From Streptomyces sp. NBC_00483 (GTDB lineage Bacteria > Actinomycetota > Actinomycetes > Streptomycetales > Streptomycetaceae): 64,000 nucleotides of DNA. How positions within the stretch are numbered: position 1 is the first letter of the stretch; each line of letters starts with the position of its first letter. Made by a program: the position numbers and the translations under genes. Location: positions 8,184,001-8,248,000 of the forward strand of contig NZ_CP107880.1 of NCBI RefSeq assembly GCF_036013745.1, written 5' to 3'. Of the stretch, positions 1 to 64,000 are shown piece by piece. The notes under the pieces are model-generated. The model was not told where the DNA came from. It saw nothing but the letters and a program-made list of their open reading frames with translations, and did no database searches.

Positions 1-1
1 C

Positions 2-1354
2 GCGGCGGTCGACGGCGAACTGCTTCCCACTCAAGACCTCCTGGACGAGCTGATCGACGTCCACCTGCTCGAGGTCACCGGAACACCGAACGGCCAGGCA
101 CGGTACGGATTCCACGACCTGATCCGCGTCTACGCGAGGGAATGTGCCGAGGCCGAGGAGGAGGCGACGGCACGCGACGAGTCCGTCGTCCGTGTCCTCG
201 GCGCCCTGCTGGCCTTCACGGACTTCACGGACCGTGAACACATGGGACAGAACATGTTCCGGCGGGAGGCGCCTCGCTGGCGGCCGGAGCGGGTCGAGGC
301 CGCCCTGCCCCGCGCGGTGGTGCCGATGCGGCTGTTGGACCTCGAGCGCGTCTCTCTGGTGACAGGTGTCCGGCAGGCCGCGGCCCTGGGCAGGGACGAG
401 CTCTGCTGGGAGTTGGCCGTGGGCGGACACGCATTGTTCGAGGTGGAGCGCTATTTCGACGAGTGGCAGGAATGCTACGACACGGCCATGCGGCAGGCGG
501 ACATCGCCGGAAACGTGCGGGGCCGAGCACGCCTGCTCGTCTCCATGGCCGGGCTGCTCTACACCCGACGCTGGTACGGCCCGGCGGAGAAGTCCAACTC
601 CGAGGCCATGGCCCTGTTCGAGCAGATCGGGGACCATCAGGGGTATCTGGAGGCGCTGAGCAACGCGCCGTTCTTCCTCGTGCCCAACGGGCGTCTGGCC
701 GAGGCCATCGCGACGGGCAGAGAGGCCTACGAGCGACTCACGGCCGGCGGCCAGGCCGCAGCGGCGCTGCACGCGTACTCGCAGGTCGGCCTCGCACACC
801 TCCAGGCGGGCCGACCCCAGGCCGCGGCGGAGGTGCTCGCAGAGATCATCGACGAGGCGCGCAAGCACCGCATCCTGACCTTGGTCGCACGGGACACCTA
901 TTGGCTCTGCCAGACCCAGCTCGCGCTCGGCCGACTGGCGGAAGCGGCAGCCGCGGTCAGCGAACTGAGCAGACACATGCGGGACTTCGGCGCATCCGGC
1001 CCCTTCTACCTGGCTCACGCCCGGGGCTGCGTCCAGCTGGCCTGTGGTGAGTACGCCGACGCGCGCCGCCACCTCGCCGAGGCCGTCGAGGTGGCGCGCG
1101 CGCTCGATGACCCGATGTTCGAGACCCGGAGCCTCATCGACCTGCTCGACCCGCGCCTGTATGACGGCCATGAGGCGCGGGCCGCGATCGGCCAGGGAGA
1201 GCACGCGGTGGAGGTGGCCCGCCGTATCGACTACCCATATCTGCTCGCCGGCGCGCTGGAACAGCTCGCCGGGCTGCACGCCTTGGCGGGCGACGGCACT
1301 GGTGCGGCGAACCTGGCCGCGGAGGCAGCCACCGTACGGGCGGACATCCGCTGA
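2..1354 (+). CDS. SARP/NB-ARC-type transcriptional regulator, C-terminal part (5' end outside window)
   Basis: The reading frame is open from base 2, so only the C-terminal 450 residues are visible. Near the start the motif RYGFHDLIRVYARE is the hallmark that ends the NB-ARC/winged-helix module of AfsR/SARP-type regulators. The rest (from about residue 100) is alanine- and leucine-rich helical sequence with TPR-like repeats (for example EVERYFDEWQECYDTAMRQA and AEAIATGREAYERL), the usual sensor region of these proteins. An internal ATG at 242 could be taken for a start, but the conserved frame upstream argues against it. The DNA-binding half lies outside the window, so the target genes cannot be named. 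Family call is fairly sure; role is inferred. Confidence 0.75.
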   Translation, partial: AAVDGELLPTQDLLDELIDVHLLEVTGTPNGQARYGFHDLIRVYARECAEAEEEATARDESVVRVLGALLAFTDFTDREHMGQNMFRREAPRWRPERVEAALPRAVVPMRLLDLERVSLVTGVRQAAALGRDELCWELAVGGHALFEVERYFDEWQECYDTAMRQADIAGNVRGRARLLVSMAGLLYTRRWYGPAEKSNSEAMALFEQIGDHQGYLEALSNAPFFLVPNGRLAEAIATGREAYERLTAGGQAAAALHAYSQVGLAHLQAGRPQAAAEVLAEIIDEARKHRILTLVARDTYWLCQTQLALGRLAEAAAAVSELSRHMRDFGASGPFYLAHARGCVQLACGEYADARRHLAEAVEVARALDDPMFETRSLIDLLDPRLYDGHEARAAIGQGEHAVEVARRIDYPYLLAGALEQLAGLHALAGDGTGAANLAAEAATVRADIR

Positions 1355-1503
1355 GCGAACGTGTGAGCTGTCGGTCGCGTCGTATTCCTCGCGTGTGCCG
1401 GGCGTATTCCGCGGTGCGCGAGGATCCGGCACGCACTTGAGAAGTCATCGCACGTTCGGGCTGCCGTAGACGGGCAGCTCTCGTCACCAGTGAGGTATTT
1501 GCC

Positions 1504-2151
1504 GTGCAAAAGCGACGTACCGTGCTCGCGGCCACTCTGATCACCATGGGGCTCGCGGTCTCGGCCTGCAACAGTGACGACGACTCGTCAGCTGCGCAGG
1601 AATCTCCGGCGGCTTCGGCGTCCGAGTCGGCTCCGGCTCCGGCCTCGTCCGAGCCTTCCAGCGCCGCCCCGGCGGCCGAGAGCGCCGACGCCGTCGCGGG
1701 TGACGCGACCGCCCCGGGCACGAAGTTGAAGGTCGGCGACAAGGCCGTTCTCCCGTTCAGGTACACGGCCGAGAAGAAGGGCACCGTCGCTGTCACCGTC
1801 ACCGCGATCGATAAGGGCACCGAGGCCGACATGTCCGCCTTCGGCGCGAAGGCGAAGGGCATGACCCCGTACTTCATCAAGATGAAGGTGGAGAACGTGG
1901 GTGGCACCGATCTGTCGTACGCGTCCTTGAAGCTCGACGGAGTGCTGGAAGGCGGCGGGCCCACGGGCGTTCTGCTGATCGGTGAGGTGCCGGGCAAGTG
2001 CGACCGCGAGACGGCACCCGCCGAGTTCACCACCAAGGGTGCTTCCTACGAGACCTGCTCGCTCAGTGCCACCAAGACCGGTCCCGTCACCGGAGCCTCG
2101 TTCGACGAGGGCGACGCGTACCGCACGAGCCCGGTCGTCTGGGCCCGCTGA
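1504..2151 (+). CDS. Secreted lipoprotein of unknown function
   Basis: 215 residues from a GTG start preceded by a GTGAGG-type ribosome site. The N-terminus has two positive residues (KRR), a hydrophobic stretch and a lipobox V-S-A-C with the lipidated cysteine at residue 22, so the mature protein is anchored on the outer face of the membrane. Residues 23-60 form a low-complexity Ser/Ala/Glu/Pro linker. The remaining ~150 residues look like a compact beta-rich domain (GTKLKVGDKAVLPFRY, VAVTVTAIDKGTE, YFIKMKVENVGG) of the kind seen in DUF4352-like extracellular Ig-fold lipoproteins. The family assignment is tentative. It stands alone, convergent with the next gene. Confidence 0.8.
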   Translation: MQKRRTVLAATLITMGLAVSACNSDDDSSAAQESPAASASESAPAPASSEPSSAAPAAESADAVAGDATAPGTKLKVGDKAVLPFRYTAEKKGTVAVTVTAIDKGTEADMSAFGAKAKGMTPYFIKMKVENVGGTDLSYASLKLDGVLEGGGPTGVLLIGEVPGKCDRETAPAEFTTKGASYETCSLSATKTGPVTGASFDEGDAYRTSPVVWAR

Positions 2152-2405
2152 CGAGGCGCAGCGGGCGCCGAGGCGGTAGGTCTTGTGCCCCCCCCTCGGC
2201 GTTGACGCCGCTCTCTGCCTTGCAGCTGCACCGAACCGGCCATTCCCGGGTGTGAACCGCCGGCGGCGACCGGCCGCCTGGAACGAAAGACCGCCTCGCG
2301 ATCCTGGCCCGGGGCGTGCAGGCGTCGGAAGCCGTCGCGCGGCTCCCCACCGGTCCCTCGCGCGCTCGCCGTCCGTGCTGCCTGCGCAGCAGGCCCGTCC
2401 TCGGT

Positions 2406-3569
2406 TCACGCGCCGACCCGATCGTCGTCCGATCGGGCCGGGGTGCCCGGTCGAGGGGTGTGCAGGGTTGTGGTGAGGTGCTGGAATTCGCGCTTCTCGG
2501 CCTGCAACAGGAGCAGCAGAGCCTCGTCCCGGATGCCGTCCACGCTGGCGTGGGCGTGCTGTTCGAGGTCGGCCGCGAGGGCGTCGAGCAGAGCGGTCGC
2601 TCCGTGGCCCGCGTATGAGCGAGCTCGCTCGAGCAGCGGGAACGGGGCGCCGGCTACGTCCCGTACGCCTTCGACACCATCGGTGTGGATGAGGAGCCGT
2701 TGCGTGGACCCCACCGCGAAGGAGGTGGTGTAGACGGGGCAGCCCTGCGGCACAAGGTCGAACAGGCCCAGGGGAGGCAAGGGCGCGAGGACATCGAGGG
2801 GCCGTGCGCCCTCGTGGTCGGAGAGCAGGAGAGGCAGCGGATGTCCGCAGCACACCAACTCCCCTCGACCGCCCTTGAAGGTGAGGAGGAGTGTCTTGGC
2901 GAACCGGTCGGTGCGGTCGGCCAGCGCGTTGTCGAGGTGGCGGGCGATTTCTGCGAGGCTCGGTTCGGAGGCCGACAAGTGCCGCCACCGATCCAGCAGT
3001 TCGACGCCTGCGGCAACCGTGGCGTCGTCCTTGCCCATCAGGTCCGCGACCAGGACGCGCGTGCCGTACGGCGTCTCGCGGATGTCGCACAGGTCGGCTG
3101 CCATTGTCGTGCGGTCCGGCTGCGGCAGGCTGCGCAGCGCCACTTGCAATTCGCCCAGGCGATGTGCCTGCGTCGTCGGTGCGTCGGCCTTTTGCCGGGC
3201 AGGCGGGGGAGCGGGGAGAGCGGGGGAAGCCGGTTCGTGGGCCTGCCACCTGCGCTGCAGATAGTGGCTGATCGCCGTGAGGAGGACGATGTTGGCCAGG
3301 GTGACCATGACGACGACGGGGCGACTGTGCCAGTCGACTGCGCCCCCCACCGCGGTCCCGGCCAGTGCGAGAGCGCCGGAGATGAGTGGCTGGCGCGGTG
3401 ATTGAGCCCCCGGCATGATCAACGACAAGGCGGGAATCGCGGTCAACGCCACGATGATTCCCTGTCGTTGCTGGTGGTACGTCAGGTCCAGTGCGCCCAC
3501 CAGTACAACAAGCAGCACGGGGAGCAGGCGGAGCCACGTCACTTGTCGCATGGCGAGACAGTTTCGCAT
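2406..3569 (-). CDS. Membrane-anchored SpoIIE/PP2C-type serine phosphatase
   Basis: 387 residues from the ATG at 3569, chosen because GGAGGGAG lies just upstream; the frame itself is open further 5'. Four hydrophobic segments (about residues 11-29, 37-53, 60-78, 87-103) form the membrane part. A Pro/Ala-rich linker follows, then a PP2C/SpoIIE catalytic domain from about residue 150. Visible motifs are CDIRETPYGTRVLVADLMGKD (metal-binding Asp and the GD-like strand), CCGHPLPLLL and LLIHTDGVEGVRD. Such phosphatases usually dephosphorylate anti-anti-sigma factors in partner-switching control of sigma factors. No sensor, kinase or anti-sigma gene is adjacent. It resembles the phosphatase at 4768 in layout, so the two may share an ancestor. 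Confidence 0.85.
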   Translation of the reverse strand: MRNCLAMRQVTWLRLLPVLLVVLVGALDLTYHQQRQGIIVALTAIPALSLIMPGAQSPRQPLISGALALAGTAVGGAVDWHSRPVVVMVTLANIVLLTAISHYLQRRWQAHEPASPALPAPPPARQKADAPTTQAHRLGELQVALRSLPQPDRTTMAADLCDIRETPYGTRVLVADLMGKDDATVAAGVELLDRWRHLSASEPSLAEIARHLDNALADRTDRFAKTLLLTFKGGRGELVCCGHPLPLLLSDHEGARPLDVLAPLPPLGLFDLVPQGCPVYTTSFAVGSTQRLLIHTDGVEGVRDVAGAPFPLLERARSYAGHGATALLDALAADLEQHAHASVDGIRDEALLLLLQAEKREFQHLTTTLHTPRPGTPARSDDDRVGA

Positions 3570-3746
3570 TGTCTGCTCCCTCCTGCGTGTGTTTGGGGCA
3601 CATCGTAGAGGTGCTCTGTACAGAAAGGAGCGGGAGTCGATTAGTGCTCGAACCTGATCGCCCTGAATCCGCGACGTTCGCGCCGGCGGCACGCCGGGGA
3701 GCGCCCGTACGTGCCACGTGTCACGGACTCGCCACGGCGCTGGGAG

Positions 3747-4106
3747 TCAAGGCCGGGTGGCGCCCGACTCCTCCAGCATGACGCCCGCAGGGCGTTCTCC
3801 CGGGAGAGGAGGCTCCTCCTGGTCGCGCCCCACCACGACCAGGAACACGACGAGCGCGACCAGGGAGCCGAGCAATCGTGCGCCACGACGGGAACGTTCC
3901 CCCGTGCTCAACTCGCGCCAGGGGCGCACCGGATCATGGCCCTTCTGCGTCCACACCTCGCCGACCGCCTGGTCCTGGCCCGGCGTCGCGCCCGCCCGTT
4001 CCCGGGCGGAGGGTTCCCGCGGGGCGGTGTGGCGGATGGCGCGCTCGTTGTCGGCGAGGAACTTGCGCCACTCCTCGTCGGGTATGGGCGGCTCGTGCCC
4101 CGTCAC
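3747..4106 (-). CDS. Small C-terminally membrane-anchored protein, unknown function
   Basis: 119 residues starting at the GTG at 4106, which overlaps the stop codon of the upstream oxidoreductase gene (GTGA), so translation is probably coupled. The first ~75 residues are hydrophilic (DEEWRKFLADNERAIRHTAP, then a Pro/Arg/Glu-rich stretch). One hydrophobic segment follows (GARLLGSLVALVVFLVVVG) and then a short acidic and proline-rich tail. I do not recognise the family. The operon position suggests a role linked to the F420-dependent oxidoreductase, for instance as a membrane tether; this is inference. Confidence 0.6.
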   Translation of the reverse strand: MTGHEPPIPDEEWRKFLADNERAIRHTAPREPSARERAGATPGQDQAVGEVWTQKGHDPVRPWRELSTGERSRRGARLLGSLVALVVFLVVVGRDQEEPPLPGERPAGVMLEESGATRP

Positions 4107-4612
4107 GCCGGCCGCCCCTCGACCGAGCCCTCCAGGCGCACGAACGGGATCTGATGGCCCGCCCGTACGTAGGAGTCCTCGCCGCCGTCGACATCGAGCC
4201 CCATGAAAGAGCACAGCCGACGGGCGGTGCGCGGGTGGTCGAGGGCGTAGCGGGACATGATCTCGCCACCCTTGTCCGTGCTGAGGAAGCGCGCGGTGAC
4301 GGCGTGGTGGCGGTTTCCCACCTGGATCGTGGTCCTGGGGGCGGCACGCAGGTTCTGGTACCAGGTGGCCCTCGGCCCGAAGCCGGAGGCCAGGATCCAG
4401 GAGTTGTGCAATGGGTCGTGGGCGACGACCTCCAGGACTACGCGAAGGTCGAGGCCGCTCGACCTTCCGGTGTGGTGCAGCAGCAGGAGCCGCTTGCCCA
4501 AGAGGGGGCCCAGGCCCACCCGGTACAGGCCGATCGGCAGGCGCGCGAGCCGTCGCCGCCAGCCCCGCGGAAGTGGTGGGCGGCGCGGTGCGGGGTGCTG
4601 ATGTGCCGTCAT
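4103..4612 (-). CDS. Deazaflavin (F420)-dependent nitroreductase/quinone reductase family protein
   Basis: 169 residues, the usual length of the DDN/F420H2-dependent quinone reductase family. Family features visible are an N-terminal basic helix (RRRLARLPIGLYRVGLGPLLGKR), the TGRSSG strand (LLLLHHTGRSSGLDLRVVLEV), and the core LHNSWILASGFGPRATWYQNLRAAPRTTIQVG, matching the W-Y/W-x-NL pattern that contacts the cofactor and substrate. These enzymes use reduced F420 to reduce quinones or xenobiotics at the membrane. The gene is divergent from the phosphatase at 4768 and shares with it a region holding a 29-bp palindrome (4677-4705), so it is likely under control of the nearby MarR protein. Family call is sure; substrate unknown. 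Confidence 0.85.
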   Translation of the reverse strand: MTAHQHPAPRRPPLPRGWRRRLARLPIGLYRVGLGPLLGKRLLLLHHTGRSSGLDLRVVLEVVAHDPLHNSWILASGFGPRATWYQNLRAAPRTTIQVGNRHHAVTARFLSTDKGGEIMSRYALDHPRTARRLCSFMGLDVDGGEDSYVRAGHQIPFVRLEGSVEGRPA

Positions 4613-4676
4613 CGCAGAGCCCTTTCTGAGGCCGATGTCCGACTCGATTGGGTAACGAGACGCACGGAAGCTTCAC

Positions 4677-4705
4677 TTAGGCGATGCAATCTTTGCATAG
4701 TCTAA
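4677..4705. promoter_or_regulatory. 29-bp palindromic operator, probable MarR site
   Basis: A symmetric site made of TTAG, three bases, ATGCAA, TCT, TTGCAT, three bases, CTAA: both half-sites pair perfectly (10 bp in all) around the centre at 4691. It lies between the divergent oxidoreductase gene and the phosphatase-MarR gene pair. A regulator dimer bound here could repress both directions. Assignment to the MarR protein encoded at 5924 is inference from position. Confidence 0.6.
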
Positions 4706-4767
4706 AGACGGGGGGTGGTCGCCCTGTGAAGGTGACCAGGACCAGTGACGAGACATGTGGGAGCACC

Positions 4768-5835
4768 ATGGCCGCTACGGCACGCCAGGGCAGAAAGAAC
4801 TGGGTGTTGTCCTGGCTGCCCGCCGTGGTGATGGCGGTGGTCACCGTCGTGGACCTCACCGCCGGTCCTGGGGTGGGGTTCCTCCCGCTGGTGTCGCTCG
4901 GGCCCGCCTTCGCCGGGCTGATCGGCACGTGGCGGCGCACCGCGCTGATCGGCCTCGTGGCGTTGCTGCTGTGCGGGGGACTCGGGTCCTACGACGGGCT
5001 GTTCGAGACGCGGCGCGGCTACACGGCGATGGCGTCGGTCGCGGGCGTGACCCTGGCGGGGGTGATAGCGGCGAGCATGCGCGGGCGGCGCGAGGCGGAA
5101 CTGGCCAGTGTGCGCTCGATCGCCGAGGTGGCACAGCGGGTGCTGCTGCGCCCTGTCCCGCGCAGCGCGGGACCGTTGCAGGTCGCCGTCTCCTACACGT
5201 CCGCGGTCGCGGAAGCGCGGATCGGCAGCGACCTGTACGAGGTCGTGGCCTCGCCGCACGGCGTGCGGGTGATCGTCGGTGACGTGCAGGGCAAGGGTCT
5301 TGCCGCCGTCGAGACGGCCGCCCTGGTCCTGGGGACCTTCCGCGAGACGGCACACGACGAGCCGGACCTCGCCGCGCTCGCCGCCCGGCTGGAACGCAGT
5401 GTGGCCAGGGAAGTGAACGGAGAGAAGTTCGTGACCGCGGTCCTCGTCGAGGTACGGGCCGAGGAACGGGCCGCCCTGGTACTGAACTGCGGGCACCCGG
5501 CCCCGATGCGCGTACGCGCCGACGGCTCCGTCGACTTCCCGCGCCCGCCCGTCTACTCGCTCCCCCTCGGCCTCGGCATACACGGGGGCGAGCCCCCTCG
5601 CGCCTACCGGATCGACTTCGCCCCCGGCGACCAACTCCTGCTCTACACCGACGGCGTCACCGAGGCCCGCGACGGGGCCGGCGCCTTTTTCCCGCTGGAG
5701 GACCGGGCCGACCTGCTCAAGGCCCCGGAGGCCGAGGATGCCCTGGAGGCGCTGCGCGAGGACGTGGTGCGGCACGCCAACGGCCCGTTGCACGACGACG
5801 CCGCCATGTTGTTGCTGCGCTACTGGGAACGGTGA
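4768..5835 (+). CDS. Membrane-anchored SpoIIE/PP2C-type serine phosphatase
   Basis: 355 residues from the ATG at 4768 (GGGAG just upstream). An in-frame ATG at 4684 is rejected because it sits inside the 29-bp palindrome. Three to four hydrophobic segments occupy about residues 12-105. A coiled linker (RREAELASVRSIAEVAQRVLL) leads to the SpoIIE domain with IGSDLYEVVASPHGVRVIVG, GDVQGKG, NCGHPAPMRV and LLLYTDGVTEARD, which carry the two-metal aspartates. This is a standard Streptomyces phosphatase layout and looks catalytically complete. It is expected to act on phosphorylated anti-anti-sigma factors. The MarR gene follows in the same direction 88 bp downstream. Confidence 0.88.
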   Translation: MAATARQGRKNWVLSWLPAVVMAVVTVVDLTAGPGVGFLPLVSLGPAFAGLIGTWRRTALIGLVALLLCGGLGSYDGLFETRRGYTAMASVAGVTLAGVIAASMRGRREAELASVRSIAEVAQRVLLRPVPRSAGPLQVAVSYTSAVAEARIGSDLYEVVASPHGVRVIVGDVQGKGLAAVETAALVLGTFRETAHDEPDLAALAARLERSVAREVNGEKFVTAVLVEVRAEERAALVLNCGHPAPMRVRADGSVDFPRPPVYSLPLGLGIHGGEPPRAYRIDFAPGDQLLLYTDGVTEARDGAGAFFPLEDRADLLKAPEAEDALEALREDVVRHANGPLHDDAAMLLLRYWER

Positions 5836-5923
5836 GGCATGAGCACCGAGAGGCGGAAGGCCCGCCGCGATGCGAGCGGGGTAGAAATGTGGCATGACCG
5901 GGAACGCGGCTCCGAGGGAGCGC

Positions 5924-6424
5924 ATGGACGATGTGGACGCGGTGACCCGTGCGGTGCTGACCGCGTCCCGGGTGTTGGTGGCGGTGTCCGCGCGCTCCCT
6001 CGCCGAGGTCGAGGACCGCGTGACGCTGCCACAGTTCCGCATGCTGGTGGTGCTCTCTTCGCGCGGCGCGACCAAACTCGTCGTCCTGGCGGAGCAGTTG
6101 GGGGTGGCTCCTTCCACGGCGATGCGCATGGTGGACCGGCTGATCGCAGCCGGTCTCGCGGACCGGCAGACCAACCCCGACGACCGACGCGAGAACCTGC
6201 TGAGGCTCACCGACGAAGGCCGGCGCACGGTGGAGAACGTCACCGCCCGGCGCCGTGGGGAGATCGCCTCGATCGTCGAACGGCTCGCTCCGCAGCAGCG
6301 GACGGCGCTCGTCGACGCGCTGACCGATTTCAATCACGTGGGTGGCGAACCACTGGCTCCGTCCCTCCCCGAGGATTCGGATCTGCATCCGCTCGGCTGG
6401 GGCGGAGCACCGGCGGCAGGCTGA
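5924..6424 (+). CDS. MarR-family transcriptional regulator
   Basis: 166 residues from the ATG at 5924, chosen for the GAGGGAG just upstream; an in-frame ATG at 5894 would add ten residues. The winged helix is clear: TLPQFRMLVVLSSRGATKL (helix 2), LAEQLGVAPSTAMRMVDRL (recognition helix), and the wing with DDRRENLLRLTDEGR, the typical DxR motif. C-terminal helices supply dimerisation. It probably binds the palindrome at 4677-4705 and controls the divergent F420-type reductase and its own operon, responding to a small aromatic or oxidising ligand. The ligand and the target link are inferred. Confidence 0.85.
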   Translation: MDDVDAVTRAVLTASRVLVAVSARSLAEVEDRVTLPQFRMLVVLSSRGATKLVVLAEQLGVAPSTAMRMVDRLIAAGLADRQTNPDDRRENLLRLTDEGRRTVENVTARRRGEIASIVERLAPQQRTALVDALTDFNHVGGEPLAPSLPEDSDLHPLGWGGAPAAG

Positions 6425-6482
6425 CCGGCAGTGTCCCGGGGCGCCTGTCGGCATCATCGACGGATGGGAGGTCTCTGGTCGC

Positions 6483-6785
6483 ATGAACGGATGGTCCCTA
6501 CGACACCACCAGTACACACGTTCACGGGCGTCCACCGGCCCGGTATGGTCGTTGCCCCCTGCCGATGACAGGACCGGGCCGCGTCCTGTCGTGGTGCATG
6601 CCGTGCGCGGCAGCGCCGGCCGACGGGTCACGCTCCGTGGCAAGCAGGCTGGTGTCGCCCACTGCGTAGCCGACGTGGTCGAACTGGTGCTCCTGGCCGG
6701 CGTAGCCCTGAACGTTGAGGAAGCGGCGGCCTCGTCCCTGATCGAATGGCGTGGGGGCGGCCCCGGCACATGGCGGTCGCCTTGA
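6483..6785 (+). CDS. Small conserved-looking protein, unknown function
   Basis: 100 residues from the ATG at 6483, with GGGAGG about 11 bases upstream. The N-terminal 30 residues are basic. The rest (VTLRGKQAGVAHCVADVVELVLLAGV, then LIEWRGGGPGTW) resembles a class of short Streptomyces proteins ending in a (V/I)EWRGG motif that I have seen without assigned function. Its end overlaps the start of the next gene by 16 bases, supporting an operon. Codon use fits a real gene, but family evidence is thin. Confidence 0.45.
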   Translation: MNGWSLRHHQYTRSRASTGPVWSLPPADDRTGPRPVVVHAVRGSAGRRVTLRGKQAGVAHCVADVVELVLLAGVALNVEEAAASSLIEWRGGGPGTWRSP

Positions 6786-7444
6786 GATCCCGCACGTCCG
6801 CGCCCGGCTTCGCCGAGCACCTGCGGGGCCGTCTGTGGGGTCCCGCCGAGTTCATCGGGATTCCCGGGCGGCTCTTCGTCACGGGAGTGGTCGCCGGGAG
6901 CGCCGCGGCGGCGCTCGTCGTCGGGACGGCTCTTGCCGGAATGTGGGGCGGGCCCCGGGAGCTGATCACCGGCGAAGCCGGTCTGGCGGCGGTCGCGGCC
7001 CTGGCTGCGTACCTGGTGGTGCTGCGGGCCGGACGCGTACTGATCGGACTGGTCGCCGTGCTGGGGACATGCCTGGCCTTCATGGCGCCCGGCGTCGCGG
7101 CCGGTGTCGCCCTGCAGCAGCGCGGTCTTGTCGCGACGGCAGCCGTGTCCTCGGTGCAGACGGCGGCACGACACGGGCGCACCATCTGCTCGGTCACCGA
7201 CACGGACGCCGCTCCCACCGGTGCCGATGTCTGGCGTGGTTGCGCGGCATCCACCGCGCCTGGGGACACCCTGCCCGTCGTGTACGACCCGCGGGGCCGG
7301 GCGCCCACCCGGGGCGTCTCCACGCCCGGGGAACTGCGCCGGTCGAGCCTTCGCCTCACCGGGCTCTCGGCCGCTTTCGTAGCAGCGTGCACGGTCGCGG
7401 TGGTCCGCTCGTTCCGGATGACGGCGGCGCCGCGCGGGACGTGA
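6770..7444 (+). CDS. Membrane protein of unknown function (possibly DUF3592-like)
   Basis: 224 residues from ATG 6770. Three hydrophobic segments lie at about residues 36-62, 68-86 and 90-118, and one near the C-terminus (LTGLSAAFVAACTVAVV). Between them is a ~70-residue soluble part with TICSVTDTDAAP and GDTLPVVYDPRGRAPTR. That pattern (a short beta domain ending in VxYDPxxP between membrane helices) recalls DUF3592-type membrane proteins, but the match is only suggestive. No operon partner other than the short gene upstream. Confidence 0.55.
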   Translation: MAVALRSRTSAPGFAEHLRGRLWGPAEFIGIPGRLFVTGVVAGSAAAALVVGTALAGMWGGPRELITGEAGLAAVAALAAYLVVLRAGRVLIGLVAVLGTCLAFMAPGVAAGVALQQRGLVATAAVSSVQTAARHGRTICSVTDTDAAPTGADVWRGCAASTAPGDTLPVVYDPRGRAPTRGVSTPGELRRSSLRLTGLSAAFVAACTVAVVRSFRMTAAPRGT

Positions 7445-8129
7445 GTGGACGGGCGGCGCGTGCGGCGGACGGCGGTTCCTTGACATGGCGGACCGTCCGT
7501 ACCCGTGTACCGAGGGAGACGTTCGTGGACGCCGTGCTACATGCGCTCTCGCGTGCCGACGTCATGGCCGGGAGGATCCTCTGGGTCCTGGTGCTCGGCC
7601 ATGCACGGTCGCCCGTCGTGCAGGCCCAGGTGCGCCGTCCGTCGCACGGCGCTCGGCGACGACCGGCCGCGTAGCCGCGCGGTCGCGACCCTGAATCGGG
7701 GCGTCGTCGTCCTGCTCGTACGCGGCGGTACCCCTGGCGTGCGGTCGCTGTTCGGAAGGGCGCGGGCTCAACCGCGGTGATGGTCCTCGAGGTCGCCTCG
7801 ATGAACCTGGTCGCCGAACTCGCGTCGAGAGTCGCCCTATTGACGGGCTGCCGGCTCAGCGCAGCCGAGTCGCTCGCCATCTGTGCGGACATCGGCGACC
7901 CGCCCTTGCGGCCCGTGGCGCCACGGTGACCTCAACCTCGGCCCCTGGAGGCCTCGTTGAGTGCCCGCCCTCCGTTCCCGCCGTCGTGCAGGTGCGTGTC
8001 GACCGGCATCAACGCGTCGTAAAGACTGCCGGGTTCCGGCAATGCGCCAGGTGTCAAGGAAGCGTCAGGATGGCGAAGGGAAGGAACGGGGGCCACACCC
8101 GGTGGCGCGGCGAGTGAGGAGGACGGGGG
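7445..8129. other. 685-bp stretch without a convincing gene
   Basis: No frame here has both a family signature and coding bias. A GTG at 7525 with a good ribosome site (GAGGGAG) opens a 49-codon frame (VDAVLHALSRADVMAGRILW...), and an ATG at 7780 opens another 49-codon frame (MVLEVASMNLVAELASR...). Both stop early and match nothing I know. They may be the decayed ends of a former gene. TTGACA occurs at 7481, a possible -35 element. Confidence 0.4.
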
Positions 8130-8543
8130 ATGGGGGAACTCCTCGCTGTCGCCGCCGGGTTCCCGGCCGTGGTGTTCAGTGCGGCACTCGGTGTGGCGGC
8201 GGGATTCTGGCTGCTGGTCCTGCTGGGACGGGCCGAGCCGTCCGCGTTCGACGGGGACATGGACCTGCGGGCCGTGGGTCTTGGGGGAGTGTCCGTAGCC
8301 GTCGCGGTGTCGCTGGTGACCGTCGTCGCGTGGGTTGCCAGCATGGTCGGCTCAGTGGCCCTGGGGCGGCTCGGTCTTGCCGTAACCGCGCAGATCCCGC
8401 TTGAAGCCGTGCTGCCGGTGGGCTCGCTGGGTGCCGGTTGGTGGGTGGCGCGTCGCGTCATCCGCGCGGCGGACGGTCGTGCGCCGGACGAACCCGGGAA
8501 CGGGCCGTGCCCGACCGACGGTCCCGGCGCGGCCGACCGCTAG
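8130..8543 (+). CDS. YqiJ-like inner-membrane protein paired with flotillin
   Basis: 137 residues, ATG with GGAGGACGGGGG directly upstream. Two long hydrophobic segments: residues 5-32 (AVAAGFPAVVFSAALGVAAGFWLLVLLG) and about 52-75 (VSVAVAVSLVTVVAWVASMVGSVAL), then a short soluble tail. The opening FPAVVFSAALGVAAGFWLLVLLG and the following acidic loop match the small membrane proteins (YqiJ/DUF1449 group) that precede flotillin genes in many bacteria. The flotillin gene starts 86 bp downstream in the same direction. It probably forms a membrane complex with flotillin; the OB-fold half of larger YqiJ proteins is not seen here. Confidence 0.65.
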   Translation: MGELLAVAAGFPAVVFSAALGVAAGFWLLVLLGRAEPSAFDGDMDLRAVGLGGVSVAVAVSLVTVVAWVASMVGSVALGRLGLAVTAQIPLEAVLPVGSLGAGWWVARRVIRAADGRAPDEPGNGPCPTDGPGAADR

Positions 8544-8629
8544 CACCGCCCCCTGGACCCCTGTCGGCCCGCTGCGCGTACTCAACAAGCTGAGGCCTCA
8601 ACAGGCTCTCGATCCAAAGGACTTCTTCT

Positions 8630-10678
8630 ATGGATGCCACCACCGTGGGCATCGGCGTGTCCGTCGTCGCTGTCCTGCTGCTCGCCGCCGTACTGCTGCT
8701 GGTCTTCACCCGGTTGTTCCGGAAGGTGGAGCAGGGCAAGGCGCTGATCGTCTCCAAGATGCGCAAGGTGGACGTGACGTTCACCGGGCAGGTCGTGCTG
8801 CCGGTGCTGCACAAGGCCGAGGTGATGGACATCTCGGTGAAGGCCATCGAGATCACACGGACCGGCCGGGACGGGCTGATCTGCCGGGACAACATCCGCG
8901 CCGACATCCGGATCTCGTTCTTCGTGAAGGTCAACAAGACCGTCGAGGACGTCATCCGCGTTGCCCAGGCCGTCGGCACCGTGCGGGCCAGCGACCGGGA
9001 CACCCTGCAGGAACTGTTCCACGCGAAGTTCTCCGAGGCCCTCAAGACGGTCGGCAAGCAGCTGGACTTCACCGACCTGTACACCAAGCGCGAGGAACTG
9101 CGGTTCCGGATCATCGAGGTCATCGGAGTCGACCTGAGCGGCTACCACCTCGAGGACGCGGCGATCGACTACCTGGAGCAGACGCCGCTGAACCAGCTCG
9201 ACCCGCACAACGTCCTCGACGCGCAGGGCATCCGGAAGATCACCGAGTTGACCGCGATCGAGCACGTGCGCACCAACGAGTTCCAGCGCACGGAGGAGAA
9301 GGAGATCACCCGGCAGGACGTCGACGCCCGCGAGACCATCCTGGAGCTCGAACGCCGACGGGCCGACGCCGAGATCAAGCAGAAGCGCGAGATCGACACG
9401 GTTCGGGCCCGCGAGGAGGCGGAGACCGCGCGGGTGGTGGAGGAGGAGCGGCTGCGTTCCCAGGGCGCGTTCCTGGCCACCGAGGAGAAGCTCGGGGTGC
9501 AGCGCGAGAACCAGACCCGTGAGGTGGCCGTCGCGCAGAAGAACCGTGAGCGCGTCATCGCCGTCGAGAGCGAGCGGATCGAGAAGGACCGACTCCTGGA
9601 GGTCATCGCGCGGGAGCGGGAGACGCAGCTGTCGAAGATCGCCGCCGACAAGGAGGTCGAGGCGGAGAAGCGGGAGATCGCCGAGGTGGTGCGCGAGCGT
9701 GTGGCCGTGGACCGGACGGTCGCCGAGCAGGAGGAGTCCATCAAGAAGCTGCGGGCCGTCGAGGAGGCCGAGCGCGGCCGGCAGGCCGTCATCATCGCGG
9801 CGGAGGCCGAGGCGCAGGAGCGGCTGGTCAAGGACATCAAGGCCGCGGAGGCCGCCGAGCAGGCGGCCACGCACCGCGCGGCGGAGCAACTGACTTTGGC
9901 CCAAGCTGAGTTGAAGTCTGCTGACCTGCAGGCGCAGGCCAAGCGGAAGCTGGCCGACGGCTTCCAGGCGGAGGCCGCGGCCCCGGGCCTCGCCGATGTG
10001 CAGGTGCGCGACAAGGAGGCCGAGGTCATCGAGAAGGCAGGTCGTGCGGAGGCGGAGGCCACCGAGGCGCGGATGCGTGCGGAGGCGGAGGGTGCCCGCG
10101 CCAAGGCGCTGGCCGAGGCGACCGCGATCGGCGAGAAGCTCAAGGCGGAGGCCGAGGGTATCAACCAGAAGGCCGTCGCGATGGCCGCCCTGGACGAGGC
10201 CTCGCGCGGGCACGAGGAGTACCGGCTGCGGCTGCAGGCCGAGAAGGAGATCCGGCTCGCCGGTATCGACGTGCAGCGGCAGGTCGCCGAGGCGCAGGCC
10301 ACGGTGCTTGCGACCGGCCTGGAGAACGCCGACATCAACATCGTCGGCGGGGAGTCCGTCTTCTTCGACCGGCTCGTGAACTCCATCGCGCTCGGTAAGG
10401 GTATCGACGGGTTCGTTCAACATTCGGACGTGGCGCAGCAGTTGGCGAAGCCGTGGCTGGACGGCACGGCGAGCTTCACCGAGGACCTGACGGCCGTCCT
10501 CGGCTCGGTCTCCTCGGCCGACGTGCAGCACCTCACCGTCTCCGCGCTGCTGATGAAGCTCATGAAGGGCGGAGGCGGCGAGCAGGCCGGTCCGCTGCGT
10601 GAACTCCTCGACAAGGCGGGACAGTTGGGCATTGCGGATCTTCCGTTGACACAGTTGAACGGCAGCGCGCACACCTGA
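8630..10678 (+). CDS. Flotillin/SPFH-domain membrane protein (YqiK-like)
   Basis: 682 residues. One N-terminal membrane helix (residues 6-27) is followed by FRKVEQGKALIVSK and an SPFH/Band-7 domain to about residue 200 (FTGQVVLPVLHKAEVMDISVKAIEITR, GLICRDNIRADIRISFFVKV). A long charged coiled coil rich in Ala, Glu and Arg follows (about 220-580), then a C-terminal oligomerisation region. Flotillins scaffold membrane microdomains and influence envelope stress and secretion. Genes before and after (YqiJ-like protein and giant ATPase) run the same way. A strong hairpin follows the gene at 10694. Confidence 0.92.
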   Translation: MDATTVGIGVSVVAVLLLAAVLLLVFTRLFRKVEQGKALIVSKMRKVDVTFTGQVVLPVLHKAEVMDISVKAIEITRTGRDGLICRDNIRADIRISFFVKVNKTVEDVIRVAQAVGTVRASDRDTLQELFHAKFSEALKTVGKQLDFTDLYTKREELRFRIIEVIGVDLSGYHLEDAAIDYLEQTPLNQLDPHNVLDAQGIRKITELTAIEHVRTNEFQRTEEKEITRQDVDARETILELERRRADAEIKQKREIDTVRAREEAETARVVEEERLRSQGAFLATEEKLGVQRENQTREVAVAQKNRERVIAVESERIEKDRLLEVIARERETQLSKIAADKEVEAEKREIAEVVRERVAVDRTVAEQEESIKKLRAVEEAERGRQAVIIAAEAEAQERLVKDIKAAEAAEQAATHRAAEQLTLAQAELKSADLQAQAKRKLADGFQAEAAAPGLADVQVRDKEAEVIEKAGRAEAEATEARMRAEAEGARAKALAEATAIGEKLKAEAEGINQKAVAMAALDEASRGHEEYRLRLQAEKEIRLAGIDVQRQVAEAQATVLATGLENADINIVGGESVFFDRLVNSIALGKGIDGFVQHSDVAQQLAKPWLDGTASFTEDLTAVLGSVSSADVQHLTVSALLMKLMKGGGGEQAGPLRELLDKAGQLGIADLPLTQLNGSAHT

Positions 10679-10693
10679 CCGCCGCCCCGAGAT

Positions 10694-10731
10694 CGGCCGG
10701 GGCCCCGCACGGGGGTCGGAGGCCCCGGCCG
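10694..10731 (+). terminator. GC-rich hairpin after the flotillin gene
   Basis: Perfect 11-bp stem CGGCCGGGGCC / GGCCCCGGCCG with a 16-base loop, without a T tract, between the flotillin stop and the ATPase start. Typical of Streptomyces intrinsic or attenuating terminators; partial read-through to the ATPase gene is possible. Confidence 0.6.
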
Positions 10732-10773
10732 CTTCACTGACCACAGTCCACCGGTACGAGAGGGATTCCGCCC

Positions 10774-13700
10774 ATGGAAACGGGTCTGGACGCAGGCACG
10801 TACGACGTCCTGCGCGACCGGCTCGCCGGACAGGCCCGGCAGCTGTCCGAGCGTGCCGCCGAGCTGAACGAGCGGCGCACGGCGGCCTTCGGCGCCACCG
10901 GCTTCGCCCTCACCGGCACGGAGCACCTGCGCACCGAGCGGCCCGCCGTGGCCGGCGACATCGTCGCGGTCGGCGACGTCCTGCTGTTCGGCCGTACGAC
11001 ACCGCTCGGCGACGGCGAGCCGAGCGCCGTGGCCGACGTGTTCACACTGCACGACCGGCGCAGCCTGGCGGCGCTGCCGGAGCCGGCGGTGCCCGGCCTG
11101 CTCGACGACCCCGGCTTCGTACGAGAATTCGCGGCCCTGCACCGCTACTACCGCGCCGCCACCCTGCTGCAACTGCGCTTCCTGGACGGCAAGTTGCTGG
11201 CCGTCTTCCAGACCGGCGAGAAGGCCGACGACATCCGGGTGCTGCGCTGGACGCTCGACGTCGACGGCCGAGCCACGTTCCTCGACGCGCGCGGCGACCG
11301 CGACCACGTCCTGCCGCCCGCGTACGACATCGCGTGGACCGCGGCCACCCGCGACGACCACGTTCCCGGCCGTCACCCGCACATCGCCGTGCCCGGCGGC
11401 GAGATCTACGTCGACACGCTCGGCGGCACCCTCACCGTCAAGACCGAGAACGACACCGAGACCGGCGAGGGTGTCTACAGCGAACCGGTCGACGAGCCGC
11501 TGCAGTCGCTGGCCGAAGCCGACCTCGCGCACGCCCGCGTCGGCCCCCTGATCCTGCTGCGCGTGCGCCCCTACAAGGAGAGCGACGACCGCTACCTCGT
11601 CTTCAACACCCTCACTGGACGCACCGTCCGCCTCGACGGCATCGGCCAGGCCTGCCGCACCCTGCCCGAGGACCAGGGCATCGTCTTCCCCGGCGGATAC
11701 TGCCTGGCCACAGGCGAGGCCAGGACCTTCGACGCGCTCGACGTGGGCGGACTGGCCTACGAGCGCACCGTCCGCTCACCCAACGGCGAGGACGTCCTCC
11801 ACGTCTTCCACGCGCCAGGCGCCCGCCGCGGCCTGCTGCTCGCGTACAACGTCATCCGCAAGGAGTTCGCCACGCCGATTCCCTGCCAGGGGTTCGCGTT
11901 GTTCGACGACGGCGCCCTCTTCGTGCTGCGCTCCGCCGCCGGGGCGGGCGCCGCCGTGGAACCGGCCCGCGTGCACCCGCTGCAACGCTGGGACTCCCCG
12001 TACGTCTCCGATTCCCACGCCGCCGCGCGCCCGGCCGGCGAGGGGCCGCTGGCGCGCGTGGGCAACGCCGACCTGGTGCGGGGCATCTCCGACTGCCTGG
12101 CCGTGGCCCGCACCGTCGCCGCCACCGTCGAAGAGCCGACGGCTGCCGCCTACCGGGAGCTCGCCGCGGGGTGCGCCCGTGCCGCCGACCGCCACCACTG
12201 GCTTGGCGACACCGAACTCGGCGCTCTGGGAAGCCCGTTGGCCGCCGTGCGCGCGACGGCCGAGCAGATGCTCACCGAGTTCGAGGCCGTACGCGACCTC
12301 ACCCGGCAGGCGAACGACACGCTCGCCGAGTCCGCCGAACACATCGCCGGGCTCGTCCGGCGCATCCGCGGCGAAGTGCCGCGCTCCGCACCCGAGTGGG
12401 TCGAGCGCATCACCGAACTGCGGCACTCCCAGGGCCGGTTGGTGTCACTGAAGGAATCGCGGTACATCGACGCCGCACGCCTCGACACGCTCGTCGAGGG
12501 CCTGGCCGGTGACATCGCCGCCGCGGGCCGGCGCGCCGTCACCTTCCTCGCCCGCCCGGACGCCTTCGCTACCCACCACCACACCATCGAGGAACTGGCC
12601 GGACAGGCCGAAACCCTGGCCACCGTCGCCGAGTTCACCGCACCACAGGAGCGCCTGTACGCGCTGGACGAGCAGCTGCGGACGGTCACCGAGGTCGTCG
12701 CCGGCCTCGACGTTGCCGACGCCACCGTCCGCGCCGCCGTCCTGGAGCACATCGCCGAGGCGCTGGCCGGCGTCAACAGGGCCCGAGCCGTCCTCGACAC
12801 GCGCCGCCGTGCACTGGCCGAACGCGAGGGCCGCGCCGAGTTCGCCGCAGAGTTCGCGCTGCTCGGCCAGTCCGTCACCGGAGCCCTCGCCGCGGCCACC
12901 ACCCCTGGAGCCTGCGACGACCAGCTGGCCCGCCTGCTGCTCCAACTGGAGGACCTCCAGGGCCGGTTCGCCGAGTCCGACGCCTTCCTCGACGACCTCG
13001 ACACCCGGCGCACCGAGATCCACGAAGCGTTCACCGCCCGCAAACAGAGCCTCACCGACGAACGCGCCCACCGCACCGACCGCCTCGCCGAGTCGGCCGG
13101 ACGTGTCCTCGACTCCGTCACCCGCCGCGCCGCGACGCTCACGACGGCCGAGGACATCCACACCTACTTCGCCGCCGACCCGCTGGTCGCCAAGGTCGAC
13201 CGCGTCATCGCCGAACTGCGCGAGCTCGGCGACCAGGTGCGGGCCGACGAACTCACCGGCCGGCTCACCGGCGCACGCCAGGAGGCCGCCCGCACCCTGC
13301 GCGACCGTACCGAGCTGTACGCGGACGGCGGTGACACGCTGCGCCTCGGCCGGCACCGCTTCGCCGTCAACACCCAGCCCCTCGACCTGACCCTCGTCCC
13401 TCACGGCGACGGCATGGCCTTCGCGGTCACCGGCACCGACTTCCGCGCCCCGGTCACCGACCCGGACTTCGCCGCCACCCGCCCCTACTGGGACCAGCAC
13501 CTCGCCTCCGAGAACCGTGCCGTCTACCGGGCCGAGCACCTCGCCGCCCGCCTGCTCGCCGACCGCGGCGCCGAAGCCCTGCTCGCCGCGGACGACCTGC
13601 CCGCACTCGTGCGCACCGCGGCCGAGGACGCGTACGACGAGGGGTACGAGCGCGGCGTCCACGACCACGACGCCACACTCCTCCTCACCGCGCTGCTCCG

Positions 13701-15630
13701 GCTGCACACGACCGCCGGACTGCTGCGACACACCCCGGCGGCCCGCGCCACGGCCCAGCTCTTCTGGTGTCACCACGTGCCGGATGAGGAGCGGGAGCTG
13801 CTGACCCGCCGCGCCACCTCGCTGGCCCGTGCCCGCGACACCTTCGGACTCGCCCCCGCCATCGACGACTTCCGAGCCGAGCTCGCCGCCCGCATGGACG
13901 GCGACCCGGCCGCCGCCGCGTACCTCTTCGACGAACTCAGCAGCGCACCCGCCGGGTTCGTCCTCTCCTCGCGCACCTGGGTCTTCCTCGAAAAGTTCCG
14001 CCACACCGTGGACAGTTCGGCCTACGAGGACGATCTGGCCGCCATCACGGACGTCCCGGCCCGCCGCCAGCTCGTCGAGGCGTGGCTGACCGCGTACGCC
14101 GCCTCGGCGGGAGAGGGTGCCGACGACCTGCCCGAGGCCGTGGCCGCGGAGCTCTGCCCGGGGCTCGAACGGCACGAGAACCCGGCCGGCCTCACCGCCA
14201 CCGTCGAGGGCCTGCTCGGTACCCACCCGCGCATCGACGCGGGCCGCCTCACCTTCCGGCTCGACGAACTCCTCGCCCGCACCGCCGAGTTCCGCACGCA
14301 CACCGTGCCCGGCTTCCGCGCCCACCAGCGGCTGCGGACCGAGCTGGCAGCCACCGAACGCGAGCGGCTGCGCCTGGACGAGCACTGCCCGCGCGTCCTG
14401 CCCACGTTCGTCCGCAGCCGCCTCGTCGACGAGGTGTACCTGCCGCTCATCGGCGACAACCTCAGCAAACAACTCGGCACGGCGGGCGGCCTGTTGCTGC
14501 TCGTCTCGCCGCCCGGCTACGGCAAGACGACCCTGATGGAGTACGTCGCCGACCGGCTCGGCATGATCCTCGTCAAGGCCGACGGACCGGCCCTCGGCCA
14601 CACCGTCACCTCCCTCGACCCCGCCGACGCCCCGAACGCCACCGCGCGCCAGGAGATCGACAAGGTCAACTTCGCCCTCGAAGCGGGCAACAACGTGCTG
14701 CTGTACCTCGACGACATCCAGCACACCTCGCCCGAACTCCTGCAGAAGTTCATCGCCCTGTGCGACGCGCAACGCCGCATGGACGGCGTGTGGAACGGCA
14801 CCCCGCGCACATACGACCTGCGCGGCAAGCGCTTCGCCGTGTGCATGGCCGGCAACCCGTACACCGAGTCCGGCGCCCGCTTCCGCATCCCCGACATGCT
14901 CGCCAACCGCGCCGACGTATGGAACCTCGGCGACGTCCTCACCGGCAAGGAGGACGCCTTCGCCGCCTCCTTCGTCGAAAACGCGCTCACCGCCAACCCC
15001 CACCTCGCACCGCTCGCCGCCCGCGAACGCACCGACCTCGACCTGTTGCTCCGCCTCGCCCAGCACGACCCCACGGCACGCCCCGAACAGCTCACCCACC
15101 CCTACGCACCCGCCGAATGCGACCGCGTCGTTACCGTCCTGCGCCACCTGCTGGCGGCCCGCGCCACCGTCCTCGCGGTCAACGTCGCCTACATCGCCTC
15201 CGCCGCCCAGGACCCGGCCACCCGCACCGAACCGCCCTTCCGGCTCCAGGGCTCCTACCGCGACATGAACAAGATCGCCGCCCGGATCGACCCCGCCATG
15301 AACTACACCGAACTCGCCGCCCTCGTCGACGACCACTACCTCAACGAAGCCCAGACCCTCACCACCGGAGCCGAGGCCAACCTCCTCAAACTCGCCGCAC
15401 TGCGCGGCACCATCACCCCCGGCCAGGCCGCCCGCTGGGACGAGATCAAGGCGGCACATGTGCGCACCCGCACCCTCGGCGGCCCCGAGGGCGACCCGGC
15501 GGCCCGCGCCGTGGCCGCCCTCGGCCTGCTCGCCGACCGGGTGGCGGCCGTGGAATCCGCCATCACCCGCGCCACCGACCCACGACACGCCTCCGTCCAC
15601 CCGGCCGCCCGCCACGCCCAGCGACCGTGA
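10774..15630 (+). CDS. Giant AAA+ ATPase (annotated in Streptomyces as 'DNA repair ATPase')
   Basis: 1618 residues. The first ~420 residues look like a beta-rich repeat domain (HPHIAVPGGEIYVDTLGGTLTV, RYLVFNTLTGRTVRL). About 430-1130 is helical, coiled-coil rich. The AAA+ module is near the C-terminus: Walker A S-P-P-G-Y-G-K-T-T with Lys1251, Walker B VLLYLDDIQ near 1310-1318, and a sensor region AVCMAGNPYTES. The Walker region is closest to MoxR/dynein-like AAA proteins acting on other proteins. The 'DNA repair' label rests on homology naming only; position next to a flotillin suggests a membrane-associated remodelling role. Start ATG 10774 has GAGAGGG upstream. Third-position GC bias is extreme, giving very long false frames on both strands. 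Confidence 0.85.
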   Translation: METGLDAGTYDVLRDRLAGQARQLSERAAELNERRTAAFGATGFALTGTEHLRTERPAVAGDIVAVGDVLLFGRTTPLGDGEPSAVADVFTLHDRRSLAALPEPAVPGLLDDPGFVREFAALHRYYRAATLLQLRFLDGKLLAVFQTGEKADDIRVLRWTLDVDGRATFLDARGDRDHVLPPAYDIAWTAATRDDHVPGRHPHIAVPGGEIYVDTLGGTLTVKTENDTETGEGVYSEPVDEPLQSLAEADLAHARVGPLILLRVRPYKESDDRYLVFNTLTGRTVRLDGIGQACRTLPEDQGIVFPGGYCLATGEARTFDALDVGGLAYERTVRSPNGEDVLHVFHAPGARRGLLLAYNVIRKEFATPIPCQGFALFDDGALFVLRSAAGAGAAVEPARVHPLQRWDSPYVSDSHAAARPAGEGPLARVGNADLVRGISDCLAVARTVAATVEEPTAAAYRELAAGCARAADRHHWLGDTELGALGSPLAAVRATAEQMLTEFEAVRDLTRQANDTLAESAEHIAGLVRRIRGEVPRSAPEWVERITELRHSQGRLVSLKESRYIDAARLDTLVEGLAGDIAAAGRRAVTFLARPDAFATHHHTIEELAGQAETLATVAEFTAPQERLYALDEQLRTVTEVVAGLDVADATVRAAVLEHIAEALAGVNRARAVLDTRRRALAEREGRAEFAAEFALLGQSVTGALAAATTPGACDDQLARLLLQLEDLQGRFAESDAFLDDLDTRRTEIHEAFTARKQSLTDERAHRTDRLAESAGRVLDSVTRRAATLTTAEDIHTYFAADPLVAKVDRVIAELRELGDQVRADELTGRLTGARQEAARTLRDRTELYADGGDTLRLGRHRFAVNTQPLDLTLVPHGDGMAFAVTGTDFRAPVTDPDFAATRPYWDQHLASENRAVYRAEHLAARLLADRGAEALLAADDLPALVRTAAEDAYDEGYERGVHDHDATLLLTALLRLHTTAGLLRHTPAARATAQLFWCHHVPDEERELLTRRATSLARARDTFGLAPAIDDFRAELAARMDGDPAAAAYLFDELSSAPAGFVLSSRTWVFLEKFRHTVDSSAYEDDLAAITDVPARRQLVEAWLTAYAASAGEGADDLPEAVAAELCPGLERHENPAGLTATVEGLLGTHPRIDAGRLTFRLDELLARTAEFRTHTVPGFRAHQRLRTELAATERERLRLDEHCPRVLPTFVRSRLVDEVYLPLIGDNLSKQLGTAGGLLLLVSPPGYGKTTLMEYVADRLGMILVKADGPALGHTVTSLDPADAPNATARQEIDKVNFALEAGNNVLLYLDDIQHTSPELLQKFIALCDAQRRMDGVWNGTPRTYDLRGKRFAVCMAGNPYTESGARFRIPDMLANRADVWNLGDVLTGKEDAFAASFVENALTANPHLAPLAARERTDLDLLLRLAQHDPTARPEQLTHPYAPAECDRVVTVLRHLLAARATVLAVNVAYIASAAQDPATRTEPPFRLQGSYRDMNKIAARIDPAMNYTELAALVDDHYLNEAQTLTTGAEANLLKLAALRGTITPGQAARWDEIKAAHVRTRTLGGPEGDPAARAVAALGLLADRVAAVESAITRATDPRHASVHPAARHAQRP

Positions 15631-15740
15631 CCAGCCGCCCACTGCCGGAACCCGGCAACCGGGAACAGTCCCAGTGGGATGCGCGGGCCACCCGTGCGCT
15701 AAGAATGCGTCAAGCGCACATCACCATCACGGGGGCGAGC

Positions 15741-16805
15741 ATGACGACGACAGCCCGGGACATACCCGAGGAGTACCTGACCGGGCACGCCGCCATCGTC
15801 GCCGAGGCCTCCGCGACCGGCCGGCGGCTGACCCGCGACGAGCTCGAGTCACGTCGCCTCCTCGGCGAGCGCGCCGCGGACGCCGGCCTCGGACTGCGCG
15901 CGCTCATCGGAGCCCAGCTGACGACGCTGTGCACGGGCGAACTGGACCGCGGCGCCGGGGCCCAGGCCGTCCTCGCTGCGAGCGCCCAGGCCGTGGACGC
16001 GTTCATCGAGGGCTACGAGCGCGCCCAGCGCGACACCCTGCGCCAGGAGGAGGCGGCCCGCCGCGAGTTCATCGACGACCTGCTCTACGGGCGCAGCGAC
16101 CTCGGTCAACTCGCCGAGCGCGCCGAACGGTTCGGGTTGCGGCTCTCCCTCGCGCACGCGGTCGCCGTGGCCGTCGGCCGGGAAGCGTACGAGGAGGGGG
16201 ACCCGGTGCCGCGCGCCGTGGAACGCGCCATGATCGGCCGGTTCGGCGATCGCGACGTCCTGCTCACGACGAAGGACGGCCGCCTGATCTGCGTGGCGCC
16301 CGGCGACCTGGGCGAGGTCCTCACCTACTTCGCCAAGCAGGCGCACGCGGCCACCGACGGCGGGCAGGTGGCCATCGGCCGCGCCCAGGCGGGTCCGGGC
16401 GGTGTCGCCCACTCCTACGAAGAGGCGCTGAACGTCCTCGACCTGGCCGAGCGCCTCGAACTCGACGAACCGGTGCTGCGCGCCGCTGACCTGCTCGTCT
16501 TCCCGGTTCTCACTCGTGACCGGCAGGCGATGGCCGACCTCGTCGTCAGCGCGCTCGGCCCGCTGCGCCGGGCCCGCGGCGGGGCCCGGCCCCTCCTGGA
16601 CACCCTCACCGCCTACTTCGACTCCGGCTGCGTCGCCGCCGAGGCCGCCCGCCGGCTGTCACTGAGCGTGCGCGCGTTCACATACCGGCTCCAACGCATC
16701 CACGACCTCACCGGCGCGGACCCCGCCGACCCCGTGCACCGCTACACGCTCCAGACCGCCGTCATCGGCGCCCGTCTCCTGGACTGGCCGAACCAGGAAC
16801 TGTGA
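15741..16805 (+). CDS. PucR/CdaR-family transcriptional regulator
   Basis: 354 residues from ATG 15741; an in-frame ATG at 15705 is an alternative. The N-terminal half is a helical bundle (residues 1-110, RsbRD-like). A GGDEF-like central region follows (RLSLAHAVAVAVGREAYEEG, GGQVAIGRAQAGPGG, HSYEEALNVLDLAERL). The C-terminal HTH_30 domain is clear: LLDTLTAYFDSGCVAAEAARRLSLSVRAFTYRLQRIHDLTG. PucR-type proteins usually activate nearby genes in response to a metabolite. It follows the ATPase gene in the same direction 110 bp away, so it may control the flotillin/ATPase locus; this is inference. Confidence 0.85.
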   Translation: MTTTARDIPEEYLTGHAAIVAEASATGRRLTRDELESRRLLGERAADAGLGLRALIGAQLTTLCTGELDRGAGAQAVLAASAQAVDAFIEGYERAQRDTLRQEEAARREFIDDLLYGRSDLGQLAERAERFGLRLSLAHAVAVAVGREAYEEGDPVPRAVERAMIGRFGDRDVLLTTKDGRLICVAPGDLGEVLTYFAKQAHAATDGGQVAIGRAQAGPGGVAHSYEEALNVLDLAERLELDEPVLRAADLLVFPVLTRDRQAMADLVVSALGPLRRARGGARPLLDTLTAYFDSGCVAAEAARRLSLSVRAFTYRLQRIHDLTGADPADPVHRYTLQTAVIGARLLDWPNQEL

Positions 16806-17076
16806 CGCATCCGGGGCTGCGGTACACGGGCGGCATGCGGAGATCCGGCTGTGTGCCATCGTGCTGAGCCGCGCCGCGTCGACCGGGCGCCGCGCCAGGA
16901 GTTCGATTGGGTTCGACATGATGCCGGCCCTGCCCCTGCGTCGGACCCGGCAGGCCCTGACGACCACGGGCAGGTGCCTGGATGATTGAGCCCAAGGGCT
17001 CGTAGCTGAAGGCCGCCTGCGAGTTCGTATGGACCGCGGGGGACAGACCGTCATTCCGCTGAGCTGTAATGGAGTC

Positions 17077-17634
17077 ATGGGCGATCAGACTGAGTTGATA
17101 GGCGGCCAGGAGAAGCGCGAGATCCGGGTTGTCGCCTACGACCCGGCATGGCCGGCCGCGTTCGAGCGGGAACGGCGACGCATCGTAGACGCGGTGGGCC
17201 CGGTGGCCCGGCGGGTCGACCACGTCGGTTCGACGGCCGTGCCCGGACTGGTCGCCAAGCCCATCATCGACATCGACCTGAGCGTGCCGGACGCCGATGG
17301 CGAGGACGCCTATCTTCCGGCCTTGGAGAGGGTCGGATACGTCCTGCGCGTGCGCCAGCCCGGGCACCGCATGGTGCGCACCCCTGACCTGGGCGTCCAG
17401 GTGCACATCTGCACGGCCGGAAGCGAGTGGGAGCGCCGTCACCTGCTGTTCCGCGACTGGCTGCGGAGGGACGCGGCCGACCGTGCGGCCTACGCCCGGC
17501 ACAAGCAGCACCTGGCCGAGCAGGACTGGCCCGACATGAACGCCTATGCGGCGGCCAAGGGCTCGCTGATCGCCGAGATCAGCGAGCGGGCCGAAGCCTG
17601 GGCGAGAGCCACAGGCTGGACGCCAGGCGCTTGA
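17077..17634 (+). CDS. GrpB/UPF0157-family nucleotidyltransferase-like protein
   Basis: 185 residues from ATG 17077 (GGAG upstream); a 16-residue longer form from 17029 is less likely. Family hallmarks are present: VVAYDPAWPAAFERERRRI, the active-site-like VDHVGSTAVPGLVAKPIIDIDL with Gly-Ser and paired Asp of the nucleotidyltransferase fold, and the late motif LLFRDWLRRDAADRAAYARHKQHLAEQDW. GrpB proteins sit in the polymerase-beta-like fold; biochemical role is mostly unknown. Isolated gene. Confidence 0.88.
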   Translation: MGDQTELIGGQEKREIRVVAYDPAWPAAFERERRRIVDAVGPVARRVDHVGSTAVPGLVAKPIIDIDLSVPDADGEDAYLPALERVGYVLRVRQPGHRMVRTPDLGVQVHICTAGSEWERRHLLFRDWLRRDAADRAAYARHKQHLAEQDWPDMNAYAAAKGSLIAEISERAEAWARATGWTPGA

Positions 17635-18104
17635 GCCCGGGAACCGAACTTGCCTTGCTGAAGCCCCCTCGGTGGCGTCGCATGCCGCTGCCATCGCCCG
17701 CCCGGCACATGCAAGACGTGCCCGTTTCATCTTGGAGGCCAGCGGGGAGCACGCGACGCATGCTTCAGCGACTCGGTAGACGTCTCGGGCGGGGCCCGGT
17801 TGGGGAATGGCCTTGAGTCTCCAGCGACTGGATACAGCAGAGTGGGTGATACGGACGTTACGCGTGCTGCGGGTGCTGAGCTCGTCCCCGGGCTATCTGC
17901 CTTGGTGCCATCGTGTCGAAGACCTCGGCCACGCCTTCGTCGGCCAGGCCTCCCGAACCACTGCAGAAACTCATCGGGATCACATGGGGTCGAGGTGGCC
18001 TCGTGCTTGCCGTGCTGTTCGGTGACTGCGGCCGCCGGTCACAGATTTGAGCTGCCCAGGTGCTCGGCCAAGTCGCGGAGCGTCCACTCGCCGCCAGGTT
18101 CTCT
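17635..18104. other. 470-bp stretch without a supported gene
   Basis: Frames here are short, switch frame often and carry no family signature or good start. Lower GC than the neighbours in places and TTGGAGG-like patches without a downstream frame. Nothing functional could be identified. Confidence 0.4.
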
Positions 18105-18443
18105 TCACGGCCGGGGATGAAGGGGCGAGTCGCTGGCGTCCGCAGCAATGACGGCTTCGATGAGGCCGGGAAATCTGCGGTCCAGGTCTTCCCTGCGCAG
18201 GCGCATGTACAGGCCGTTTCCTGCACTGCGCTGGTACACCAGGCCCGCTTCGCGCAGCACCCGCCAGTGCCGGGTGCGGCTGGACTTGCCCACGGGCAGG
18301 TCGAAGGATGCGCACAGCCGCTCCTGCTCCGGCTGCTTCGCAAGTTCAGCGATGACCCGGCGCCGGTTGTCGTCGGCGAGCGCCAGCAGAATCGGCCCCA
18401 CCTCCAGGCCCTCGGTGCGCGGGTGCGCCAACTCGTCTGCCAT
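18105..18443 (-). CDS. ArsR-type winged-helix regulator
   Basis: 112 residues from ATG 18443 with GGGGTGGAG immediately upstream. An upstream TTG at 18461 is disfavoured because it lies in the operator. The HTH is clear: LLALADDNRRRVIAELAKQ, then RLCASFDLPVGKSSRTRHWRVLREAGLVYQRSAGNGLYMRLRREDLDRRFPGL, an ArsR layout with a wing. No metal-binding Cys pair is apparent, only a single Cys in the helix preceding the recognition helix. Two perfect inverted repeats at 18461-18510 sit just upstream of the start, so autoregulation is likely. No neighbouring gene suggests what else it controls. Confidence 0.82.
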   Translation of the reverse strand: MADELAHPRTEGLEVGPILLALADDNRRRVIAELAKQPEQERLCASFDLPVGKSSRTRHWRVLREAGLVYQRSAGNGLYMRLRREDLDRRFPGLIEAVIAADASDSPLHPRP

Positions 18444-18460
18444 AGCTCCACCCCTCGACA

Positions 18461-18510
18461 AGGTACGCCTCTGTGCGTACCTTCACGGAGGTACGCCACT
18501 CTGCGTACCT
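18461..18510 (-). promoter_or_regulatory. Doubled inverted-repeat operator of the ArsR-type gene
   Basis: Two copies of AGGTACGC-N6-GCGTACCT, at 18461-18482 and 18489-18510. Both have perfect 8-bp arms, and their 28-bp centre-to-centre spacing is close to three helical turns. The downstream copy begins 18 bp before the ATG, so a bound regulator would block transcription or initiation of its own gene. Confidence 0.75.
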
Positions 18511-18846
18511 TACCCCTGGGGGAGTTGTGCCCGCATCAACGTCACCACCCCGCCGGTCTCTGTCACGCCTGCGCGAATGCATTCGCAGACTCCTGCTCGT
18601 CGAGCACTCGCCCTTCATGACCCTCTGACCTGAGTGACGCCTGACATCGTGGCCGAGCACACGCGAACGGCCACTGCCGGGCTGAGGACACACGTACCGT
18701 GGGCCTGACGTTTCCTCTCCAGAACCGTGTCCGGCCTTGAGCCTGTCGCCACGGTGCGTACCCGCCGTGAGAGCCGCAAGAGGGTGTTCCTCGCCGTTCC
18801 CCCTGAGGCGCTGCTCCCCACGGGGCGGCAGGGCGACGATGCACGG

Positions 18847-18970
18847 CTCACAGAGCGGGAGCGAAAGGTGCTCGACCTGACCGCCTGCGCAGCATCTTCG
18901 GTAAACTCGGCGCCGTCTCGCGGAGCGATGCGGTCAACAAGGGCCGCGCCGCGTCACTGCTCTCCGGGAG
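18847..18970 (+). pseudogene. LuxR-type HTH remnant, internally deleted
   Basis: One frame reads LTERERKVLDLTA, the first helix of a LuxR/NarL C-terminal domain. From about 18890 a shifted frame reads SIFGKLGAVSRSDAV followed by NKGRAASLL, the last helix of the same domain. The recognition helix between them is missing, so the fragment is a gene relic with a deletion and frame change. It lies between the ArsR-like gene and the MFS exporter with no partner. Confidence 0.5.
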
Positions 18971-19056
18971 ACGACCCGAGCACTTCTTCCAGTCCGCTTC
19001 CTTCTGGTTCGCTTCCGGCCGGCCCGGCTGTCTCTCTTGGTCGGGCCGGCCGTCAG

Positions 19057-20508
19057 TCAGGCGGACTTTTGAGCGGGGCGGCCGATGTAGGCGGCCACCA
19101 CACCGGCTCCGGCAAGCAGTACGACGCCGGCCACCACGAGTGCGATCCGGGTACCGGAACTGACCGACGTCCCGCCACCGATCACCGCGCCGAGCACGGC
19201 GACACCCAGCACGGCGCCGGTCTGACGCGCCGAGTTCAGCGCGCCGGAGGCGATACCGGACTGCTCCTTGGCGACCGAGCCCACGATCGCGGTCATCAGT
19301 GGCGGGATCGCGAAGGAGACGCCGAAGCCCAGAACCAGCAGGCCGATGCACATCGTGATGAGCCCGAGAGTGGAGTCCGCGGTGGAGGCGGACTGGATCA
19401 GTACGCCGACACCCATGAGCAGGAAGCCGGCGATGGCGGGCTTGCGGGCGCCGATCCGGCCCACGAGCCGGCCCGTGAAGATCGGGTTGAACGCGGTCGG
19501 CAGGGTGAGCGGCAGGAAGGCGAGGCCGGTGGTGAAGGCCGAGTAGCCGTGCGCCTCTTGGAAGAAGAGGGAGAGGACGAAGAGCACGCCCGAGAGCCCG
19601 AAGTTCACCAGGAGTCCGGCAAAGAGCCCCGCGGACAGGGTCCGGTTGCGGAACATGGCCAGCGGCAGCATCGGGGCGCTGGTCTCGGTCTCCTTGCGCC
19701 GCTCGGCGAGCAGGAAGAGCGCACCGGCGACCACGAACACCGCGAATCCGCCGAGCACCTGGGGCGAGCCCCAGCCCTCGGGTTCGCTCTCGATGAGGCC
19801 GTACGTCAGACCGGCGAGCGCCAGGACGGCGCTGACCTGGCCGGGCAGGTCGATGCCCTTGGACGCCTTGGGGACGCTGACCGGGGCGTACTTCATCGTG
19901 AGGACGATGCTGATGAGCGCGACCGGGACGTTGAGCAGGAAGATGGCCTGCCAGCCGAGCGTGTCGGTGAAGACTCCGCCGACCAGCGGCCCGGCCGCCA
20001 GCGCGGTGCCGCTGATCGCGGCCCAGGCGCCCATGGCCCGAGCGCGGGCCGCCGGGTCGGTGTAGGCGTGCGCGATGATCGCGAGCGACGTCGGCAGGAG
20101 CAGGGCCCCGGCCACACCGAGCAGGGCGCGCAGGGCGATCAGGGCTTCCATGGAGCCGACCGCGGCCGATGCTCCGGAGAGGATCGCGAACAGCCACAGG
20201 CCGGTGAGGAAAACCTTGCGGCCGCCGTAGCGGTCGGACAGCGCGCCGGCGGTGAGCAGCAGGGCTGCGAAGGTGAGCGTGTATCCGTTGGAGACCCACT
20301 GCAGTCCGCTGAGCGAACCGGACAGGTCTTCACCGATGGCCGGCAGTGCCACCGTGACCACGGTGGTGTCCAGCATGACCATGAAGTAGCCGAGCGAGAG
20401 TCCAAGAAGCAGGAGCCCCTTCGACTTCGATGCGGCGGAGGCTGTGCCGGGCGGGGCCCCGGGAGACGGCCGGGAGGTGTCGATCGGGCGGGTTGACTGG
20501 CTTGACAT
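19057..20508 (-). CDS. MFS drug exporter, DHA2 (14-helix) type
   Basis: 483 residues with 14 predicted hydrophobic segments. Signature motifs: GYFMVMLDTTVVTVALPAI (motif D1 of the EmrB/QacA group) in helix 1, GALSDRYGGRKVFLTGLW (motif A) in loop 2-3, and ALRALLGVAGALLLPTSLAII (motif B/C region). The protein should export small lipophilic or antibiotic-like compounds with proton antiport. It is divergent from a LysR gene (20714), the usual arrangement for a regulator controlling an exporter. A Ser/Pro-rich 28-residue N-terminal tail is cytoplasmic. Confidence 0.92.
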   Translation of the reverse strand: MSSQSTRPIDTSRPSPGAPPGTASAASKSKGLLLLGLSLGYFMVMLDTTVVTVALPAIGEDLSGSLSGLQWVSNGYTLTFAALLLTAGALSDRYGGRKVFLTGLWLFAILSGASAAVGSMEALIALRALLGVAGALLLPTSLAIIAHAYTDPAARARAMGAWAAISGTALAAGPLVGGVFTDTLGWQAIFLLNVPVALISIVLTMKYAPVSVPKASKGIDLPGQVSAVLALAGLTYGLIESEPEGWGSPQVLGGFAVFVVAGALFLLAERRKETETSAPMLPLAMFRNRTLSAGLFAGLLVNFGLSGVLFVLSLFFQEAHGYSAFTTGLAFLPLTLPTAFNPIFTGRLVGRIGARKPAIAGFLLMGVGVLIQSASTADSTLGLITMCIGLLVLGFGVSFAIPPLMTAIVGSVAKEQSGIASGALNSARQTGAVLGVAVLGAVIGGGTSVSSGTRIALVVAGVVLLAGAGVVAAYIGRPAQKSA

Positions 20509-20713
20509 GGCTGTCCTCCCAGGAAGGTACGGGGAGATACCGGGATGAATGCCGCTGCAGGCGGCACGACATATCGCCGGGACCGGTTGTGAGCAGGGGG
20601 CGATAGTTGGAATCCTGGCAGTGCGCGGTCAGTTGCAGAAGCGGGCGCTTCCGATGGCGAGCATCGGCGGAGCCGATCGACCCTCGACGGAGCGGATCGG
20701 AAAGGCAGGGCCT

Positions 20714-21625
20714 GTGGAACTGCGTCACCTGCGGACGTTCCGGACTGTGGCGCGCACGCTCAACTTCACCCGCGCAGCGGCAGAGCTGAACTACGCGCAG
20801 TCGAGTGTTACCGAGCAGATCCAGGCCCTGGAGTCCGAGCTCTCGGTCAAGCTCTTCGACCGCACGAGCCGCAAGCTGACGCTGACCCCGGCCGGCGAAC
20901 GGCTCGTCGACTACGCGGACCAGATGCTGCTCCTCGTGCAGGAGGCGCGCACCGCTGTCGAGGACGAGGGTCAGGAACCCGGTGGCCAGCTGATGGTCGG
21001 CGGCCTGGAGACACTCTGCGCGCACCGGCTGCCGGCGATCCTCGCCCGCTACCGCCAGAACCACCCGCGCGTTCAAGTGACGCTGCGCGAGGGTGGCCGC
21101 GGTGAGCTCTACGAATGGGTCCGGCGCGGCGAGATCGATGTCGCGCTCACCTTCGGCCAGGCACCCGACGACAAGCCCTTCGTGAGCGAGAGCCTTGCCA
21201 CGGACCGGCTGATGGTGGTCATGCCCATTGGCCACCGACTCGCCTCGTACGCCCAGGTCGGTGGCGGTGACCTGCGCGGAGAGTCATTCCTCGCCACTCC
21301 ACAGGGCTGTGGATTCCGGGAGATGCTCGACAGCTTGATCCACACACTCGGCGTGGATGCACCGGTCATCGACACCCAAGTCGCGAGCATGGCCGCGCTC
21401 GGCCAGTGCGCAGCTGCGGGCATGGGCAGCGCCCTGCTGCCCGAGATCGCCGCGGCCGGACCCGCCGCTCGGGGCGAGGTGGCCGCGATCCCGCTGACGG
21501 GAAGCGCCTCGCAGACCGCAGTCACGATGACCTGGCTTCGCCGAGCTGAACTACGACCCAGCGTCGCGGCGTTCCTCGATACCGCGTGCTCGGCCTTCAG
21601 GGAAATGGCCTCCGAGCGAGCCTGA
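20714..21625 (+). CDS. LysR-family transcriptional regulator
   Basis: 303 residues from GTG 20714 (GGCAGGG upstream), giving the canonical LysR start VELRHLRTFRTVARTLNFTRAAAELNYAQSSVTEQIQALE. The HTH spans residues 1-60 and the effector domain 90-300 (LMVGGLETLCAHRLPAIL, ALTFGQAPDDKPFVSE, VASMAALGQCAAAGMGSALLP). It is divergent from the DHA2 exporter with a 205-bp shared region, so it most likely regulates that exporter. No clear T-N11-A box was picked out. The terminal inverted repeat of the ISL3 remnant begins 6 bp after its stop. Confidence 0.9.
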   Translation: MELRHLRTFRTVARTLNFTRAAAELNYAQSSVTEQIQALESELSVKLFDRTSRKLTLTPAGERLVDYADQMLLLVQEARTAVEDEGQEPGGQLMVGGLETLCAHRLPAILARYRQNHPRVQVTLREGGRGELYEWVRRGEIDVALTFGQAPDDKPFVSESLATDRLMVVMPIGHRLASYAQVGGGDLRGESFLATPQGCGFREMLDSLIHTLGVDAPVIDTQVASMAALGQCAAAGMGSALLPEIAAAGPAARGEVAAIPLTGSASQTAVTMTWLRRAELRPSVAAFLDTACSAFREMASERA

Positions 21626-21630
21626 CCGGG

Positions 21631-21654
21631 GAGTGTCAAGTTAACGGCCCTGTC
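21631..21654 (+). repeat. ISL3 remnant, left terminal inverted repeat
   Basis: Begins GAGTGTC and ends AACGGCCCTGTC. It matches the reverse complement of 22531-22554 at 21 of 24 positions. No target-site duplication is visible outside it. Confidence 0.8.
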
Positions 21655-22530
21655 CCGCGGCGGGCTTCAAGAGTGGGGCGAAGTCCCTGACACAAGTGGC
21701 CAGTTCGGTCATCTCGATGCAGAAGGCGATGAGTTTGGCCAAGAGGTCGTGTTGCCCGGCCTTGAGGTTGGCGGGCCCGGTGAGCAGCATCCGGGCGAGC
21801 CGGCGGGCGGAGATGTGGCTGCGGTCGGCGTCCGCGCGGCCTTGGTGGATGTACTTGTGCAGGAGATTGAGGCAGCCCGTGAAGCCGAGTGCCTTGATCT
21901 CTTCGAAGAGATGCAGGACGGGGATGGCGGGGGCCTCGGCCCGGCGTTTGCACAGGTGCTCACGGTAGGGATCGGCCAAGCTGGGCACGGTACTTGGGGA
22001 CGCGGAGTATCCGCTCGGGCCGATCGGCGCGCGTAGCGTCTGACGGTGTTCAGGGCCAGTTGCAGACGGCGGGCACATTCGAGCAGGCCCACGCCCTGGT
22101 CGAGCAGGGTGTCGGCCGTGCGGTCGGGCAGCACGTCGATCCGCTCGTGGGTCTCGGCGTCGATCACGACGGTGGCATAACGGTGCCGCCGGCGCAGCGC
22201 GAAGTCGTCGACGCCGATCACACGGGGTATTCGTCCGGTGGGCAGGGGATGCGCAACAGGGTGCGCAGAGCGAGCGGTGCGGCGCTGGAATCGCTCCAGT
22301 ACCCCGGGCGCCTGCGGTCGGCGCGCTGTAGTCCGCGTTCGGGTGCGACGGCTGCTGTGTCCCACCCGCGGCTGCCGCCACACCTTCCGCGAAGGATCCG
22401 CTCGCCCTACTCGATCACATCCTCGATGGTCAGCGGCGATAGTCCCGAAAACATCACATCCACAAGCTCGTTGACATCCAGCACGTGACTGTCCACGACC
22501 CTGCCAACTCTGCGTCACCGCCGAAGGTGA

Positions 22531-22554
22531 GACAGGGCCGTTCATTGGACACTC
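22531..22554 (-). repeat. ISL3 remnant, right terminal inverted repeat (overlaps an ABC permease 3' end)
   Basis: The reverse complement begins GAGTGTC and ends AACGGCCCTGTC, pairing with 21631-21654. The last codons and the stop of the ABC permease gene (22542) are formed by this repeat. Confidence 0.8.
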
Positions 22555-23537
22555 ACCTTCAGCAGCCGCTTTCGCGTCCACCAGACGCCCAGCACACCGA
22601 GTCCGACGGCGAGGCCGAGGAAGACGCCGATCTCTGCCCACTGCAGGGGCCAGAAGTTGTCGGCGGCCTGGTAGGTGACGCGTTGGTGGTAGCCGGCCTT
22701 GGCCAGGGCGTCGATGCATGACTTGATCGATTCGCAGTGGGTGTATGCGGGTGGCATGGCGTGGGCCGGGTGGCCGGTGGCGTCGAGGGTCTGCTCGGCG
22801 GTGACCCAGACGTCGGGCTTGCCGGTGTCGATGTGGGAGACGGAGTCGAGGAGGTAGTTCGCCATGCGGTCGTGGGTGAAGGGGACGGTGATGGTGGTGG
22901 CGGGGGCCAGGTGCTCGCGGATCCACATCGGCATGGACAACAGGGCCGCGGTGTATGTCGCCAGCGTGGCGGCCATGGCGGGGAGTGTGCGGCGGATGAC
23001 GATGCCGAAGAGGACGCCGAGGGCGAAGGCGAAGGCGGCGTAGCCGAGCGGGACGATGCCGCGGGCGCTGAAGATCGCCGGGTCGATGCGGGGGACGAAG
23101 TTGTCCGTGTTGTCGGATCCGCCCGCGGCGACCGCCTGGTCGACGGGGCTGCTCCACCAGGTGACCGCGAGGCTGATCAGCGCGGTGGCGGCGACCGCGG
23201 TCAGACCGGTGAGGGTGAGTTTGGTGACCAGCCAGCGGGTGCGGGTGACGCCCTGGTTCCAGGCGAGGCGGTGGGTGCCCGTCTCCAGTTCGCGGGAGAC
23301 GAGCGGGGCGCCCCAGAACATGCCGATGAGGGCGGGCACGAGGAGGACGGTCACGCCGCCGACGAAGTAGAGGGTGGTGTCGGTGGGGGAGAGCTGCTGG
23401 ACGAGGCCGCGGCCGGCGGTGGTGTGCAGGCCGGCCAGGTGGGGGCCGGTCGCGGCGAGGAGGGCGGCGAGGGCGGCCAGCGCGGCGATGACCGCCGTTG
23501 CCTGCGTGCGCAGTTGGCGCCAGGTCAGCCAGATCAT
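22542..23537 (-). CDS. ABC-2-like transporter permease
   Basis: 331 residues. Six hydrophobic segments are visible (near residues 13-33, 58-78, 110-130, 165-200, and a final one [24 protein letters not shown]), with a ~100-residue extracellular part between the last two ([24 protein letters not shown]). The N-terminal [16 protein letters not shown] is typical of actinobacterial ABC-2 subfamily permeases. Start ATG 23537 overlaps the ATPase stop (ATGA). The last residues (SVQ) and the stop lie inside the ISL3 terminal repeat, so the original C-terminus has been replaced; loss is probably a few residues only. Substrate unknown. Confidence 0.85.
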
Positions 23538-24472
23538 CGGTGGGTCTCCAGGTCGGCGGCGGGGCGGGAGCCCGGTTCGGTGGTGGGGGGCGTCCGACTG
23601 CCGATGTAGGCCAGGACGATGTCTTCGAGGGGGAGCGGGCCGGCTGTCCAGGAGTCATCGCCGGCGGGCGGCGTCGTGGCGCGTACGACGAGGGTGGTCC
23701 GTGCGTCGGTGCGGGATGTCGAGACGACGTGGTGTCCGGCCGGTAGGTCGGCCGCGGTGTCGGCCGGGCCGGTGAGCCGGTGGTGACCGGCCAGCAAGTC
23801 GTCGATGTCGGCGCTGACTTGGACCCGTGAGTCCACGAGCACGATCACGTGGTCGCAGACCCGCTCCACGTCGGAGACGAGGTGGGAGGAGAGTAGGACG
23901 GTCATCTCCTGTCCGGCGATCGCGTCCGTGAGGTCGTCGAGGAACTCGCGGCGGGCCAGCGGGTCCAGGGCGGCGACGGGCTCGTCGAGGACGAGGAGTT
24001 CGGGGCGTTTGGCGAGGCCGAGAGTGAGGGCGAGCTGGGCGCGCTGCCCGCCGGACAGGCGTCCGGCCCGCCGGCCGGGGTCGAGGCCGATGCGGCGGAT
24101 CCGGTCGCGGGCCAGGGTGGCGTCCCAGCTGGGGTTGAGGCGGGCGCCGACCTCGAGGTGGTCGGCGACGGTCAGGCCCGCGTACGTGGGGGTGTCCTGG
24201 GCGACGAAACCGACCTTGGCGAGTTGCGCCGGGCCGGTGGCCGGGCGGCCGCCGCAGACCTCGATGGTGCCTGTGGTCGGGGCGAGCATGCCGGAGGCGA
24301 GGTTCAACAGGGTTGATTTTCCAGCCCCGTTGGGGCCTACCAGGCCGACGATGCGGCCCGCGGGGACATCCAGGCTGCAGTCCGACAGTGCCCATTGCTG
24401 TCGGTATTTCTTGCCCAGGCCCCGGGCTCTCAGCGCGACAGGTGCGGCAGGCGGGTCGGTCGTGGGGGTCAT
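23534..24472 (-). CDS. ABC transporter ATP-binding protein
   Basis: 312 residues from ATG 24472 with GAGGAGG 8 bases upstream. Walker [10 protein letters not shown] (near residue 46), Q-loop [11 protein letters not shown], signature [16 protein letters not shown], Walker B LLVLDEP, H-loop LLSSHLVSD. The C-terminal 80 residues form the regulatory extension usual in DrrA/CcmA-type subunits. It works with the downstream permease as an exporter, and lies divergent from a two-component system (24695), a common Streptomyces arrangement where the regulator controls the transporter. Confidence 0.92.
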
Positions 24473-24694
24473 GCGGCAGCCTCCTCGGCGGGCCGATCCG
24501 TGTGACCGGCACCGCTGGACGCTATGAGCGGACGGCGGATGAGCGCGTCCGGCGCTCGGACCCTTTCCGCTCCTGCGCGCGGAGGACCCCGGCCGGCGTC
24601 CTCCGTCAGATGTAGACGAGCGAAGTACGCGAGCGCGCGACCACGGTCTGAAGGGAGGACGCCGCCGGCCTGTGCTGCCTGTGACAATCGGTGG

Positions 24695-25984
24695 GTGACG
24701 AACGCATCGGCGGCGGACCGCCTGCGGGACGGGTTCGCGGCGCTGCGGCGGCCGACGGGTCCCTTGCCCCGGCCCACCAGACGTGACCTGATCCTCGACG
24801 GGGCCTTCGCCCTGTTCGCCGTGATCGCCGCGGTCAACTCCGGCCTGAGCGTCGGCATGGACCGCACGTACAAGATCGTCGATGGCACGGTGCGCCTGGT
24901 CGAGGGGTCCGGGAACTACGTCGGCGCGCTGGCGCCGATGCTTCTGTGCTCCCTGCCGCTGGCCCTGCGCCGCCGTTACCCGCTGGCCGTGCTCTGGGTG
25001 GTGATCGCCGCGGTGCTGATGGCGCCGGGCAGCGAAGCGCGGATGATCCTCTACGCCACGCTGGTCGCGACGTACTCCGCCGTCATGCACAGCCCGTACC
25101 GGATCCTGACCCTGGCGAGCGTCGCCGTGGCGCTGCTCGTCCTGAACGGCGCCAGGACGCCGGACGTGCCCACCATCCAGAATGAGTACGTGCCGCTGCT
25201 CATCCTGCTGCCGCTCACCATCGTCGCGGACGGCATGCGGCAGTGGCGGCTGCGTGCCGACGCGCGCCAGGAACGCATGGCGGCGCTGGAGCGCGAGCGG
25301 GCCGAGGAGTTGCGCCGCGCCGCCGAGCGCGAGCGGGCCCGGATCGCCCGCGAACTGCACGACGTGGTCACCCACAACGTCTCCATGATGGTCATCCAGG
25401 CCGGCGCCGCGCGGAAGGTCATGGACGCCGAGCCCGAGATGGCCCGCGAGGCACTCCTGGCCGTGGAAGCGGGCGGCCGCTCGGCCATGGCCGAGCTGCG
25501 GCACACCATGGGACTGCTCACCATGAACGCCGCCGACGATCCCTCCGATCCCGCTGTTCCTGCGGGCCGCACGGCGCCCGCCGAGGGGCTTGCCCCGCAA
25601 CCCGGCCTGGACCAACTCGACGCGCTCGTCGGGCGGGTGCGCGAGGCGGGCCTGAGCGTCGAGATGACGGCGACCGGCACCCGCCGCCCGGTCTCCTCCG
25701 GCATCGGCCTCGCCGTCTACCGCGTGGTCCAGGAGGCGCTGACCAACACCACGAAGCACGCACGGGGCGCGACGGCGACCGTGACGCTCGCCTACGAGCC
25801 CGACGCCCTGCGCATAGACGTCACCGACACCGGCGGCACACCGGGTGCGGACGCTGCCGGCGGGGGTCATGGGCTGATGGGACTGCGGGAGAGAATCTCG
25901 GTCTACGGCGGAACACTCGACGCCGGACCGAGACCTGACGGCGGCTTCCGGATCGCCGCCACGATCCCCCTGGAGGCATTGTGA
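24695..25984 (+). CDS. Sensor histidine kinase, NarL/DesK type (HisKA_3)
   Basis: 429 residues from GTG 24695. Six hydrophobic segments cover about residues 28-165. A short coiled coil (ARQERMAALERERAEELRRAAERERARIARELHDVVTHNVSMMVIQAGAARKV is its core region) carries the dimerisation/phosphoacceptor motif ARELHDVVTHNVS with the phospho-His. The HATPase_c domain includes AVYRVVQEALTNTTKHA (N-box) and GGGHGLMGLRERISVYGG (G-box). Its partner regulator overlaps its 3' end (GTGA). It probably senses envelope stress or an antibiotic and controls the divergent ABC exporter. Confidence 0.92.
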   Translation: MTNASAADRLRDGFAALRRPTGPLPRPTRRDLILDGAFALFAVIAAVNSGLSVGMDRTYKIVDGTVRLVEGSGNYVGALAPMLLCSLPLALRRRYPLAVLWVVIAAVLMAPGSEARMILYATLVATYSAVMHSPYRILTLASVAVALLVLNGARTPDVPTIQNEYVPLLILLPLTIVADGMRQWRLRADARQERMAALERERAEELRRAAERERARIARELHDVVTHNVSMMVIQAGAARKVMDAEPEMAREALLAVEAGGRSAMAELRHTMGLLTMNAADDPSDPAVPAGRTAPAEGLAPQPGLDQLDALVGRVREAGLSVEMTATGTRRPVSSGIGLAVYRVVQEALTNTTKHARGATATVTLAYEPDALRIDVTDTGGTPGADAAGGGHGLMGLRERISVYGGTLDAGPRPDGGFRIAATIPLEAL

Positions 25985-26691
25985 CGCACCACCCGCTGCG
26001 TGTCGTGGTCGCCGACGACCAGGCGCTCGTCCGCACCGGCTTCCGCATGATCCTCAAGGCCGACGGCATCGACGTGGTCGCCGAGGCGGCTCACGGCGCC
26101 GAGGCGGTGGACGCCGTGCTCCGCACTCGCCCTGACGTGGTCCTCATGGACATCCGGATGCCCGAACTCGACGGTCTGGAGGCCACCCGCCGCATCCTGC
26201 GCGAGTTCCCTGACGCGGCCACGGCACCCCGTGTGATCATGCTGACCACCTTCGACCTCGACGACCTCGTCTACGAGGCGCTGTCGGCCGGCGCCAGCGG
26301 TTTCCTCCTCAAGGACGTCACCCCGGAACACCTCGTCGCCGCCGTCCGCCTCGTCCGCACCGGCGACGCACTCCTCGCCCCGGCCATCACCCGCCGCCTC
26401 GTCGAACGCCATGCCCGCCAGGCACCCGAGGCGGAGCCCACCGCGCCGCATCCCGGCCTGTCCGCCCTGACCCCGCGCGAACTCGACGTCCTGCGCCTGC
26501 TCGCCCAGGGCCTGAGCAACTCCGAACTCGCCGCCCGCCTCCACCTGTCCGAGACCACCGTCAAGACGCACGTCTCCCGCATCCTCGCCAAGCTCCAGCT
26601 CCGCGACCGTGTGCAGGCGGTGGTGACGGCCTACGAGACGGGACTGGTCTCGGCCGGACCGAGTCCTACGGGCGAGGCGCGCCAGGGCTGA
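25981..26691 (+). CDS. NarL-family response regulator
   Basis: 236 residues, GTG start overlapping the kinase stop. Receiver domain: VVVADDQALVRTGF with the acidic pair, phosphoacceptor Asp in VVLMDIRMPELDGLEA (near residue 54), the Thr/Lys switch residues in MLTTFD and GFLLKD. LuxR-type HTH from about residue 160: LTPRELDVLRLLAQGLSNSELAARLHLSETTVKTHVSRIL. A complete partner for the upstream kinase. Ends 13 bp from the convergent tatA-like gene. Confidence 0.93.
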   Translation: MTHHPLRVVVADDQALVRTGFRMILKADGIDVVAEAAHGAEAVDAVLRTRPDVVLMDIRMPELDGLEATRRILREFPDAATAPRVIMLTTFDLDDLVYEALSAGASGFLLKDVTPEHLVAAVRLVRTGDALLAPAITRRLVERHARQAPEAEPTAPHPGLSALTPRELDVLRLLAQGLSNSELAARLHLSETTVKTHVSRILAKLQLRDRVQAVVTAYETGLVSAGPSPTGEARQG

Positions 26692-26704
26692 CAGGAGGGC
26701 GGTG

Positions 26705-26935
26705 TCACTGACGCGGTGTCCCCTGATCGTCCCGTGGCGGGATCGTCTCCCCCGGGACGACGCGGGGTGCCGGAGCATCGGTGCTCTGTCCGTCCTGCTC
26801 CTTCAAGGCCCTGGCCTCCGCCTTGAGGATGCGGGCCGACTTGCCCGCGCTGCGGGTGAGTTCGGGCAGTTTCTTCACGCCGACCACGATGGCGATCACG
26901 ATCAGGATGACGGCTATCTCGCTGAGTCCGAACAT
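26705..26935 (-). CDS. tatA: TatA/E-like twin-arginine translocase subunit
   Basis: 76 residues: one N-terminal membrane helix (LSEIAVILIVIAIVVGVKKLPELTRSAGKSARILKAEARAL), with the FG..E and amphipathic helix pattern of TatA, and a hydrophilic Pro/Asp-rich tail. TatA oligomers form the conductance path for folded proteins. It lacks neighbouring tatB/tatC and may be an extra TatA copy; in Streptomyces the main tatAC locus lies elsewhere. The Phe-Gly at residues 2-3 and the length fit well. Confidence 0.85.
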   Translation of the reverse strand: MFGLSEIAVILIVIAIVVGVKKLPELTRSAGKSARILKAEARALKEQDGQSTDAPAPRVVPGETIPPRDDQGTPRQ

Positions 26936-26937
26936 GG

Positions 26938-27954
26938 TCAGTCCTCGCCGCCCTCGTCCTCGTCGTCCCCTTCGAAGAAGTCCCCGACCTCGTCGACGAC
27001 CTCGGCGGCCACCATGCCCCCGACGACGCCGACCGCGAGTCCTGCCGCGCCCGCCGCGACGGTCGTGCCCATGCCGGGGCCGGAGCGGTGGCCGCTGTCG
27101 TGGTGGTGGTGATCGTCGTGGTGGCCGTAGCCGTGCCCGTGGCCGTAGTCCTGTCCGTATCCGGCGTGCGTGCCGTACGCCGAGCGGTGCTCGACGAGTT
27201 GGCGGACCCAGCCGTCGACGAGCGCGTTCCAGTCCTGGTGGTGGATGGCGTCGTGGCCGACGGTGAAGCGGGTGACCGCGTCGTGTCCGTCGGAGAAGAG
27301 GCCGCCGCGCTTGTCGGCCTCCAGGACCACCTCCATGCCGGCGGGGGTGGCGAGGAAGGTCAGTTCGATCTCATTGACCGCGTGGGCATACTGCGGGGCA
27401 GGTGCCAGCTCGATCTCTTGGTAGAAGGGGAGCTGCTGGCCGGTGCCGCCGATGTGGCCGTATTCGAGGTCGGCGGACTTGAAGCCGAAGCCGAGCTGCC
27501 CAAAGGCTTCGAGGATCGCCTCCTGTGCCGGCAGCGGGCCGACGGCCAGCTGGTCCAGGTCGCCCTTGTCCTTGGCGCCGGCCACCGACAGCTCGGTGCG
27601 CACGCCCAGGACGATGCCGAGCCCCTGCCCGTACAGCTCGGTGATCGGTGTCTCCCACGGCAGCGTCACCGTGAACGGCACGCTGTGCTCGGCGCCCGCC
27701 ACCAGACGGAAGCCGCCGCCGACCACGAACCGGTCGAAGGTGACGGCGCCGTGGCTCTCGCCGTCCTCGTGCTCGGCCTCGACGCGTGCGACGAGTTCCA
27801 GCGTGATGTGCTCGATGTCGAAGTCGCCGGTTCCGCCCTTGAGGTGGACCTGGCCGGAGAGGGATCCGCCGGGCGCGCAGGCCCCGGGGGTGAGGACAGT
27901 GTCGACGGTCGGGCCGCCCACGCCGAGTGAGCCGAGCAGTCGCTTGAACACCAT
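26938..27954 (-). CDS. Spo0M-like sporulation-control protein with His-rich linker
   Basis: 338 residues from ATG 27954, the canonical start (MVFKRLLGSLGVGGPTVDTVL) of Streptomyces Spo0M; the frame is open upstream. The arrestin-like double beta-sandwich covers about residues 1-250 (GGSLSGQVHLKGGTGDFDIEHITLELVARVE, HSVPFTVTLPWETPITE). Then comes a His/Gly/Tyr-rich segment (GHGHGYGHHDDHHHHDSGH), a Gly-Ala hydrophobic stretch (TTVAAGAAGLAVGVVGGMVAAEVV) and an acidic tail. Spo0M proteins affect cell-cycle and sporulation control, mechanism unknown. A TTCTAC-N6-GTAGAA site lies 89 bp upstream, suggesting BlaI control. Confidence 0.88.
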   Translation of the reverse strand: MVFKRLLGSLGVGGPTVDTVLTPGACAPGGSLSGQVHLKGGTGDFDIEHITLELVARVEAEHEDGESHGAVTFDRFVVGGGFRLVAGAEHSVPFTVTLPWETPITELYGQGLGIVLGVRTELSVAGAKDKGDLDQLAVGPLPAQEAILEAFGQLGFGFKSADLEYGHIGGTGQQLPFYQEIELAPAPQYAHAVNEIELTFLATPAGMEVVLEADKRGGLFSDGHDAVTRFTVGHDAIHHQDWNALVDGWVRQLVEHRSAYGTHAGYGQDYGHGHGYGHHDDHHHHDSGHRSGPGMGTTVAAGAAGLAVGVVGGMVAAEVVDEVGDFFEGDDEDEGGED

Positions 27955-28042
27955 CGAGGCGTTCACTCCCTTTGTACGTACGAGGGTCATGAGGGTTACG
28001 CGGGTGGTGCCGGTGCCGGGAACATCCGTGCCGGCTTCCACG

Positions 28043-28060
28043 TTCTACAGTCGCGTAGAA
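28043..28060 (-). promoter_or_regulatory. BlaI-type operator upstream of spo0M
   Basis: Perfect inverted repeat TTCTAC-AGTCGC-GTAGAA, with the same 6-6-6 geometry as the sites at 30749 and 32756. The rest of the 386-bp stretch from 27955 to 28340 holds no gene that I can support; it serves as promoter region for spo0M and the CNNM pair. Confidence 0.65.
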
Positions 28061-28340
28061 GCATAAGGGTGGCGAGGTCGCCGCGGGTGCCGTCGCCGGT
28101 CCGGCGACGGGAACGTCCGAAAAGGATCGCTCCCGAGGTCTCGACACTCGCTTGACGAGCTTGTTTTGCTGTGCTTTTACCGTGGTGGTACGGGGTCCGT
28201 CCCCGCCGATAAACATCAGGATCACTCGATCCTCCGAACGAGAAGGAGCCACAGCCCGCGATGGGTGAGCCTCCCAGTAGCCGGCCTCGTGCCGCTGCAC
28301 CCAGACCGCTCGACGTGACCGATCAGAGGGCGGAGGTGGA

Positions 28341-29684
28341 GTGGTGACCGAGGTCCTGCTGCTCGTTCTCGCGCTGCTTCTCACGCTCGCCTGTGCCCTG
28401 TTCGTGGCGGCCGAGTTCTCGCTGACCACCGTGGAACGTGCCGACCTGGAGCGTGCGGCGCAGGCGGGGGAGCGGGGTGCGGACGGCGCCCTGAAGGCGG
28501 TCCGCACTCTGACGTTCCAGCTGTCCGGGGCCCAGTTGGGCATCACCGTCACCTCTCTGGTGATCGGCATGCTTGCCGAGCCGTCGCTGGCCGCGCTGCT
28601 GCGCGGACCGCTGGAGGCGATCGGTCTCGGCGGCGCCGCCTCGTCGGTGGCGAGTGTGCTCGGTGTCGTCCTGTCCACGGTGATCCTCATGGTGGTCGGC
28701 GAGCTGGTGCCGAAGAACTGGGCGATCTCCCGCCCGGTGGCCGTGGCCAAGGTGGTGGCCGGTCCGCAGCGCGGGTTCACTGCCGCGTTCGGGCCGTTCA
28801 TCCGGCACCTGAACAACACGGCGAACCGCTTCGTGCGCCGCTTCGGCCTGGAGCCCGCCGAGGAGCTGGCGTCCGCGCGCAGCCCGGAGGAGCTCGTTGC
28901 GCTCGCCCGGCACTCCGCCGCCGAAGGGGCGCTGGAGGCCGACTCGGCCGAATTGTTCGTGCGCACCCTGCACTTGAGCGAGCTGACCGCGGAGAACGTC
29001 ATGACGCCCCGCGTCGATGTCCAGGCCCTGGAGGCGCACGCGACGGCCGTCGATGCCGCCAACCTCACCTATGTCACCGGGCTTTCGCGCTTCCCTGTTT
29101 ACCGGGACAGCCTCGATGAGGTCGTCGGCACCGTCCACATTCGCGACGTCCTCGCGCTGCCCCCGGAGAGGCGACAGCTCACCCAGGTCACCGAGCTGGC
29201 CACCGCGCCCCTGCTGGTCCCCGACAGCCTTCCCGCCGACCGGCTCTTGGAGCGGCTGCGCGAGACCCGCACCATGGCCGTCGTCATCGACGAGTACGGC
29301 GGGACAGCGGGCGTGGCGACCGTCGAGGACATCGTGGAGGAGGTCGTCGGCGAGGTGCGTGACGAGCACGACCCGGTCGAGACGCCCGACCTGCAGCCCG
29401 CCCCGGCGGGCCCGGACGGGCGCGCCGCGTGGGAGGCCGACGGCGGTGTCCGCATCGACCAGCTCACCGCGATAGGGCTGACGGCGCCCGAAGGCCCGTA
29501 CGAGACCGTGGCGGGACTCATCGCCACGTACCTGACACGCATCCCGATCCAGGGTGACAGCGTCGATCTGGATGGCTGGGAGCTGACCGTCCTGGACATC
29601 GAGCACCACCGCGCCGACCGCGTCCGCATCACCGAACCGGCGCCCGCCGCCGAGCCGGCCGAGTTGATGGAGGAGGCCCGATGA
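28341..29684 (+). CDS. CNNM/CorC-type membrane protein with CBS domains (first of pair 1)
   Basis: 447 residues; GTG 28341 or the adjacent GTG 28344, which has GGAGGT at better spacing. DUF21/CNNM membrane domain to about residue 190 with AAEFSLTTVERADLERAAQ, LSGAQLGITVTSLVIGMLAEPS and VVGELVPKNWAISRP. CBS pair about 205-330 (MTPRVDVQALEA, GTVHIRDVLALP, VVIDEYGGTAGVATVEDIVEEVVGE). CorC_HlyC C-terminal domain from about 350. This family handles Mg2+/Co2+ or acts in ion homeostasis. It overlaps the next gene (ATGA) and pairs with it. Confidence 0.9.
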   Translation: MVTEVLLLVLALLLTLACALFVAAEFSLTTVERADLERAAQAGERGADGALKAVRTLTFQLSGAQLGITVTSLVIGMLAEPSLAALLRGPLEAIGLGGAASSVASVLGVVLSTVILMVVGELVPKNWAISRPVAVAKVVAGPQRGFTAAFGPFIRHLNNTANRFVRRFGLEPAEELASARSPEELVALARHSAAEGALEADSAELFVRTLHLSELTAENVMTPRVDVQALEAHATAVDAANLTYVTGLSRFPVYRDSLDEVVGTVHIRDVLALPPERRQLTQVTELATAPLLVPDSLPADRLLERLRETRTMAVVIDEYGGTAGVATVEDIVEEVVGEVRDEHDPVETPDLQPAPAGPDGRAAWEADGGVRIDQLTAIGLTAPEGPYETVAGLIATYLTRIPIQGDSVDLDGWELTVLDIEHHRADRVRITEPAPAAEPAELMEEAR

Positions 29685-30709
29685 CCGCCCTGCAACTCGC
29701 CATCGGCGTACTGACGCTGCTCACCAACGCCTTCTTCGTCGGCGCGGAGTTCTCCCTGATCTCTGTGCGCCGCAGCCAGATCGAACCGCGTGCCCAGGAG
29801 GGCAGCAAGCGGGCCCGCTCCACGCTGTGGGCCCTGGAACACATCAGCGCCATGCTGGCCACCGCCCAACTGGGCATCACGGTCTCGTCGTTGGTGCTCG
29901 GCGCCGTCGCCGAACCCGCCATCGCCCATCTGCTGGAGCCTGGCTTCGAGGCGGCACACGTGCCGCACGCCCTGGTCCACCCGATCTCCTTCGTGATCGC
30001 CCTGACCGCGGCGACGTACGCCCACATGCTGCTCGGCGAGATGGTGCCCAAGAACATCGCGCTCGCCGCGCCCGTGCGCACCGCCCTGCTGCTCGGCCCG
30101 CTCTTGGTCGCCCTCACCCGCGCCCTCAAGCCGGTGATCTTCGGCATCAACGCCTTCGCCAACACACTGCTGAGGTCGCTGCGCGTCGAGCCGAAGGACG
30201 AGGTCGAGTCCGTCTTCACTGATGACCAACTCGCCCGCATGGTGCTCGACTCCAGCGAGGCGGGCCTCCTCTCGCCCGCCGACGGTGAACGGCTGCGAGA
30301 CGCCCTGGAGCTGGGCACCCGCCCGGTCGGCGAGATCGTGGTGCCCGCGCAGAAGATGCGTACGGTCACGGACGCCACCACCCCCGCCGAACTGGAACGG
30401 GCCGCCGCCGACGCCGGGTTCTCCCGCTTCCCGGTCACCGGCGCGGACGGGGAGCTGCTCGGCTATCTCCACATCAAGGACACCCTCGGCATCGCCGACC
30501 GTGACCTGCCCTTCCCCCGCACGGGCCTGCACCCGCTCACCCGGGTCCGCCTCGACACCCCGCTCGACGACACCCTCACCGCGCTACGCGCGCAGGGCAG
30601 TCACCTCGCCGCGGTCACCGGCGACAAGGGGACGGTGATCGGATTCGTGACGATGGAGGACGTGTTGACCGAACTCGTGGGGCCCGCCGCACCGGCCACG
30701 ATCGGGTGA
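29681..30709 (+). CDS. CNNM/CorC-type membrane protein with CBS domains (second of pair 1)
   Basis: 342 residues. DUF21 domain (FVGAEFSLISVRRSQIEPRAQEGSKRA, ATAQLGITVSSLVLGAVAEP, MLLGEMVPKNIALA) and a CBS pair (VGEIVVPAQKMRTV, SRFPVTGADGELLGYLHIKDTLG, GFVTMEDVLTEL). It lacks the C-terminal CorC_HlyC domain of its partner, so the two probably form a hetero-oligomer. Coupled to the upstream gene. A second pair with the same layout is at 35812-38171. Confidence 0.9.
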   Translation: MTALQLAIGVLTLLTNAFFVGAEFSLISVRRSQIEPRAQEGSKRARSTLWALEHISAMLATAQLGITVSSLVLGAVAEPAIAHLLEPGFEAAHVPHALVHPISFVIALTAATYAHMLLGEMVPKNIALAAPVRTALLLGPLLVALTRALKPVIFGINAFANTLLRSLRVEPKDEVESVFTDDQLARMVLDSSEAGLLSPADGERLRDALELGTRPVGEIVVPAQKMRTVTDATTPAELERAAADAGFSRFPVTGADGELLGYLHIKDTLGIADRDLPFPRTGLHPLTRVRLDTPLDDTLTALRAQGSHLAAVTGDKGTVIGFVTMEDVLTELVGPAAPATIG

Positions 30710-30748
30710 GCGGTAAGTGGGGCGGAACTCTGGGCGTCTGCCGTAAAT

Positions 30749-30766
30749 TTCTACATTGCTGTAGAA
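30749..30766 (+). promoter_or_regulatory. BlaI-type operator upstream of terB-like gene
   Basis: Perfect inverted repeat TTCTAC-ATTGCT-GTAGAA (7-bp arms if the inner A/T pair is counted), 40 bp before the GTG start at 30806. Confidence 0.7.
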
Positions 30767-30805
30767 GTTGAAGCTCGGTAGGACACCTCAACCGTAGGAG
30801 TACGC

Positions 30806-31261
30806 GTGGCCCTGTGGGACCGCATCAAGGAATCCGCGTCGACGATGCAGACGCAGCTCGTGGCGAAGAAGAACGACCTCAAGTCCGGTGCGTTCCGCGA
30901 TGCTTCGATGGCGATGTGCGCGCTGGTCGCCGCGGCCGACGGCACGATCGATCCGTCCGAGCGGCGTCGCGTGGCGGAGCTCATCACGAGCAACGAGGTA
31001 CTGCAGAACTTCGACGCCGCCGACCTCCAGCGGCGCTTCGACGACAACCTGAACAAGCTCACCGCCGACTTCGACTTCGGCAAGGTCAGCGTGTTGCAGG
31101 AGGTCGCCAAGGCGAAGAAGAAGGAGGCCGAGGCGCGCGCCGTGATCCAGATCGGCATCGTCATCGGTGGCGCGGACGGCGACTTCGACAAGACGGAGCA
31201 GGGCGTCGTGCGCGAGGCGTGCCAGATGCTGGGGCTGCCGCCGCAGGAGTTCGACCTGTAG
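30806..31261 (+). CDS. TerB-family protein
   Basis: 151 residues from GTG 30806 with GTAGGAG upstream. All-helical TerB fold: FRDASMAMCALVAAADGTIDPSERRRVAELI holds the paired acidic metal-binding pattern, repeated at IQIGIVIGGADGDFDKTEQGVVREACQML. TerB proteins belong to tellurite-resistance/stress membrane complexes and bind metal ions. No other ter genes are nearby. The BlaI-type site 40 bp upstream suggests induction with the envelope-stress set. Confidence 0.9.
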   Translation: MALWDRIKESASTMQTQLVAKKNDLKSGAFRDASMAMCALVAAADGTIDPSERRRVAELITSNEVLQNFDAADLQRRFDDNLNKLTADFDFGKVSVLQEVAKAKKKEAEARAVIQIGIVIGGADGDFDKTEQGVVREACQMLGLPPQEFDL

Positions 31262-31277
31262 TCCTCCGGGCCGGCCG

Positions 31278-31310
31278 GGCCCAGGGCGGCGGGCGCTGCC
31301 GCCTTGGGCC
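31278..31310. terminator. Bidirectional hairpin between terB and the M56 peptidase gene
   Basis: Stem GGCCCA-G-GGCGGC / GCCGCC-T-TGGGCC with a 7-base loop (12 Watson-Crick pairs and one G-T). It lies in the 52-bp gap between convergent genes. Confidence 0.65.
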
Positions 31311-31313
31311 TGG

Positions 31314-32252
31314 TCACATCGGCGTCGCCGCGTGGAGGACGGTCGCCAGGGTCAGCGCGGAGTTCGCCGAGGCCATGGCGGAGGCCGCCGTTCCGGCTCC
31401 GGCCGTCCACGTGGCGAGTCCCACGGTGGTGAACACCCTCGGTCGTACGGATGCACGTGGCGGCCCCGCGAGCAGCGCCGCCACCCGGCGGGGTACGGGG
31501 CCCGGCGCGGCGAGGGAGGCGAAGACCGGCTCGCGCACCGCGCCACCGGACAGCGCCACCGTGCCGATGGCCCGTGCGACCGTCCTGCGGTCTCCCACCC
31601 GCGTAGCGGCCTCCTCGTCGGCCCACCGCTCCGCCGTATAGGCCACGGCCGAACTCAGCGGACGCAGAAACGGGTTGGCGCGAGCGGCGAGACGCACCGC
31701 GAGCAGATGGCGGTGGTGTCGGGCCGTCAGGTGACTGCGCTCGTGCGCGAACACCGCCCGCCGCTCGGCGGAGCGTAGCCGGTCGAGCAGCGCGGTGCTG
31801 ACGACGACCCGTCCGCGTGTCGACCGGCTACCGGGCAGGGCATACGCGTACGGCTGGGCGTCGGGCAGCACCACGACCTCGGTGTCCGGCAGGCCGGCGA
31901 GTGCCTCGTGAGCGCGGCGGCGCAGTGCGAAGTGCCGCCACAGCGTGCGCCCGCACGCGGCGACGACGGCGGCCAGCGCCGGGATGGCCGCCTTGCCGGC
32001 GATCTGGTCCTGCGGCACGGCGGCCCGCACCTCGGGGTCCGACCAGCCGTCCGGCAGGGGATTGCCCGGCAGTTGAGCCGTGCCGACCACCATCAGGAGT
32101 GTCAGGCACAGCGTGCTGCAGACCGCCATCACGGCGGCCACGCAGGTCAGGAGCCGGGTCGCGGTGCGAGGAGGGAGCCGGTGGGTGGCGAGCCGGGCCA
32201 CCGGCCACGCCGTTAACGGCAGGACGAGCGGCAGGAAGACGAAGACGCCCAC
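31314..32252 (-). CDS. M56-family membrane metallopeptidase (BlaR1/MecR1-like protease without sensor)
   Basis: 312 residues. N-terminal hydrophobic segments (residues 1-20, 33-58, 88-105), then a cytosolic zinc protease domain with HERSH (HExxH family variant) in RAVFAHERSHLTARHHRHLLAV and the third ligand region YTAERWADEEAAT. C-terminal hydrophobic stretch. There is no extracellular penicillin-binding sensor domain, as is usual for the short Streptomyces version. It should cleave or inactivate its partner repressor BlaI, encoded 4 bp upstream. Confidence 0.88.
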   Translation of the reverse strand: MGVFVFLPLVLPLTAWPVARLATHRLPPRTATRLLTCVAAVMAVCSTLCLTLLMVVGTAQLPGNPLPDGWSDPEVRAAVPQDQIAGKAAIPALAAVVAACGRTLWRHFALRRRAHEALAGLPDTEVVVLPDAQPYAYALPGSRSTRGRVVVSTALLDRLRSAERRAVFAHERSHLTARHHRHLLAVRLAARANPFLRPLSSAVAYTAERWADEEAATRVGDRRTVARAIGTVALSGGAVREPVFASLAAPGPVPRRVAALLAGPPRASVRPRVFTTVGLATWTAGAGTAASAMASANSALTLATVLHAATPM

Positions 32253-32256
32253 GGGC

Positions 32257-32673
32257 TCAGACCGCGCCTTCCCCGTCGGCCTTGTCGGCGTGGTCCTCTT
32301 CGTCGACGCGACGCAGCAGGTCGCGCAGCACCTGCTCGTCGCCCTCGGGCAGGGACGTGAGGAAGCTGGCCAGCACCGCTTCCCGGTCCGGCTCGGCGTC
32401 CAGCACCTTGCGCATCTTCAGGGCGGCGAGCCCGGCCTCGTCGGACGTGGGTGTCCACAAGAACGACCGGCCCTCCCGTCGGCGGGCGACCGCATCCTTG
32501 GCGTGCAGCCGGGCCAGGATCGTCATCACCGTGGTGTACGCGAGATCGCCGCCGACCCGGTCGCGCACCCACCCCGCGGTCGCCGGGGCATCGGCCGCGT
32601 GCAACGCGGCCAGGACTTGTGTCTCCAGCTCGCCTTGGGCGCGTCGCTGGGGCCGACGGTCTGAGTCCGGCAC
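32257..32673 (-). CDS. blaI: BlaI/MecI/CopY-family repressor
   Basis: 138 residues from GTG 32673 with GGAGGAG upstream. Winged helix at residues 10-80 (RAQGELETQVLAALHAADAPATAGWVRDRV, LAYTTVMTILARLHAKDAVARRREGRSFLWTPTSDE) in the family pattern, and a C-terminal dimerisation region (VLASFLTSLPEGDEQVLRDLLRRVDEED). It represses genes until cleaved via the M56 protease. A near-palindromic site (TTCTAC-N6-GTAGAT) 83 bp upstream indicates autoregulation. Similar sites before spo0M and terB suggest a small regulon. Confidence 0.92.
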   Translation of the reverse strand: MPDSDRRPQRRAQGELETQVLAALHAADAPATAGWVRDRVGGDLAYTTVMTILARLHAKDAVARRREGRSFLWTPTSDEAGLAALKMRKVLDAEPDREAVLASFLTSLPEGDEQVLRDLLRRVDEEDHADKADGEGAV

Positions 32674-32755
32674 GCTGCTCCTCCTGGTCGCCGCGGTGGC
32701 TGGGTGTGCTCATCATCGTGGCTCATGAGCCTGGATTTCCCCAGCGCCGCCAATC

Positions 32756-32773
32756 TTCTACATCAATGTAGAT
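32756..32773 (-). promoter_or_regulatory. BlaI-type operator upstream of blaI
   Basis: TTCTAC-ATCAAT-GTAGAT; the inner part TCTACAT/ATGTAGA is perfectly symmetric. Same 18-bp geometry as the sites at 28043 and 30749. It could also act on the plus-strand frame at 32881. Confidence 0.72.
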
Positions 32774-32880
32774 TCAAGGGTGGGGAGCCGACAGGCCTAC
32801 GCACGTCGACTGCGGTTGCCCCTCTTCTCTGTTTCGACTTGCGGCTGGGGGCGGGAGTGCGGGGACGTCAAGGTGGATTC

Positions 32881-33341
32881 ATGCGGGCGGAGCGGGTGTC
32901 GGTCTTCGGCGAGTTGCTGGAACAGGCGCTGGCCGCGCCGGAGTTCGCAGCCGTGTCGGGGGAGCGCCGGGAGCGTCTGCACGAAGACGCCCTGAGGGAG
33001 CGCGAGTTGATTGCCTCGCGGGCCGCAGCCGAGTACGCCGAATACATCCGTGCCCGTGGTCCGGTCCGTGGTCCGGTCCGTGGTCCGGCCGGTGGGTCGG
33101 CCTCCTCTCGTGCGCGGGACGCATCGTGTGCGTCGTCGCCGAGGCGGCCCGGCATCGCGCGGCCCCGGGTGCGGCAGATGTTCCGGCCCGGGGCGGTGCC
33201 CGGGGTTCGAGAGGCGATGTGGCGCGGGCCCGCGAGGTGTGGCGTGCGGCGCTGATGGACCGTGGGGTCCTGCCCTTTCTGCGGGCCCGTCTGTGGGAAC
33301 GCGGTTGTCAGTCCCGCGAGTTGCCGAACAGGAGTCGGTAG
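32881..33341 (+). pseudogene. Frameshifted small protein gene
   Basis: ATG 32881 opens a helical coding-like N-terminus (VFGELLEQALAAPEFAAVSG, HEDALRERELIASRAAAEYAEYIRA). It runs into a 12-bp repeat tract and loses character after about 33120, stopping at 33255. A different frame from about 33126 to 33341 reads DVARAREVWRAALMDRGVLPFLRARLWERG, the usual C-terminal pattern of Streptomyces membrane proteins that begin with such helices. The membrane segments expected between them are missing. I read this as a gene with a deletion and frameshift. The first frame alone would encode 124 residues. Confidence 0.4.
33055..33090 (+). repeat. Three tandem 12-bp units
   Basis: CGTGGTCCGGTC twice and CGTGGTCCGGCC once, encoding RGPV-type repeats in the frame starting at 32881. 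Slippage here changes length by whole codons, so it does not itself explain the frameshift nearby. Confidence 0.8.
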
Positions 33342-33574
33342 CCGATGAGCAGGACGAGCGAGCCGCCGATCGCCGCGCCCCACGTGGGGAGGTCGAAGAA
33401 GTCCTTCTTGATGGGTCGGTCGAGAAAGCGGGCCGACAGCCAGCCGCCCACGAACGCGCCCGCGACGCCTATCAAGGTGGTGCCGATCAGTCCACCCGGA
33501 TCACGGCCGGGCAGCAGGACCTTGGCGATGACTCCGGCGATGAGGCCCAGGATGATCCAGCTGACGATTCCCAT
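33308..33574 (-). CDS. GlsB/YeaQ/YmgE-family small membrane protein
   Basis: 88 residues from ATG 33574 (GGAGAG upstream; the frame is open nine codons further). Three hydrophobic segments with family motifs GIVSWIILGLIAGVIAKVLLPGRDPGGLIGTTLIGVAGAFVGGWL. These 'transglycosylase-associated' proteins respond to general stress. A second family member lies at 39237. GTTG/CAAC symmetric sequences sit about 40 bp upstream. Confidence 0.88.
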   Translation of the reverse strand: MGIVSWIILGLIAGVIAKVLLPGRDPGGLIGTTLIGVAGAFVGGWLSARFLDRPIKKDFFDLPTWGAAIGGSLVLLIGYRLLFGNSRD

Positions 33575-34065
33575 GTCGTACGTCTCTCCGCTCGTGCTCA
33601 TGTGTTGCTTGGTTGCGCAACTCTATAGTTGTGAGGGGCGACGGCTTTGAGGCGCGGGCGTCGGTTGCATGAAGAGCCCGGCGCAGGCTGTGTGCCTACT
33701 GCCGACTTGTCGACGAGACCACCGGGCAGGGGCTCGCCCGCTGCACGCTCACGGGCGGCGGCAGCCAAACGGGCCAGTTCATGGCGAAGGTTCAACGTGC
33801 CGACGAAGGCCGGGAGTTGGCGGCGGTCGGTGAGCCCGCCGTCGGGCGCACGGTCCAGGACCTGGTGCCCGACGGCGGCCGCCACCTGTGAGTGGCCCTT
33901 ACACCTGTGACCCGCGTCATGCTAGGACGTGTTCGGTTTACGGGCTGTCCATGAGGTGGATACGGTGCGGAGAATGTTCGGCAGCTACTCCACTCCCGTA
34001 AACACTGTGAGACGAGAATTTCGACTTGCGGGTTCCATCGCGTTGAAGCGAACGGAGGGGTGGGT
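33575..34065. other. 491-bp intergenic stretch with GTTG/CAAC symmetric sites
   Basis: Contains GTTGCGCAAC (33612-33621, perfect palindrome) overlapping CAACT-N4-AGTTG (33618-33631), a possible operator of the divergent GlsB-like gene. The frame at 33598-33885 on the minus strand lacks a good start or family signature. Nothing else could be supported. Confidence 0.4.
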
Positions 34066-35199
34066 GTGAGCGAGTCATCGTCGGCATCGATGGCACATCA
34101 GACGGCTGCCCCGTCCGTCCAGCGCCCTGCGGCAGCCGAACGGCAGGCGCCTTCGGGCAAGCCCGGCAAGGCGCGGGACGCGTTCTTCGACAACGCCAAG
34201 TATCTGGCGATCGTCCTGGTCGCGATGGGCCACTCTTGGGAGCCGCTGCGCGGCGACAGTCGAGCGGCCTCCGCCCTCTACGTCACGGTGTACGCCTTCC
34301 ACATGCCGGCGTTCATCGTGATCTCCGGCTACTTCTCGCGCTCGTTCGACGCGAGCCCCGGCCGACTGAAGCGGCTGATCACGGGTGTGGCGGTGCCGTA
34401 TGTGGTGTTCGAGGTCGTCTACACGCTCTTCAAGCGTTACGCCGGTGACGATCCGGGCTACGACTTCAGCCTCCTCGATCCCTGGTACCTGACCTGGTTC
34501 CTGATCGCCCTCTTCATCTGGCGGCTTACCACACCGCTGTGGAAGGTGATTCGCTGGCCACTGCCGTTGGCGCTCGCCATCGCGGCACTGGCCGCGGTCT
34601 CTCCGGACATCGGCGACGACCTGGACCTGCAGCGCGTTCTGCAGTTCCTGCCGTTCTTCGTGCTGGGCCTGTGCCTGAAGCCGGAACACTTCCACCTGGT
34701 GCGCCGTAAGAATGCGCGGATCCTGGCGGTGCCGGTGTTCGCGAGCGCGCTGCTGTTCGCGTACTGGGCGGCACCGCGGATGAACGCCGCCTGGTTCTAC
34801 CGGCGCGACAGCGCCCAGGAGCTGGGTGCGCCCGGCTGGAGCGGCGCCGTGATGACGCTCGCCATGTTCGGCTGCTCGGTGATCCTCGTCGCGTGCTTCT
34901 TCGCGTGGGTGCCGGGCCGCAAGCTGTGGTTCACGGCGCTCGGCGCCGGCACGCTGTACGGCTACCTCTTGCACGGCTTCCTCGCCAAGGGTTCCCGCTT
35001 CTGGGACTGGTACGAGGTGGACTGGGTGCACACACCGTGGGGTGAGGTCGCGGTGACACTGATCGCGATGTCCGTCATCACCGTGCTCTGTACGCCACCA
35101 GTGCAGCGCGCCTTCCGGTTCGTGATGGAACCGAAAATGGAGTGGGCGTTCAAGCCCTCTCCGAGGGGCGACGTCGGAAAGCAGCGTAGAGCGGGATGA
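34066..35199 (+). CDS. Membrane acyltransferase, acyltransferase-3 family
   Basis: 377 residues from GTG 34066 (GGAGGGG 5 bases upstream). About ten hydrophobic segments. Family motifs: FFDNAKYLAIVLVAMGHSWEPL with the catalytic-type His, FHMPAFIVISGYFSRSFDAS, and LYGYLLHGFLAKGS. It should transfer an acyl group (often acetyl) to a cell-surface or secreted sugar or other hydroxyl. A hydrophilic 38-residue N-terminal tail. The next gene, a GNAT-like protein, overlaps by ATGA, suggesting a joint role. Confidence 0.88.
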   Translation: MSESSSASMAHQTAAPSVQRPAAAERQAPSGKPGKARDAFFDNAKYLAIVLVAMGHSWEPLRGDSRAASALYVTVYAFHMPAFIVISGYFSRSFDASPGRLKRLITGVAVPYVVFEVVYTLFKRYAGDDPGYDFSLLDPWYLTWFLIALFIWRLTTPLWKVIRWPLPLALAIAALAAVSPDIGDDLDLQRVLQFLPFFVLGLCLKPEHFHLVRRKNARILAVPVFASALLFAYWAAPRMNAAWFYRRDSAQELGAPGWSGAVMTLAMFGCSVILVACFFAWVPGRKLWFTALGAGTLYGYLLHGFLAKGSRFWDWYEVDWVHTPWGEVAVTLIAMSVITVLCTPPVQRAFRFVMEPKMEWAFKPSPRGDVGKQRRAG

Positions 35200-35669
35200 A
35201 GTCCCGGACCGGACGTCCTGTCGTCCTCGAGTGCACTCCCGCCGACGCCGGCGCGGACCGTCGACTCATCCAAGCCCTGGACGCCGACGGGCACAGTGTG
35301 GGGCGACTGGACTTTCAGGTCTGCCGTCCCTGCGGCCGCGGGCACATAACGAACATCGCCGTCGAGCGGCAGGGCGAGGGGATAGGGCGGGAGGTCGTGC
35401 ACCTGGCGCTTGCCTCGTATCCGGATGCATATGAATACGGTTGGTCGACCTCGCGCCAGTCACGCCAGGGACGCGCCTTCTTCCTGGCCATGGCGGAGGA
35501 GACTGGAGTCGCCTTCCTGCCGAGAGCGGGCCGCTGTACGCACATGGGGCGCACTCGATCGCGCGTGGGCCTGCTGCGTCTGGTGTCTCCCGGAGCCGAG
35601 TGGCGCGTGGTATGCCCGCAACGGACTGATCAGGAACACCGGGGCGAGAGTGGCCGTTGTTCCGGTTAA
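35196..35669 (+). CDS. GNAT-like acetyltransferase-fold protein
   Basis: 157 residues, coupled to the acyltransferase gene. Core GNAT pattern: HSVGRLDFQVCRPCGRGHITNIAVERQGEGIGREVVHLAL, where the acetyl-CoA loop is QGEGIGRE (Q/R-x-x-G-x-G/A), followed by a strand and AFFLAMAEETGVAF. The C-terminal ~50 residues are basic and unmatched. Possibly modifies a small molecule or protein amine. The substrate is not evident. Confidence 0.65.
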   Translation: MKSRTGRPVVLECTPADAGADRRLIQALDADGHSVGRLDFQVCRPCGRGHITNIAVERQGEGIGREVVHLALASYPDAYEYGWSTSRQSRQGRAFFLAMAEETGVAFLPRAGRCTHMGRTRSRVGLLRLVSPGAEWRVVCPQRTDQEHRGESGRCSG

Positions 35670-35811
35670 GGTAAAGGGAAAGTAAAGCGCGAAGGAGCTG
35701 CCAGGTGTCCGCCAGATCGACGGACTCTGCGGGGCACAGGCCCCGGCCATCCCGCCGAGCACAGCGCTTCGTGAGCGTGAGCACGGCAGCGAGTGAGCGG
35801 GGTGGTGCGGC

Positions 35812-37155
35812 GTGCTGAGTGCCGTGCTCGGCTTGCTCGCGGTCCTCGTGCTGACCGCCGGCACCGGATATTTCGTCGCCCAGGAGTTCGCCTACGTTGC
35901 CGCCGACCGGCTCGCCCTCGCACGCGAGGCGGAGGCGGGCGACAAGAAGGCCGCCAAGGCGCTGACGGTCCTGGAGCGACTCTCCTTCATGCTGTCGGGT
36001 GCCCAGCTCGGCATCACGGTGACCGGCCTGGTCGTCGGCTTCCTCGCCGAACCCTCCGTTTCCGCCCTCCTCAAGCCCGCCCTGTCCGGCCTCGGTATCC
36101 CGGACGCCGCGGTCACCGGCATCTCGGTGGTCCTGGCCTTCGTGGTCGCCACGGTCGTACAGATGGTCCTGGGCGAGCTGGCACCGAAGAACCTCGCGCT
36201 CGCCGTCCCGGAGCGCCTCGCGAAGTCGCTGGCCGGCTCCACCGTCGTGTATCTGAAGATCGTCGGCCCCGTCGTCCACCTCTTCGACAGCGCCGCGAAC
36301 AAGCTGCTGCGCAAGGTCGGCATCGAGCCGGTCGAGGAGCTGCACCACGGCGCCACCCTGGAGGAACTCAGCCACCTCATCGGCGAATCCCATGAGCAGG
36401 GCGAACTGCCCCGCGAGGCCGCCGAACTCCTTGACCACGCACTCGCCTTCAACGAGCGCACGCTCGGCGAGGTCATGGTCCCGCGCGCGGACGCCGTCTT
36501 CGTCCGCAAGGACGCGACCGCCACCGAGGCCGTCGACCTGATCGCCAAGCACGGTCACTCCACCTACCCGGTCATGGGCGACCACCCCGACGACGTCGCC
36601 GGCGTCCTCGGCGTACGCGAACTGACCCGATTGCCGCAGGCCGCGTACGAGACGACCACCGCCGCCACGCTCGCCCGCCGGCCTCTCCTCCTGCCCGACA
36701 CCCTCCAGCTCCCCGCCGCGGTCGACCGGATGCGCGCGGCCGACGACGAGTTCGCCGTCGTCCTCGACGAGCACGGTGGGCTCGCGGGCATCGTCACGTA
36801 CGAGGACATCGCCGAAGAGCTCGTCGGCGACATCGCCGACGAGACCGACCAGGAACTCCGGCTCGCCGCCCCGGACGCGGACGGCGCGGGCTGGCTCGTG
36901 GACGCCGGTCGCCGCCTGGACGAGATCGCCGAGGCCACCGGCATCGACCTGCCTGGGGAAGCCGACTACGACACCGCGGCCGGCCTCATCGTGGACCGCC
37001 TCGGCCGCTTCCCCGCGATCGGCGACCACCTCACGGTCTACCTGGCCGACGGCGACCGCGCCGTCATCGAGGTGCGCACCCTCGACCGCCACGTCCCCGA
37101 ACTGATCCACCTGGCCCGCAGACCCGCCGCCACCGACCGGGAGCCGCAGTCATGA
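35812..37155 (+). CDS. CNNM/CorC-type membrane protein with CBS domains (first of pair 2)
   Basis: 447 residues from GTG 35812. DUF21 membrane domain (FVAQEFAYVAADRLALAREAEAGDKKA, LSGAQLGITVTGLVVGFLAEPS, LGELAPKNLALA), CBS pair (MVPRADAVFV, STYPVMGDHPDDVAGVLGVRELTR, VVLDEHGGLAGIVTYEDIAEELVGD) and CorC_HlyC C-terminal domain from about 350. Same length and layout as the protein at 28341, so the two loci are paralogous pairs. Overlaps its partner by ATGA. Confidence 0.9.
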   Translation: MLSAVLGLLAVLVLTAGTGYFVAQEFAYVAADRLALAREAEAGDKKAAKALTVLERLSFMLSGAQLGITVTGLVVGFLAEPSVSALLKPALSGLGIPDAAVTGISVVLAFVVATVVQMVLGELAPKNLALAVPERLAKSLAGSTVVYLKIVGPVVHLFDSAANKLLRKVGIEPVEELHHGATLEELSHLIGESHEQGELPREAAELLDHALAFNERTLGEVMVPRADAVFVRKDATATEAVDLIAKHGHSTYPVMGDHPDDVAGVLGVRELTRLPQAAYETTTAATLARRPLLLPDTLQLPAAVDRMRAADDEFAVVLDEHGGLAGIVTYEDIAEELVGDIADETDQELRLAAPDADGAGWLVDAGRRLDEIAEATGIDLPGEADYDTAAGLIVDRLGRFPAIGDHLTVYLADGDRAVIEVRTLDRHVPELIHLARRPAATDREPQS

Positions 37156-38171
37156 GCCTCCCCATGGCCCTGTTCATCACGGTCCTGCTCCTCATCGGCA
37201 GCGGCTTCTTCGTCGCCGCCGAGTTCGCCCTCGTAGCCGCCAAACGGCATCGGATGGAAAAGGCCGTCGAGGCCGGACAGCGCGGCGCCAAGGCGGCCCT
37301 CGCCGGCATGCGGGAACTCTCGCTCATGCTCGCCGGCGCCCAACTCGGCATCACCCTGTGCACCTTGGGGCTCGGCGCCATCTCCAAGCCCGCCATCTCG
37401 CACGAACTGGACCCGCTGCTGCACGGCTGGGGGCTGCCCTCCGGCCTCAGCTACGGCATCTCGTTCGCCTTCGCGATGATCGTGGTGGTGTTCCTGCACA
37501 TGGTCGTCGGCGAGATGGCCCCCAAGTCGTGGGCGATCGCGCACCCGGAGCGCTCGGCGATGCTCCTGGCGCCGCCGTTCCGCGCGGTGGTCAAGGCGGT
37601 GCGCCCGCTGATCTGGCTGCTGAACAAAGTCAGCAACGCGCTGGTGCGCATGTGCAAGGTCACCCCGCGCGACGAACTCACCGAGGTCCACAACCGCGAG
37701 CAACTCACCCACCTGGTAACCGAATCCGAGCGCCTCGGCCTGATCAGCAAGGACGACTCCGAGCTGATCACCAGCTCCCTCGTGGAGCCATTGATGCCCG
37801 TCGGCGAGCTACAGATCCCAGTGCACCGGATCATCTCGGTGTCGGCCGACGCGGACACGGACACGATCCTGGCCGCGGCCGCCGCCCGCGACCGCAACCG
37901 CCTCCTGGTGCGCGACGACGCCCTGGTCGTCGGCTCGGTCCACGCCCGCGACGCGCTGATCTCCCGGGCCCGAGGCCGAACGGCAACCGCCCGGGAACTC
38001 GCCCGTCCTGTACCGGAGTTGAGCGAAACAGACACGGTCGGCCACACCATCGAGGAACTGCGCCGGCGCCGCGCCTCGCTGGCCGTCGTCTGCGACGACA
38101 CCGGCCGCCTGACGGGCCTCGTCGTCCTGGACGACCTGCTGGCCCGACTGACCCACCCGCGGACAGCGTAG
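37152..38171 (+). CDS. CNNM/CorC-type membrane protein with CBS domains (second of pair 2)
   Basis: 339 residues. DUF21 domain (FVAAEFALVAAKRHRMEKAVEAGQRGA, LAGAQLGITLCTLGLGAISKP, VVGEMAPKSWAIAHP) and a degenerate CBS pair (LQIPVHRIISVSADADTDTIL, DRNRLLVRDDALVVGSVHARDAL). No CorC_HlyC domain, as in the second gene of pair 1. A hairpin and a channel gene follow. Confidence 0.9.
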   Translation: MSLPMALFITVLLLIGSGFFVAAEFALVAAKRHRMEKAVEAGQRGAKAALAGMRELSLMLAGAQLGITLCTLGLGAISKPAISHELDPLLHGWGLPSGLSYGISFAFAMIVVVFLHMVVGEMAPKSWAIAHPERSAMLLAPPFRAVVKAVRPLIWLLNKVSNALVRMCKVTPRDELTEVHNREQLTHLVTESERLGLISKDDSELITSSLVEPLMPVGELQIPVHRIISVSADADTDTILAAAAARDRNRLLVRDDALVVGSVHARDALISRARGRTATARELARPVPELSETDTVGHTIEELRRRRASLAVVCDDTGRLTGLVVLDDLLARLTHPRTA

Positions 38172-38222
38172 GCGGGGGAGTCTCGGACGGCTGCGAGGCT
38201 CCTGACCGGCCCGTTCGCTCGC

Positions 38223-38253
38223 TACGTGCCCCGGCCACCCGTCGGGGCACGTA
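38223..38253 (+). terminator. Perfect 11-bp hairpin after CNNM pair 2
   Basis: Stem TACGTGCCCCG / CGGGGCACGTA with a 9-base loop, just before the channel gene start at 38267. Acts as terminator of the CNNM operon or as a structure in the leader of the channel mRNA. Confidence 0.6.
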
Positions 38254-38266
38254 AGATCCAATTCCC

Positions 38267-39190
38267 GTGAGCAGCAACACGATTCACTTACCCGGGCCGC
38301 CCCGACGCGAGGCACTGGCCGCCCGCTGTCGTGCCGTCACCGACGCCCGCTGGTTCGCCGTCACCGTCTTCGCCCTGATCCTCGCCAACGCCGCCGTGCT
38401 CGGTGTCGAGACGTACAACGGCGTCCTCGACCGCTTCGACGACGAACTGAAACTGGTCGAGCACGCCTTCCTGGCGATCTTCACCGGGGAGATTCTGCTG
38501 CGCATGGGCGCGCACGCGGACCGCCCACGCGACTTCTGGCGCGACCCGTGGAACCTGTTCGACCTGGCCGTCGTGGCCTGCGCCTTCCTGCCCGTCGTAC
38601 GCGAGAACGCCACGGTGTTGCGACTGCTGCGGCTCGCCCGAGTCCTGCGCGCGGCCCGCTTCCTGCCCCAACTGCGCATCGTGCTCGTCGCCGTGGGACG
38701 CAGCCTGCCCGGCACCGTCAGCTTCCTGCTCGTGGGCGGACTGCTGCTGTACGTGTACGCGATGGTGGGCTGGGTCTTCTTCGCCGAGGCCGACCCCGAG
38801 CACTTCGGCTCCATCGGCCGCGCGGTCCTCACCCTGTTCCTGCTGATGACCCTCGACGGGCTCGGCGACGCGCTCCGGGCGGGCCTGGAGATCTCCCGCT
38901 GGAGCATCGTCTACTACGCCTCCTACGTTCTCATCGCCTCCTTCGTCCTGGTGAACGTCCTCATCGGCGTGGTCATCACGTCCCTCGACGAGGCGCGCGC
39001 CATGGAGGAGCCCGAGGAGTCGAACGCCCCGGAAACAGAACCGCTGTCCTCGTCCGAGGCAGACGTACGCACCCGCATCGCCACTGCGCGCAGGGCTCTG
39101 GACGACCTGGAAGCGAGCCTGACGAGCCTCCCGTCGCCTCGTTCAACCGAAACGACCAGGACTGCGTCCGCCCCGCCGGGAAACCCGTAA
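38267..39190 (+). CDS. Voltage-gated-like cation channel (BacNav-type fold)
   Basis: 307 residues from GTG 38267. Six-helix 1-domain channel: S1 FAVTVFALILANAAVLGVETY, S3 LFDLAVVACAFLPV, S4 with regularly spaced arginines (LRLLRLARVLRAARFLPQLR), S5 SFLLVGGLLLYVYAMVGWVFF, pore loop LFLLMTLDGLGDALR and S6 YYASYVLIASFVLVNVLIGVVITSLDEAR. The pore sequence TLDGL differs from TLESW of NaChBac, so selectivity is unclear. C-terminal coiled coil follows. Location after CNNM genes hints at ion homeostasis. Confidence 0.85.
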   Translation: MSSNTIHLPGPPRREALAARCRAVTDARWFAVTVFALILANAAVLGVETYNGVLDRFDDELKLVEHAFLAIFTGEILLRMGAHADRPRDFWRDPWNLFDLAVVACAFLPVVRENATVLRLLRLARVLRAARFLPQLRIVLVAVGRSLPGTVSFLLVGGLLLYVYAMVGWVFFAEADPEHFGSIGRAVLTLFLLMTLDGLGDALRAGLEISRWSIVYYASYVLIASFVLVNVLIGVVITSLDEARAMEEPEESNAPETEPLSSSEADVRTRIATARRALDDLEASLTSLPSPRSTETTRTASAPPGNP

Positions 39191-39236
39191 TCCGACATGT
39201 GCGTCGAGGAACCAATCCAACGGGAGACATAACGAC

Positions 39237-39500
39237 ATGGAGATCTCCGGCATCTTCACCGCGATCGTGATCGGCATCGCCATCGGCATTCTGGGCCGCC
39301 TGGCCATCCCCGGCCGCCAGCGGATCGGCGTCCTGTGGACGATCCTGGTCGGTATCGCCGCCGCTCTCGTCGGCACGGCAATCGCCGGTGCCTTCGACGT
39401 CGCCGACACCAAGGGCATCGACTGGATCGAACTGGTCATCCAGATCGGTCTGGCCGTTGTGGGGGTCGTGGGCATGGAGCGGCTCAAGGGGCGTCGCTGA
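39237..39500 (+). CDS. GlsB/YeaQ/YmgE-family small membrane protein
   Basis: 87 residues, ATG 39237. Three hydrophobic segments (IFTAIVIGIAIGILGRLAIPGRQRIGVLWTILVGIAAALVGTAIAGAF is their region) with the LGRLAIPG motif of the family. A short stress-type membrane protein. Its stop codon abuts a TetR-HTH fragment in another frame. Confidence 0.82.
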   Translation: MEISGIFTAIVIGIAIGILGRLAIPGRQRIGVLWTILVGIAAALVGTAIAGAFDVADTKGIDWIELVIQIGLAVVGVVGMERLKGRR

Positions 39501-39600
39501 GCAGGCGGCGTGGGCCCGTGCCGTGGCGGCAGCGGCCGGCCTGTCCCCGGCTCTGGTGACCCGACACTTCGGCTCCAAGCAGGGGCTGCGGGAAGCCCGT
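39499..39600 (+). pseudogene. TetR-family HTH fragment
   Basis: The frame reads WARAVAAAAGLSPALVTRHF followed by GSKQGLREA, the recognition helix and following turn of a TetR regulator. Nothing before it (the frame enters the GlsB-like gene) and nothing TetR-like after. A relic of a deleted regulator gene at the left edge of the RiPP cluster. Confidence 0.6.
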
Positions 39601-39739
39601 CCTGCATGGGCTTCCTCGTACCGCGCCGCGCGAGCGCATGTCCGCACCCAGCAACACCGCCACCGAGGCCCCGAGCAAATGGCAAGCAAAATGTGACGGC
39701 TCCGACCTCAAATCTCCCTCAAAAATCCATGTGCATCAC

Positions 39740-39760
39740 ACAAGTGTTTTTAGAGTGGCC
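39740..39760 (+). promoter_or_regulatory. Promoter element of the LuxR gene shared with the precursor promoter
   Basis: ACAAGTGT directly followed by TTTTAGAGTGGCC. The same two words (ACAAGTGT and TTTTAGGGTGGCC) occur upstream of the precursor gene with 12 bases between them. The 39601-39820 stretch otherwise holds no gene. Confidence 0.5.
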
Positions 39761-39820
39761 TGTGAGGCGCCTGTACGGGATTGACCGTTCGGTAGGTGCG
39801 CGGCATAAACGGGGAGCAGC

Positions 39821-40426
39821 ATGACGAGTCGTATCGCTATTGCCGGAAAGTGTCTTCTCGCGGTGGAGCTGATGGCTGAATCACTTAGCTGCGAAGAGGG
39901 ACTTGAGGTAGTGACCGTCGCCAGTAACTACCAACAGCTGATGCAAGAGGTCGAGCGTAAGAACGCTGACGTCGTCTTGATCGACCCGGACAGGGACTAT
40001 GGGGACTGCGTCGCTGCGGTGGGGAGAATACGTAAGACGCGTCCCGCCTGCGGAGTGGCCCTCGTGGTGGACGCTCCGACGCGGACATTCGTCAACCAGG
40101 CACTGAGGGCCGGGGCGTTGAGCGTCGTTCCCAAGGGCGCCGGGCTGCGAAGACTTGTCGAGTCGGTGAGAGGCGTCGCCTCGGGGCAGCTCGTCATGGA
40201 CCCGCAACTGCTGCTCGCCATGGGCCGGCCGGGCGGCCCGTTGAGTGACCGAGAGGCTGATGTGCTGCGCATGACAGCAGCGGGGGCGTCCGTGAAGGAG
40301 ATGGCTGGTGAGCTCTATCTTTCCGCAGGAACGATTCGTAATCTCGCCTCCGCCGCCATCAAGAAGCTGGAAGCCAGAAATCGCTACGACGCCGTACGCA
40401 TAGCGAACGAACGATGCTTGATCTGA
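39821..40426 (+). CDS. Orphan LuxR/NarL-type regulator with atypical receiver, cluster-situated
   Basis: 201 residues from ATG 39821 (GGGGAG upstream). The N-terminal 120 residues have a receiver-like fold (VVTVASNYQQLMQEVERKNADVVLIDPDRD, VALVVDAPTRTFVNQALRAGALSVVPKG), but the acidic pair expected near residue 8-10 is replaced by A-G-K, so phosphorylation is unlikely. The HTH is complete: LSDREADVLRMTAAGASVKEMAGELYLSAGTIRNLASAAIKKLE. No kinase gene is adjacent. It probably controls the RiPP cluster; shared promoter words support this. Confidence 0.82.
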   Translation: MTSRIAIAGKCLLAVELMAESLSCEEGLEVVTVASNYQQLMQEVERKNADVVLIDPDRDYGDCVAAVGRIRKTRPACGVALVVDAPTRTFVNQALRAGALSVVPKGAGLRRLVESVRGVASGQLVMDPQLLLAMGRPGGPLSDREADVLRMTAAGASVKEMAGELYLSAGTIRNLASAAIKKLEARNRYDAVRIANERCLI

Positions 40427-40452
40427 CCGCCTGGCAGATCACCTGGACTTGC

Positions 40453-40495
40453 GCCGAGTTCCCGGGGCGGACAACATCGCCTCCGGAAACTCGGC
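40453..40495. terminator. Bidirectional hairpin between LuxR gene and the 3,4-AHBA operon
   Basis: Stem GCCGAGTTCCCGG / CCGGAAACTCGGC (12 of 13 pairs) extended inward by GGCG/CGCC. It lies in the 163-bp gap between convergent genes. Confidence 0.65.
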
Positions 40496-40589
40496 TTCTC
40501 ACTGAGTATTTTCAGCGTGTCCACTGATCGGGTAGAGGCGCTGGAGGGCGCAGGCCGTCCTCACGCTCGAGCGGCAACCCTGCAAGAGC

Positions 40590-41699
40590 TCACTGTTCGC
40601 GGCAGAACTCGTCTATCGGATAGCCGACATGCCGGTCGGCCGTCGGCAGATGCCCCAGGATCGTGTCCCCGGGCCGCAGTTCAGTGCTGTTGAGTACCGC
40701 GCCACCGGGGCCGAGGACTCTGACATGCCAGTCGTCCTGGAGGATGAGGTTCACCATCTGCCCGTTGGGAGCGACAGCGTCCACGGAGATCAGGGGTCGG
40801 GTCTCGATCTTTACGCGGCCCACGCTCACCACGCGGGTGCGCCCCTCTGTGTCCACCGCCAACACCTTGCTGCCCGCGACGAGTTCACTCAGGTAGTGCG
40901 TTCGGCCGTGGTCCGACACCGTGTAGGAGTGGATCGCCCCCGCGTTGACCCGGAAGGGGCGTGTCGGCATGTACGGGAGCGGGTGGGTCTCACTGACGCA
41001 GAGGACCATGCCCTTCGAGTGCGAGCCGACGAGGATGCCCTCGTCCTTCCCGAGGTAGCTGCAGGTGTCGACGCAGGCTCGCTCACCCATGCCGATGTGG
41101 GCGGTCGCCGTGACCTCCAGTTCGACGAGCGAGATCTCACCGGACGTCGTACCGGCGGCCCGCCGCAGAGCGGTCGCGTCACCTACGGCGCGCGCGGGCA
41201 TCAGCACGCCGTCCGAACCCAGTTCGAGTACGCCGTAGATGATCTCGGCCTCCGTCACGTCGGCGGCCATGGTCACGATGGTGCCGTCGCAGCCGGCCGC
41301 CGCCGCGATCACGATCTCCAGCGGAATCTTCGTGGGATCGCGGAAGTCGAGCAGGCTCCACTGCTCGGTCCTGGCCGACTGGCAGGCCAGCTCCAGGCTG
41401 TCCGCGTCGACGATCTCCACGTACCGGCCGAACTCGATCGCGGGGTACGCCTGCGCCAGCTTCGCCCGGTCGTCGGTGCCGCCGGCCACGAGGACCAGGT
41501 CGGCGCCCTCGAAGCCGTCGGTCGGCTCGCCCGCGTCGTGGACGAGGACGCGGCGGACCGTGGGCGGCAGATCCGCCAGTGCCGTCATGTCGGAGGAGAC
41601 GACGGCGTCGATGCGTTGGTGGACGGCCTCTTCGAGAACGGCCGGCGTGAGATCGCCCGCCTTGCGTACGTCAAGCCAGCACAGTTTGCTGTCCGTCAC
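40590..41699 (-). CDS. 3-dehydroquinate synthase II-family enzyme, GriH-like (3,4-AHBA formation)
   Basis: 369 residues. The family pattern is clear: FGRYVEIVDADSLELACQSA, LLDFRDPTKIPLEIVIAAAAGCDGTIVTMAADVTEAEIIYGVLELGSDGVLM, GERACVDTCSYLGKDEGILVGSHSKGMVLCVSETHPLPYMPTRPFRVNAGAIHSY. In Streptomyces, GriH of the grixazone pathway belongs here and turns the C7 product of GriI into 3-amino-4-hydroxybenzoate without using the shikimate route. The gene overlaps the GriI-like aldolase upstream by 29 bp, so both are made together. In archaea the same pair makes dehydroquinate; the AHBA reading rests on the secondary-metabolism context. Confidence 0.88.
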   Translation of the reverse strand: MTDSKLCWLDVRKAGDLTPAVLEEAVHQRIDAVVSSDMTALADLPPTVRRVLVHDAGEPTDGFEGADLVLVAGGTDDRAKLAQAYPAIEFGRYVEIVDADSLELACQSARTEQWSLLDFRDPTKIPLEIVIAAAAGCDGTIVTMAADVTEAEIIYGVLELGSDGVLMPARAVGDATALRRAAGTTSGEISLVELEVTATAHIGMGERACVDTCSYLGKDEGILVGSHSKGMVLCVSETHPLPYMPTRPFRVNAGAIHSYTVSDHGRTHYLSELVAGSKVLAVDTEGRTRVVSVGRVKIETRPLISVDAVAPNGQMVNLILQDDWHVRVLGPGGAVLNSTELRPGDTILGHLPTADRHVGYPIDEFCREQ

Positions 41700-42552
41700 G
41701 CTGGTGCCCCCTCGTCATGTGGTCGAAATGTTCGGTGGATACGGCGGGTTCGCCGGCCGGCATGCCCGCCAGGACGGGGCGCCCGTGCACGAGCCGCGCC
41801 ACCCGGCCGGCCATCCTCTGCGGGTCCGCGGACTGGAAGACGCTGCGCCCCATGGCGACGCCCAGTGCACCGCCCGCGACGACCTCCCCGACGAAGTCGA
41901 GGACTCCCTCCTCCGTGGCCCGCGGCGGACCGCCGGCGATGAGGACCGGGACGGGGCAGGCGGCAGTCAGTGCCATCAGGTCGGGCAGTGAACCCGGGAA
42001 GGTCGTCTTGATCAGGTCGGCGCCCAGGTCCGCGGCGATCGTGACCGCGTGGGCCACGAGCTCCGGGTCGTGCGGATCCGGGATCCGGGGACCGCGGGGA
42101 TACACCATGGCCATGAGTGGCAGATTCCAGCGGTCGCAGGCATCGGAGACCCGGCCGAGATCCGCGATCTGGCGGCGCTCATCGTCGGAGCCCAGGTTGA
42201 CGTGCACGCTCACCGCGTCCGCCCCCAGGCGCAGCGCCTCTTCCACCTCCGTGACCAGGTACTTGGCGTCCGGGTCCGGAGCCTGCCCGGTGCTCGCGTT
42301 CAGATGGATGATCAGCGACATCTCGGCGAAGCGCTCCGGACGGATGTGCCGCAGGCTGCCCTTGTGCAGGACGATCGCGTCGACTCCGCCCGCGGCGAGC
42401 TGCTGCGCGAGCAGATCGAGGGAGCTGTTCCTCGGCACCACCGGGCCGTCGCTGATGGAGTGGTCCAGAGGCGTGATCATCAATCCGGTCGTGGTGTGGT
42501 GATGCAGCCGTCGCAAGCGCAACGACCGCGCGAAGTGCCCTTGAGGGATCAT
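41671..42552 (-). CDS. DhnA/FBA-I-type aldolase, GriI-like (3,4-AHBA formation)
   Basis: 293 residues. Start region FARSLRLRRLHHHTTTGLMITPLDHSISDGP matches the opening of GriI/ADH synthase proteins. The Schiff-base Lys is at about residue 182 (GADLIKTTFPGS) and the phosphate-binding end is VPVLIAGGPPRATEEGVLDFV. GriI condenses aspartate-semialdehyde with dihydroxyacetone phosphate to a C7 amino sugar-like compound that GriH cyclises to 3,4-AHBA. The start codon overlaps the ligase stop (ATGA), and its 3' end overlaps the GriH-like gene. Three genes therefore act as one operon. Confidence 0.9.
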   Translation of the reverse strand: MIPQGHFARSLRLRRLHHHTTTGLMITPLDHSISDGPVVPRNSSLDLLAQQLAAGGVDAIVLHKGSLRHIRPERFAEMSLIIHLNASTGQAPDPDAKYLVTEVEEALRLGADAVSVHVNLGSDDERRQIADLGRVSDACDRWNLPLMAMVYPRGPRIPDPHDPELVAHAVTIAADLGADLIKTTFPGSLPDLMALTAACPVPVLIAGGPPRATEEGVLDFVGEVVAGGALGVAMGRSVFQSADPQRMAGRVARLVHGRPVLAGMPAGEPAVSTEHFDHMTRGHQRDGQQTVLA

Positions 42553-44108
42553 TGCGCTTCCTTTTGGCCTCTGAGGTGTGCGTAGTCAGGTTTCCCGGAG
42601 GGGGTGAGCGGTATTTCCGCCCACCGGTGAAATGCGTCCGGGACGTGCGCCGCCGTGAGTTCGGCGGCAATGTGGGAGCGCAGTTCGTCGTCAGAGAATC
42701 GGGCGCTCCCGCGCAATTCAACTGCTGCTTCAAGGCGTTCGATGAACTCCGCGCCGCGCGTTCCGTACACGACGGCGTTCGCCACGTCCGGGTGATTCAG
42801 CAGAACCTCCTGAACCGCCGCCGGATGGACCTTTATGCCGTGGACCTTGACGACGTCGCCGATCCGGCCCACCAGGTGCAGATACCCGTACTTGTCCCAG
42901 TGGCCGAGGTCTCCGGTACGCAGCCAGTCGCCCGCCGCGGTGAGGGCGGCACGGTCTCCTTCGCCGAGATATCCGTCCATGAGTGTGGGCGAGCGGACGC
43001 AGATCTCTCCGGTCGCGCCTCGTTCGACCGGCTCCTGGGAGTCGGGGCGCCAGATCTCCATCTCCACCCAGGGGAACGGACGGCCGACACTCGGCAGCAA
43101 CTCAGGCTCATAGTGGTCGAGCGGGATGAGCGTGCACATCCCGCCGGCCTCGGTGCTGCCGTACAGCTGGACGAGTGTGTCGCCAAAGACCTGTGAGGCC
43201 TTGGCCGTTCGAGAGGGCGCGGCGGCTGTGCCGCTGTAGAGGACCTGGCGAAGGAACGGGAAGGAAGCCCGGTCGATCCCCGGGCTGTCGATGAGCTGGT
43301 ACAGGTGTGGCACCGCGAGGTACGTGTCCGTCACCCGGTGCTCGGCGAGTGCGTGCAGCACGTCGTGCACATCGAAGCCGTTGTGCAGAACGATCGAGCC
43401 ACCTGCGGCCAGCGCCGCGTCGGCCATCGTCGCTGTGGCGTGGCTGATCGGCGTCACCAGCAGCAGCGTGGGCCGGTGCTCGGGCGGCAGCGATCCGAAC
43501 GACAGGTTGACGAGGCGCCCCCGCACGCCGAACGACCGGCGTACGAGCTTGGGGCTTCCGGTGGTGCCACTGGTGAGGTCGACGACGGCCGGGTTCTCCG
43601 GGACGAAGGGCGCGGCCGTCGGCAGATCCGTGCCGCCGCTCGTCGTGGCCGCGTGGTCGAGGATGAGCAGGACGGTGCCTGCCCGGCCGTTGCACAACAC
43701 CTGGCCACGCGGGGAGTTGGGCTCGTCGGCCAGTACCACGCGCGCGCCGGTCGTTTGCAGCAGCCGGGCCTGCTCGGCTGCGGGCAGCTCGTCCTCGTCG
43801 CTGCGCGCATTCATCGACCGGATGTGGATGACGGCGGCGCCCAGCAGATGGGCGGCGTACCGTGCGGCAAGCATGGCGGGGGAGTTGGGTTCGGTGAGAA
43901 CGGCCACCGTGTCGGTGGGGCCGACCCCGGCACCGGCGAGGGATACCGCGGCATCGGTGATGAGCCGGTGGAATTCCGCGGCGGTGAGATCGCCGTCCCA
44001 GGAGTACACGGCGGTCTTCGCCGGATCGGCTTCGAGGTGCCCCAGGATCCGCAGAACATAGTTCGGCGTCTGTTGGCTGCTTTCGCTCAGCACCTGTCCC
44101 ACAGACAT
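42549..44108 (-). CDS. Adenylate-forming aryl acid ligase (probable 3,4-AHBA activation)
   Basis: 519 residues from ATG 44108 (AAGGA upstream; the frame is open 37 codons further). ANL-superfamily motifs: P-loop SGTTGSPK at 180-187, YGSTEAGG at 316-323, TGDLGHWDKYGYLHLVGRIGDVVKVHGIKVHP around 398-430, and the catalytic Lys in PSGKPDY at residue 506. First gene of an operon with the two 3,4-AHBA enzymes, so its natural substrate is probably 3,4-AHBA, activated as the acyl-AMP or thioester. No carrier protein or acyltransferase gene is recognisable in the cluster. Substrate is inference from context. Confidence 0.82.
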   Translation of the reverse strand: MSVGQVLSESSQQTPNYVLRILGHLEADPAKTAVYSWDGDLTAAEFHRLITDAAVSLAGAGVGPTDTVAVLTEPNSPAMLAARYAAHLLGAAVIHIRSMNARSDEDELPAAEQARLLQTTGARVVLADEPNSPRGQVLCNGRAGTVLLILDHAATTSGGTDLPTAAPFVPENPAVVDLTSGTTGSPKLVRRSFGVRGRLVNLSFGSLPPEHRPTLLLVTPISHATATMADAALAAGGSIVLHNGFDVHDVLHALAEHRVTDTYLAVPHLYQLIDSPGIDRASFPFLRQVLYSGTAAAPSRTAKASQVFGDTLVQLYGSTEAGGMCTLIPLDHYEPELLPSVGRPFPWVEMEIWRPDSQEPVERGATGEICVRSPTLMDGYLGEGDRAALTAAGDWLRTGDLGHWDKYGYLHLVGRIGDVVKVHGIKVHPAAVQEVLLNHPDVANAVVYGTRGAEFIERLEAAVELRGSARFSDDELRSHIAAELTAAHVPDAFHRWAEIPLTPSGKPDYAHLRGQKEAQ

Positions 44109-44212
44109 CCCCGCCCCATCCTTCTTGTTTCTTCCTGGATTCCCTCCAGTGGGGTGATCAGAGATAATGCTGGGAGCTTCGTGGGTGGTCCGCAAGCGTC
44201 GGACGGTCGAGG

Positions 44213-44295
44213 ATGACAAACATCATCGCCCCCGAAACAAAGGTAATTCGCGGGGCGCGTGGAGAAGTCCCGGAAGTCTGATGACCAATGTCATC
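44213..44295. promoter_or_regulatory. Two related palindromes in the divergent promoter region
   Basis: GATGACAAACATCATC (44213-44228, 5-bp arms) and GATGACCAATGTCATC (44280-44295, perfect 6-bp arms), 67 bp apart, between the ligase operon and the dehydrogenase gene. Likely a dimeric regulator site, possibly for both directions. The 277-bp region 44109-44385 holds no gene. Confidence 0.55.
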
Positions 44296-44385
44296 GAGTC
44301 TCTGATCTGCATCATCAACTCCTTGCGGGCGGACCGCGGAAGGGCAGGACCATGGCGGATCGGTCACTGTGATGCGGAGGTTGGT

Positions 44386-45918
44386 ATGCGGCCTGGTACC
44401 CCATGGCCCGAAGTCGAGTGCGTCGAGTACTCCGTGGGCTTCCGGGACGACGTCCGGGTTGAATTCGATGCCGCGTCGGTCAGCCTCGCCACGCCGGCGA
44501 GCACCTTCGCCGTGCGTCTCCCCGCGGGGGGCACGCGTGACGCGCTCGCCGCGCTTGCCGGAGGGCTGGTCCCGCTGGGGGAGACCCTCGACGGGTTCGA
44601 GCCCGCCGAACGCGAGCGCTTCCAGCGCCTGTTGGCCCGTCTCGGCCGGCTGGTCGAGTTCGGTGTGGCCGTCGGCGGCCGCGAACTGATCCGGTTCCAG
44701 CAGACCGGGCAGGACACTGATCCGGCCACCACGGTGGTGGGGCCGGACGACGTCGTGCGGCTGTCCCGGTTCGCCCTGTGCCGCAGCAGGTCCGGAACGT
44801 TGGTGCTGGAGTCGCCGCTGGCGTCGGCGCGGGCGTTGCTGGTCCACCGGACGGCCCGGACCCTTGTCTCCTCGCTGGCCGCCGGCCGACGCGTTGGTGA
44901 TCTTGCTGAGCAGGATGGCGGCGATCTCGCACTGCCAGAAGTGTGCGCGCTGTTGGGCGTGCTGGTCGGCGCCGGACTCGTCGAATGCCGTTCCGCAGGA
45001 GAGGAGTTTGAGACCGAGGAGAACTCGACCTTGCGGCAGTGGGACTTCCACGACCTGCTCTTCCACTCGCGCATCCGCAGCGGCCGCCACGACGCCCCGT
45101 TGGGCGGCACGTTCCCGCACCGGGGGGAGATCGCTCCCCGGCCCGCGGTCAAAGCCGTGCCCGACGGCCCCTCCATCGAGCTGTACCGTCCAGCCCTGGA
45201 AGAGATCACGGGGCGAGACCCCGGGCTGACGGCGGCGCTCGAAGGGCGCAGGTCGTTCCGCAGCTACGGAGAACAGCCGCTCACCGCCGAGCAGATCGGC
45301 GAGTTCCTCTACCGGGTCGGCAGGGTCAGGACGCGGTTCGTCCCCGCGCCCGACGATGAACCAGGTGGTGAGATCGTCTCGCGGCCCTACCCCACCGGAG
45401 GGTCGTCCTTCGAGCTGGAGCTGTACCTGACCGTTCAGCGCTGTGACGGCATCGACCCGGGCATCTACTACTACGACCCCGTCGCGCACCGGCTCGTGCT
45501 GGTGAACGACGCCCACCAGGACCGCCGGGCCATGCTGGAAGTGGCGTCCGTCTCGACGGCCAGAGAGGCCGACCCCGACCTCCTGATCACGATGACGTCC
45601 CGCTTCCAGCGCCTGTCCTGGAAGTACAGCGGCATGGCGTACGCGACGACCCTGCGGCACACCGGCGTGCTGTACCAGACCATGTATCTCGTGGCGACTG
45701 CCATGGGCCTGGCGCCCTGCGGGCTGGGCATCGGGAACTCGGACATGTCGGCGCGCGTCCTGGGCCTGGACTATCTCCAGGAATCGTCCGTGGGCGATTT
45801 CATCCTGGGTAGCCGGCCGCCGGGCGACCCCGGGATCTGGGACCGGGAGCAGGGCTGGGAGTGGGTCAACGACCCGGAGTGGGCTGCCTGGGCGGGTTCG
45901 AAGCTGAGGCGTGCCTGA
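44386..45918 (+). CDS. SagB/ThcOx-type azoline dehydrogenase
   Basis: 510 residues from ATG 44386 with GGAGG 5 bases upstream; the frame is open from 44167 but the leading part has no coding character. An N-terminal ~240-residue region (DDVRVEFDAASVSLATPASTFAVRLPAGGTRDALAAL, then a helical part) is followed by the nitroreductase domain from about residue 285 (EGRRSFRSYGEQPLTAEQIGEFLYRVGRVRT, EIVSRPYPTGGSSFELELYLTVQRC, RQLSWKYSGMAYATTLRHTGVLYQTMYLVATAMGLAPCGLG region). SagB-type FMN enzymes oxidise azolines to azoles in TOMM RiPPs. It stands alone, followed by a strong terminator. Confidence 0.9.
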   Translation: MRPGTPWPEVECVEYSVGFRDDVRVEFDAASVSLATPASTFAVRLPAGGTRDALAALAGGLVPLGETLDGFEPAERERFQRLLARLGRLVEFGVAVGGRELIRFQQTGQDTDPATTVVGPDDVVRLSRFALCRSRSGTLVLESPLASARALLVHRTARTLVSSLAAGRRVGDLAEQDGGDLALPEVCALLGVLVGAGLVECRSAGEEFETEENSTLRQWDFHDLLFHSRIRSGRHDAPLGGTFPHRGEIAPRPAVKAVPDGPSIELYRPALEEITGRDPGLTAALEGRRSFRSYGEQPLTAEQIGEFLYRVGRVRTRFVPAPDDEPGGEIVSRPYPTGGSSFELELYLTVQRCDGIDPGIYYYDPVAHRLVLVNDAHQDRRAMLEVASVSTAREADPDLLITMTSRFQRLSWKYSGMAYATTLRHTGVLYQTMYLVATAMGLAPCGLGIGNSDMSARVLGLDYLQESSVGDFILGSRPPGDPGIWDREQGWEWVNDPEWAAWAGSKLRRA

Positions 45919-45940
45919 CGGCTTGCCGCTTGCGTGAATG

Positions 45941-45971
45941 ATGCCTCCACCGAATCGGTGGAGGCATTTTT
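45941..45971 (+). terminator. Rho-independent terminator after the dehydrogenase gene
   Basis: Perfect 12-bp stem ATGCCTCCACCG / CGGTGGAGGCAT with a 3-base loop and five T's. One of the few T-tract terminators in the window; it separates the precursor gene from upstream transcription. Confidence 0.93.
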
Positions 45972-46049
45972 CTGTCGAGTGCGCAAAATTGACACCGATG
46001 GAATCTGTCATTCCCTTTCGGTTGCGTGATATCGGTAATTGTGGATGTG

Positions 46050-46082
46050 ACAAGTGTCAATTGAAGCGCTTTTAGGGTGGCC
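46050..46082 (+). promoter_or_regulatory. Promoter element of the precursor gene
   Basis: ACAAGTGT (46050-46057, within TGACA-AG-TGTCA) and TTTTAGGGTGGCC (46070-46082), 74 bp before the precursor ATG. Both words recur upstream of the LuxR gene, and weaker forms at 47030-47074. The 45972-46156 region is relatively AT-rich, as expected for a strong promoter. Confidence 0.5.
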
Positions 46083-46156
46083 TTGGCGCTGGAAAATCGA
46101 AATAGTTTCCCTATGTGGTCAACCGGCCGCATCCGAAAGATACTGAGGAGTTCTCT

Positions 46157-46330
46157 ATGAACACCGTCGTCAACTCTGCCGACATCGAGCAGGTCTTCGA
46201 CTCCTTCGACGTGACCGAGCTGGAGGTCCTCGAGGTGTCGCAGGGCGTCGCCCTTCCCGAGATGGGCGCCTCCGGCGGCACCAGCGGCACCTCGTCCTCC
46301 TCGTCGACCTGCTCCTCGTCGACCTGCTGA
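46157..46330 (+). CDS. Thiopeptide-type precursor peptide
   Basis: 57 residues from ATG 46157 with GAGGAG 6 bases upstream. Residues 1-38 form an acidic leader (DIEQVFDSFDVTELEVLEVS, then LPEMGA) in the style of thiopeptide leaders, which end in MGA or VGA before the first core Ser. The core is residues 39-57: S-G-G-T-S-G-T then SSSSSTC and SSSTC, 16 of 19 being Ser, Thr or Cys. The C-terminal SSSTC unit is a perfect 15-bp duplication. Only two Cys are present, so most azoles would be oxazoles or methyloxazoles and many Ser/Thr would be dehydrated. Its own promoter and terminators make it a separate transcript. Confidence 0.88.
   Translation: MNTVVNSADIEQVFDSFDVTELEVLEVSQGVALPEMGASGGTSGTSSSSSTCSSSTC
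46298..46327 (+). repeat. 15-bp tandem duplication in the core-peptide codons
   Basis: TCCTCGTCGACCTGC occurs twice in a row, each encoding SSSTC, with no base difference, directly before the stop codon. It indicates recent slippage or unequal exchange. Confidence 0.95.
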
Positions 46331-46360
46331 CGAAGGTCGGCCGGCTGATCCAGTAGGACG

Positions 46361-46403
46361 GACGGCGGTGCCCGCTCCCGCGAAGGGGGCGGTCACCGCC
46401 GTC
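46361..46403. terminator. 19-bp hairpin after the precursor gene
   Basis: GACGGCGGTG pairs with CACCGCCGTC and the stem continues inward with CCGCTCCC/GGGGGCGG around a 5-base loop (one mismatch, one G-T). It has no T tract. It separates the convergent precursor and membrane-protein genes. Confidence 0.75.
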
Positions 46404-46427
46404 GTCGGGGCAACGATTGCCCGCGGT

Positions 46428-46928
46428 TCAGCCCTTGCGGGCGACGTGCAACGCGGTCGTCCACAGGACAAGGGCGGCGCCGAAACCCAGCAGGACGCGG
46501 CCGCGCTCGGCGTCACCACCGCCGAGCGCCACCGCACCGACCAGCGCGAGTGCCATCAGCAGCCCGCCGGTCCACCAGTACTGCGGCTGGGCGAAGGTCC
46601 GCGCGAGCGGCAGGAAATGTGCCCCGACGACGAGGCACACGGCCGCGGGAATGTACACCCACTGGCCGAAGTGGCCCAGGATGAACACGGCGGCGACGAT
46701 CGCCACGGTCTGCCCGATGTTGACCCTGCCGAACACCCGGAAGCTGTTGGCGGCCACCCGGCGGCTGCGTCGTGGTCCTGGCGACATCCCGAACCGGATC
46801 GTGAGCACCACCGCTGCGACAGCCAGAACTACGGCCACGGCTGCTATGCCGACCAATGCCGACCCCGGCACCCGCGGTGCGATACCGGAGACTCCCAGGA
46901 TTTCCCATATCGACGCGAAAACGGACAT
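46428..46928 (-). CDS. Multi-pass membrane protein of unknown function within the RiPP cluster
   Basis: 166 residues from ATG 46928; a GTG at 46991 would add 21 hydrophilic residues and neither start has a strong ribosome site. Five hydrophobic segments: GSALVGIAAVAVVLAVAAVVL, TVAIVAAVFILGHFGQWVYI, AAVCLVVGAHFLPLA, GGLLMALALVGAVALGG and VLLGFGAALVLWTTALHV, separated by basic loops (RFGMSPGPRRSRRVAAN). No family recognised. Position between precursor and modifying genes suggests self-protection or export, but this is inference. Confidence 0.7.
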   Translation of the reverse strand: MSVFASIWEILGVSGIAPRVPGSALVGIAAVAVVLAVAAVVLTIRFGMSPGPRRSRRVAANSFRVFGRVNIGQTVAIVAAVFILGHFGQWVYIPAAVCLVVGAHFLPLARTFAQPQYWWTGGLLMALALVGAVALGGGDAERGRVLLGFGAALVLWTTALHVARKG

Positions 46929-47029
46929 GATAACCGCGCCCTGCAAAGGTCGGTTCTCGCTCAATTTTCGCCTGTCGGGTTCGTTGATCACCTGGGCATT
47001 CTATCCACCGCTCGCTCGCGAAACGCGGC

Positions 47030-47074
47030 ACAGGTGTCACGAAGTGCGTGACGGATGTCAGTAGTTGAGTGGCC
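47030..47074 (+). promoter_or_regulatory. Possible promoter element of the main biosynthetic operon
   Basis: ACAGGTGT (47030-47037) and GAGTGGCC (47067-47074), one mismatch and a shortened form of the words before the LuxR and precursor genes. The spacing is longer. Lies 33 bp before ATG 47107. Confidence 0.3.
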
Positions 47075-47106
47075 GTCTCTTTCTGGCCGCATTCGATTCT
47101 TGAAAG

Positions 47107-48276
47107 ATGAGTGCCATGAGAGCCCATGCGCCAACAGACCGTAGCGACGCCCCCGTGACAGGCCGGCCCACCGGGGTCCGGCTGTTCACCCGGGCACCCG
47201 TGACACTGGCGTGGCTCTCCGCGTCGGTGGTGCCCGTCGCCCGTTCCGTACAGGAGAGCGGCGGCGCCGTCGTACGGCTGCGGCGAGGTTGGCTGCACGG
47301 CCCGCACGTGGATGTCATCGGGCGCGGGGCGCTCGGGCAGGAGCTCCCCTGGTCGTCCGTGGCGCAGCGGATGGACGCCGGCCCGCTGCCCGCGGACCGG
47401 GCGCTGAACGAGGCGAAGTACCTGGAGCAGGCTCGGGAGTTCGGCCGGCTGGAAGCGGTCGCGCCGCCGTACCTCCCGATGCGCGAGCACGGTGACGTCG
47501 AATTCCTCGGCCCCGACGAAGGGGTCGTGCGCGATCCCCTGCTGCGGGACCTGCGCGAGGCGGAGATCGTGCACGGCGTGCTGTGCCCGCCGCTTATGAA
47601 CACCATCGACGAGGTGGCGAAGGACCGCTCCCTGGCCACCCCGCGGCTTGCGGAGGCATTCCTCGCGCTCGGCGACTCCTACTTCCTGGGCCTCGCCCAC
47701 GGTGCCTTCTCGTTCCGCTCGCATGCCGAGGCCTTCTTTGCCTGGGCAGCCCCCAGCAAGGACATGCGCCCCGTGTTCGCCGCACGGCTGGCCAAGGAGG
47801 CTCCCGTGCTGCGCGCGCTGGTGGAGCAGCGCCTCGCCGGGCGCGTCGGCCCCGCGGCCGCCGAGTGGCGTACCGCGTTCGCCTACTCCACGGGCACGCT
47901 GGACAGCGCGGTGATGGACGGCCGGCTGACTCCGGCGATGCTGGACGCGGTCAACTCGGCCGTCGACAACACCGGCACGGGACCGCCCACCGCGCCGGAG
48001 GTCGTACCGCAGGGAACCCACCCCGATACCGCGTTCCACCGCGCCGCGGTGGAATCCGGGGTGATCGACGATCCGACGCCGTGGTTCGCCGCGTACCGCC
48101 TGCTGATCAACCTCTTCTACCAGCAACTGCCGCTGCTCGCCGTCTCCCCGATCCAGCGCTATTACATGTGCTACGCGCTCGCCGAGACCATCGACGAGGT
48201 GCTCGGCGAGACCTGGCAGGAGCGCCTGGACAAGGGCCGGGTGCGGTGGGAACAGACCCAGGGGGCGGCCCGATGA
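47107..48276 (+). CDS. Divergent LanB C-terminal-like protein, candidate thiopeptide [4+2] pyridine synthase (TclM/TbtD-like)
   Basis: 389 residues from ATG 47107 (an ATG at 47116 is also possible). It aligns by pattern with the Lant_dehydr_C fold: APVTLAWLSASVVPVARSVQESGGAVVRLRRGWLHGPHVDVI corresponds to the W..H...FFIRYW..GPHLRLR segment of the protein at 56004. Helical regions follow (GDSYFLGLAHGAFSFRSHAEAFFAWAA, YRLLINLFYQQLPLLAVSPIQRYYMCYALAETIDE). Pyridine synthases are diverged members of this fold and ~350-400 residues long. First gene of an operon of seven or eight overlapping genes. Assignment rests on fold, length and exclusion, as the other small LanB-like protein fits the elimination role better. 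Confidence 0.65.
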   Translation: MSAMRAHAPTDRSDAPVTGRPTGVRLFTRAPVTLAWLSASVVPVARSVQESGGAVVRLRRGWLHGPHVDVIGRGALGQELPWSSVAQRMDAGPLPADRALNEAKYLEQAREFGRLEAVAPPYLPMREHGDVEFLGPDEGVVRDPLLRDLREAEIVHGVLCPPLMNTIDEVAKDRSLATPRLAEAFLALGDSYFLGLAHGAFSFRSHAEAFFAWAAPSKDMRPVFAARLAKEAPVLRALVEQRLAGRVGPAAAEWRTAFAYSTGTLDSAVMDGRLTPAMLDAVNSAVDNTGTGPPTAPEVVPQGTHPDTAFHRAAVESGVIDDPTPWFAAYRLLINLFYQQLPLLAVSPIQRYYMCYALAETIDEVLGETWQERLDKGRVRWEQTQGAAR

Positions 48277-50876
48277 CCACGCTGGAGACACCACCCCTCA
48301 GGGCACCGGAGCCGACGAACAGCAGCCCGCAGAAGGAACCCCTGTGGCTTCTGCGCATCAACCCACTCAGCCGCGTCCGCCTCGCCGACCACGAACTCCG
48401 CGGCCTGTTGGCCCGGCTCGAACAGGCGGAGCGGGACGTACGGTTCGCTGCCGACCGGTGCTCCGAGGAGCTGTACGCCCTCATCGGGGAGACCACCGAA
48501 GACACCGTGCGCGGACAGCTCATCGCCGCGCGCCGGGCGATCCACAACGACCGCCCCCTCAGGAACACCCTGCCGGGCATCCCTTCCGTGGCCGAGTGGT
48601 GCCGCGCGACGGAGGATCGGCGGCAAGTCCGCGAGGAGGCGGCCCGCCAGTACGAGCCGGCGGCCGACCGGGAGCGTCAGCGGATCGCCGACGTGTTGGG
48701 CGACGAACACCTGCGCAGCTCGCTGGCCCTCGTCTCTCCCGAGGTGTACCAGGAGTCCGAGCGCTACCGCGCAGCCGTCGCCGGCCCCGGGCGGCTCTCC
48801 GCCCGCAGCCGCAAGTCGGAGCGCGGCCTGCTCCAGTACGTCACGCGGGCCATGGTGCGCACCAGCCCCCTGGCCCGCTTCACCGCAGTAGGTATCGCCG
48901 TACCGGGGCCCGGCGGTGTCGACCCTGGGTCGGTGGAGTTCGGGGCGGCGGAGGCCTTCCCCAGCCTGGACCGAGTCATGGTCAACTACGTGCTCGGCGG
49001 GCTGCCCGCAGCCACCGGGTCCGAACTCCTGGGCGCCTGGGTGTCGCTGGCGCCGACCTCGGCACTCGATGAGGGCCGGGAAACGCTGTACTTCCTGCGC
49101 CCCGCCGAGTCCGGCTTCCAACGCCTGTCAGCCCCGGTCAAGGGCATCGTCAGCGCCCTCGTGGACGCCACGGTCATGGGACCCCGACCCGTGCGCTCCG
49201 TGGTGGCACACCTCGTTGAACAGACCGGGTGCACGGCGCAGGCCGCGGCCAAGGCCGTGCTCCAGGGCGTTCACCAAGGCATCCTGTGCACGTACAACGA
49301 ACCGGAGGACGGCGCCGCGGACCTGGAACGGCTGCTGTCCCGGCCCGGGGCGCCGGGAGCCGAGCTGCTCGACGACGTACGGTCGCGGCTGCCCCGTCTG
49401 AGCAGTGGACCCGTCGAGGAGCGACGGCGCGAACTCGACGCGATCGAGGCCGACTTCGCGCAGCTCGGCCAGCTGGCGCGCCGCCCGGCCCGGGTCACGA
49501 TCGAGGAGGATTTCGTCCTTCCGCCCACGACCGTCGACTCCAGCCGTTGGCGCCGCCCGCTCGCCGACCTCGGGCCGACGGTGGAACTGCTGTCCGTCTT
49601 CGACTGGCTGCACGACGTGCGCATCCTGACGACGGCCGCCTTCGTGCAGCGTTTCGGCCCCGGGGCTAGCGTCCCCCTCGCCGAGCACGCCGCATCCATG
49701 GTCCAGGAGATCTCCCGGCGCGCGGCCTTGATGGCGCAGTCGTACGCGAGCGGTGACAACGGCGTGCTCGACGGCCTCGGCACCGCCGACGGCAGCCTCC
49801 AGCAGCTGTTCGCTCTGCGCCGCAGGATCATCGAGGAGACTCAGTCCCGCATCACGCAGGCGGTCGACTCGGGCGCGTCCGACGTCTGCCTGACCGCGCT
49901 GGAGGCGGCCGAACTCACCGCAGGCCTGCCCGAGCGGATCCGCCGGGACCCCATGAGCTACGGGGTGCTGGTGCAGGCCGCGGGCGACCGGCTTGTCTTC
50001 AACGACGGCCTGCCCGGGCACGGAATGCTGTACTCCCGGTTCCTCGACGCCGACCGCAGCCTGTCCGGCGAGGCGATCCCGTACCTGGCCGACCGGCTGA
50101 CCGAGCGGTACGCGTGGGACGGTGCGCGGGTGGTGGAGGAGCGCGGGCTGCACCGTCTCAACGTGAACGCGCACCCGCACATCCTGCCGGAGGGCATGGA
50201 ACCCGACGACTGGTTCGCGCTCCGTCTGGTGCACGACACCGCGTCGGACACGCTCCGCATCGAGGATGCGGAGGGCCGCAGGACCCGTGTCCTGCCCCTC
50301 GGCACGGGCCACCCCGGACTGTTCCCGCCGCCGCTGTCACTGGCGACGTCGTTGACCACCGGGGGACGCCTCAACAACGACCTCCTCAACGGCTGGTTCG
50401 AGGCCCGGTCCCATGACCGGCAGCACACGCTGGTGTGCCCGCGGCTCTCCGTCGGCGACGTGCTGTTGTCCCGGCGCCGCTGGTACGGCGGCGCGGACCT
50501 GACCGCGGCCCTGGGAACCGGACCCGCCGAACACGACCGGCTGCTGGCCCTGACTGCGTGGCGTGCTCGGCACGGCGTCCCCGAAGAGGTCGTGCTCAAG
50601 ACGACGTTCGGAGTCGACTCGCCCCGAACCCTCGACCCGGCCGACGTCCTGCCGCGCAGGCTCCAGCACAAGCCGCAGTACGTGGACCTCGCGAGCGCCC
50701 TGAGCACCAGGGTCCTGCCGAAGATGCTGGACCGACGTGCGACGACGGACGAGTCGGTCGACTACCTCGAGGAGGCGCTCCCCTCGGTCGTCGAAGGCAC
50801 CCACGCGCACGAGTGGGTCGTGGAGATCGGACGCCGGCCGGGCGGCCCGTTCCACTACGAGGGAGAGAACCGATGA
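48273..50876 (+). CDS. Split LanB-type dehydratase, glutamylation (N-terminal) subunit, TbtB-like
   Basis: 867 residues from ATG 48273, overlapping the previous stop (ATGA). Opening LWLLRINPLSRVRLADHELRGLLARLEQAERDVRF and the motif YVTRAMVRTSPLARFTAVGIAVPG are typical of the Lant_dehydr_N family of thiopeptide clusters, where tRNA-Glu glutamylates Ser/Thr side chains. Later parts (FDWLHDVRILTTAAFVQRFG, FALRLVHDTASDTLRIEDAEGRR, CPRLSVGDVLLSRRRWYG) also fit. No elimination domain is fused; that is supplied by the protein at 56004. Confidence 0.92.
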   Translation: MTTLETPPLRAPEPTNSSPQKEPLWLLRINPLSRVRLADHELRGLLARLEQAERDVRFAADRCSEELYALIGETTEDTVRGQLIAARRAIHNDRPLRNTLPGIPSVAEWCRATEDRRQVREEAARQYEPAADRERQRIADVLGDEHLRSSLALVSPEVYQESERYRAAVAGPGRLSARSRKSERGLLQYVTRAMVRTSPLARFTAVGIAVPGPGGVDPGSVEFGAAEAFPSLDRVMVNYVLGGLPAATGSELLGAWVSLAPTSALDEGRETLYFLRPAESGFQRLSAPVKGIVSALVDATVMGPRPVRSVVAHLVEQTGCTAQAAAKAVLQGVHQGILCTYNEPEDGAADLERLLSRPGAPGAELLDDVRSRLPRLSSGPVEERRRELDAIEADFAQLGQLARRPARVTIEEDFVLPPTTVDSSRWRRPLADLGPTVELLSVFDWLHDVRILTTAAFVQRFGPGASVPLAEHAASMVQEISRRAALMAQSYASGDNGVLDGLGTADGSLQQLFALRRRIIEETQSRITQAVDSGASDVCLTALEAAELTAGLPERIRRDPMSYGVLVQAAGDRLVFNDGLPGHGMLYSRFLDADRSLSGEAIPYLADRLTERYAWDGARVVEERGLHRLNVNAHPHILPEGMEPDDWFALRLVHDTASDTLRIEDAEGRRTRVLPLGTGHPGLFPPPLSLATSLTTGGRLNNDLLNGWFEARSHDRQHTLVCPRLSVGDVLLSRRRWYGGADLTAALGTGPAEHDRLLALTAWRARHGVPEEVVLKTTFGVDSPRTLDPADVLPRRLQHKPQYVDLASALSTRVLPKMLDRRATTDESVDYLEEALPSVVEGTHAHEWVVEIGRRPGGPFHYEGENR

Positions 50877-52540
50877 GGATGAGGGCAAGACCGTATCTGC
50901 ACTGCGCGCCGGTGCCGGGCGGGGTCTACTTCAGCGGGGCACGGACCCAGTTCGTCCTCAAGGGCTGGGACCACCTGTTCAAGCTGGCGGACATTTGCGT
51001 GCCCCTCCTTGAACGAGGCACGACCGAGGACGACCTGGTGGCCGCCCTCGGAACTGAGCGGGCCAGGCCCGTCGTGCGCCATCTGACCGGGGGGCTGCGC
51101 GACCACGGAATGCTGCTCGACGAGGACGTCCTGCGCGGCGACCGTACGAGCACGGCCGACCGGGACCGGTATGCGGGCACGCTCGCCTACGTGGAGTCCG
51201 TGTGCGCGGACCCGTACACCGCGTTCGCCGCGATCCGCGCGGCCCATGTGGTCCTCATCGGCCCCGCCACCGCGGTACGTCCCGCGGCCCGTGGACTGGA
51301 CCGCGCCGGCGTCGGCCAGGTGCTCGCCCCGGACGGTACCGGCCTCGCGGCGTGCGAGGGCGCGGACGTCGTAATGTGGTGCGGCTCCGGTGAATCCGCT
51401 CCCGGGTGGGTATCCGAGGGCGTACCCATCGTGCCGGTTCTCCTCGACGACCACGTGCTGCAGGTAGGCCCCGTCATCCGGCATGCCGCCCAGGCCCCGC
51501 TGCTCGGCGCCTTTCATCGCAGGGTGCTCGACTGGGCACAGGGGGAGGAACTCGGCCCCGCCGCGCGGCCGGTGGCCGACGCGATGGCCGGGGCGATCGC
51601 GGGACAGCTGGTGCTCGACGTCCTCGCGGGGCTCGACGAGGGCGGTGCCGCCCACGTGGTGCACGGCACCGAACTCGTCGCGGAGCGCGTCCTGCTGCAC
51701 AGCGCCGACCCGGTGGACGGGCTCCGGACCCTGGACGCCGTACATGCCGACCCACTTCCCGACCCCGATGAGGCCATCGAGTGGGTCAACACGCTCACTG
51801 CCCGCTGGAAAGGCCTGTTCGCCGCGACTCCGGCAGAACAGACACTCCCTCAAATGCCTCTTGCCGTAAGGGACATGGCACTGCGCACCGGTAGCGTCGG
51901 CCGGACCACTGTCTGGGCCTTCGACCAGCGCTCCGCGACGGTGGGCGCCGCCCTGGAAGTCCTGCGGAACATGCCCACCGTGACGCAGGGAGCGACAGGC
52001 GCCGCCGGTGCGACCGAGGAGCGCTGGCTCCTCGACGGAGTCCTCCGGCTGCTCGCCGGTGAAGCGGAGTCCGTGCACACGGACATCGAGGAGAGCGAGG
52101 AGACGGCCCGGATCCGCCGCATCCTCAAGGAGTGGCAACCGGCTCCGCTGACCACCAGCCTGCTCCACGTGCCCGGCCTCGACTGGCGCCTCGCCCGCGT
52201 CGAAATCACCGACAGCGGCGAGCCGTTGGGAGCATCCTGGGCCCCTGACGCGGACACCGCCACCCGCGAGGCCCTGAGTACGGCACTTGCCCGTGCGCAG
52301 GTGGAGGCCGCCCGCGGAAGCGGAGCCGATGTGCCCCAGCTGGTCACGGATTCGGTCAGCGCCGCGGACGAGGAGCAGATCGGCTCGCTCCGCGAGCAAG
52401 CCCTCAGGCTCGGCGCCGAGCGGGGCGTCTCCTACGAGGGCCGGCGGGCGCGGACCGACCCGGTCCTCGGCGAGATCCCCTTCTGGTCCGGCCCCGTCCG
52501 TGCCCGACAGCTCACGCAGGAGCCCCGCCATGCAGGATGA
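50873..52540 (+). CDS. Ocin-ThiF-like leader-binding protein (RRE domain), TbtF-like
   Basis: 555 residues from ATG 50873 (ATGA overlap). The N-terminal ~90 residues (YLHCAPVPGGVYFSGARTQFVLKGWDHLFKLADICVPLLERGTTEDDLVAAL, then VRHLTGGLRDHGMLLDED) form the winged-helix RiPP recognition element that binds the leader. The middle resembles a degenerate ThiF/E1 fold (AAHVVLIGPATAVRPAARGLDRAGVGQVLAPDG). The C-terminal part binds the YcaO partner. These F proteins deliver the precursor to the cyclodehydratase. Ends 11 bp inside the YcaO gene. Confidence 0.88.
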   Translation: MRMRARPYLHCAPVPGGVYFSGARTQFVLKGWDHLFKLADICVPLLERGTTEDDLVAALGTERARPVVRHLTGGLRDHGMLLDEDVLRGDRTSTADRDRYAGTLAYVESVCADPYTAFAAIRAAHVVLIGPATAVRPAARGLDRAGVGQVLAPDGTGLAACEGADVVMWCGSGESAPGWVSEGVPIVPVLLDDHVLQVGPVIRHAAQAPLLGAFHRRVLDWAQGEELGPAARPVADAMAGAIAGQLVLDVLAGLDEGGAAHVVHGTELVAERVLLHSADPVDGLRTLDAVHADPLPDPDEAIEWVNTLTARWKGLFAATPAEQTLPQMPLAVRDMALRTGSVGRTTVWAFDQRSATVGAALEVLRNMPTVTQGATGAAGATEERWLLDGVLRLLAGEAESVHTDIEESEETARIRRILKEWQPAPLTTSLLHVPGLDWRLARVEITDSGEPLGASWAPDADTATREALSTALARAQVEAARGSGADVPQLVTDSVSAADEEQIGSLREQALRLGAERGVSYEGRRARTDPVLGEIPFWSGPVRARQLTQEPRHAG

Positions 52541-54479
52541 ACAGCAGTACGGACCCGGGTTCCAAGGGGCTGCCCGACCCTGGGGAGAGGCCCTGCGACG
52601 GCTCGGCAGCTCGGCAGACGCGAAGGTGGTCGCCAACCGCGGCTGGGATCTGGCCTGGGAGCGACTCCACTGGGAGAAGGCCGCCGCCAACGGCGAGGAA
52701 CTCGTGTCGGTACGGGTGTACGACGACGAGGTCATCATTGGGCCCCGATGGGTGCCGGGCACCGACTCCGGCTGCGCGAGCTGCGCCGAGGTACGCGAAC
52801 GCAACACCGCTGAGCACCCCCTGGCGACCACGCTGGACGCACCCCGCGCGGTCCCCCGCGCGGTCCAGCCCATGCTGCCCCTCCTGCTCGACGCGGCCGT
52901 GGACAATCTCGCCGAACACCCTTTGTCGCCGGGCGAGTTGTACGCCGTGGGCGCTCGGTACGTGCGCCGGCACCGCATCCCGCGCAGCTTCTTCTGCCCG
53001 GCCTGCGCCGACCACGGGTCAGTCCTGGAGGACAGTCGGCGCCCTGAGCCCCTGAAGCTGCCGGCCGAACCCCTCTCGTCCACGGACCCCACTCGCGGGG
53101 CCGGCGGCGCGCACCTCATCGAGCCCGGCACCCTCCGCGGACGCCTCCTGGACGCCAGGTTCGGGCCCGTCCAGGCCATCATGCGCGAGTCGAACGTGCC
53201 CTTCGCCATGAGCATGTGCCTGGCACCGGACGCCGCCGCCCCGGGCCACGGCCGGGCCGGGACGTTCGCCGAGGCCGACCCCGTCGGCATCATCGAGACC
53301 TACGAACGGCTCGGCAGCTTCCCCTTCGACACCCCGCTGCTCCTCGAGCGCTCCCACCGCGAGGTGGCCGACCGCGCCCTCGACCCGACCACGCTCGGGC
53401 AGCACACCGAGAAGCAACTGGCCCACCCCAGCTGCCAGGTGCTCCCGTACACGCCGGACACCCCCATGGACTGGGTGTGGGGACACGACCTCGCCTCCGG
53501 CGATCCGCTGCTCGTGCCCGCCGAGGCGGGCTTCTACCAGTACGAACAGCGCTTCAAACTGTCCCGGCACGCGGCCCGCGCGGCCCGCGTCGAGGCAAGG
53601 AGGGCTCGCGCCGCGGGACACCCGCCCCAACCCGGCACGCTGCGCAAGTACTTCCACGACTCGTCGAGCGGTTGCGCGGCCGGGTCGAGCCTCGCGGAGG
53701 CCGCGCTGCACTCCCTGCTCGAACTCGCCGAACGGGACGCCTTCCTGCTCTCCTGGCACCGCCGGCAGCCGCTGCCCCGGATCGCGAACGACTCGATCTC
53801 GGACCCGGAGAACCGGAGTCTGATCGACCTGATCCAGACGCGCGGCTTCGACGTCCACATCCTGGTGGCCCGGCAGGACATCGACCTGCCGATCGTGTGG
53901 GTGCTCGTGGTGAACCGGAAGAACCCCTTTCCGGCCTCGTACTCCTCCGGCGGCTCGGGCGCCAACCCGGACACCGCGATCCGTGGGGCCCTGCGCGAGG
54001 TCGCCCAGCTCGTCACCAACAAGGTTCAGTGGAACCGGGGCGAGGCCGAGGAGACGCTCGACGACCCCTGGAAACTGGTGGAGCTCGAACAGCATCCGCA
54101 GCTGTACACACTGCCGGAGAAGCTGTCCCGCGTCACCGAAGTGCTCGGCGGACCGCGGACCACGACGCAGGACGCGTTCCCCGGCTGGCCCGACACGCTG
54201 CGCCGGGCCTCCGGCGGCACCGTGCGCGGAGCCCTCGACCACGTCCGCGCGCTGTACGCCGCCGCGGGCCTGGACCGGATCGTCCTCGTGAACCAGACCA
54301 CGCGCGAACACACCGACACCGGCGTGTCCGTCGCCAAGGCCGTCGTGCCGGGCATCCTGCCGATGTGCTTCGGGCACGCGCAGCAGCGTCTGATGAATCT
54401 TCCCCGCCTGGCGGCAGCGCTCGCCGGCACATCGCAGGAGAACCGGGAAATCCCTTATGACCCGCACCCGTTCCCATGA
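52530..54479 (+). CDS. YcaO-domain azoline cyclodehydratase, TbtG-like
   Basis: 649 residues from ATG 52530 with AGGAG upstream. The N-terminal part has two CxxC pairs (GCASC near residue 80 and FFCPAC near 154), a zinc site as in fused TOMM cyclodehydratases. The YcaO domain starts about residue 250; the nucleotide-binding helix CAAGSSLAEAALHSLLELAERDAFLLSWH is near 375 and the second helix TAIRGALREVAQL near 490. The C-terminal tail ends PYDPHPFP, the proline-rich end needed by cyclodehydratases. It makes thiazolines and oxazolines from Cys, Ser and Thr with ATP. Confidence 0.94.
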   Translation: MQDEQQYGPGFQGAARPWGEALRRLGSSADAKVVANRGWDLAWERLHWEKAAANGEELVSVRVYDDEVIIGPRWVPGTDSGCASCAEVRERNTAEHPLATTLDAPRAVPRAVQPMLPLLLDAAVDNLAEHPLSPGELYAVGARYVRRHRIPRSFFCPACADHGSVLEDSRRPEPLKLPAEPLSSTDPTRGAGGAHLIEPGTLRGRLLDARFGPVQAIMRESNVPFAMSMCLAPDAAAPGHGRAGTFAEADPVGIIETYERLGSFPFDTPLLLERSHREVADRALDPTTLGQHTEKQLAHPSCQVLPYTPDTPMDWVWGHDLASGDPLLVPAEAGFYQYEQRFKLSRHAARAARVEARRARAAGHPPQPGTLRKYFHDSSSGCAAGSSLAEAALHSLLELAERDAFLLSWHRRQPLPRIANDSISDPENRSLIDLIQTRGFDVHILVARQDIDLPIVWVLVVNRKNPFPASYSSGGSGANPDTAIRGALREVAQLVTNKVQWNRGEAEETLDDPWKLVELEQHPQLYTLPEKLSRVTEVLGGPRTTTQDAFPGWPDTLRRASGGTVRGALDHVRALYAAAGLDRIVLVNQTTREHTDTGVSVAKAVVPGILPMCFGHAQQRLMNLPRLAAALAGTSQENREIPYDPHPFP

Positions 54480-55989
54480 GCCGACGCAGGTCAGGCGGGC
54501 GCCCGTCGACCTGCCGGCCCCGTTCGGCGACAACAACATCGAACGCGAGCCGCTCTGGTACGCATTCGGCGCGGGCGATGACGAACCGGCCGTGCCGCCC
54601 TGGACCTGGGTGGACCAGCCGCCGATGACCGCGCACACGCACCCGCCGGACCCGTCGTGCGTTCGCGGCGGGGCGCGCGCCGAACTGCCCGGGGAAACCC
54701 ATGAGTTCCTCGACCGTGCGGCCTTCCCACACGGTCGGGTGGCCGTCGCGGACCCCGACGAAGCGCTGATGCGGGCGCTCGTCGCGACCTTCGGCGTGCA
54801 ATGGGCCGACCCCGACAACGTCTACAACCCGCACCGCGGTTACGCCTCCCCCCGCTGCCTCTACCCCGTCCAGGTCTTCGTGGACGACGGGGAACGCTGG
54901 AGCCTGCTCGAACCCGAGCGGCACACCCTGACCGCGCTCACCTCGGGCAGCCACCGCGGACGGCAGCGCCGGATCGCACTGACCGGCCGATACACCCGCA
55001 TCCCTCGCGGCTACAAGTGGTTCCGTGGCTCCCTGGTGAATCTGGAACTTGGGATCGTGCTGCGTTCACTGGCGTTGTCCCTCGAACTGTTCGGGCTTTC
55101 CGCCAGGATGGTGCTGCCGCACGAGGGCTCCGCCGCGCTTCTGGAAGAACTCGGTCTGACGCCGAGCTGGGAATGGTCCCTGCCGGCGGTCATCGAGATC
55201 GGTCCCCGATCCACGGCCCCTGCCCCGTCATGCCACGTCTCGAAGCCGGAGGAGCAGCCCGAGGAGCCCGCGCTCCGTGACCTGGTGCGCGTCAACCGCA
55301 CCCAAGCCTTCGGCGACGCCCCAAGTCCTGTGCCCTCCGCGATTCCGACACATGCGCTGCCCCCTCCTGGCACGCCGTCATGGGCCGAGCTGATGTGGCG
55401 GCGCAACTCGGGCCGGATGCCTCGCGGGCTGCTCGGAATGAGCGGACGGCGCACCCGCACGACCGCGGGATCCGTCGAGGACGCCATCGGGTGGCTCGGC
55501 GTCCCGCCGCCGGGGCGGGCCCTCGCGGCCGTGTCGGATCTGATCGCTCTCACGGTCGTCACCCAGGATGTGTCCGGCTACGAGGACGGCATCCACCGGG
55601 TGCGCTCGGGCAAGGCCGTCACGCTGTCCGCCGACCGGACTGCGGCGGCCCGCCTGGAGGCGGAGTACGGATACGGGCTGAGCACGGACGCGGGCTGCGA
55701 CATCCGCAATGCCTCGGCGATCTGGTTCATGTCCGTGAAGCCGCGCGAGCTCTTCGCGCGCCTCGGTGCCAACGGCTGGAGCGCGGCCCAGTACTGGTGC
55801 GGCTGGGCCCTGCACGGACTGTGCCTGTCCACCACGGCGTACGGCATGTTCGCGCGTCCGGTCCGGGCGTTCAACGAGATACCCGCGCAGCGGATCCTCC
55901 AGCTGGATCCCGACGAGATGATCGCGCTCGCCGCGGTGGTCGGCGCGCCCCGGTACGCGACCCATGCGCTGCTGGACATCAGAGTCTGA
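54457..55989 (+). CDS. Nitroreductase-fold protein, second dehydrogenase-like component (TbtE-like)
   Basis: 510 residues from ATG 54457, overlapping the YcaO 3' end by 23 bp. Two partly similar halves: the first carries HTLTALTSGSHRGRQRRIALTG, YKWFRGSLVNLELGIVLRSLALSLELFG; the second carries LMWRRNSGRMPRGLLGMSG and WSAAQYWCGWALHGLCLSTTAYGMFARP. Both resemble nitroreductase-type FMN folds as in thiopeptide azoline dehydrogenases. With the SagB-type enzyme at 44386 the cluster has two such proteins, so one may be catalytic and the other structural, or they act on different rings. The FMN-contact residues are hard to place in this one. Confidence 0.65.
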   Translation: MTRTRSHEPTQVRRAPVDLPAPFGDNNIEREPLWYAFGAGDDEPAVPPWTWVDQPPMTAHTHPPDPSCVRGGARAELPGETHEFLDRAAFPHGRVAVADPDEALMRALVATFGVQWADPDNVYNPHRGYASPRCLYPVQVFVDDGERWSLLEPERHTLTALTSGSHRGRQRRIALTGRYTRIPRGYKWFRGSLVNLELGIVLRSLALSLELFGLSARMVLPHEGSAALLEELGLTPSWEWSLPAVIEIGPRSTAPAPSCHVSKPEEQPEEPALRDLVRVNRTQAFGDAPSPVPSAIPTHALPPPGTPSWAELMWRRNSGRMPRGLLGMSGRRTRTTAGSVEDAIGWLGVPPPGRALAAVSDLIALTVVTQDVSGYEDGIHRVRSGKAVTLSADRTAAARLEAEYGYGLSTDAGCDIRNASAIWFMSVKPRELFARLGANGWSAAQYWCGWALHGLCLSTTAYGMFARPVRAFNEIPAQRILQLDPDEMIALAAVVGAPRYATHALLDIRV

Positions 55990-56003
55990 CAGAGGAGAAC
56001 GCC

Positions 56004-56930
56004 TTGCCACAGCAGACAGCGGCCGAGCAGGTGACCACGGGGACCGGTACGGCCTGGTCCGCCTGGCACCTGCACCTGGCCTCGAACGCACAGTCATTGC
56101 TCGACCGTGTGGTGCAGCATGTGATCGCCCCGGTGGTGCAGACCCTCGACGGCGCGCCCTGGTTCTTCATCCGGTACTGGGAGGCGGGCCCCCACCTCCG
56201 GCTCCGCATCGGCGACCTGAGCCCCGCGGAGCACGACCGGGTGGAGGCGCTGCTGCGTGAACTGCTCGCCACCGCGGGCCGGCCGGCGGAGGGCGAGGTA
56301 GTCCTCAAAGAGGAGGCGTACCGAGCCGAGGCCGGACTGCTCGCTCGCGGGGAGTACGGCAGCGACCACGCCGTTGTCGCGCTCCGGCCGCCGGGCGTGC
56401 ACCGTGCCGTCTACGAGCCGGAGACCGAACGGTACGGCGGCCCCACCCTGATGCCCGCAGCCGAGCGGTTGTTCCAGCGGTCGAGCGAGCTGGTGGTCGC
56501 GCTGCTGCCCCACGTGTCGACGCCACAGACCCGCTCCGCGCTCGCACTGCGTGCCACCGTCTCCGCGGCCGCCGCCCTCGGCGACGGAGCCGAACAGGCC
56601 CTGTTCTACGCCCACAGCCTGACGGCCTGGCGGGCCTGGGCGGCCGGCCTCGGCAGCACTCCCGCCGAACTCGACCGGCTGTGCCACATCCCCGAGGGAA
56701 CCGCCAAGCCCGTCGACCCGGACCAGCACGGGCCCTTCGTCAACTGGCATGCGGCCCTGACCGACTTGGTCCGGGAAATCCGCGTCACAACAGAACACGT
56801 GCCCGGGCAGATCGTCGTCTCGCACGTGCACATGCTCCACAACCGTCTCGGCCGCACACTCTTCGACGAGCTGCGCACCTACGCGTGGCTGGAGCGCGCC
56901 TTCCCCGTCCACCAGGAAGTGCGGACATGA
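56004..56930 (+). CDS. Thiopeptide-type LanB C-terminal (elimination) subunit, TbtC-like
   Basis: 308 residues from TTG 56004, chosen because AGAGGAG lies 7 bases upstream and no ATG/GTG fits better. Lant_dehydr_C/SpaB_C family pattern: WSAWHLHLASNAQSLLDRVVQHVIAPVV, then PWFFIRYWEAGPHLRLRIGD, and the C-terminal VSHVHMLHNRLG with the following helix. This domain removes the glutamyl group to give dehydroalanine and dehydrobutyrine; it completes the split dehydratase with the protein at 48273. Overlaps the next gene by ATGA. Confidence 0.88.
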   Translation: MPQQTAAEQVTTGTGTAWSAWHLHLASNAQSLLDRVVQHVIAPVVQTLDGAPWFFIRYWEAGPHLRLRIGDLSPAEHDRVEALLRELLATAGRPAEGEVVLKEEAYRAEAGLLARGEYGSDHAVVALRPPGVHRAVYEPETERYGGPTLMPAAERLFQRSSELVVALLPHVSTPQTRSALALRATVSAAAALGDGAEQALFYAHSLTAWRAWAAGLGSTPAELDRLCHIPEGTAKPVDPDQHGPFVNWHAALTDLVREIRVTTEHVPGQIVVSHVHMLHNRLGRTLFDELRTYAWLERAFPVHQEVRT

Positions 56931-58150
56931 CCGGCCGCCCGCGTATCGCCGTGGTGGGATCCGGCATCGGCGGCCTGACGCTGGCAGCGGCCCTCGCCGA
57001 GTCCGGTACACCCTGCGAGGTATTCGAGCAGACCCGCGCGATGGCCGAGATCGGCGCCGGGGTGCAGCTGGCTCCCAACGCCGCCTGTCACCTCCAGCGT
57101 CTCGGCATCGGAGCGGCACTCACCCAACACGCCGTCCCCATCGAAGAGATGCACATGTACGGCCGCCGGGGCGACCTGATCACGAGCACACCGTTCGGCG
57201 CCGCGTGCGAAAGGCTGTACGGGGCGCCCTACTACGCCGTGCACCGCGCCGACCTTCAAGGGGCGCTGCTCCGGCTGGTCGGCCCCGAACCGCTGCGACT
57301 CGGGCACCGGTTGACGAGTGTCGCCGCCGACGGCGACGAGCAGGTCCTCACCTTCGAGAACGGCTCCACGCACCGCGCCGACCTCGTGGTGGGTGCGGAC
57401 GGCATCCACTCCGTGATCCGAGAAGAACTCGTCCGGGACGCACCCGTCTTCTCCGGCCTCGGCGTCTTCCGCGGACTGATTCCGGTCGACCGGCTGCCCG
57501 ACGCGGCACGGGAACCGCTGATCAGGATGTGGCTCGGTCCCGGCCGGCACCTCGTCTGCTACCCGGTGTCCGGTGGCCGCCTGTTGAGCTTCGCGGCGAT
57601 CGCCCCGCTCGCCGCGGCGACGGCGGAGTCCTGGTCCGCGCAGGGCGACCCCGCCGCGCTCATCGACGCCTTCGACGGGTGGAGCGGCCTCGTGCCCGAC
57701 ATCACCCGCGCTGCGGACACCGTCCGCCGGTGGGCGCTGTACGACAGGCCGGTCCTGCACACCTGGTCGGCGGGCCGCCTCACCGTGCTCGGCGACGCCG
57801 CCCACCCCATGCTCCCGTTCATGGCGCAGGGCGCGAACCAGGCCGTCGAGGATGCGGTGGAACTGGCCTCGCTGCTCGCAGGCGCCGGCACCGACGAGAT
57901 TCCGCAGCGGCTGCGCACCTACGAGCAGGCCCGGGCCCCGCGCGCGGCGGCGATCCAACAGGGATCACGCGGCCACTCGGAGACGATGCACCTGCCCGAC
58001 GGACCGCGGCAGCGTGAACGGGACCAGGCGCTGCGGCACGCCGCGGGCATTACCGGCCTGCGCGAGCGAGCCTGGCTATACGGCCACGAGGCCGGCGCTC
58101 GGCCCTCGCAGCGCGCGGCAACAGCAGAGGAAAGGGAATCAGCGTCATGA
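56927..58150 (+). CDS. FAD-dependent aromatic monooxygenase (salicylate hydroxylase-like), first of tandem pair
   Basis: 407 residues from ATG 56927. Group-A flavin monooxygenase: GSGIGG at residues 10-15, VVGADGIHS (DG motif) near 155, and LGDAAHPMLPFMAQGANQAVEDAVEL (GD motif) near 285. Best fit is the salicylate/3-hydroxybenzoate hydroxylase group, which adds or replaces ring groups next to a phenol with NAD(P)H and O2. A likely substrate is 3,4-AHBA, or an aromatic part of the peptide. The next gene is its paralogue; both share the LPDGPxQ motif near the C-terminus. Confidence 0.9.
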   Translation: MTGRPRIAVVGSGIGGLTLAAALAESGTPCEVFEQTRAMAEIGAGVQLAPNAACHLQRLGIGAALTQHAVPIEEMHMYGRRGDLITSTPFGAACERLYGAPYYAVHRADLQGALLRLVGPEPLRLGHRLTSVAADGDEQVLTFENGSTHRADLVVGADGIHSVIREELVRDAPVFSGLGVFRGLIPVDRLPDAAREPLIRMWLGPGRHLVCYPVSGGRLLSFAAIAPLAAATAESWSAQGDPAALIDAFDGWSGLVPDITRAADTVRRWALYDRPVLHTWSAGRLTVLGDAAHPMLPFMAQGANQAVEDAVELASLLAGAGTDEIPQRLRTYEQARAPRAAAIQQGSRGHSETMHLPDGPRQRERDQALRHAAGITGLRERAWLYGHEAGARPSQRAATAEERESAS

Positions 58151-59337
58151 CGGACACCAGCCTGCGGGTCGCCGTGGTCGGGGCGGGAGTGTCGGGACTC
58201 GCGCTCGCCATCCTGCTCCGCCGCCGCGGCGTGCGCTGCGACGTCTACGAGAAGTCAGCAGCGCTCGGCGCGGCGGGCGCGGGGATCCAACTGTCCCCGA
58301 ACGGGGCCCGCATACTCCACGAGCTCGGTGCCGAAGCGGCGCTGCGCCGCAAGGGCATCACGGCGCAGGCCATCGAGACGCGCCGCTGGAGCGACGGCAC
58401 GCTGCTGTCGCGTGCCCCGTACGGAGACGCCTGTGTCGAACGGTTCGGGGCGCCGTACCACCTCGTGCACCGAGCCGACCTGCAGGCCTGCCTCATGGAG
58501 CTGCTGCCACATGGCGGCTTGTCCCTGGGGCGGGCGGTGGACAGCGTCGTGGACCACGAGAGCCACGCCGAACTGCGTTTCACGGACGGCGGATCAGTGA
58601 CGGCCGACGTGGTGGTCGGCGCCGATGGAGTGCACTCCGCGGTACGCTCCGCCGTGCTGGACGACCGGCCGGTCCACGCGGGTTACTCGGTGTACAGGGG
58701 ACTCGTATCAGCCTCCTCCGTACCCTCTTTCACGACCGACCCGCGGGTCATGTTCTGGTTCGGGCCGGGTCGCCACGTCACCTACTACCCTGTCTCGTCC
58801 GGACGGACGGTTCACTTCAGCGCGGTGTGCGCCGACCCGCACTCAGGCACAGGCCCAGGCAGGGCTCCCGCCGACACCGAAGGGCTCATGGCCGAGTTCG
58901 AGGGGTGGCACGAGGATGTCCGGCGGGTGCTGAGCACCGCGGACTCGGTGACGCGTTGGGACCTCTTCGACCGGGACCTGTCCCACCGGTACGTCACCGG
59001 ACGGGTCGCCCTGTCCGGCGACGCGGCGCACCCCATGCTGCCCTTTCTCTCCCAGGGCGCGAGTCAGGCCCTGGAGGACGCCGTCGTCCTGGCGGACGTC
59101 CTCACCCGGCACGGTGACGACGTGCCGGGCGCCCTGCGCGCGTACGAAGCCGTTCGGATGCCCCGTACCGCCGAGGTGCACCGGCAGTCACGCCTGCGGG
59201 CCGATTCCTTCCACCTCCCGGACGGTCCTCAACAGGCGGCCCGCGACGCCGAGTTGACACACCACCAGGACCTCTCTCACCTCGACTGGCTCTACCGGGC
59301 CGACCTTCGTCCGGCACCGGCCCTCGCCGGGCGCTGA
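58147..59337 (+). CDS. FAD-dependent aromatic monooxygenase, second of tandem pair
   Basis: 396 residues, coupled by ATGA. GAGVSG dinucleotide motif near residue 11, VVGADGVHS, and LSGDAAHPMLPFLSQGASQALEDAVV. Clearly related in sequence to the upstream protein and probably a tandem duplicate that has diverged. It could carry out a second oxidation on the same aromatic unit. Last gene of the operon, followed by a bidirectional hairpin. Confidence 0.9.
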   Translation: MTDTSLRVAVVGAGVSGLALAILLRRRGVRCDVYEKSAALGAAGAGIQLSPNGARILHELGAEAALRRKGITAQAIETRRWSDGTLLSRAPYGDACVERFGAPYHLVHRADLQACLMELLPHGGLSLGRAVDSVVDHESHAELRFTDGGSVTADVVVGADGVHSAVRSAVLDDRPVHAGYSVYRGLVSASSVPSFTTDPRVMFWFGPGRHVTYYPVSSGRTVHFSAVCADPHSGTGPGRAPADTEGLMAEFEGWHEDVRRVLSTADSVTRWDLFDRDLSHRYVTGRVALSGDAAHPMLPFLSQGASQALEDAVVLADVLTRHGDDVPGALRAYEAVRMPRTAEVHRQSRLRADSFHLPDGPQQAARDAELTHHQDLSHLDWLYRADLRPAPALAGR

Positions 59338-59366
59338 CAGGTCCGCTGATCAGGCACGAACGACAG

Positions 59367-59394
59367 GGCGGGGCCACCCGGAGGCGGCCCCGCC
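59367..59394. terminator. Bidirectional hairpin between the monooxygenase and ABC genes
   Basis: Perfect 9-bp stem GGCGGGGCC / GGCCCCGCC with a 10-base loop, in the 74-bp gap between convergent genes. Confidence 0.7.
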
Positions 59395-59411
59395 GTCCGT
59401 GCGTCCGCGGC

Positions 59412-60230
59412 TCACTCTGGCCGCGGATCCCAGCGGAACCGCCGTACGGCCACGACCGCGCCCAGCACGCCCCACGCCGCCAGCACCGCAAGCTGCTTCC
59501 AGCCGTAACCGCCGGACGCCCCGGTCATCGCTGCCAGCAGGGCCTCGTTGAAGGGCCTGACCGGTAGCAGCCCGGCGACGGTGTTCAGCGTGCCGGCGTG
59601 GATGGGGAAGTAGCTTCCCGAGATGAACACCAGTGGGAACTGGATGAACTGCACCAGGGCGGGCGCCGATTCGGCACTCCTTACCAGTGAGGCGACGCCG
59701 GCCCCGAGGGCGCAGAAGCTCGCGGCGCCCAGCACCAGGATGAGGGCGAGCTCCGCCCAGTGGGCGGGCAGCGGGACACCGTAGAGCCTGCCCACCCCGA
59801 TGACCAGCACGATATCGATGACGCTGACCAGCACACAGTGAGCCAGCAGTCCGACGAAGTAGATCCAGGCCGGAAGCGGGGTCGTGCGCAGCCGCTTGAG
59901 CATCCCGGTCTGCCGCCGGGTCGACAGCACGATGGCCAACTGGCCGTAGCAGGCTCCTAGTACGGAGACCGCTGCGATCGTCGGTGTGTAGTACTCCATC
60001 CCGGACAGGCCGAAGTAGAAGTCGGACTTCTCGGTGCCGCCGAACACCGCGCCGAAGATGGTGACGACGAGCACCGGCAGCAAGAACGTGAAGACCGTGG
60101 CCTGCGGATTGCGCCAGAAGGAAAGCTGCTCGTAACGGATCTGATGCATCACGAGGCGTGCGCGCCCGCGGCCCGCTGGGCCCGCAGGAAGGGAGGTGGC
60201 GGCCGCGGGAGCCGACGTCGAGACGGTCAT
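59412..60230 (-). CDS. ABC-2 type exporter permease (DrrB-like)
   Basis: 272 residues from ATG 60230, which overlaps the ATPase stop (ATGA); the frame is open further upstream but that part lies inside the ATPase gene. Six hydrophobic segments with the ABC-2 pattern (WRNPQATVFTFLLPVLVVTIFGAVFGG, AAVSVLGACYGQLAIVL, HCVLVSVIDIVLVIGVG, LALILVLGAASFCALGAGVASLV). Together with the ATPase it probably exports the RiPP product and gives self-resistance. Confidence 0.9.
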   Translation of the reverse strand: MTVSTSAPAAATSLPAGPAGRGRARLVMHQIRYEQLSFWRNPQATVFTFLLPVLVVTIFGAVFGGTEKSDFYFGLSGMEYYTPTIAAVSVLGACYGQLAIVLSTRRQTGMLKRLRTTPLPAWIYFVGLLAHCVLVSVIDIVLVIGVGRLYGVPLPAHWAELALILVLGAASFCALGAGVASLVRSAESAPALVQFIQFPLVFISGSYFPIHAGTLNTVAGLLPVRPFNEALLAAMTGASGGYGWKQLAVLAAWGVLGAVVAVRRFRWDPRPE

Positions 60231-61216
60231 GTGCGGCTCCGGTTCCGTCGGCGCCGACGCGCGCCGGACTGCTGAGGCTCTCCGACTCCACCGACCTTGT
60301 CGGCTTCGCTGTTCTCGAAGGAGCGGGTGATGTCGAGGTAGACGTCCTCCAGCGAAGGCCGCTCGACGGACAGTCGCTCGAGCGTCGTGCCTTGGCTCAG
60401 TGCCCATCCGGTCAAGGAGTGCAACAGGGCGGTAGGTTCTGGCACTTCGATGTGCACCAGGCCGTCCTTCACCGTCAGGCCCCTCGACACCGGCAGGTCC
60501 GCAAGTTCCGTGGCTTCCGGCAGTTCGAAACGAATCCTGGCGAGCGCACGGTCCCTCCCGCCGAGTTTGGCCGGCGTGCCCGACTCGACGATCCGGCCGT
60601 CCGCGATCACGGCCACGGAGTCGGCGAGCGCCTGCACCTCGTCCATGTAGTGCGTCGTCAGCACGATGGTGGTGCCGGAGTCCCGCAGTTCCCGTACCAG
60701 CTCCCAGGCGCTGCGCCGCGCACTCGGGTCGAAGCCCGTGGTGGGCTCGTCGAGAAACAGCAGCCGCGGGTCTCCGACCACGCCGAGTGCCAGGTCCAGA
60801 CGCCGCTTCTGCCCGCCGGACAGGTCTTTGACCCTGGCACCCCGCCTCTCCTGCAGACCGACCAGTTCGATGACCTGGTCGACGTCCCGGGGCGCCCGGT
60901 AATACCCGGCATCTCGCGCGATTGTCTCGCGCACGGAGAGATACGGTTCGACGGGGTTGTCCTGCAGGACCACCCCGACCCGCTCCCGCAACTCACCACT
61001 GGCCTCGGGGGCCTGGGGGTCCACGCCGAGCACCTCCACCCGGCCCGTGTCCCGGCCGCGGAAACCCTCCAGAATCTCCAGGGTGGTCGTCTTGCCCGCG
61101 CCGTTGGGACCCAACAGTGCGAAGATCTCGCCCTCAGCCACGGCGAAGTCGATGCCGCGCAGTACATCGCTACTTCCGTAGGCCTTCCGCAGGCCTTCCA
61201 CCACGACCGCCGTCAC
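60227..61216 (-). CDS. ABC exporter ATP-binding subunit (DrrA-like)
   Basis: 329 residues. Walker A GPNGAGKTT near residue 37, Q-loop VGVVLQDNPVEPYLSVRE, signature DLSGGQKRRLDLALGVVG, Walker B LLFLDEP, H-loop LTTHYMDE. The C-terminal ~100 residues follow DrrA, ending in a long basic tail (ARRRRRNRSR). Belongs with the downstream permease; antibiotic-exporter subfamily. Transcribed toward the biosynthetic operon and read convergently with it. Confidence 0.93.
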   Translation of the reverse strand: MTAVVVEGLRKAYGSSDVLRGIDFAVAEGEIFALLGPNGAGKTTTLEILEGFRGRDTGRVEVLGVDPQAPEASGELRERVGVVLQDNPVEPYLSVRETIARDAGYYRAPRDVDQVIELVGLQERRGARVKDLSGGQKRRLDLALGVVGDPRLLFLDEPTTGFDPSARRSAWELVRELRDSGTTIVLTTHYMDEVQALADSVAVIADGRIVESGTPAKLGGRDRALARIRFELPEATELADLPVSRGLTVKDGLVHIEVPEPTALLHSLTGWALSQGTTLERLSVERPSLEDVYLDITRSFENSEADKVGGVGEPQQSGARRRRRNRSRT

Positions 61217-61494
61217 CGTGGCTGCTCTCGTTCGTCCATGTCGTTGCTCCTCCGTACCTGCTCCGAACGCCTCCGCGTGGGCCGCGGGCGGCTTCCGACG
61301 CTAGGGCGACGACGCGGCCGGAAAGGGGCCGTCTGGAACGGTCGGTGACGTGCGTCATGAAAAGGAGGACAGTTGTCAATCGCGAAGTCGGGTTGGGGGA
61401 GAGGCGCTGAGAGGACTCAGGTCCGATCCTCCTCGGTTCGTGATGACTCGATCGTGGTTCTGATCGTTGAGCGGGACACCCGCTACGCCTCAAG

Positions 61495-61709
61495 CGCTGT
61501 GCCGATAAGGCGTATCAAGGCGCGGCCTGCAACGTCCGAATCCCGTTCAAGCGACGGCAACGTCGCCACAACACCACCCACGCCAAGATCCGATGCGTCG
61601 GCGAGCAGCCATGGCCACGCTCAAGTGCTGGCGCCTCCTGCGCAAACTGCGCTGCAGCACCAAGCGCATCACCGTGAGCGTCAAGGCCGTCATCTCGCAG
61701 CCGCGGCAG
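61495..61709 (+). pseudogene. IS5-family transposase remnant (C-terminal part, frameshifted)
   Basis: One frame reads CADKAYQGAACNVRIPFKRR then THAKIRCVGEQ, and after a frame change near 61610 ATLKCWRLLRKLRCSTKRIT. These are consecutive pieces of the IS5 DDE C-terminus (DKAYQG, the HAKIR helix with its Glu, and the following LKxWRLLRKLRC). The N-terminal catalytic part is gone. It lies right of the ABC exporter, marking the edge of the cluster. The remaining 61217-61494 stretch holds no gene. Confidence 0.7.
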
Positions 61710-61726
61710 GATGAAAACTCCTCACC

Positions 61727-62155
61727 TCAGCTGGTGCGCCTCACCGTGAGGAGGAGTGTGAGGGGGCCGGCTGGTAGCAGGAAGCGTCCGTGTTCGGCTG
61801 CGTCGAGGGCGGAGTTGAGCGGCCACCAGTCGAGTTTGAAGTCCTGCTCGGTGTCGGTGAGTTGCTGTGGTCCGAGGTGCAGGTTCTGGGCGAGGAAGAG
61901 GTGGATGCGGGCGGTTGAGGCCAGTGTCATGGCGTAGTTGCCCAGGGCGGTCCAGGACGATGCGGTGACGCCGGCCTCTTCTTTGAGTTCACGCTTTGCG
62001 CAGGTGAGTGCGTCTTCGCCGTCTTCGCGTCGTCCTCCGGGGAGGAACAGGAAGTCGCCGCCGTGGCCGGGGAAGGGGGCGCTGAGGATGGCGACTTTGC
62101 CGGTGTTGTCGAGGGCTGCGACGACGGATGCGTCGCGGGCGGGTGCATCGCTCAT
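61727..62155 (-). CDS. NUDIX hydrolase
   Basis: 142 residues. The Nudix box is complete: GGRREDGEDALTCAKRELKEEAGV matches GX5EX7REUXEEXGU. It should hydrolyse a nucleoside diphosphate linked to another group, substrate unknown. Same direction as three upstream genes (sulfatase-like, phosphomutase-like, kinase-like), so it may end that operon; 18-bp gap. Confidence 0.88.
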   Translation of the reverse strand: MSDAPARDASVVAALDNTGKVAILSAPFPGHGGDFLFLPGGRREDGEDALTCAKRELKEEAGVTASSWTALGNYAMTLASTARIHLFLAQNLHLGPQQLTDTEQDFKLDWWPLNSALDAAEHGRFLLPAGPLTLLLTVRRTS

Positions 62156-62173
62156 GGGCGGTGAGCGTAGCGG

Positions 62174-62971
62174 TCACGCTGTGAGCCAGGCGGCGAACGG
62201 CACGGTGGTGACGGTGGGGTGGGCGATGCCGCGGCCGTGGAAGCCGTCCTCGCCGTATGCGTCCCCGTGGTCGGCGCACAGGATGATCAGCCAGGGGCGG
62301 GTGGCGGTGAGGCGGTCGATGAGGCGTCCGAGGTGTGCGTCGGCGTAGGCCAGGGCGGCCTGTTGCGAGGCCGCTGTGTCGGCCTGTTCGTCGAGGTAGT
62401 GGCCGTGTGGGACGTGGGTTGCCGAGATGTTCACGAACAAGTAGAGCGGGTGCTCGGCGTATTGGGCGGCGAGGTCGAGGGCCGTGTCGACTTGGTGGCG
62501 GGTGGAGTCGGGCTCGGGCGAGCCGAACTCGGGGCGCCAGTGGTCTTCGTCGAACAGGTCGGGCAGCACGTTGCCGAGCGGGGTCTCGCGTGAGAAGTAG
62601 GTGACGCCGCCGACGCATACGGTGCGGTATCCGTGGGCGTTGAGGCCGCACAGGAGGTTGGGGGCGTCGAAGACGAAGGTTTGCTTGTCGACTTCTTTGA
62701 AGGCGGGCGGTCGGCATTCCCACAGCCGGGGTGGCTGCTGTGGGGAGGGCAGCTTGGGCAGGAATCCGGAGAAGAAGGCGATGTGCGCGGGGAGGGTGAA
62801 GGTGCCGGGTGTCCAGCGCCGTTCCCAGGTCCCGTTCGGCAGGAGGCGGGCCAGGTGCGGCGTCCGGCCCTGCGTGAGTGCCGTGGTAGCGACGTCGTAG
62901 CGCAGTGAGTCGAGGGTGACGAAGAGGATCGGCGTGCCGGTGCCGATGATTTCGGCGGCGTTGATGTGCAC
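62174..62971 (-). CDS. Alkaline-phosphatase-superfamily hydrolase (sulfatase-like, STM4013-type)
   Basis: 265 residues from GTG 62971. Metal-binding motifs of the superfamily: FVTLDSLRYDVA near residue 18, TPGTFTLPAHIAFFSGFLP (nucleophile region with Thr/Ser), and ILCADHGDAYGEDGFHGRGIAHP near the end with Asp-His-Gly-Asp and a later His. The cysteine/serine that becomes formylglycine in true sulfatases is not evident, so it may be a phosphoester hydrolase. It overlaps no neighbour but lies 5 bp from the next gene. Confidence 0.68.
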   Translation of the reverse strand: MHINAAEIIGTGTPILFVTLDSLRYDVATTALTQGRTPHLARLLPNGTWERRWTPGTFTLPAHIAFFSGFLPKLPSPQQPPRLWECRPPAFKEVDKQTFVFDAPNLLCGLNAHGYRTVCVGGVTYFSRETPLGNVLPDLFDEDHWRPEFGSPEPDSTRHQVDTALDLAAQYAEHPLYLFVNISATHVPHGHYLDEQADTAASQQAALAYADAHLGRLIDRLTATRPWLIILCADHGDAYGEDGFHGRGIAHPTVTTVPFAAWLTA

Positions 62972-62976
62972 GCAGA

Positions 62977-63456
62977 TCAGGCCTTTCCCCGATACTCGAT
63001 CGTTCCGCGGGCGGCGTCGTTGACGGGGATCGGGACGCGGTCCTGTGCGATGAGGTCTCGGATGGCGGCGAGTCCGGATTCCTCGGTGAGTGGCTTGCCG
63101 TCGGCGTCGAACAGCGCGACGGTGACCTCGGCGGAGGGGGTCGTGCTGATGTGTGCGCTCGGAACGGAACCCAAGTCAGCTGTCACCAGGCCGAGTTCGT
63201 CGGGCTCGGTTGGTTCCTGCAGGGCGGTGACGAGGCACTTGTAGTGCAGTGCGTTGATGGCGCCGCGGGCGAAGCGCGTCGCGTACTGGGTACTGATCGC
63301 CTCTCCGTCGTGGGCGACGACGACGTGGGAGGCCTTCTGGGTGACTACGAGGCAGGCGCCGAGCCACCAGGCGACGCCGGCATGGATCTGGCTGGGGTGG
63401 TGGCCCGTGGCACCGCCGTCGCGGATGACGGCTTCGGCGTCGATCGGGTTAAGCAC
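62977..63456 (-). CDS. Short phosphomannomutase/phosphoglucomutase-like protein (one domain)
   Basis: 159 residues from GTG 63456, overlapping the end of the kinase-like gene. The stretch ASHVVVAHDGEAISTQYATRFARGAINALHY resembles the first domain of phosphohexomutases (VVVGxDxRxxS...a.a.gl...G), and the C-terminal part VTVALFDADGKPLTEESGLAAIRDLIAQDRVPIP is regular. A full enzyme has ~450 residues and four domains, so this is either a truncated relative or a regulatory single-domain form. Catalytic activity is doubtful. Assignment tentative. Confidence 0.45.
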   Translation of the reverse strand: MLNPIDAEAVIRDGGATGHHPSQIHAGVAWWLGACLVVTQKASHVVVAHDGEAISTQYATRFARGAINALHYKCLVTALQEPTEPDELGLVTADLGSVPSAHISTTPSAEVTVALFDADGKPLTEESGLAAIRDLIAQDRVPIPVNDAARGTIEYRGKA

Positions 63457-64000
63457 GGGTGCGCTCCAGGGTGTGCATGATCTCGTGGGTGACTTGGTCG
63501 GGCGTCTTGCCGTCGGTGTCGATCCAGATGGCGCTCGGGTCCTGGGAGGCGACAGCTTCGAAGTTGAAGAGGACCTGGTCGAGGCGGCCGGGCACGTTGA
63601 GCAGGTCGGTGTCGTCTTGTTTGAGGTCGCTTTTGGTGCGCATGCGGGCCTGCAGGGTCTCTGTGCGGCAGCGCAGGTAGAAGGTGTGGGTGGGCTGAAC
63701 GATGTAGGGCAGGAACGGGGCGGCGAGTTGGCGGACCTGCTCGACGGCGATGCCGTGGACGGCTGCATGGCAGGCGAGGACCGAGGACTGGTAGCGGTCG
63801 GCAATGACCGGGGTGGCGCTGCGGGAGGTGCGCACGCAGTCGGAGGAGTGCAGCAGGCCGGAGAGGTAGAAGCACAGCTGGGGCAGCGGTGCGAGGTGGC
63901 TGTTGGCGGCCTTTGACCAGTCGTTGTGGGGCCGGGGGAGAGTGTGCAGGCTCATGGCCTGGAGCCGGTGGGTGAGGAGCTTTTCCAGCGTGGACTTCCC
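63449..64000 (-). CDS. dTMP kinase-like P-loop kinase (5' end outside window)
   Basis: The frame is open to the window end: the first visible residues are GKSTLEKLLTHRLQA, the end of a P-loop (GxxGxGKST). Later features: PVIADRYQSSVLACHAAVHGI with the DR(Y/F) substrate motif, FYLRCRTETLQARMRTKSDLKQ, and a C-terminal helix. These match thymidylate/deoxynucleoside kinases. 183 residues are visible. The downstream gene overlaps its stop codon. An operon role with the phosphomutase-like and sulfatase-like genes is likely but its pathway is unknown. Confidence 0.7.
   Translation of the reverse strand, partial: GKSTLEKLLTHRLQAMSLHTLPRPHNDWSKAANSHLAPLPQLCFYLSGLLHSSDCVRTSRSATPVIADRYQSSVLACHAAVHGIAVEQVRQLAAPFLPYIVQPTHTFYLRCRTETLQARMRTKSDLKQDDTDLLNVPGRLDQVLFNFEAVASQDPSAIWIDTDGKTPDQVTHEIMHTLERTRA

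Follow-up and report, generated by a model that had tools for sequence, protein, structure and literature searches.

The window, a 64,000-nucleotide stretch of DNA from Streptomyces sp. NBC_00483, contains a thiopeptide gene set joined to a gene set of the 3-amino-4-hydroxybenzoate (3,4-AHBA) type: a precursor, two LanB halves, YcaO, dehydrogenases and a pyridine synthase lie beside a probable operon of overlapping ligase, GriI and GriH genes. We read this region as a single cluster from a family that has been conserved; its product would be a thiopeptide of the pyridine type with a 3,4-AHBA-derived unit, coupled by the ligase as proposed below, and we assign this reading a probability of about 0.5. 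The genes are as follows (enzyme names follow the Tbt genes, TbtA–TbtG).

39821..40426, + strand: LuxR-type response regulator (PF00196 E 2.3e-13, PF00072 E 1.8e-9)
40590..41699, − strand: GriH-like member of the 3-dehydroquinate synthase II family; putative synthase of 3,4-AHBA (PF01959 (DHQS) E 1e-107)
41671..42552, − strand: GriI-like aldolase of DhnA/MJ0400 type, which would catalyse the first step towards 3,4-AHBA (PF01791 E 2.6e-49; PDB 2qjg E 9.1e-66)
42549..44108, − strand: ANL ligase, nearest to McbA, proposed coupling enzyme (AMP-binding PF00501 E 2.8e-55)
44386..45918, + strand: SagB1, cyanobactin-oxidase-like azoline dehydrogenase (TIGR03605 160.8 bits, over cut-off; PDB CyaGox E 8e-68)
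46157..46330, + strand: precursor of the thiopeptide; core, beginning at the Ser of GAS, SGGTSGTSSSSSTCSSSTC (Thiopep_pre, thiazolyl_B)
46428..46991, − strand: conserved membrane protein, family unassigned (Pfam/NCBIfam without match)
47107..48276, + strand: pyridine synthase, TbtD/PbtD-like (NF045556 E 8.5e-30; PDB PbtD E 3.5e-18)
48273..50876, + strand: LanB glutamylation half, TbtB-like (PDB 6ec7 E 1.5e-14, residues 60-227)
50873..52540, + strand: TbtF/ocin-ThiF-like YcaO partner (position; weak TIGR03693 in the family)
52530..54479, + strand: YcaO cyclodehydratase (PF02624 E 4.7e-66)
54457..55989, + strand: SagB2, second dehydrogenase in the TbtE position (TIGR03605 matched by 4 of 11 family members, best 0.0013)
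56004..56930, + strand: LanB elimination half, TbtC-like (PF14028 E 1.2e-36; TIGR03891 E 2.6e-29; both over cut-off)
56927..58150, + strand: FAD1, flavin monooxygenase, 3-hydroxybenzoate 6-hydroxylase-like (PF01494 E 3.7e-31)
58147..59337, + strand: FAD2, second flavin monooxygenase (PF01494 E 1.2e-28)
59412..60234, − strand: ABC-2 exporter membrane protein, start codon picked by hand (PF01061 E 4.3e-20, on 59412-60407)
60227..61216, − strand: ABC exporter ATPase, DrrA-like (PF00005 E 3.1e-29; TIGR01188 220.1 bits, below cut-off)

Thiopeptide genes and precursor

Every gene named in an earlier interpretation made from the letters of the window (the sequence-only reading) was recovered, in place or displaced by a few bases, and the thiopeptide type that it had assigned is supported by the precursor, YcaO, split LanB and pyridine synthase. 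SagB2, FAD1, FAD2, the ABC exporter (59412-61216) and the membrane protein at 46428-46991 are absent from that reading. The thiopeptide-like precursor at 46157-46330 matched Thiopep_pre in Pfam (E 4.3e-12) and thiazolyl_B in NCBIfam (E 2.2e-17), both over cut-off. YcaO (52530-54479), the sole PF02624 match in the genome, exceeded the cut-offs of TIGR03604 and TIGR03882 as well, and the SagB-type dehydrogenase at 44386 exceeded that of TIGR03605. The split LanB was borne out by PF14028 and TIGR03891 for the second half (56004) and, for the first (48273), by PDB 6ec7, an entry labelled "Lantibiotic dehydratase domain protein" that we take to be TbtB; this first half had no Pfam or NCBIfam match even at E 1.

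The protein at 47107, previously described as a second LanB-C-like protein, is instead a pyridine synthase according to NF045556 (104 bits, under the equivalog cut-off of 325) and PDB PbtD, the latter matched with the family profile A1. The ocin-ThiF label of the protein at 50873 stood on position and conservation, whereas its support from TIGR03693 was thin, with a match in one of ten family members (E 0.0034) and none in the window protein. The SagB2 protein matched neither TIGR03605 nor other family models, nor any entry in the PDB profile search; its homologue was present in 26/26 assembled clusters. Family-model searches gave no match for any of the three proteins that the window encodes at 48273, 50873 and 54457.

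SagB1 was missing from 10 of the 26 assembled clusters and from two of four further uncut clusters. Wherever the core was read, it was present with "GT-Ser run" cores and absent with "CC-Ser run" cores; since its presence follows the core type, SagB1 is more likely an accessory enzyme serving an azoline of the core, and a role in the aryl pathway was rejected.

The C-terminal residue was Cys in all 34 distinct related cores, a count valid for the PE(M/L)(G/A)AS-type pattern by which they were recovered; L056 and L041, in which leader-like ORFs lack a core, do not enter this count. A classical 26- or 29-membered ring was dropped as a reading of the core, because the required Ser (the second of SGGTSGT) is Val or Gly in related cores. 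In lactazole, a Ser-derived oxazole may come before the second Ser (PMC7210931).

Among the remaining genes, the LuxR-type regulator had a homologue in 23/26 assembled clusters. The membrane protein at 46428-46991, for which Pfam and NCBIfam searches gave no match, had homologues in 28 of 29 loci and was missing from six Cys-type clusters among the 26. Scanning the window for tRNAs and, at gathering scores, for Rfam families gave no match. Diazo chemistry was set aside, as Pfam and NCBIfam scans of the cluster proteins brought up nothing resembling CreD or CreE.

Linkage of GriH and the pyridine synthase

Among 392 Streptomyces genomes, GriH lay 6.5–18.2 kb from the pyridine synthase in all 22 with a close pyridine synthase (delimited by the break in E-values from 7.5e-98 to 3.4e-29), but within 20 kb in none of the 38 with only distant pyridine-synthase matches. 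G075 and G055 were counted as one genome because their coordinates are identical, and L029 and L040, which end at contig ends, were counted neither for nor against. The pyridine synthases of the 22 linked genomes were 47–100% identical to that of the window. The same linkage was found outside Streptomyces, in Micromonospora musae and three genomes of other families, and the cluster family ranges over Streptomyces and Micromonospora and, within the class, over three or more additional families. Given 22/22 against 0/38, the join of thiopeptide and Gri genes is not accidental. The membership of GriH in the 3-dehydroquinate synthase II family would suit an ordinary thiopeptide cluster with chance neighbours from primary metabolism or resistance, an explanation that this linkage contradicts and that we consider highly improbable.

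The GriH tree placed the thiopeptide-linked sequences on one side of a single branch (support 100/99) and the 21 compared GriH of other loci, chosen for retrieval from among those existing, on the other side. No pyridine synthase, LanB or YcaO was found in the 16–20 kb stretches of those 21 loci. The sequence-only reading had named Gri genes in a separate, conserved locus without RiPP genes as evidence against its proposal; the proposal withstood this check, given the complete linkage and the separate GriH branch. Across 18 clusters, GriH and the pyridine synthase diverged in step (Mantel r 0.96). Orientation and position of GriH varied between subtypes, and it was missing from none of the 26 assembled clusters, of which one (L022) hardly differs from the window.

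These data also bear on the possibility that adjoining genes, used or regulated jointly, yield two products, a thiopeptide on the one hand and a pigment, quinone, phenoxazinone or similar small metabolite of 3,4-AHBA on the other. The ligase, GriI and GriH genes of the window run opposite to the RiPP genes, small molecules are made from other 3,4-AHBA clusters (PMC10179220 and PMC11429834), and a multicopper oxidase, identified with Pfam, occurs in 12/26 assembled clusters. However, linkage held over so wide a range of pyridine-synthase identity, the co-divergence, the confinement to one side of the GriH tree, the retention of GriH despite differing orientation and position, and the coupling, seen in the window, of FAD1 to the RiPP genes all argue against two products, which we judge improbable. 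The keeping together of these modules through long evolution, in antibiotic-type clusters of soil bacteria, points to a hybrid molecule, maybe an undescribed one, and it is very probable that the thiopeptide and 3,4-AHBA halves end in one molecule.

Proposed supply and modification of the aryl unit

The GriI- and GriH-like genes and the adenylating ligase do adjoin the RiPP genes, as the sequence-only reading had it, with matches to the expected families. The ligase and GriI overlap by 4 bases and GriI and GriH by 29, so the three probably form one operon. For GriH, the best NCBIfam model was BagC_FevH (NF041224; 571.7 bits, under the cut-off of 750), and the subfamily model NF002625 was over cut-off; a PDB sequence search gave no match. 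GriI reached 361.9 bits with BagB_FevI (NF041223; under the cut-off of 500) and was over cut-off with NF005556. Both Bag/Fev models are "exception" models in NCBIfam. The adjacent pair of DhnA-type aldolase and DHQS-II-like synthase was present in 26/26 assembled clusters, and we propose from these family assignments that GriI and GriH make 3,4-AHBA.

FAD1 was present in all 22 genomes with a close pyridine synthase; it scored 275.6 bits with NF006021 (below the cut-off of 459), and its start overlaps the RiPP genes by ATGA. FAD2 is 42% identical to FAD1 and overlaps it by ATGA. Flavin enzymes have roles in manumycin and platensimycin pathways, and hydroxylation of the aryl unit is proposed for FAD1. 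The aryl unit may be an altered 3,4-AHBA, modified before or after joining; examples would be 3-amino-2,4-dihydroxybenzoate, an epoxyquinone and an aminohydroquinone. The constancy of the flavin monooxygenase, with homologues near GriH in 8 of the 21 compared loci (a 28% FAD match in L098 not counted), favours such an alteration, which would affect the decoration and not the pathway plan; we entertain it tentatively. It is compatible both with our main reading and with activation of the 3,4-AHBA carboxyl, considered below.

Multicopper oxidases of the laccase kind are able to oxidise aminophenols. The multicopper oxidase, whose N-terminus we take to be twin-arginine, is not encoded in the window and was rejected as a general feature of the family.

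The ligase and its proposed substrates

The best PDB sequences for the ligase were 6sq8/6h1b, with McbA first and ShABS second by sequence. Its predicted structure was closest to McbA, with ShABS tied with CoA ligases by fold, in a comparison that re-aligned Foldseek's own matches. In sequence and model alike, then, the closest relative of the ligase is McbA, an amide bond synthetase. The ANL C-domain lysine, K506 of GKPD (motif names as generally used for ANL enzymes), was invariant in 22/22 aligned ligases. McbA residues D201 and E221, features highlighted for that enzyme and perhaps dispensable in the family, are not kept; a His and a variable residue stand there. A carrier domain (PF00550) had no match within the window, where a diverged carrier could escape detection; this is consistent with the proposal that the ligase may form an amide without CoA or a carrier.

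The enzyme reaction types are assigned by homology, and we infer the order of steps, the product and its target. YcaO, its partner and the dehydrogenases would convert Cys, and some Thr/Ser, to azoles, and the split LanB would convert Ser to Dha. The pyridine synthase would then form the pyridine from the Ser of GAS and a Ser of the run, releasing the leader. GriI and GriH would supply 3,4-AHBA. The McbA-like ligase would turn a carboxylate into an AMP ester and couple it directly to an amine without a carrier protein, its most likely substrates being the C-terminal azole carboxylate of the peptide and the amine of 3,4-AHBA. FAD1, and FAD2, would hydroxylate the aryl unit. For a join at the peptide C-terminus through the aryl amine, we put the chances slightly below even.

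The sequence-only reading supposed the opposite polarity, in which the ligase would activate 3,4-AHBA. The carboxyl of 3,4-AHBA would then be attached, carrier-free, to the peptide, either as an ester of a Ser or Thr side chain or as an amide of a free amine, much like the indolic acid of nosiheptide apart from the missing carrier protein. In favour of this are the overlap of the ligase gene with GriI, the shared direction of all three genes, the resemblance of the invariant His to aryl-CoA ligases (alignment; PMC6282839), and the nosiheptide ligase NosI, which activates the aryl acid of its pathway and, its authors argue, leaves the peptide unactivated (PMC5585349). By contrast, leader release by pyridine synthases of the TclM/TbtD/LazC kind yields an amide (PMC7210931), which would leave no free N-terminus on the peptide. 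No acyltransferase family was found among the scanned cluster proteins and, as noted, no carrier domain in the window, and the ligase is retained in three sister clusters without Gri nearby. We regard this polarity as somewhat unlikely. Closure of the ortho-aminophenol to a benzoxazole, also suggested earlier, found no support in gene content, with no amidohydrolase family among the cluster proteins in the family scan.

In those sister clusters (L049, G003 and G732), an NRPS condensation domain, Pfam-confirmed in L049 and located in the other two by tblastn with the L049 domain, takes the place of Gri. G732 has a GriH on another contig; in the 38 kb of G003, the precursor, ligase, condensation domain and membrane protein are accompanied by no more than a fragment of the pyridine synthase. 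The three, with a ligase but no GriH nearby, count among the results against our reading.

Relation to known systems

The family shares with thiomuracin/GE2270 (Tbt, Pbt) and lactazole the PE(M/L)GAS leader, a Ser/Thr/Cys-rich core, YcaO, split LanB, a dehydrogenase and a TbtD/PbtD-like pyridine synthase. It differs in its constant Gri/ligase/FAD module, in a conserved Ser-run tail ending in Cys (in the cores read) after a variable stretch from GAS to the Ser run, and in the SagB1 dehydrogenase and multicopper oxidase that many clusters add. The L156 precursor, which has GAS, is presumably lactazole-like. The lactazole pyridine arises from Ser1 and Ser12, and smaller rings are tolerated (PMC7210931).

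Nosiheptide and nocathiacin clusters likewise contain their own aryl-acid supply and an adenylating ligase (PMC5585349); however, they use a radical SAM indolic acid, the carrier NosJ and the transferase NosK, whereas the acid of the window family would be of the 3,4-AHBA kind and a search of the window for PF00550 carrier domains gave no match. The earlier comparison with indolic- and quinaldic-acid thiopeptides therefore holds only in outline, nosiheptide using a carrier protein and a transferase (PMC5585349). McbA, the known enzyme nearest to the ligase, joins heteroaryl carboxylates and amines in one active site (PMC6282839); its D201 and E221 are not kept in the ligase. The GriI/GriH pair is common to the window family and the 3,4-AHBA pathways of grixazone, manumycins, bagremycin/ferroverdin, cremeomycin, ahbamycins and closoxazoles; the ahb cluster contains ligases and oxygenases (PMC10179220), and ClxA resembles NatL2 and phenylacetate-CoA ligases (PMC12519233), a subfamily other than that of McbA. 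Dehydrazoles were rejected as a match because they use a LanM-type enzyme (PMC10676384). Full-text searches on thiopeptides showed no description of such a cluster among the matches listed, which in one search were 40 of 753, in a library that lacks most subscription journals.

A further-reaching possibility, which we advance with considerable doubt, is a new class of peptide antibiotics among the thiopeptides: their C-terminal azole acid would be capped with 3,4-AHBA by a stand-alone amide bond synthetase, and the flavin monooxygenases, with the multicopper oxidase in some lineages, would turn the cap into a reactive, hydroxylated, quinone-like or epoxyquinol warhead; the conserved element would be the Dha/azole tail, not the ring. 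The occurrence of the same kind of ligase beside a 3,4-AHBA module in some clusters and an NRPS module in others is a natural experiment through which the rule of coupling can be tested directly. If our reading is true, carrier-free coupling of a non-amino-acid aryl amine to a RiPP would be a route to capped thiopeptides, and the ligase may be a portable tool for modifying peptide C-termini.

Gene content and arrangement of the locus

The sequence-only reading had proposed a thiopeptide cluster joined to a 3-amino-4-hydroxybenzoate (3,4-AHBA) pathway, and all the genes that it named are present within 39.8–61.2 kb, with family and PDB support of unequal strength; the protein at 47107 (47107-48276, +), taken for a second LanB-C, is a pyridine synthase instead. 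The locus also contains genes additional to that list.

Additional genes of the locus
46428-46991: conserved membrane protein, no Pfam or NCBIfam family
54457: second dehydrogenase (SagB2)
56927 and 58147: two flavin monooxygenases (FAD1 and FAD2)
59412-61216: ABC exporter

The membrane protein has a homologue in 28 of 29 pyridine-synthase loci, and our guess is that it is a candidate immunity protein. A STM4013/SEN3800 family hydrolase (62174-62971; NF038075, over cut-off) adjoins the cluster. Scans of the window revealed no Rfam match at the gathering score and no tRNA. Streptomyces sp. NBC_01016 carries an almost identical locus. The source genome (10.24 Mb, one contig) contains, outside the window at 575-652 kb of contig C1, two very long open frames (13,867 and 13,025 codons) that encode numerous carrier-protein domains, a large NRPS/PKS-type locus.

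The McbA-like ligase (42549-44108, -) overlaps GriI by 4 bases and GriI overlaps GriH by 29 bases, so these three genes probably form one transcript. On the opposite strand, the pyridine synthase, LanB, the 50873 protein, YcaO and SagB2 follow one another with overlaps, and a 14-base gap separates SagB2 from LanB-C, FAD1 and FAD2, with ATGA overlaps at LanB-C/FAD1 and FAD1/FAD2.

Linkage and shared history of the two halves

Searching the genome collection of 84,980 species once, with a pyridine synthase profile built from 20 members, revealed 29 loci, two of which (L029 and L040) are cut by a contig end. GriH lies within the fetched stretch at 21 of these and beyond it on the same contig at five more (L027, L031, L042-L044); a genome-wide search covering the genomes of 16 loci found it in 15, the exception being that of L049.

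In a sample of 392 Streptomyces genomes, with scoring of the top 5 and 4 candidates from each, 60 had some pyridine-synthase match, split by a wide gap into 22 close (E ≤7.5e-98) and 38 distant (E ≥3.4e-29) ones. GriH, matched in 84 genomes overall, was on the same contig as the close pyridine synthase in 22/22 genomes, 6,514-18,157 bases away, whereas in the distant group it was found anywhere in the genome in 3/38 and within 20 kb in none of the 38 (Fisher p 7e-17, a nominal value since the genomes are related). A further 394 genomes of the class (E ≤1e-40) yielded five new carriers, three from other families; GriH was within 20 kb in four, and the fifth lies on an 11.8 kb contig. Linkage confirmed the joining of thiopeptide and 3,4-AHBA-type genes more strongly than the sequence-only reading could know.

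In a tree of 51 GriH sequences (30 thiopeptide-linked and 21 selected from other loci), the thiopeptide-linked sequences occupy one side of a single branch (support 100/99; 200/200 bootstrap trees). Pairwise divergence of the pyridine synthase tracks that of GriH (r 0.97 in 28 clusters, 0.96 in 18 non-redundant ones), and 0 of 2000 permutations were as high. This is most simply explained by a single assembly of the module, followed by inheritance of the whole, across clusters whose pyridine synthases share as little as 46% identity.

Constant and optional genes

Comparison of 26 clusters, some joined from neighbouring stretches and some cut short, showed the ligase in all 26, together with GriI, GriH, SagB2 and the YcaO protein; SagB1 (16/26), a multicopper oxidase (12/26) and FAD2 are either optional or not observed in every cluster. 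Among related clusters, SagB1 accompanies cores whose Ser run starts with Gly-Thr and is absent where Cys-Cys starts the run, which suggests a dehydrogenase tuned to oxazoline. FAD1 is present in all 22 genomes with a close pyridine synthase, including that of the window. FAD homologues (43-53%) also adjoin GriH at 8 of the 21 non-thiopeptide loci compared, and the window's own genome has two other near-full-length homologues (at least 39%) outside the cluster; the 3,4-AHBA unit is therefore the probable substrate of FAD1.

Two loci exhibited duplications. In Micromonospora musae (L052, 7673-18352), a second pyridine synthase (52%) lies beside the Gri genes and a multicopper oxidase, with a distant second YcaO match (24%) in the same stretch, an unexplained doubling. 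Streptomyces smaragdinus RB5 has one cluster with two diverged ligase copies (L053, 5797-13676) and a second GriH/GriI locus elsewhere (L057).

The peptide core

The window's precursor (46157-46330, +) has the core SGGTSGTSSSSSTCSSSTC, counted from the Ser of its GAS motif. Among thirty-four distinct cores, gathered with a single pattern that includes this Ser, three forms are prominent: that of the window; SSGSIGTSSSSSSTCSAC, which frequently occurs twice; and a Cys form, for example SSGDTTCCSSSSSSSSCCCC. In lactazole, two residues form the pyridine, and the first core Ser is one of them (PMC7210931). By our alignment with L156, a locus with a lactazole-like precursor, this Ser is presumably the GAS Ser. 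The GAS Ser is followed by a stretch that differs between cores in both length and sequence. The Ser run and tail are conserved, and Thr and Cys exchange at fixed positions, a pattern expected for residues that become azoles. Each of the 34 pattern-found cores ends in Cys, which argues that the peptide C-terminus should be an azole-4-carboxylate. Leader-like ORFs lacking a core region, in S. megasporus (L056, 8890-9469) and Streptomyces sp. NRRL S-37 (L041, 8680-9086), are perhaps decaying precursors.

Sister clusters and the nature of the product

In the sequence-only reading the ligase activated the aryl acid, which would be placed on the peptide. The operon layout of the window couples an aryl-type hydroxylase to the RiPP genes and places the ligase with those for the aryl acid. 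Three genomes (L049, G003 and G732) share a sister core, SSGNA(L/V)CCSSSSSSSSSCC, and in each the ligase directly adjoins an NRPS condensation domain.

Ligase with condensation domain in sister clusters
L049: 1147-4134
G003 (L151 joined with L152): 17315-20288
L150: 5534-8524

Neither Gri genes nor FAD1 were seen in the stretches read; searches of the L049 and G003 genomes gave no GriH match, and G732 has one on another contig. These clusters are possibly RiPP-NRPS hybrids. Between Gri-type and sister clusters the Cys-ending peptide and the ligase are constant whereas the donor of the second part is exchanged, which favours a reaction in which the peptide carboxylate is the acid and 3,4-AHBA supplies the amine. 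Asukamycin (PMC11213898) and ClxA (PMC12519233) offer precedents in which the amine of 3,4-AHBA is the acceptor. This is an argument rather than proof, since the L049 frame is broken, G732 is a short contig and G003 is perhaps a remnant.

We consider it probable (about 0.85) that the thiopeptide and 3,4-AHBA halves serve one product. A C-terminal peptide amide formed through the aryl amine of the 3,4-AHBA-type unit is our tentative proposal, at slightly under even odds, and placement of the aryl acid on the peptide is somewhat less likely. Among the matches listed from the thiopeptide literature no description of such a family was found, and we regard these clusters as a family of thiopeptides with an aryl-amine module.
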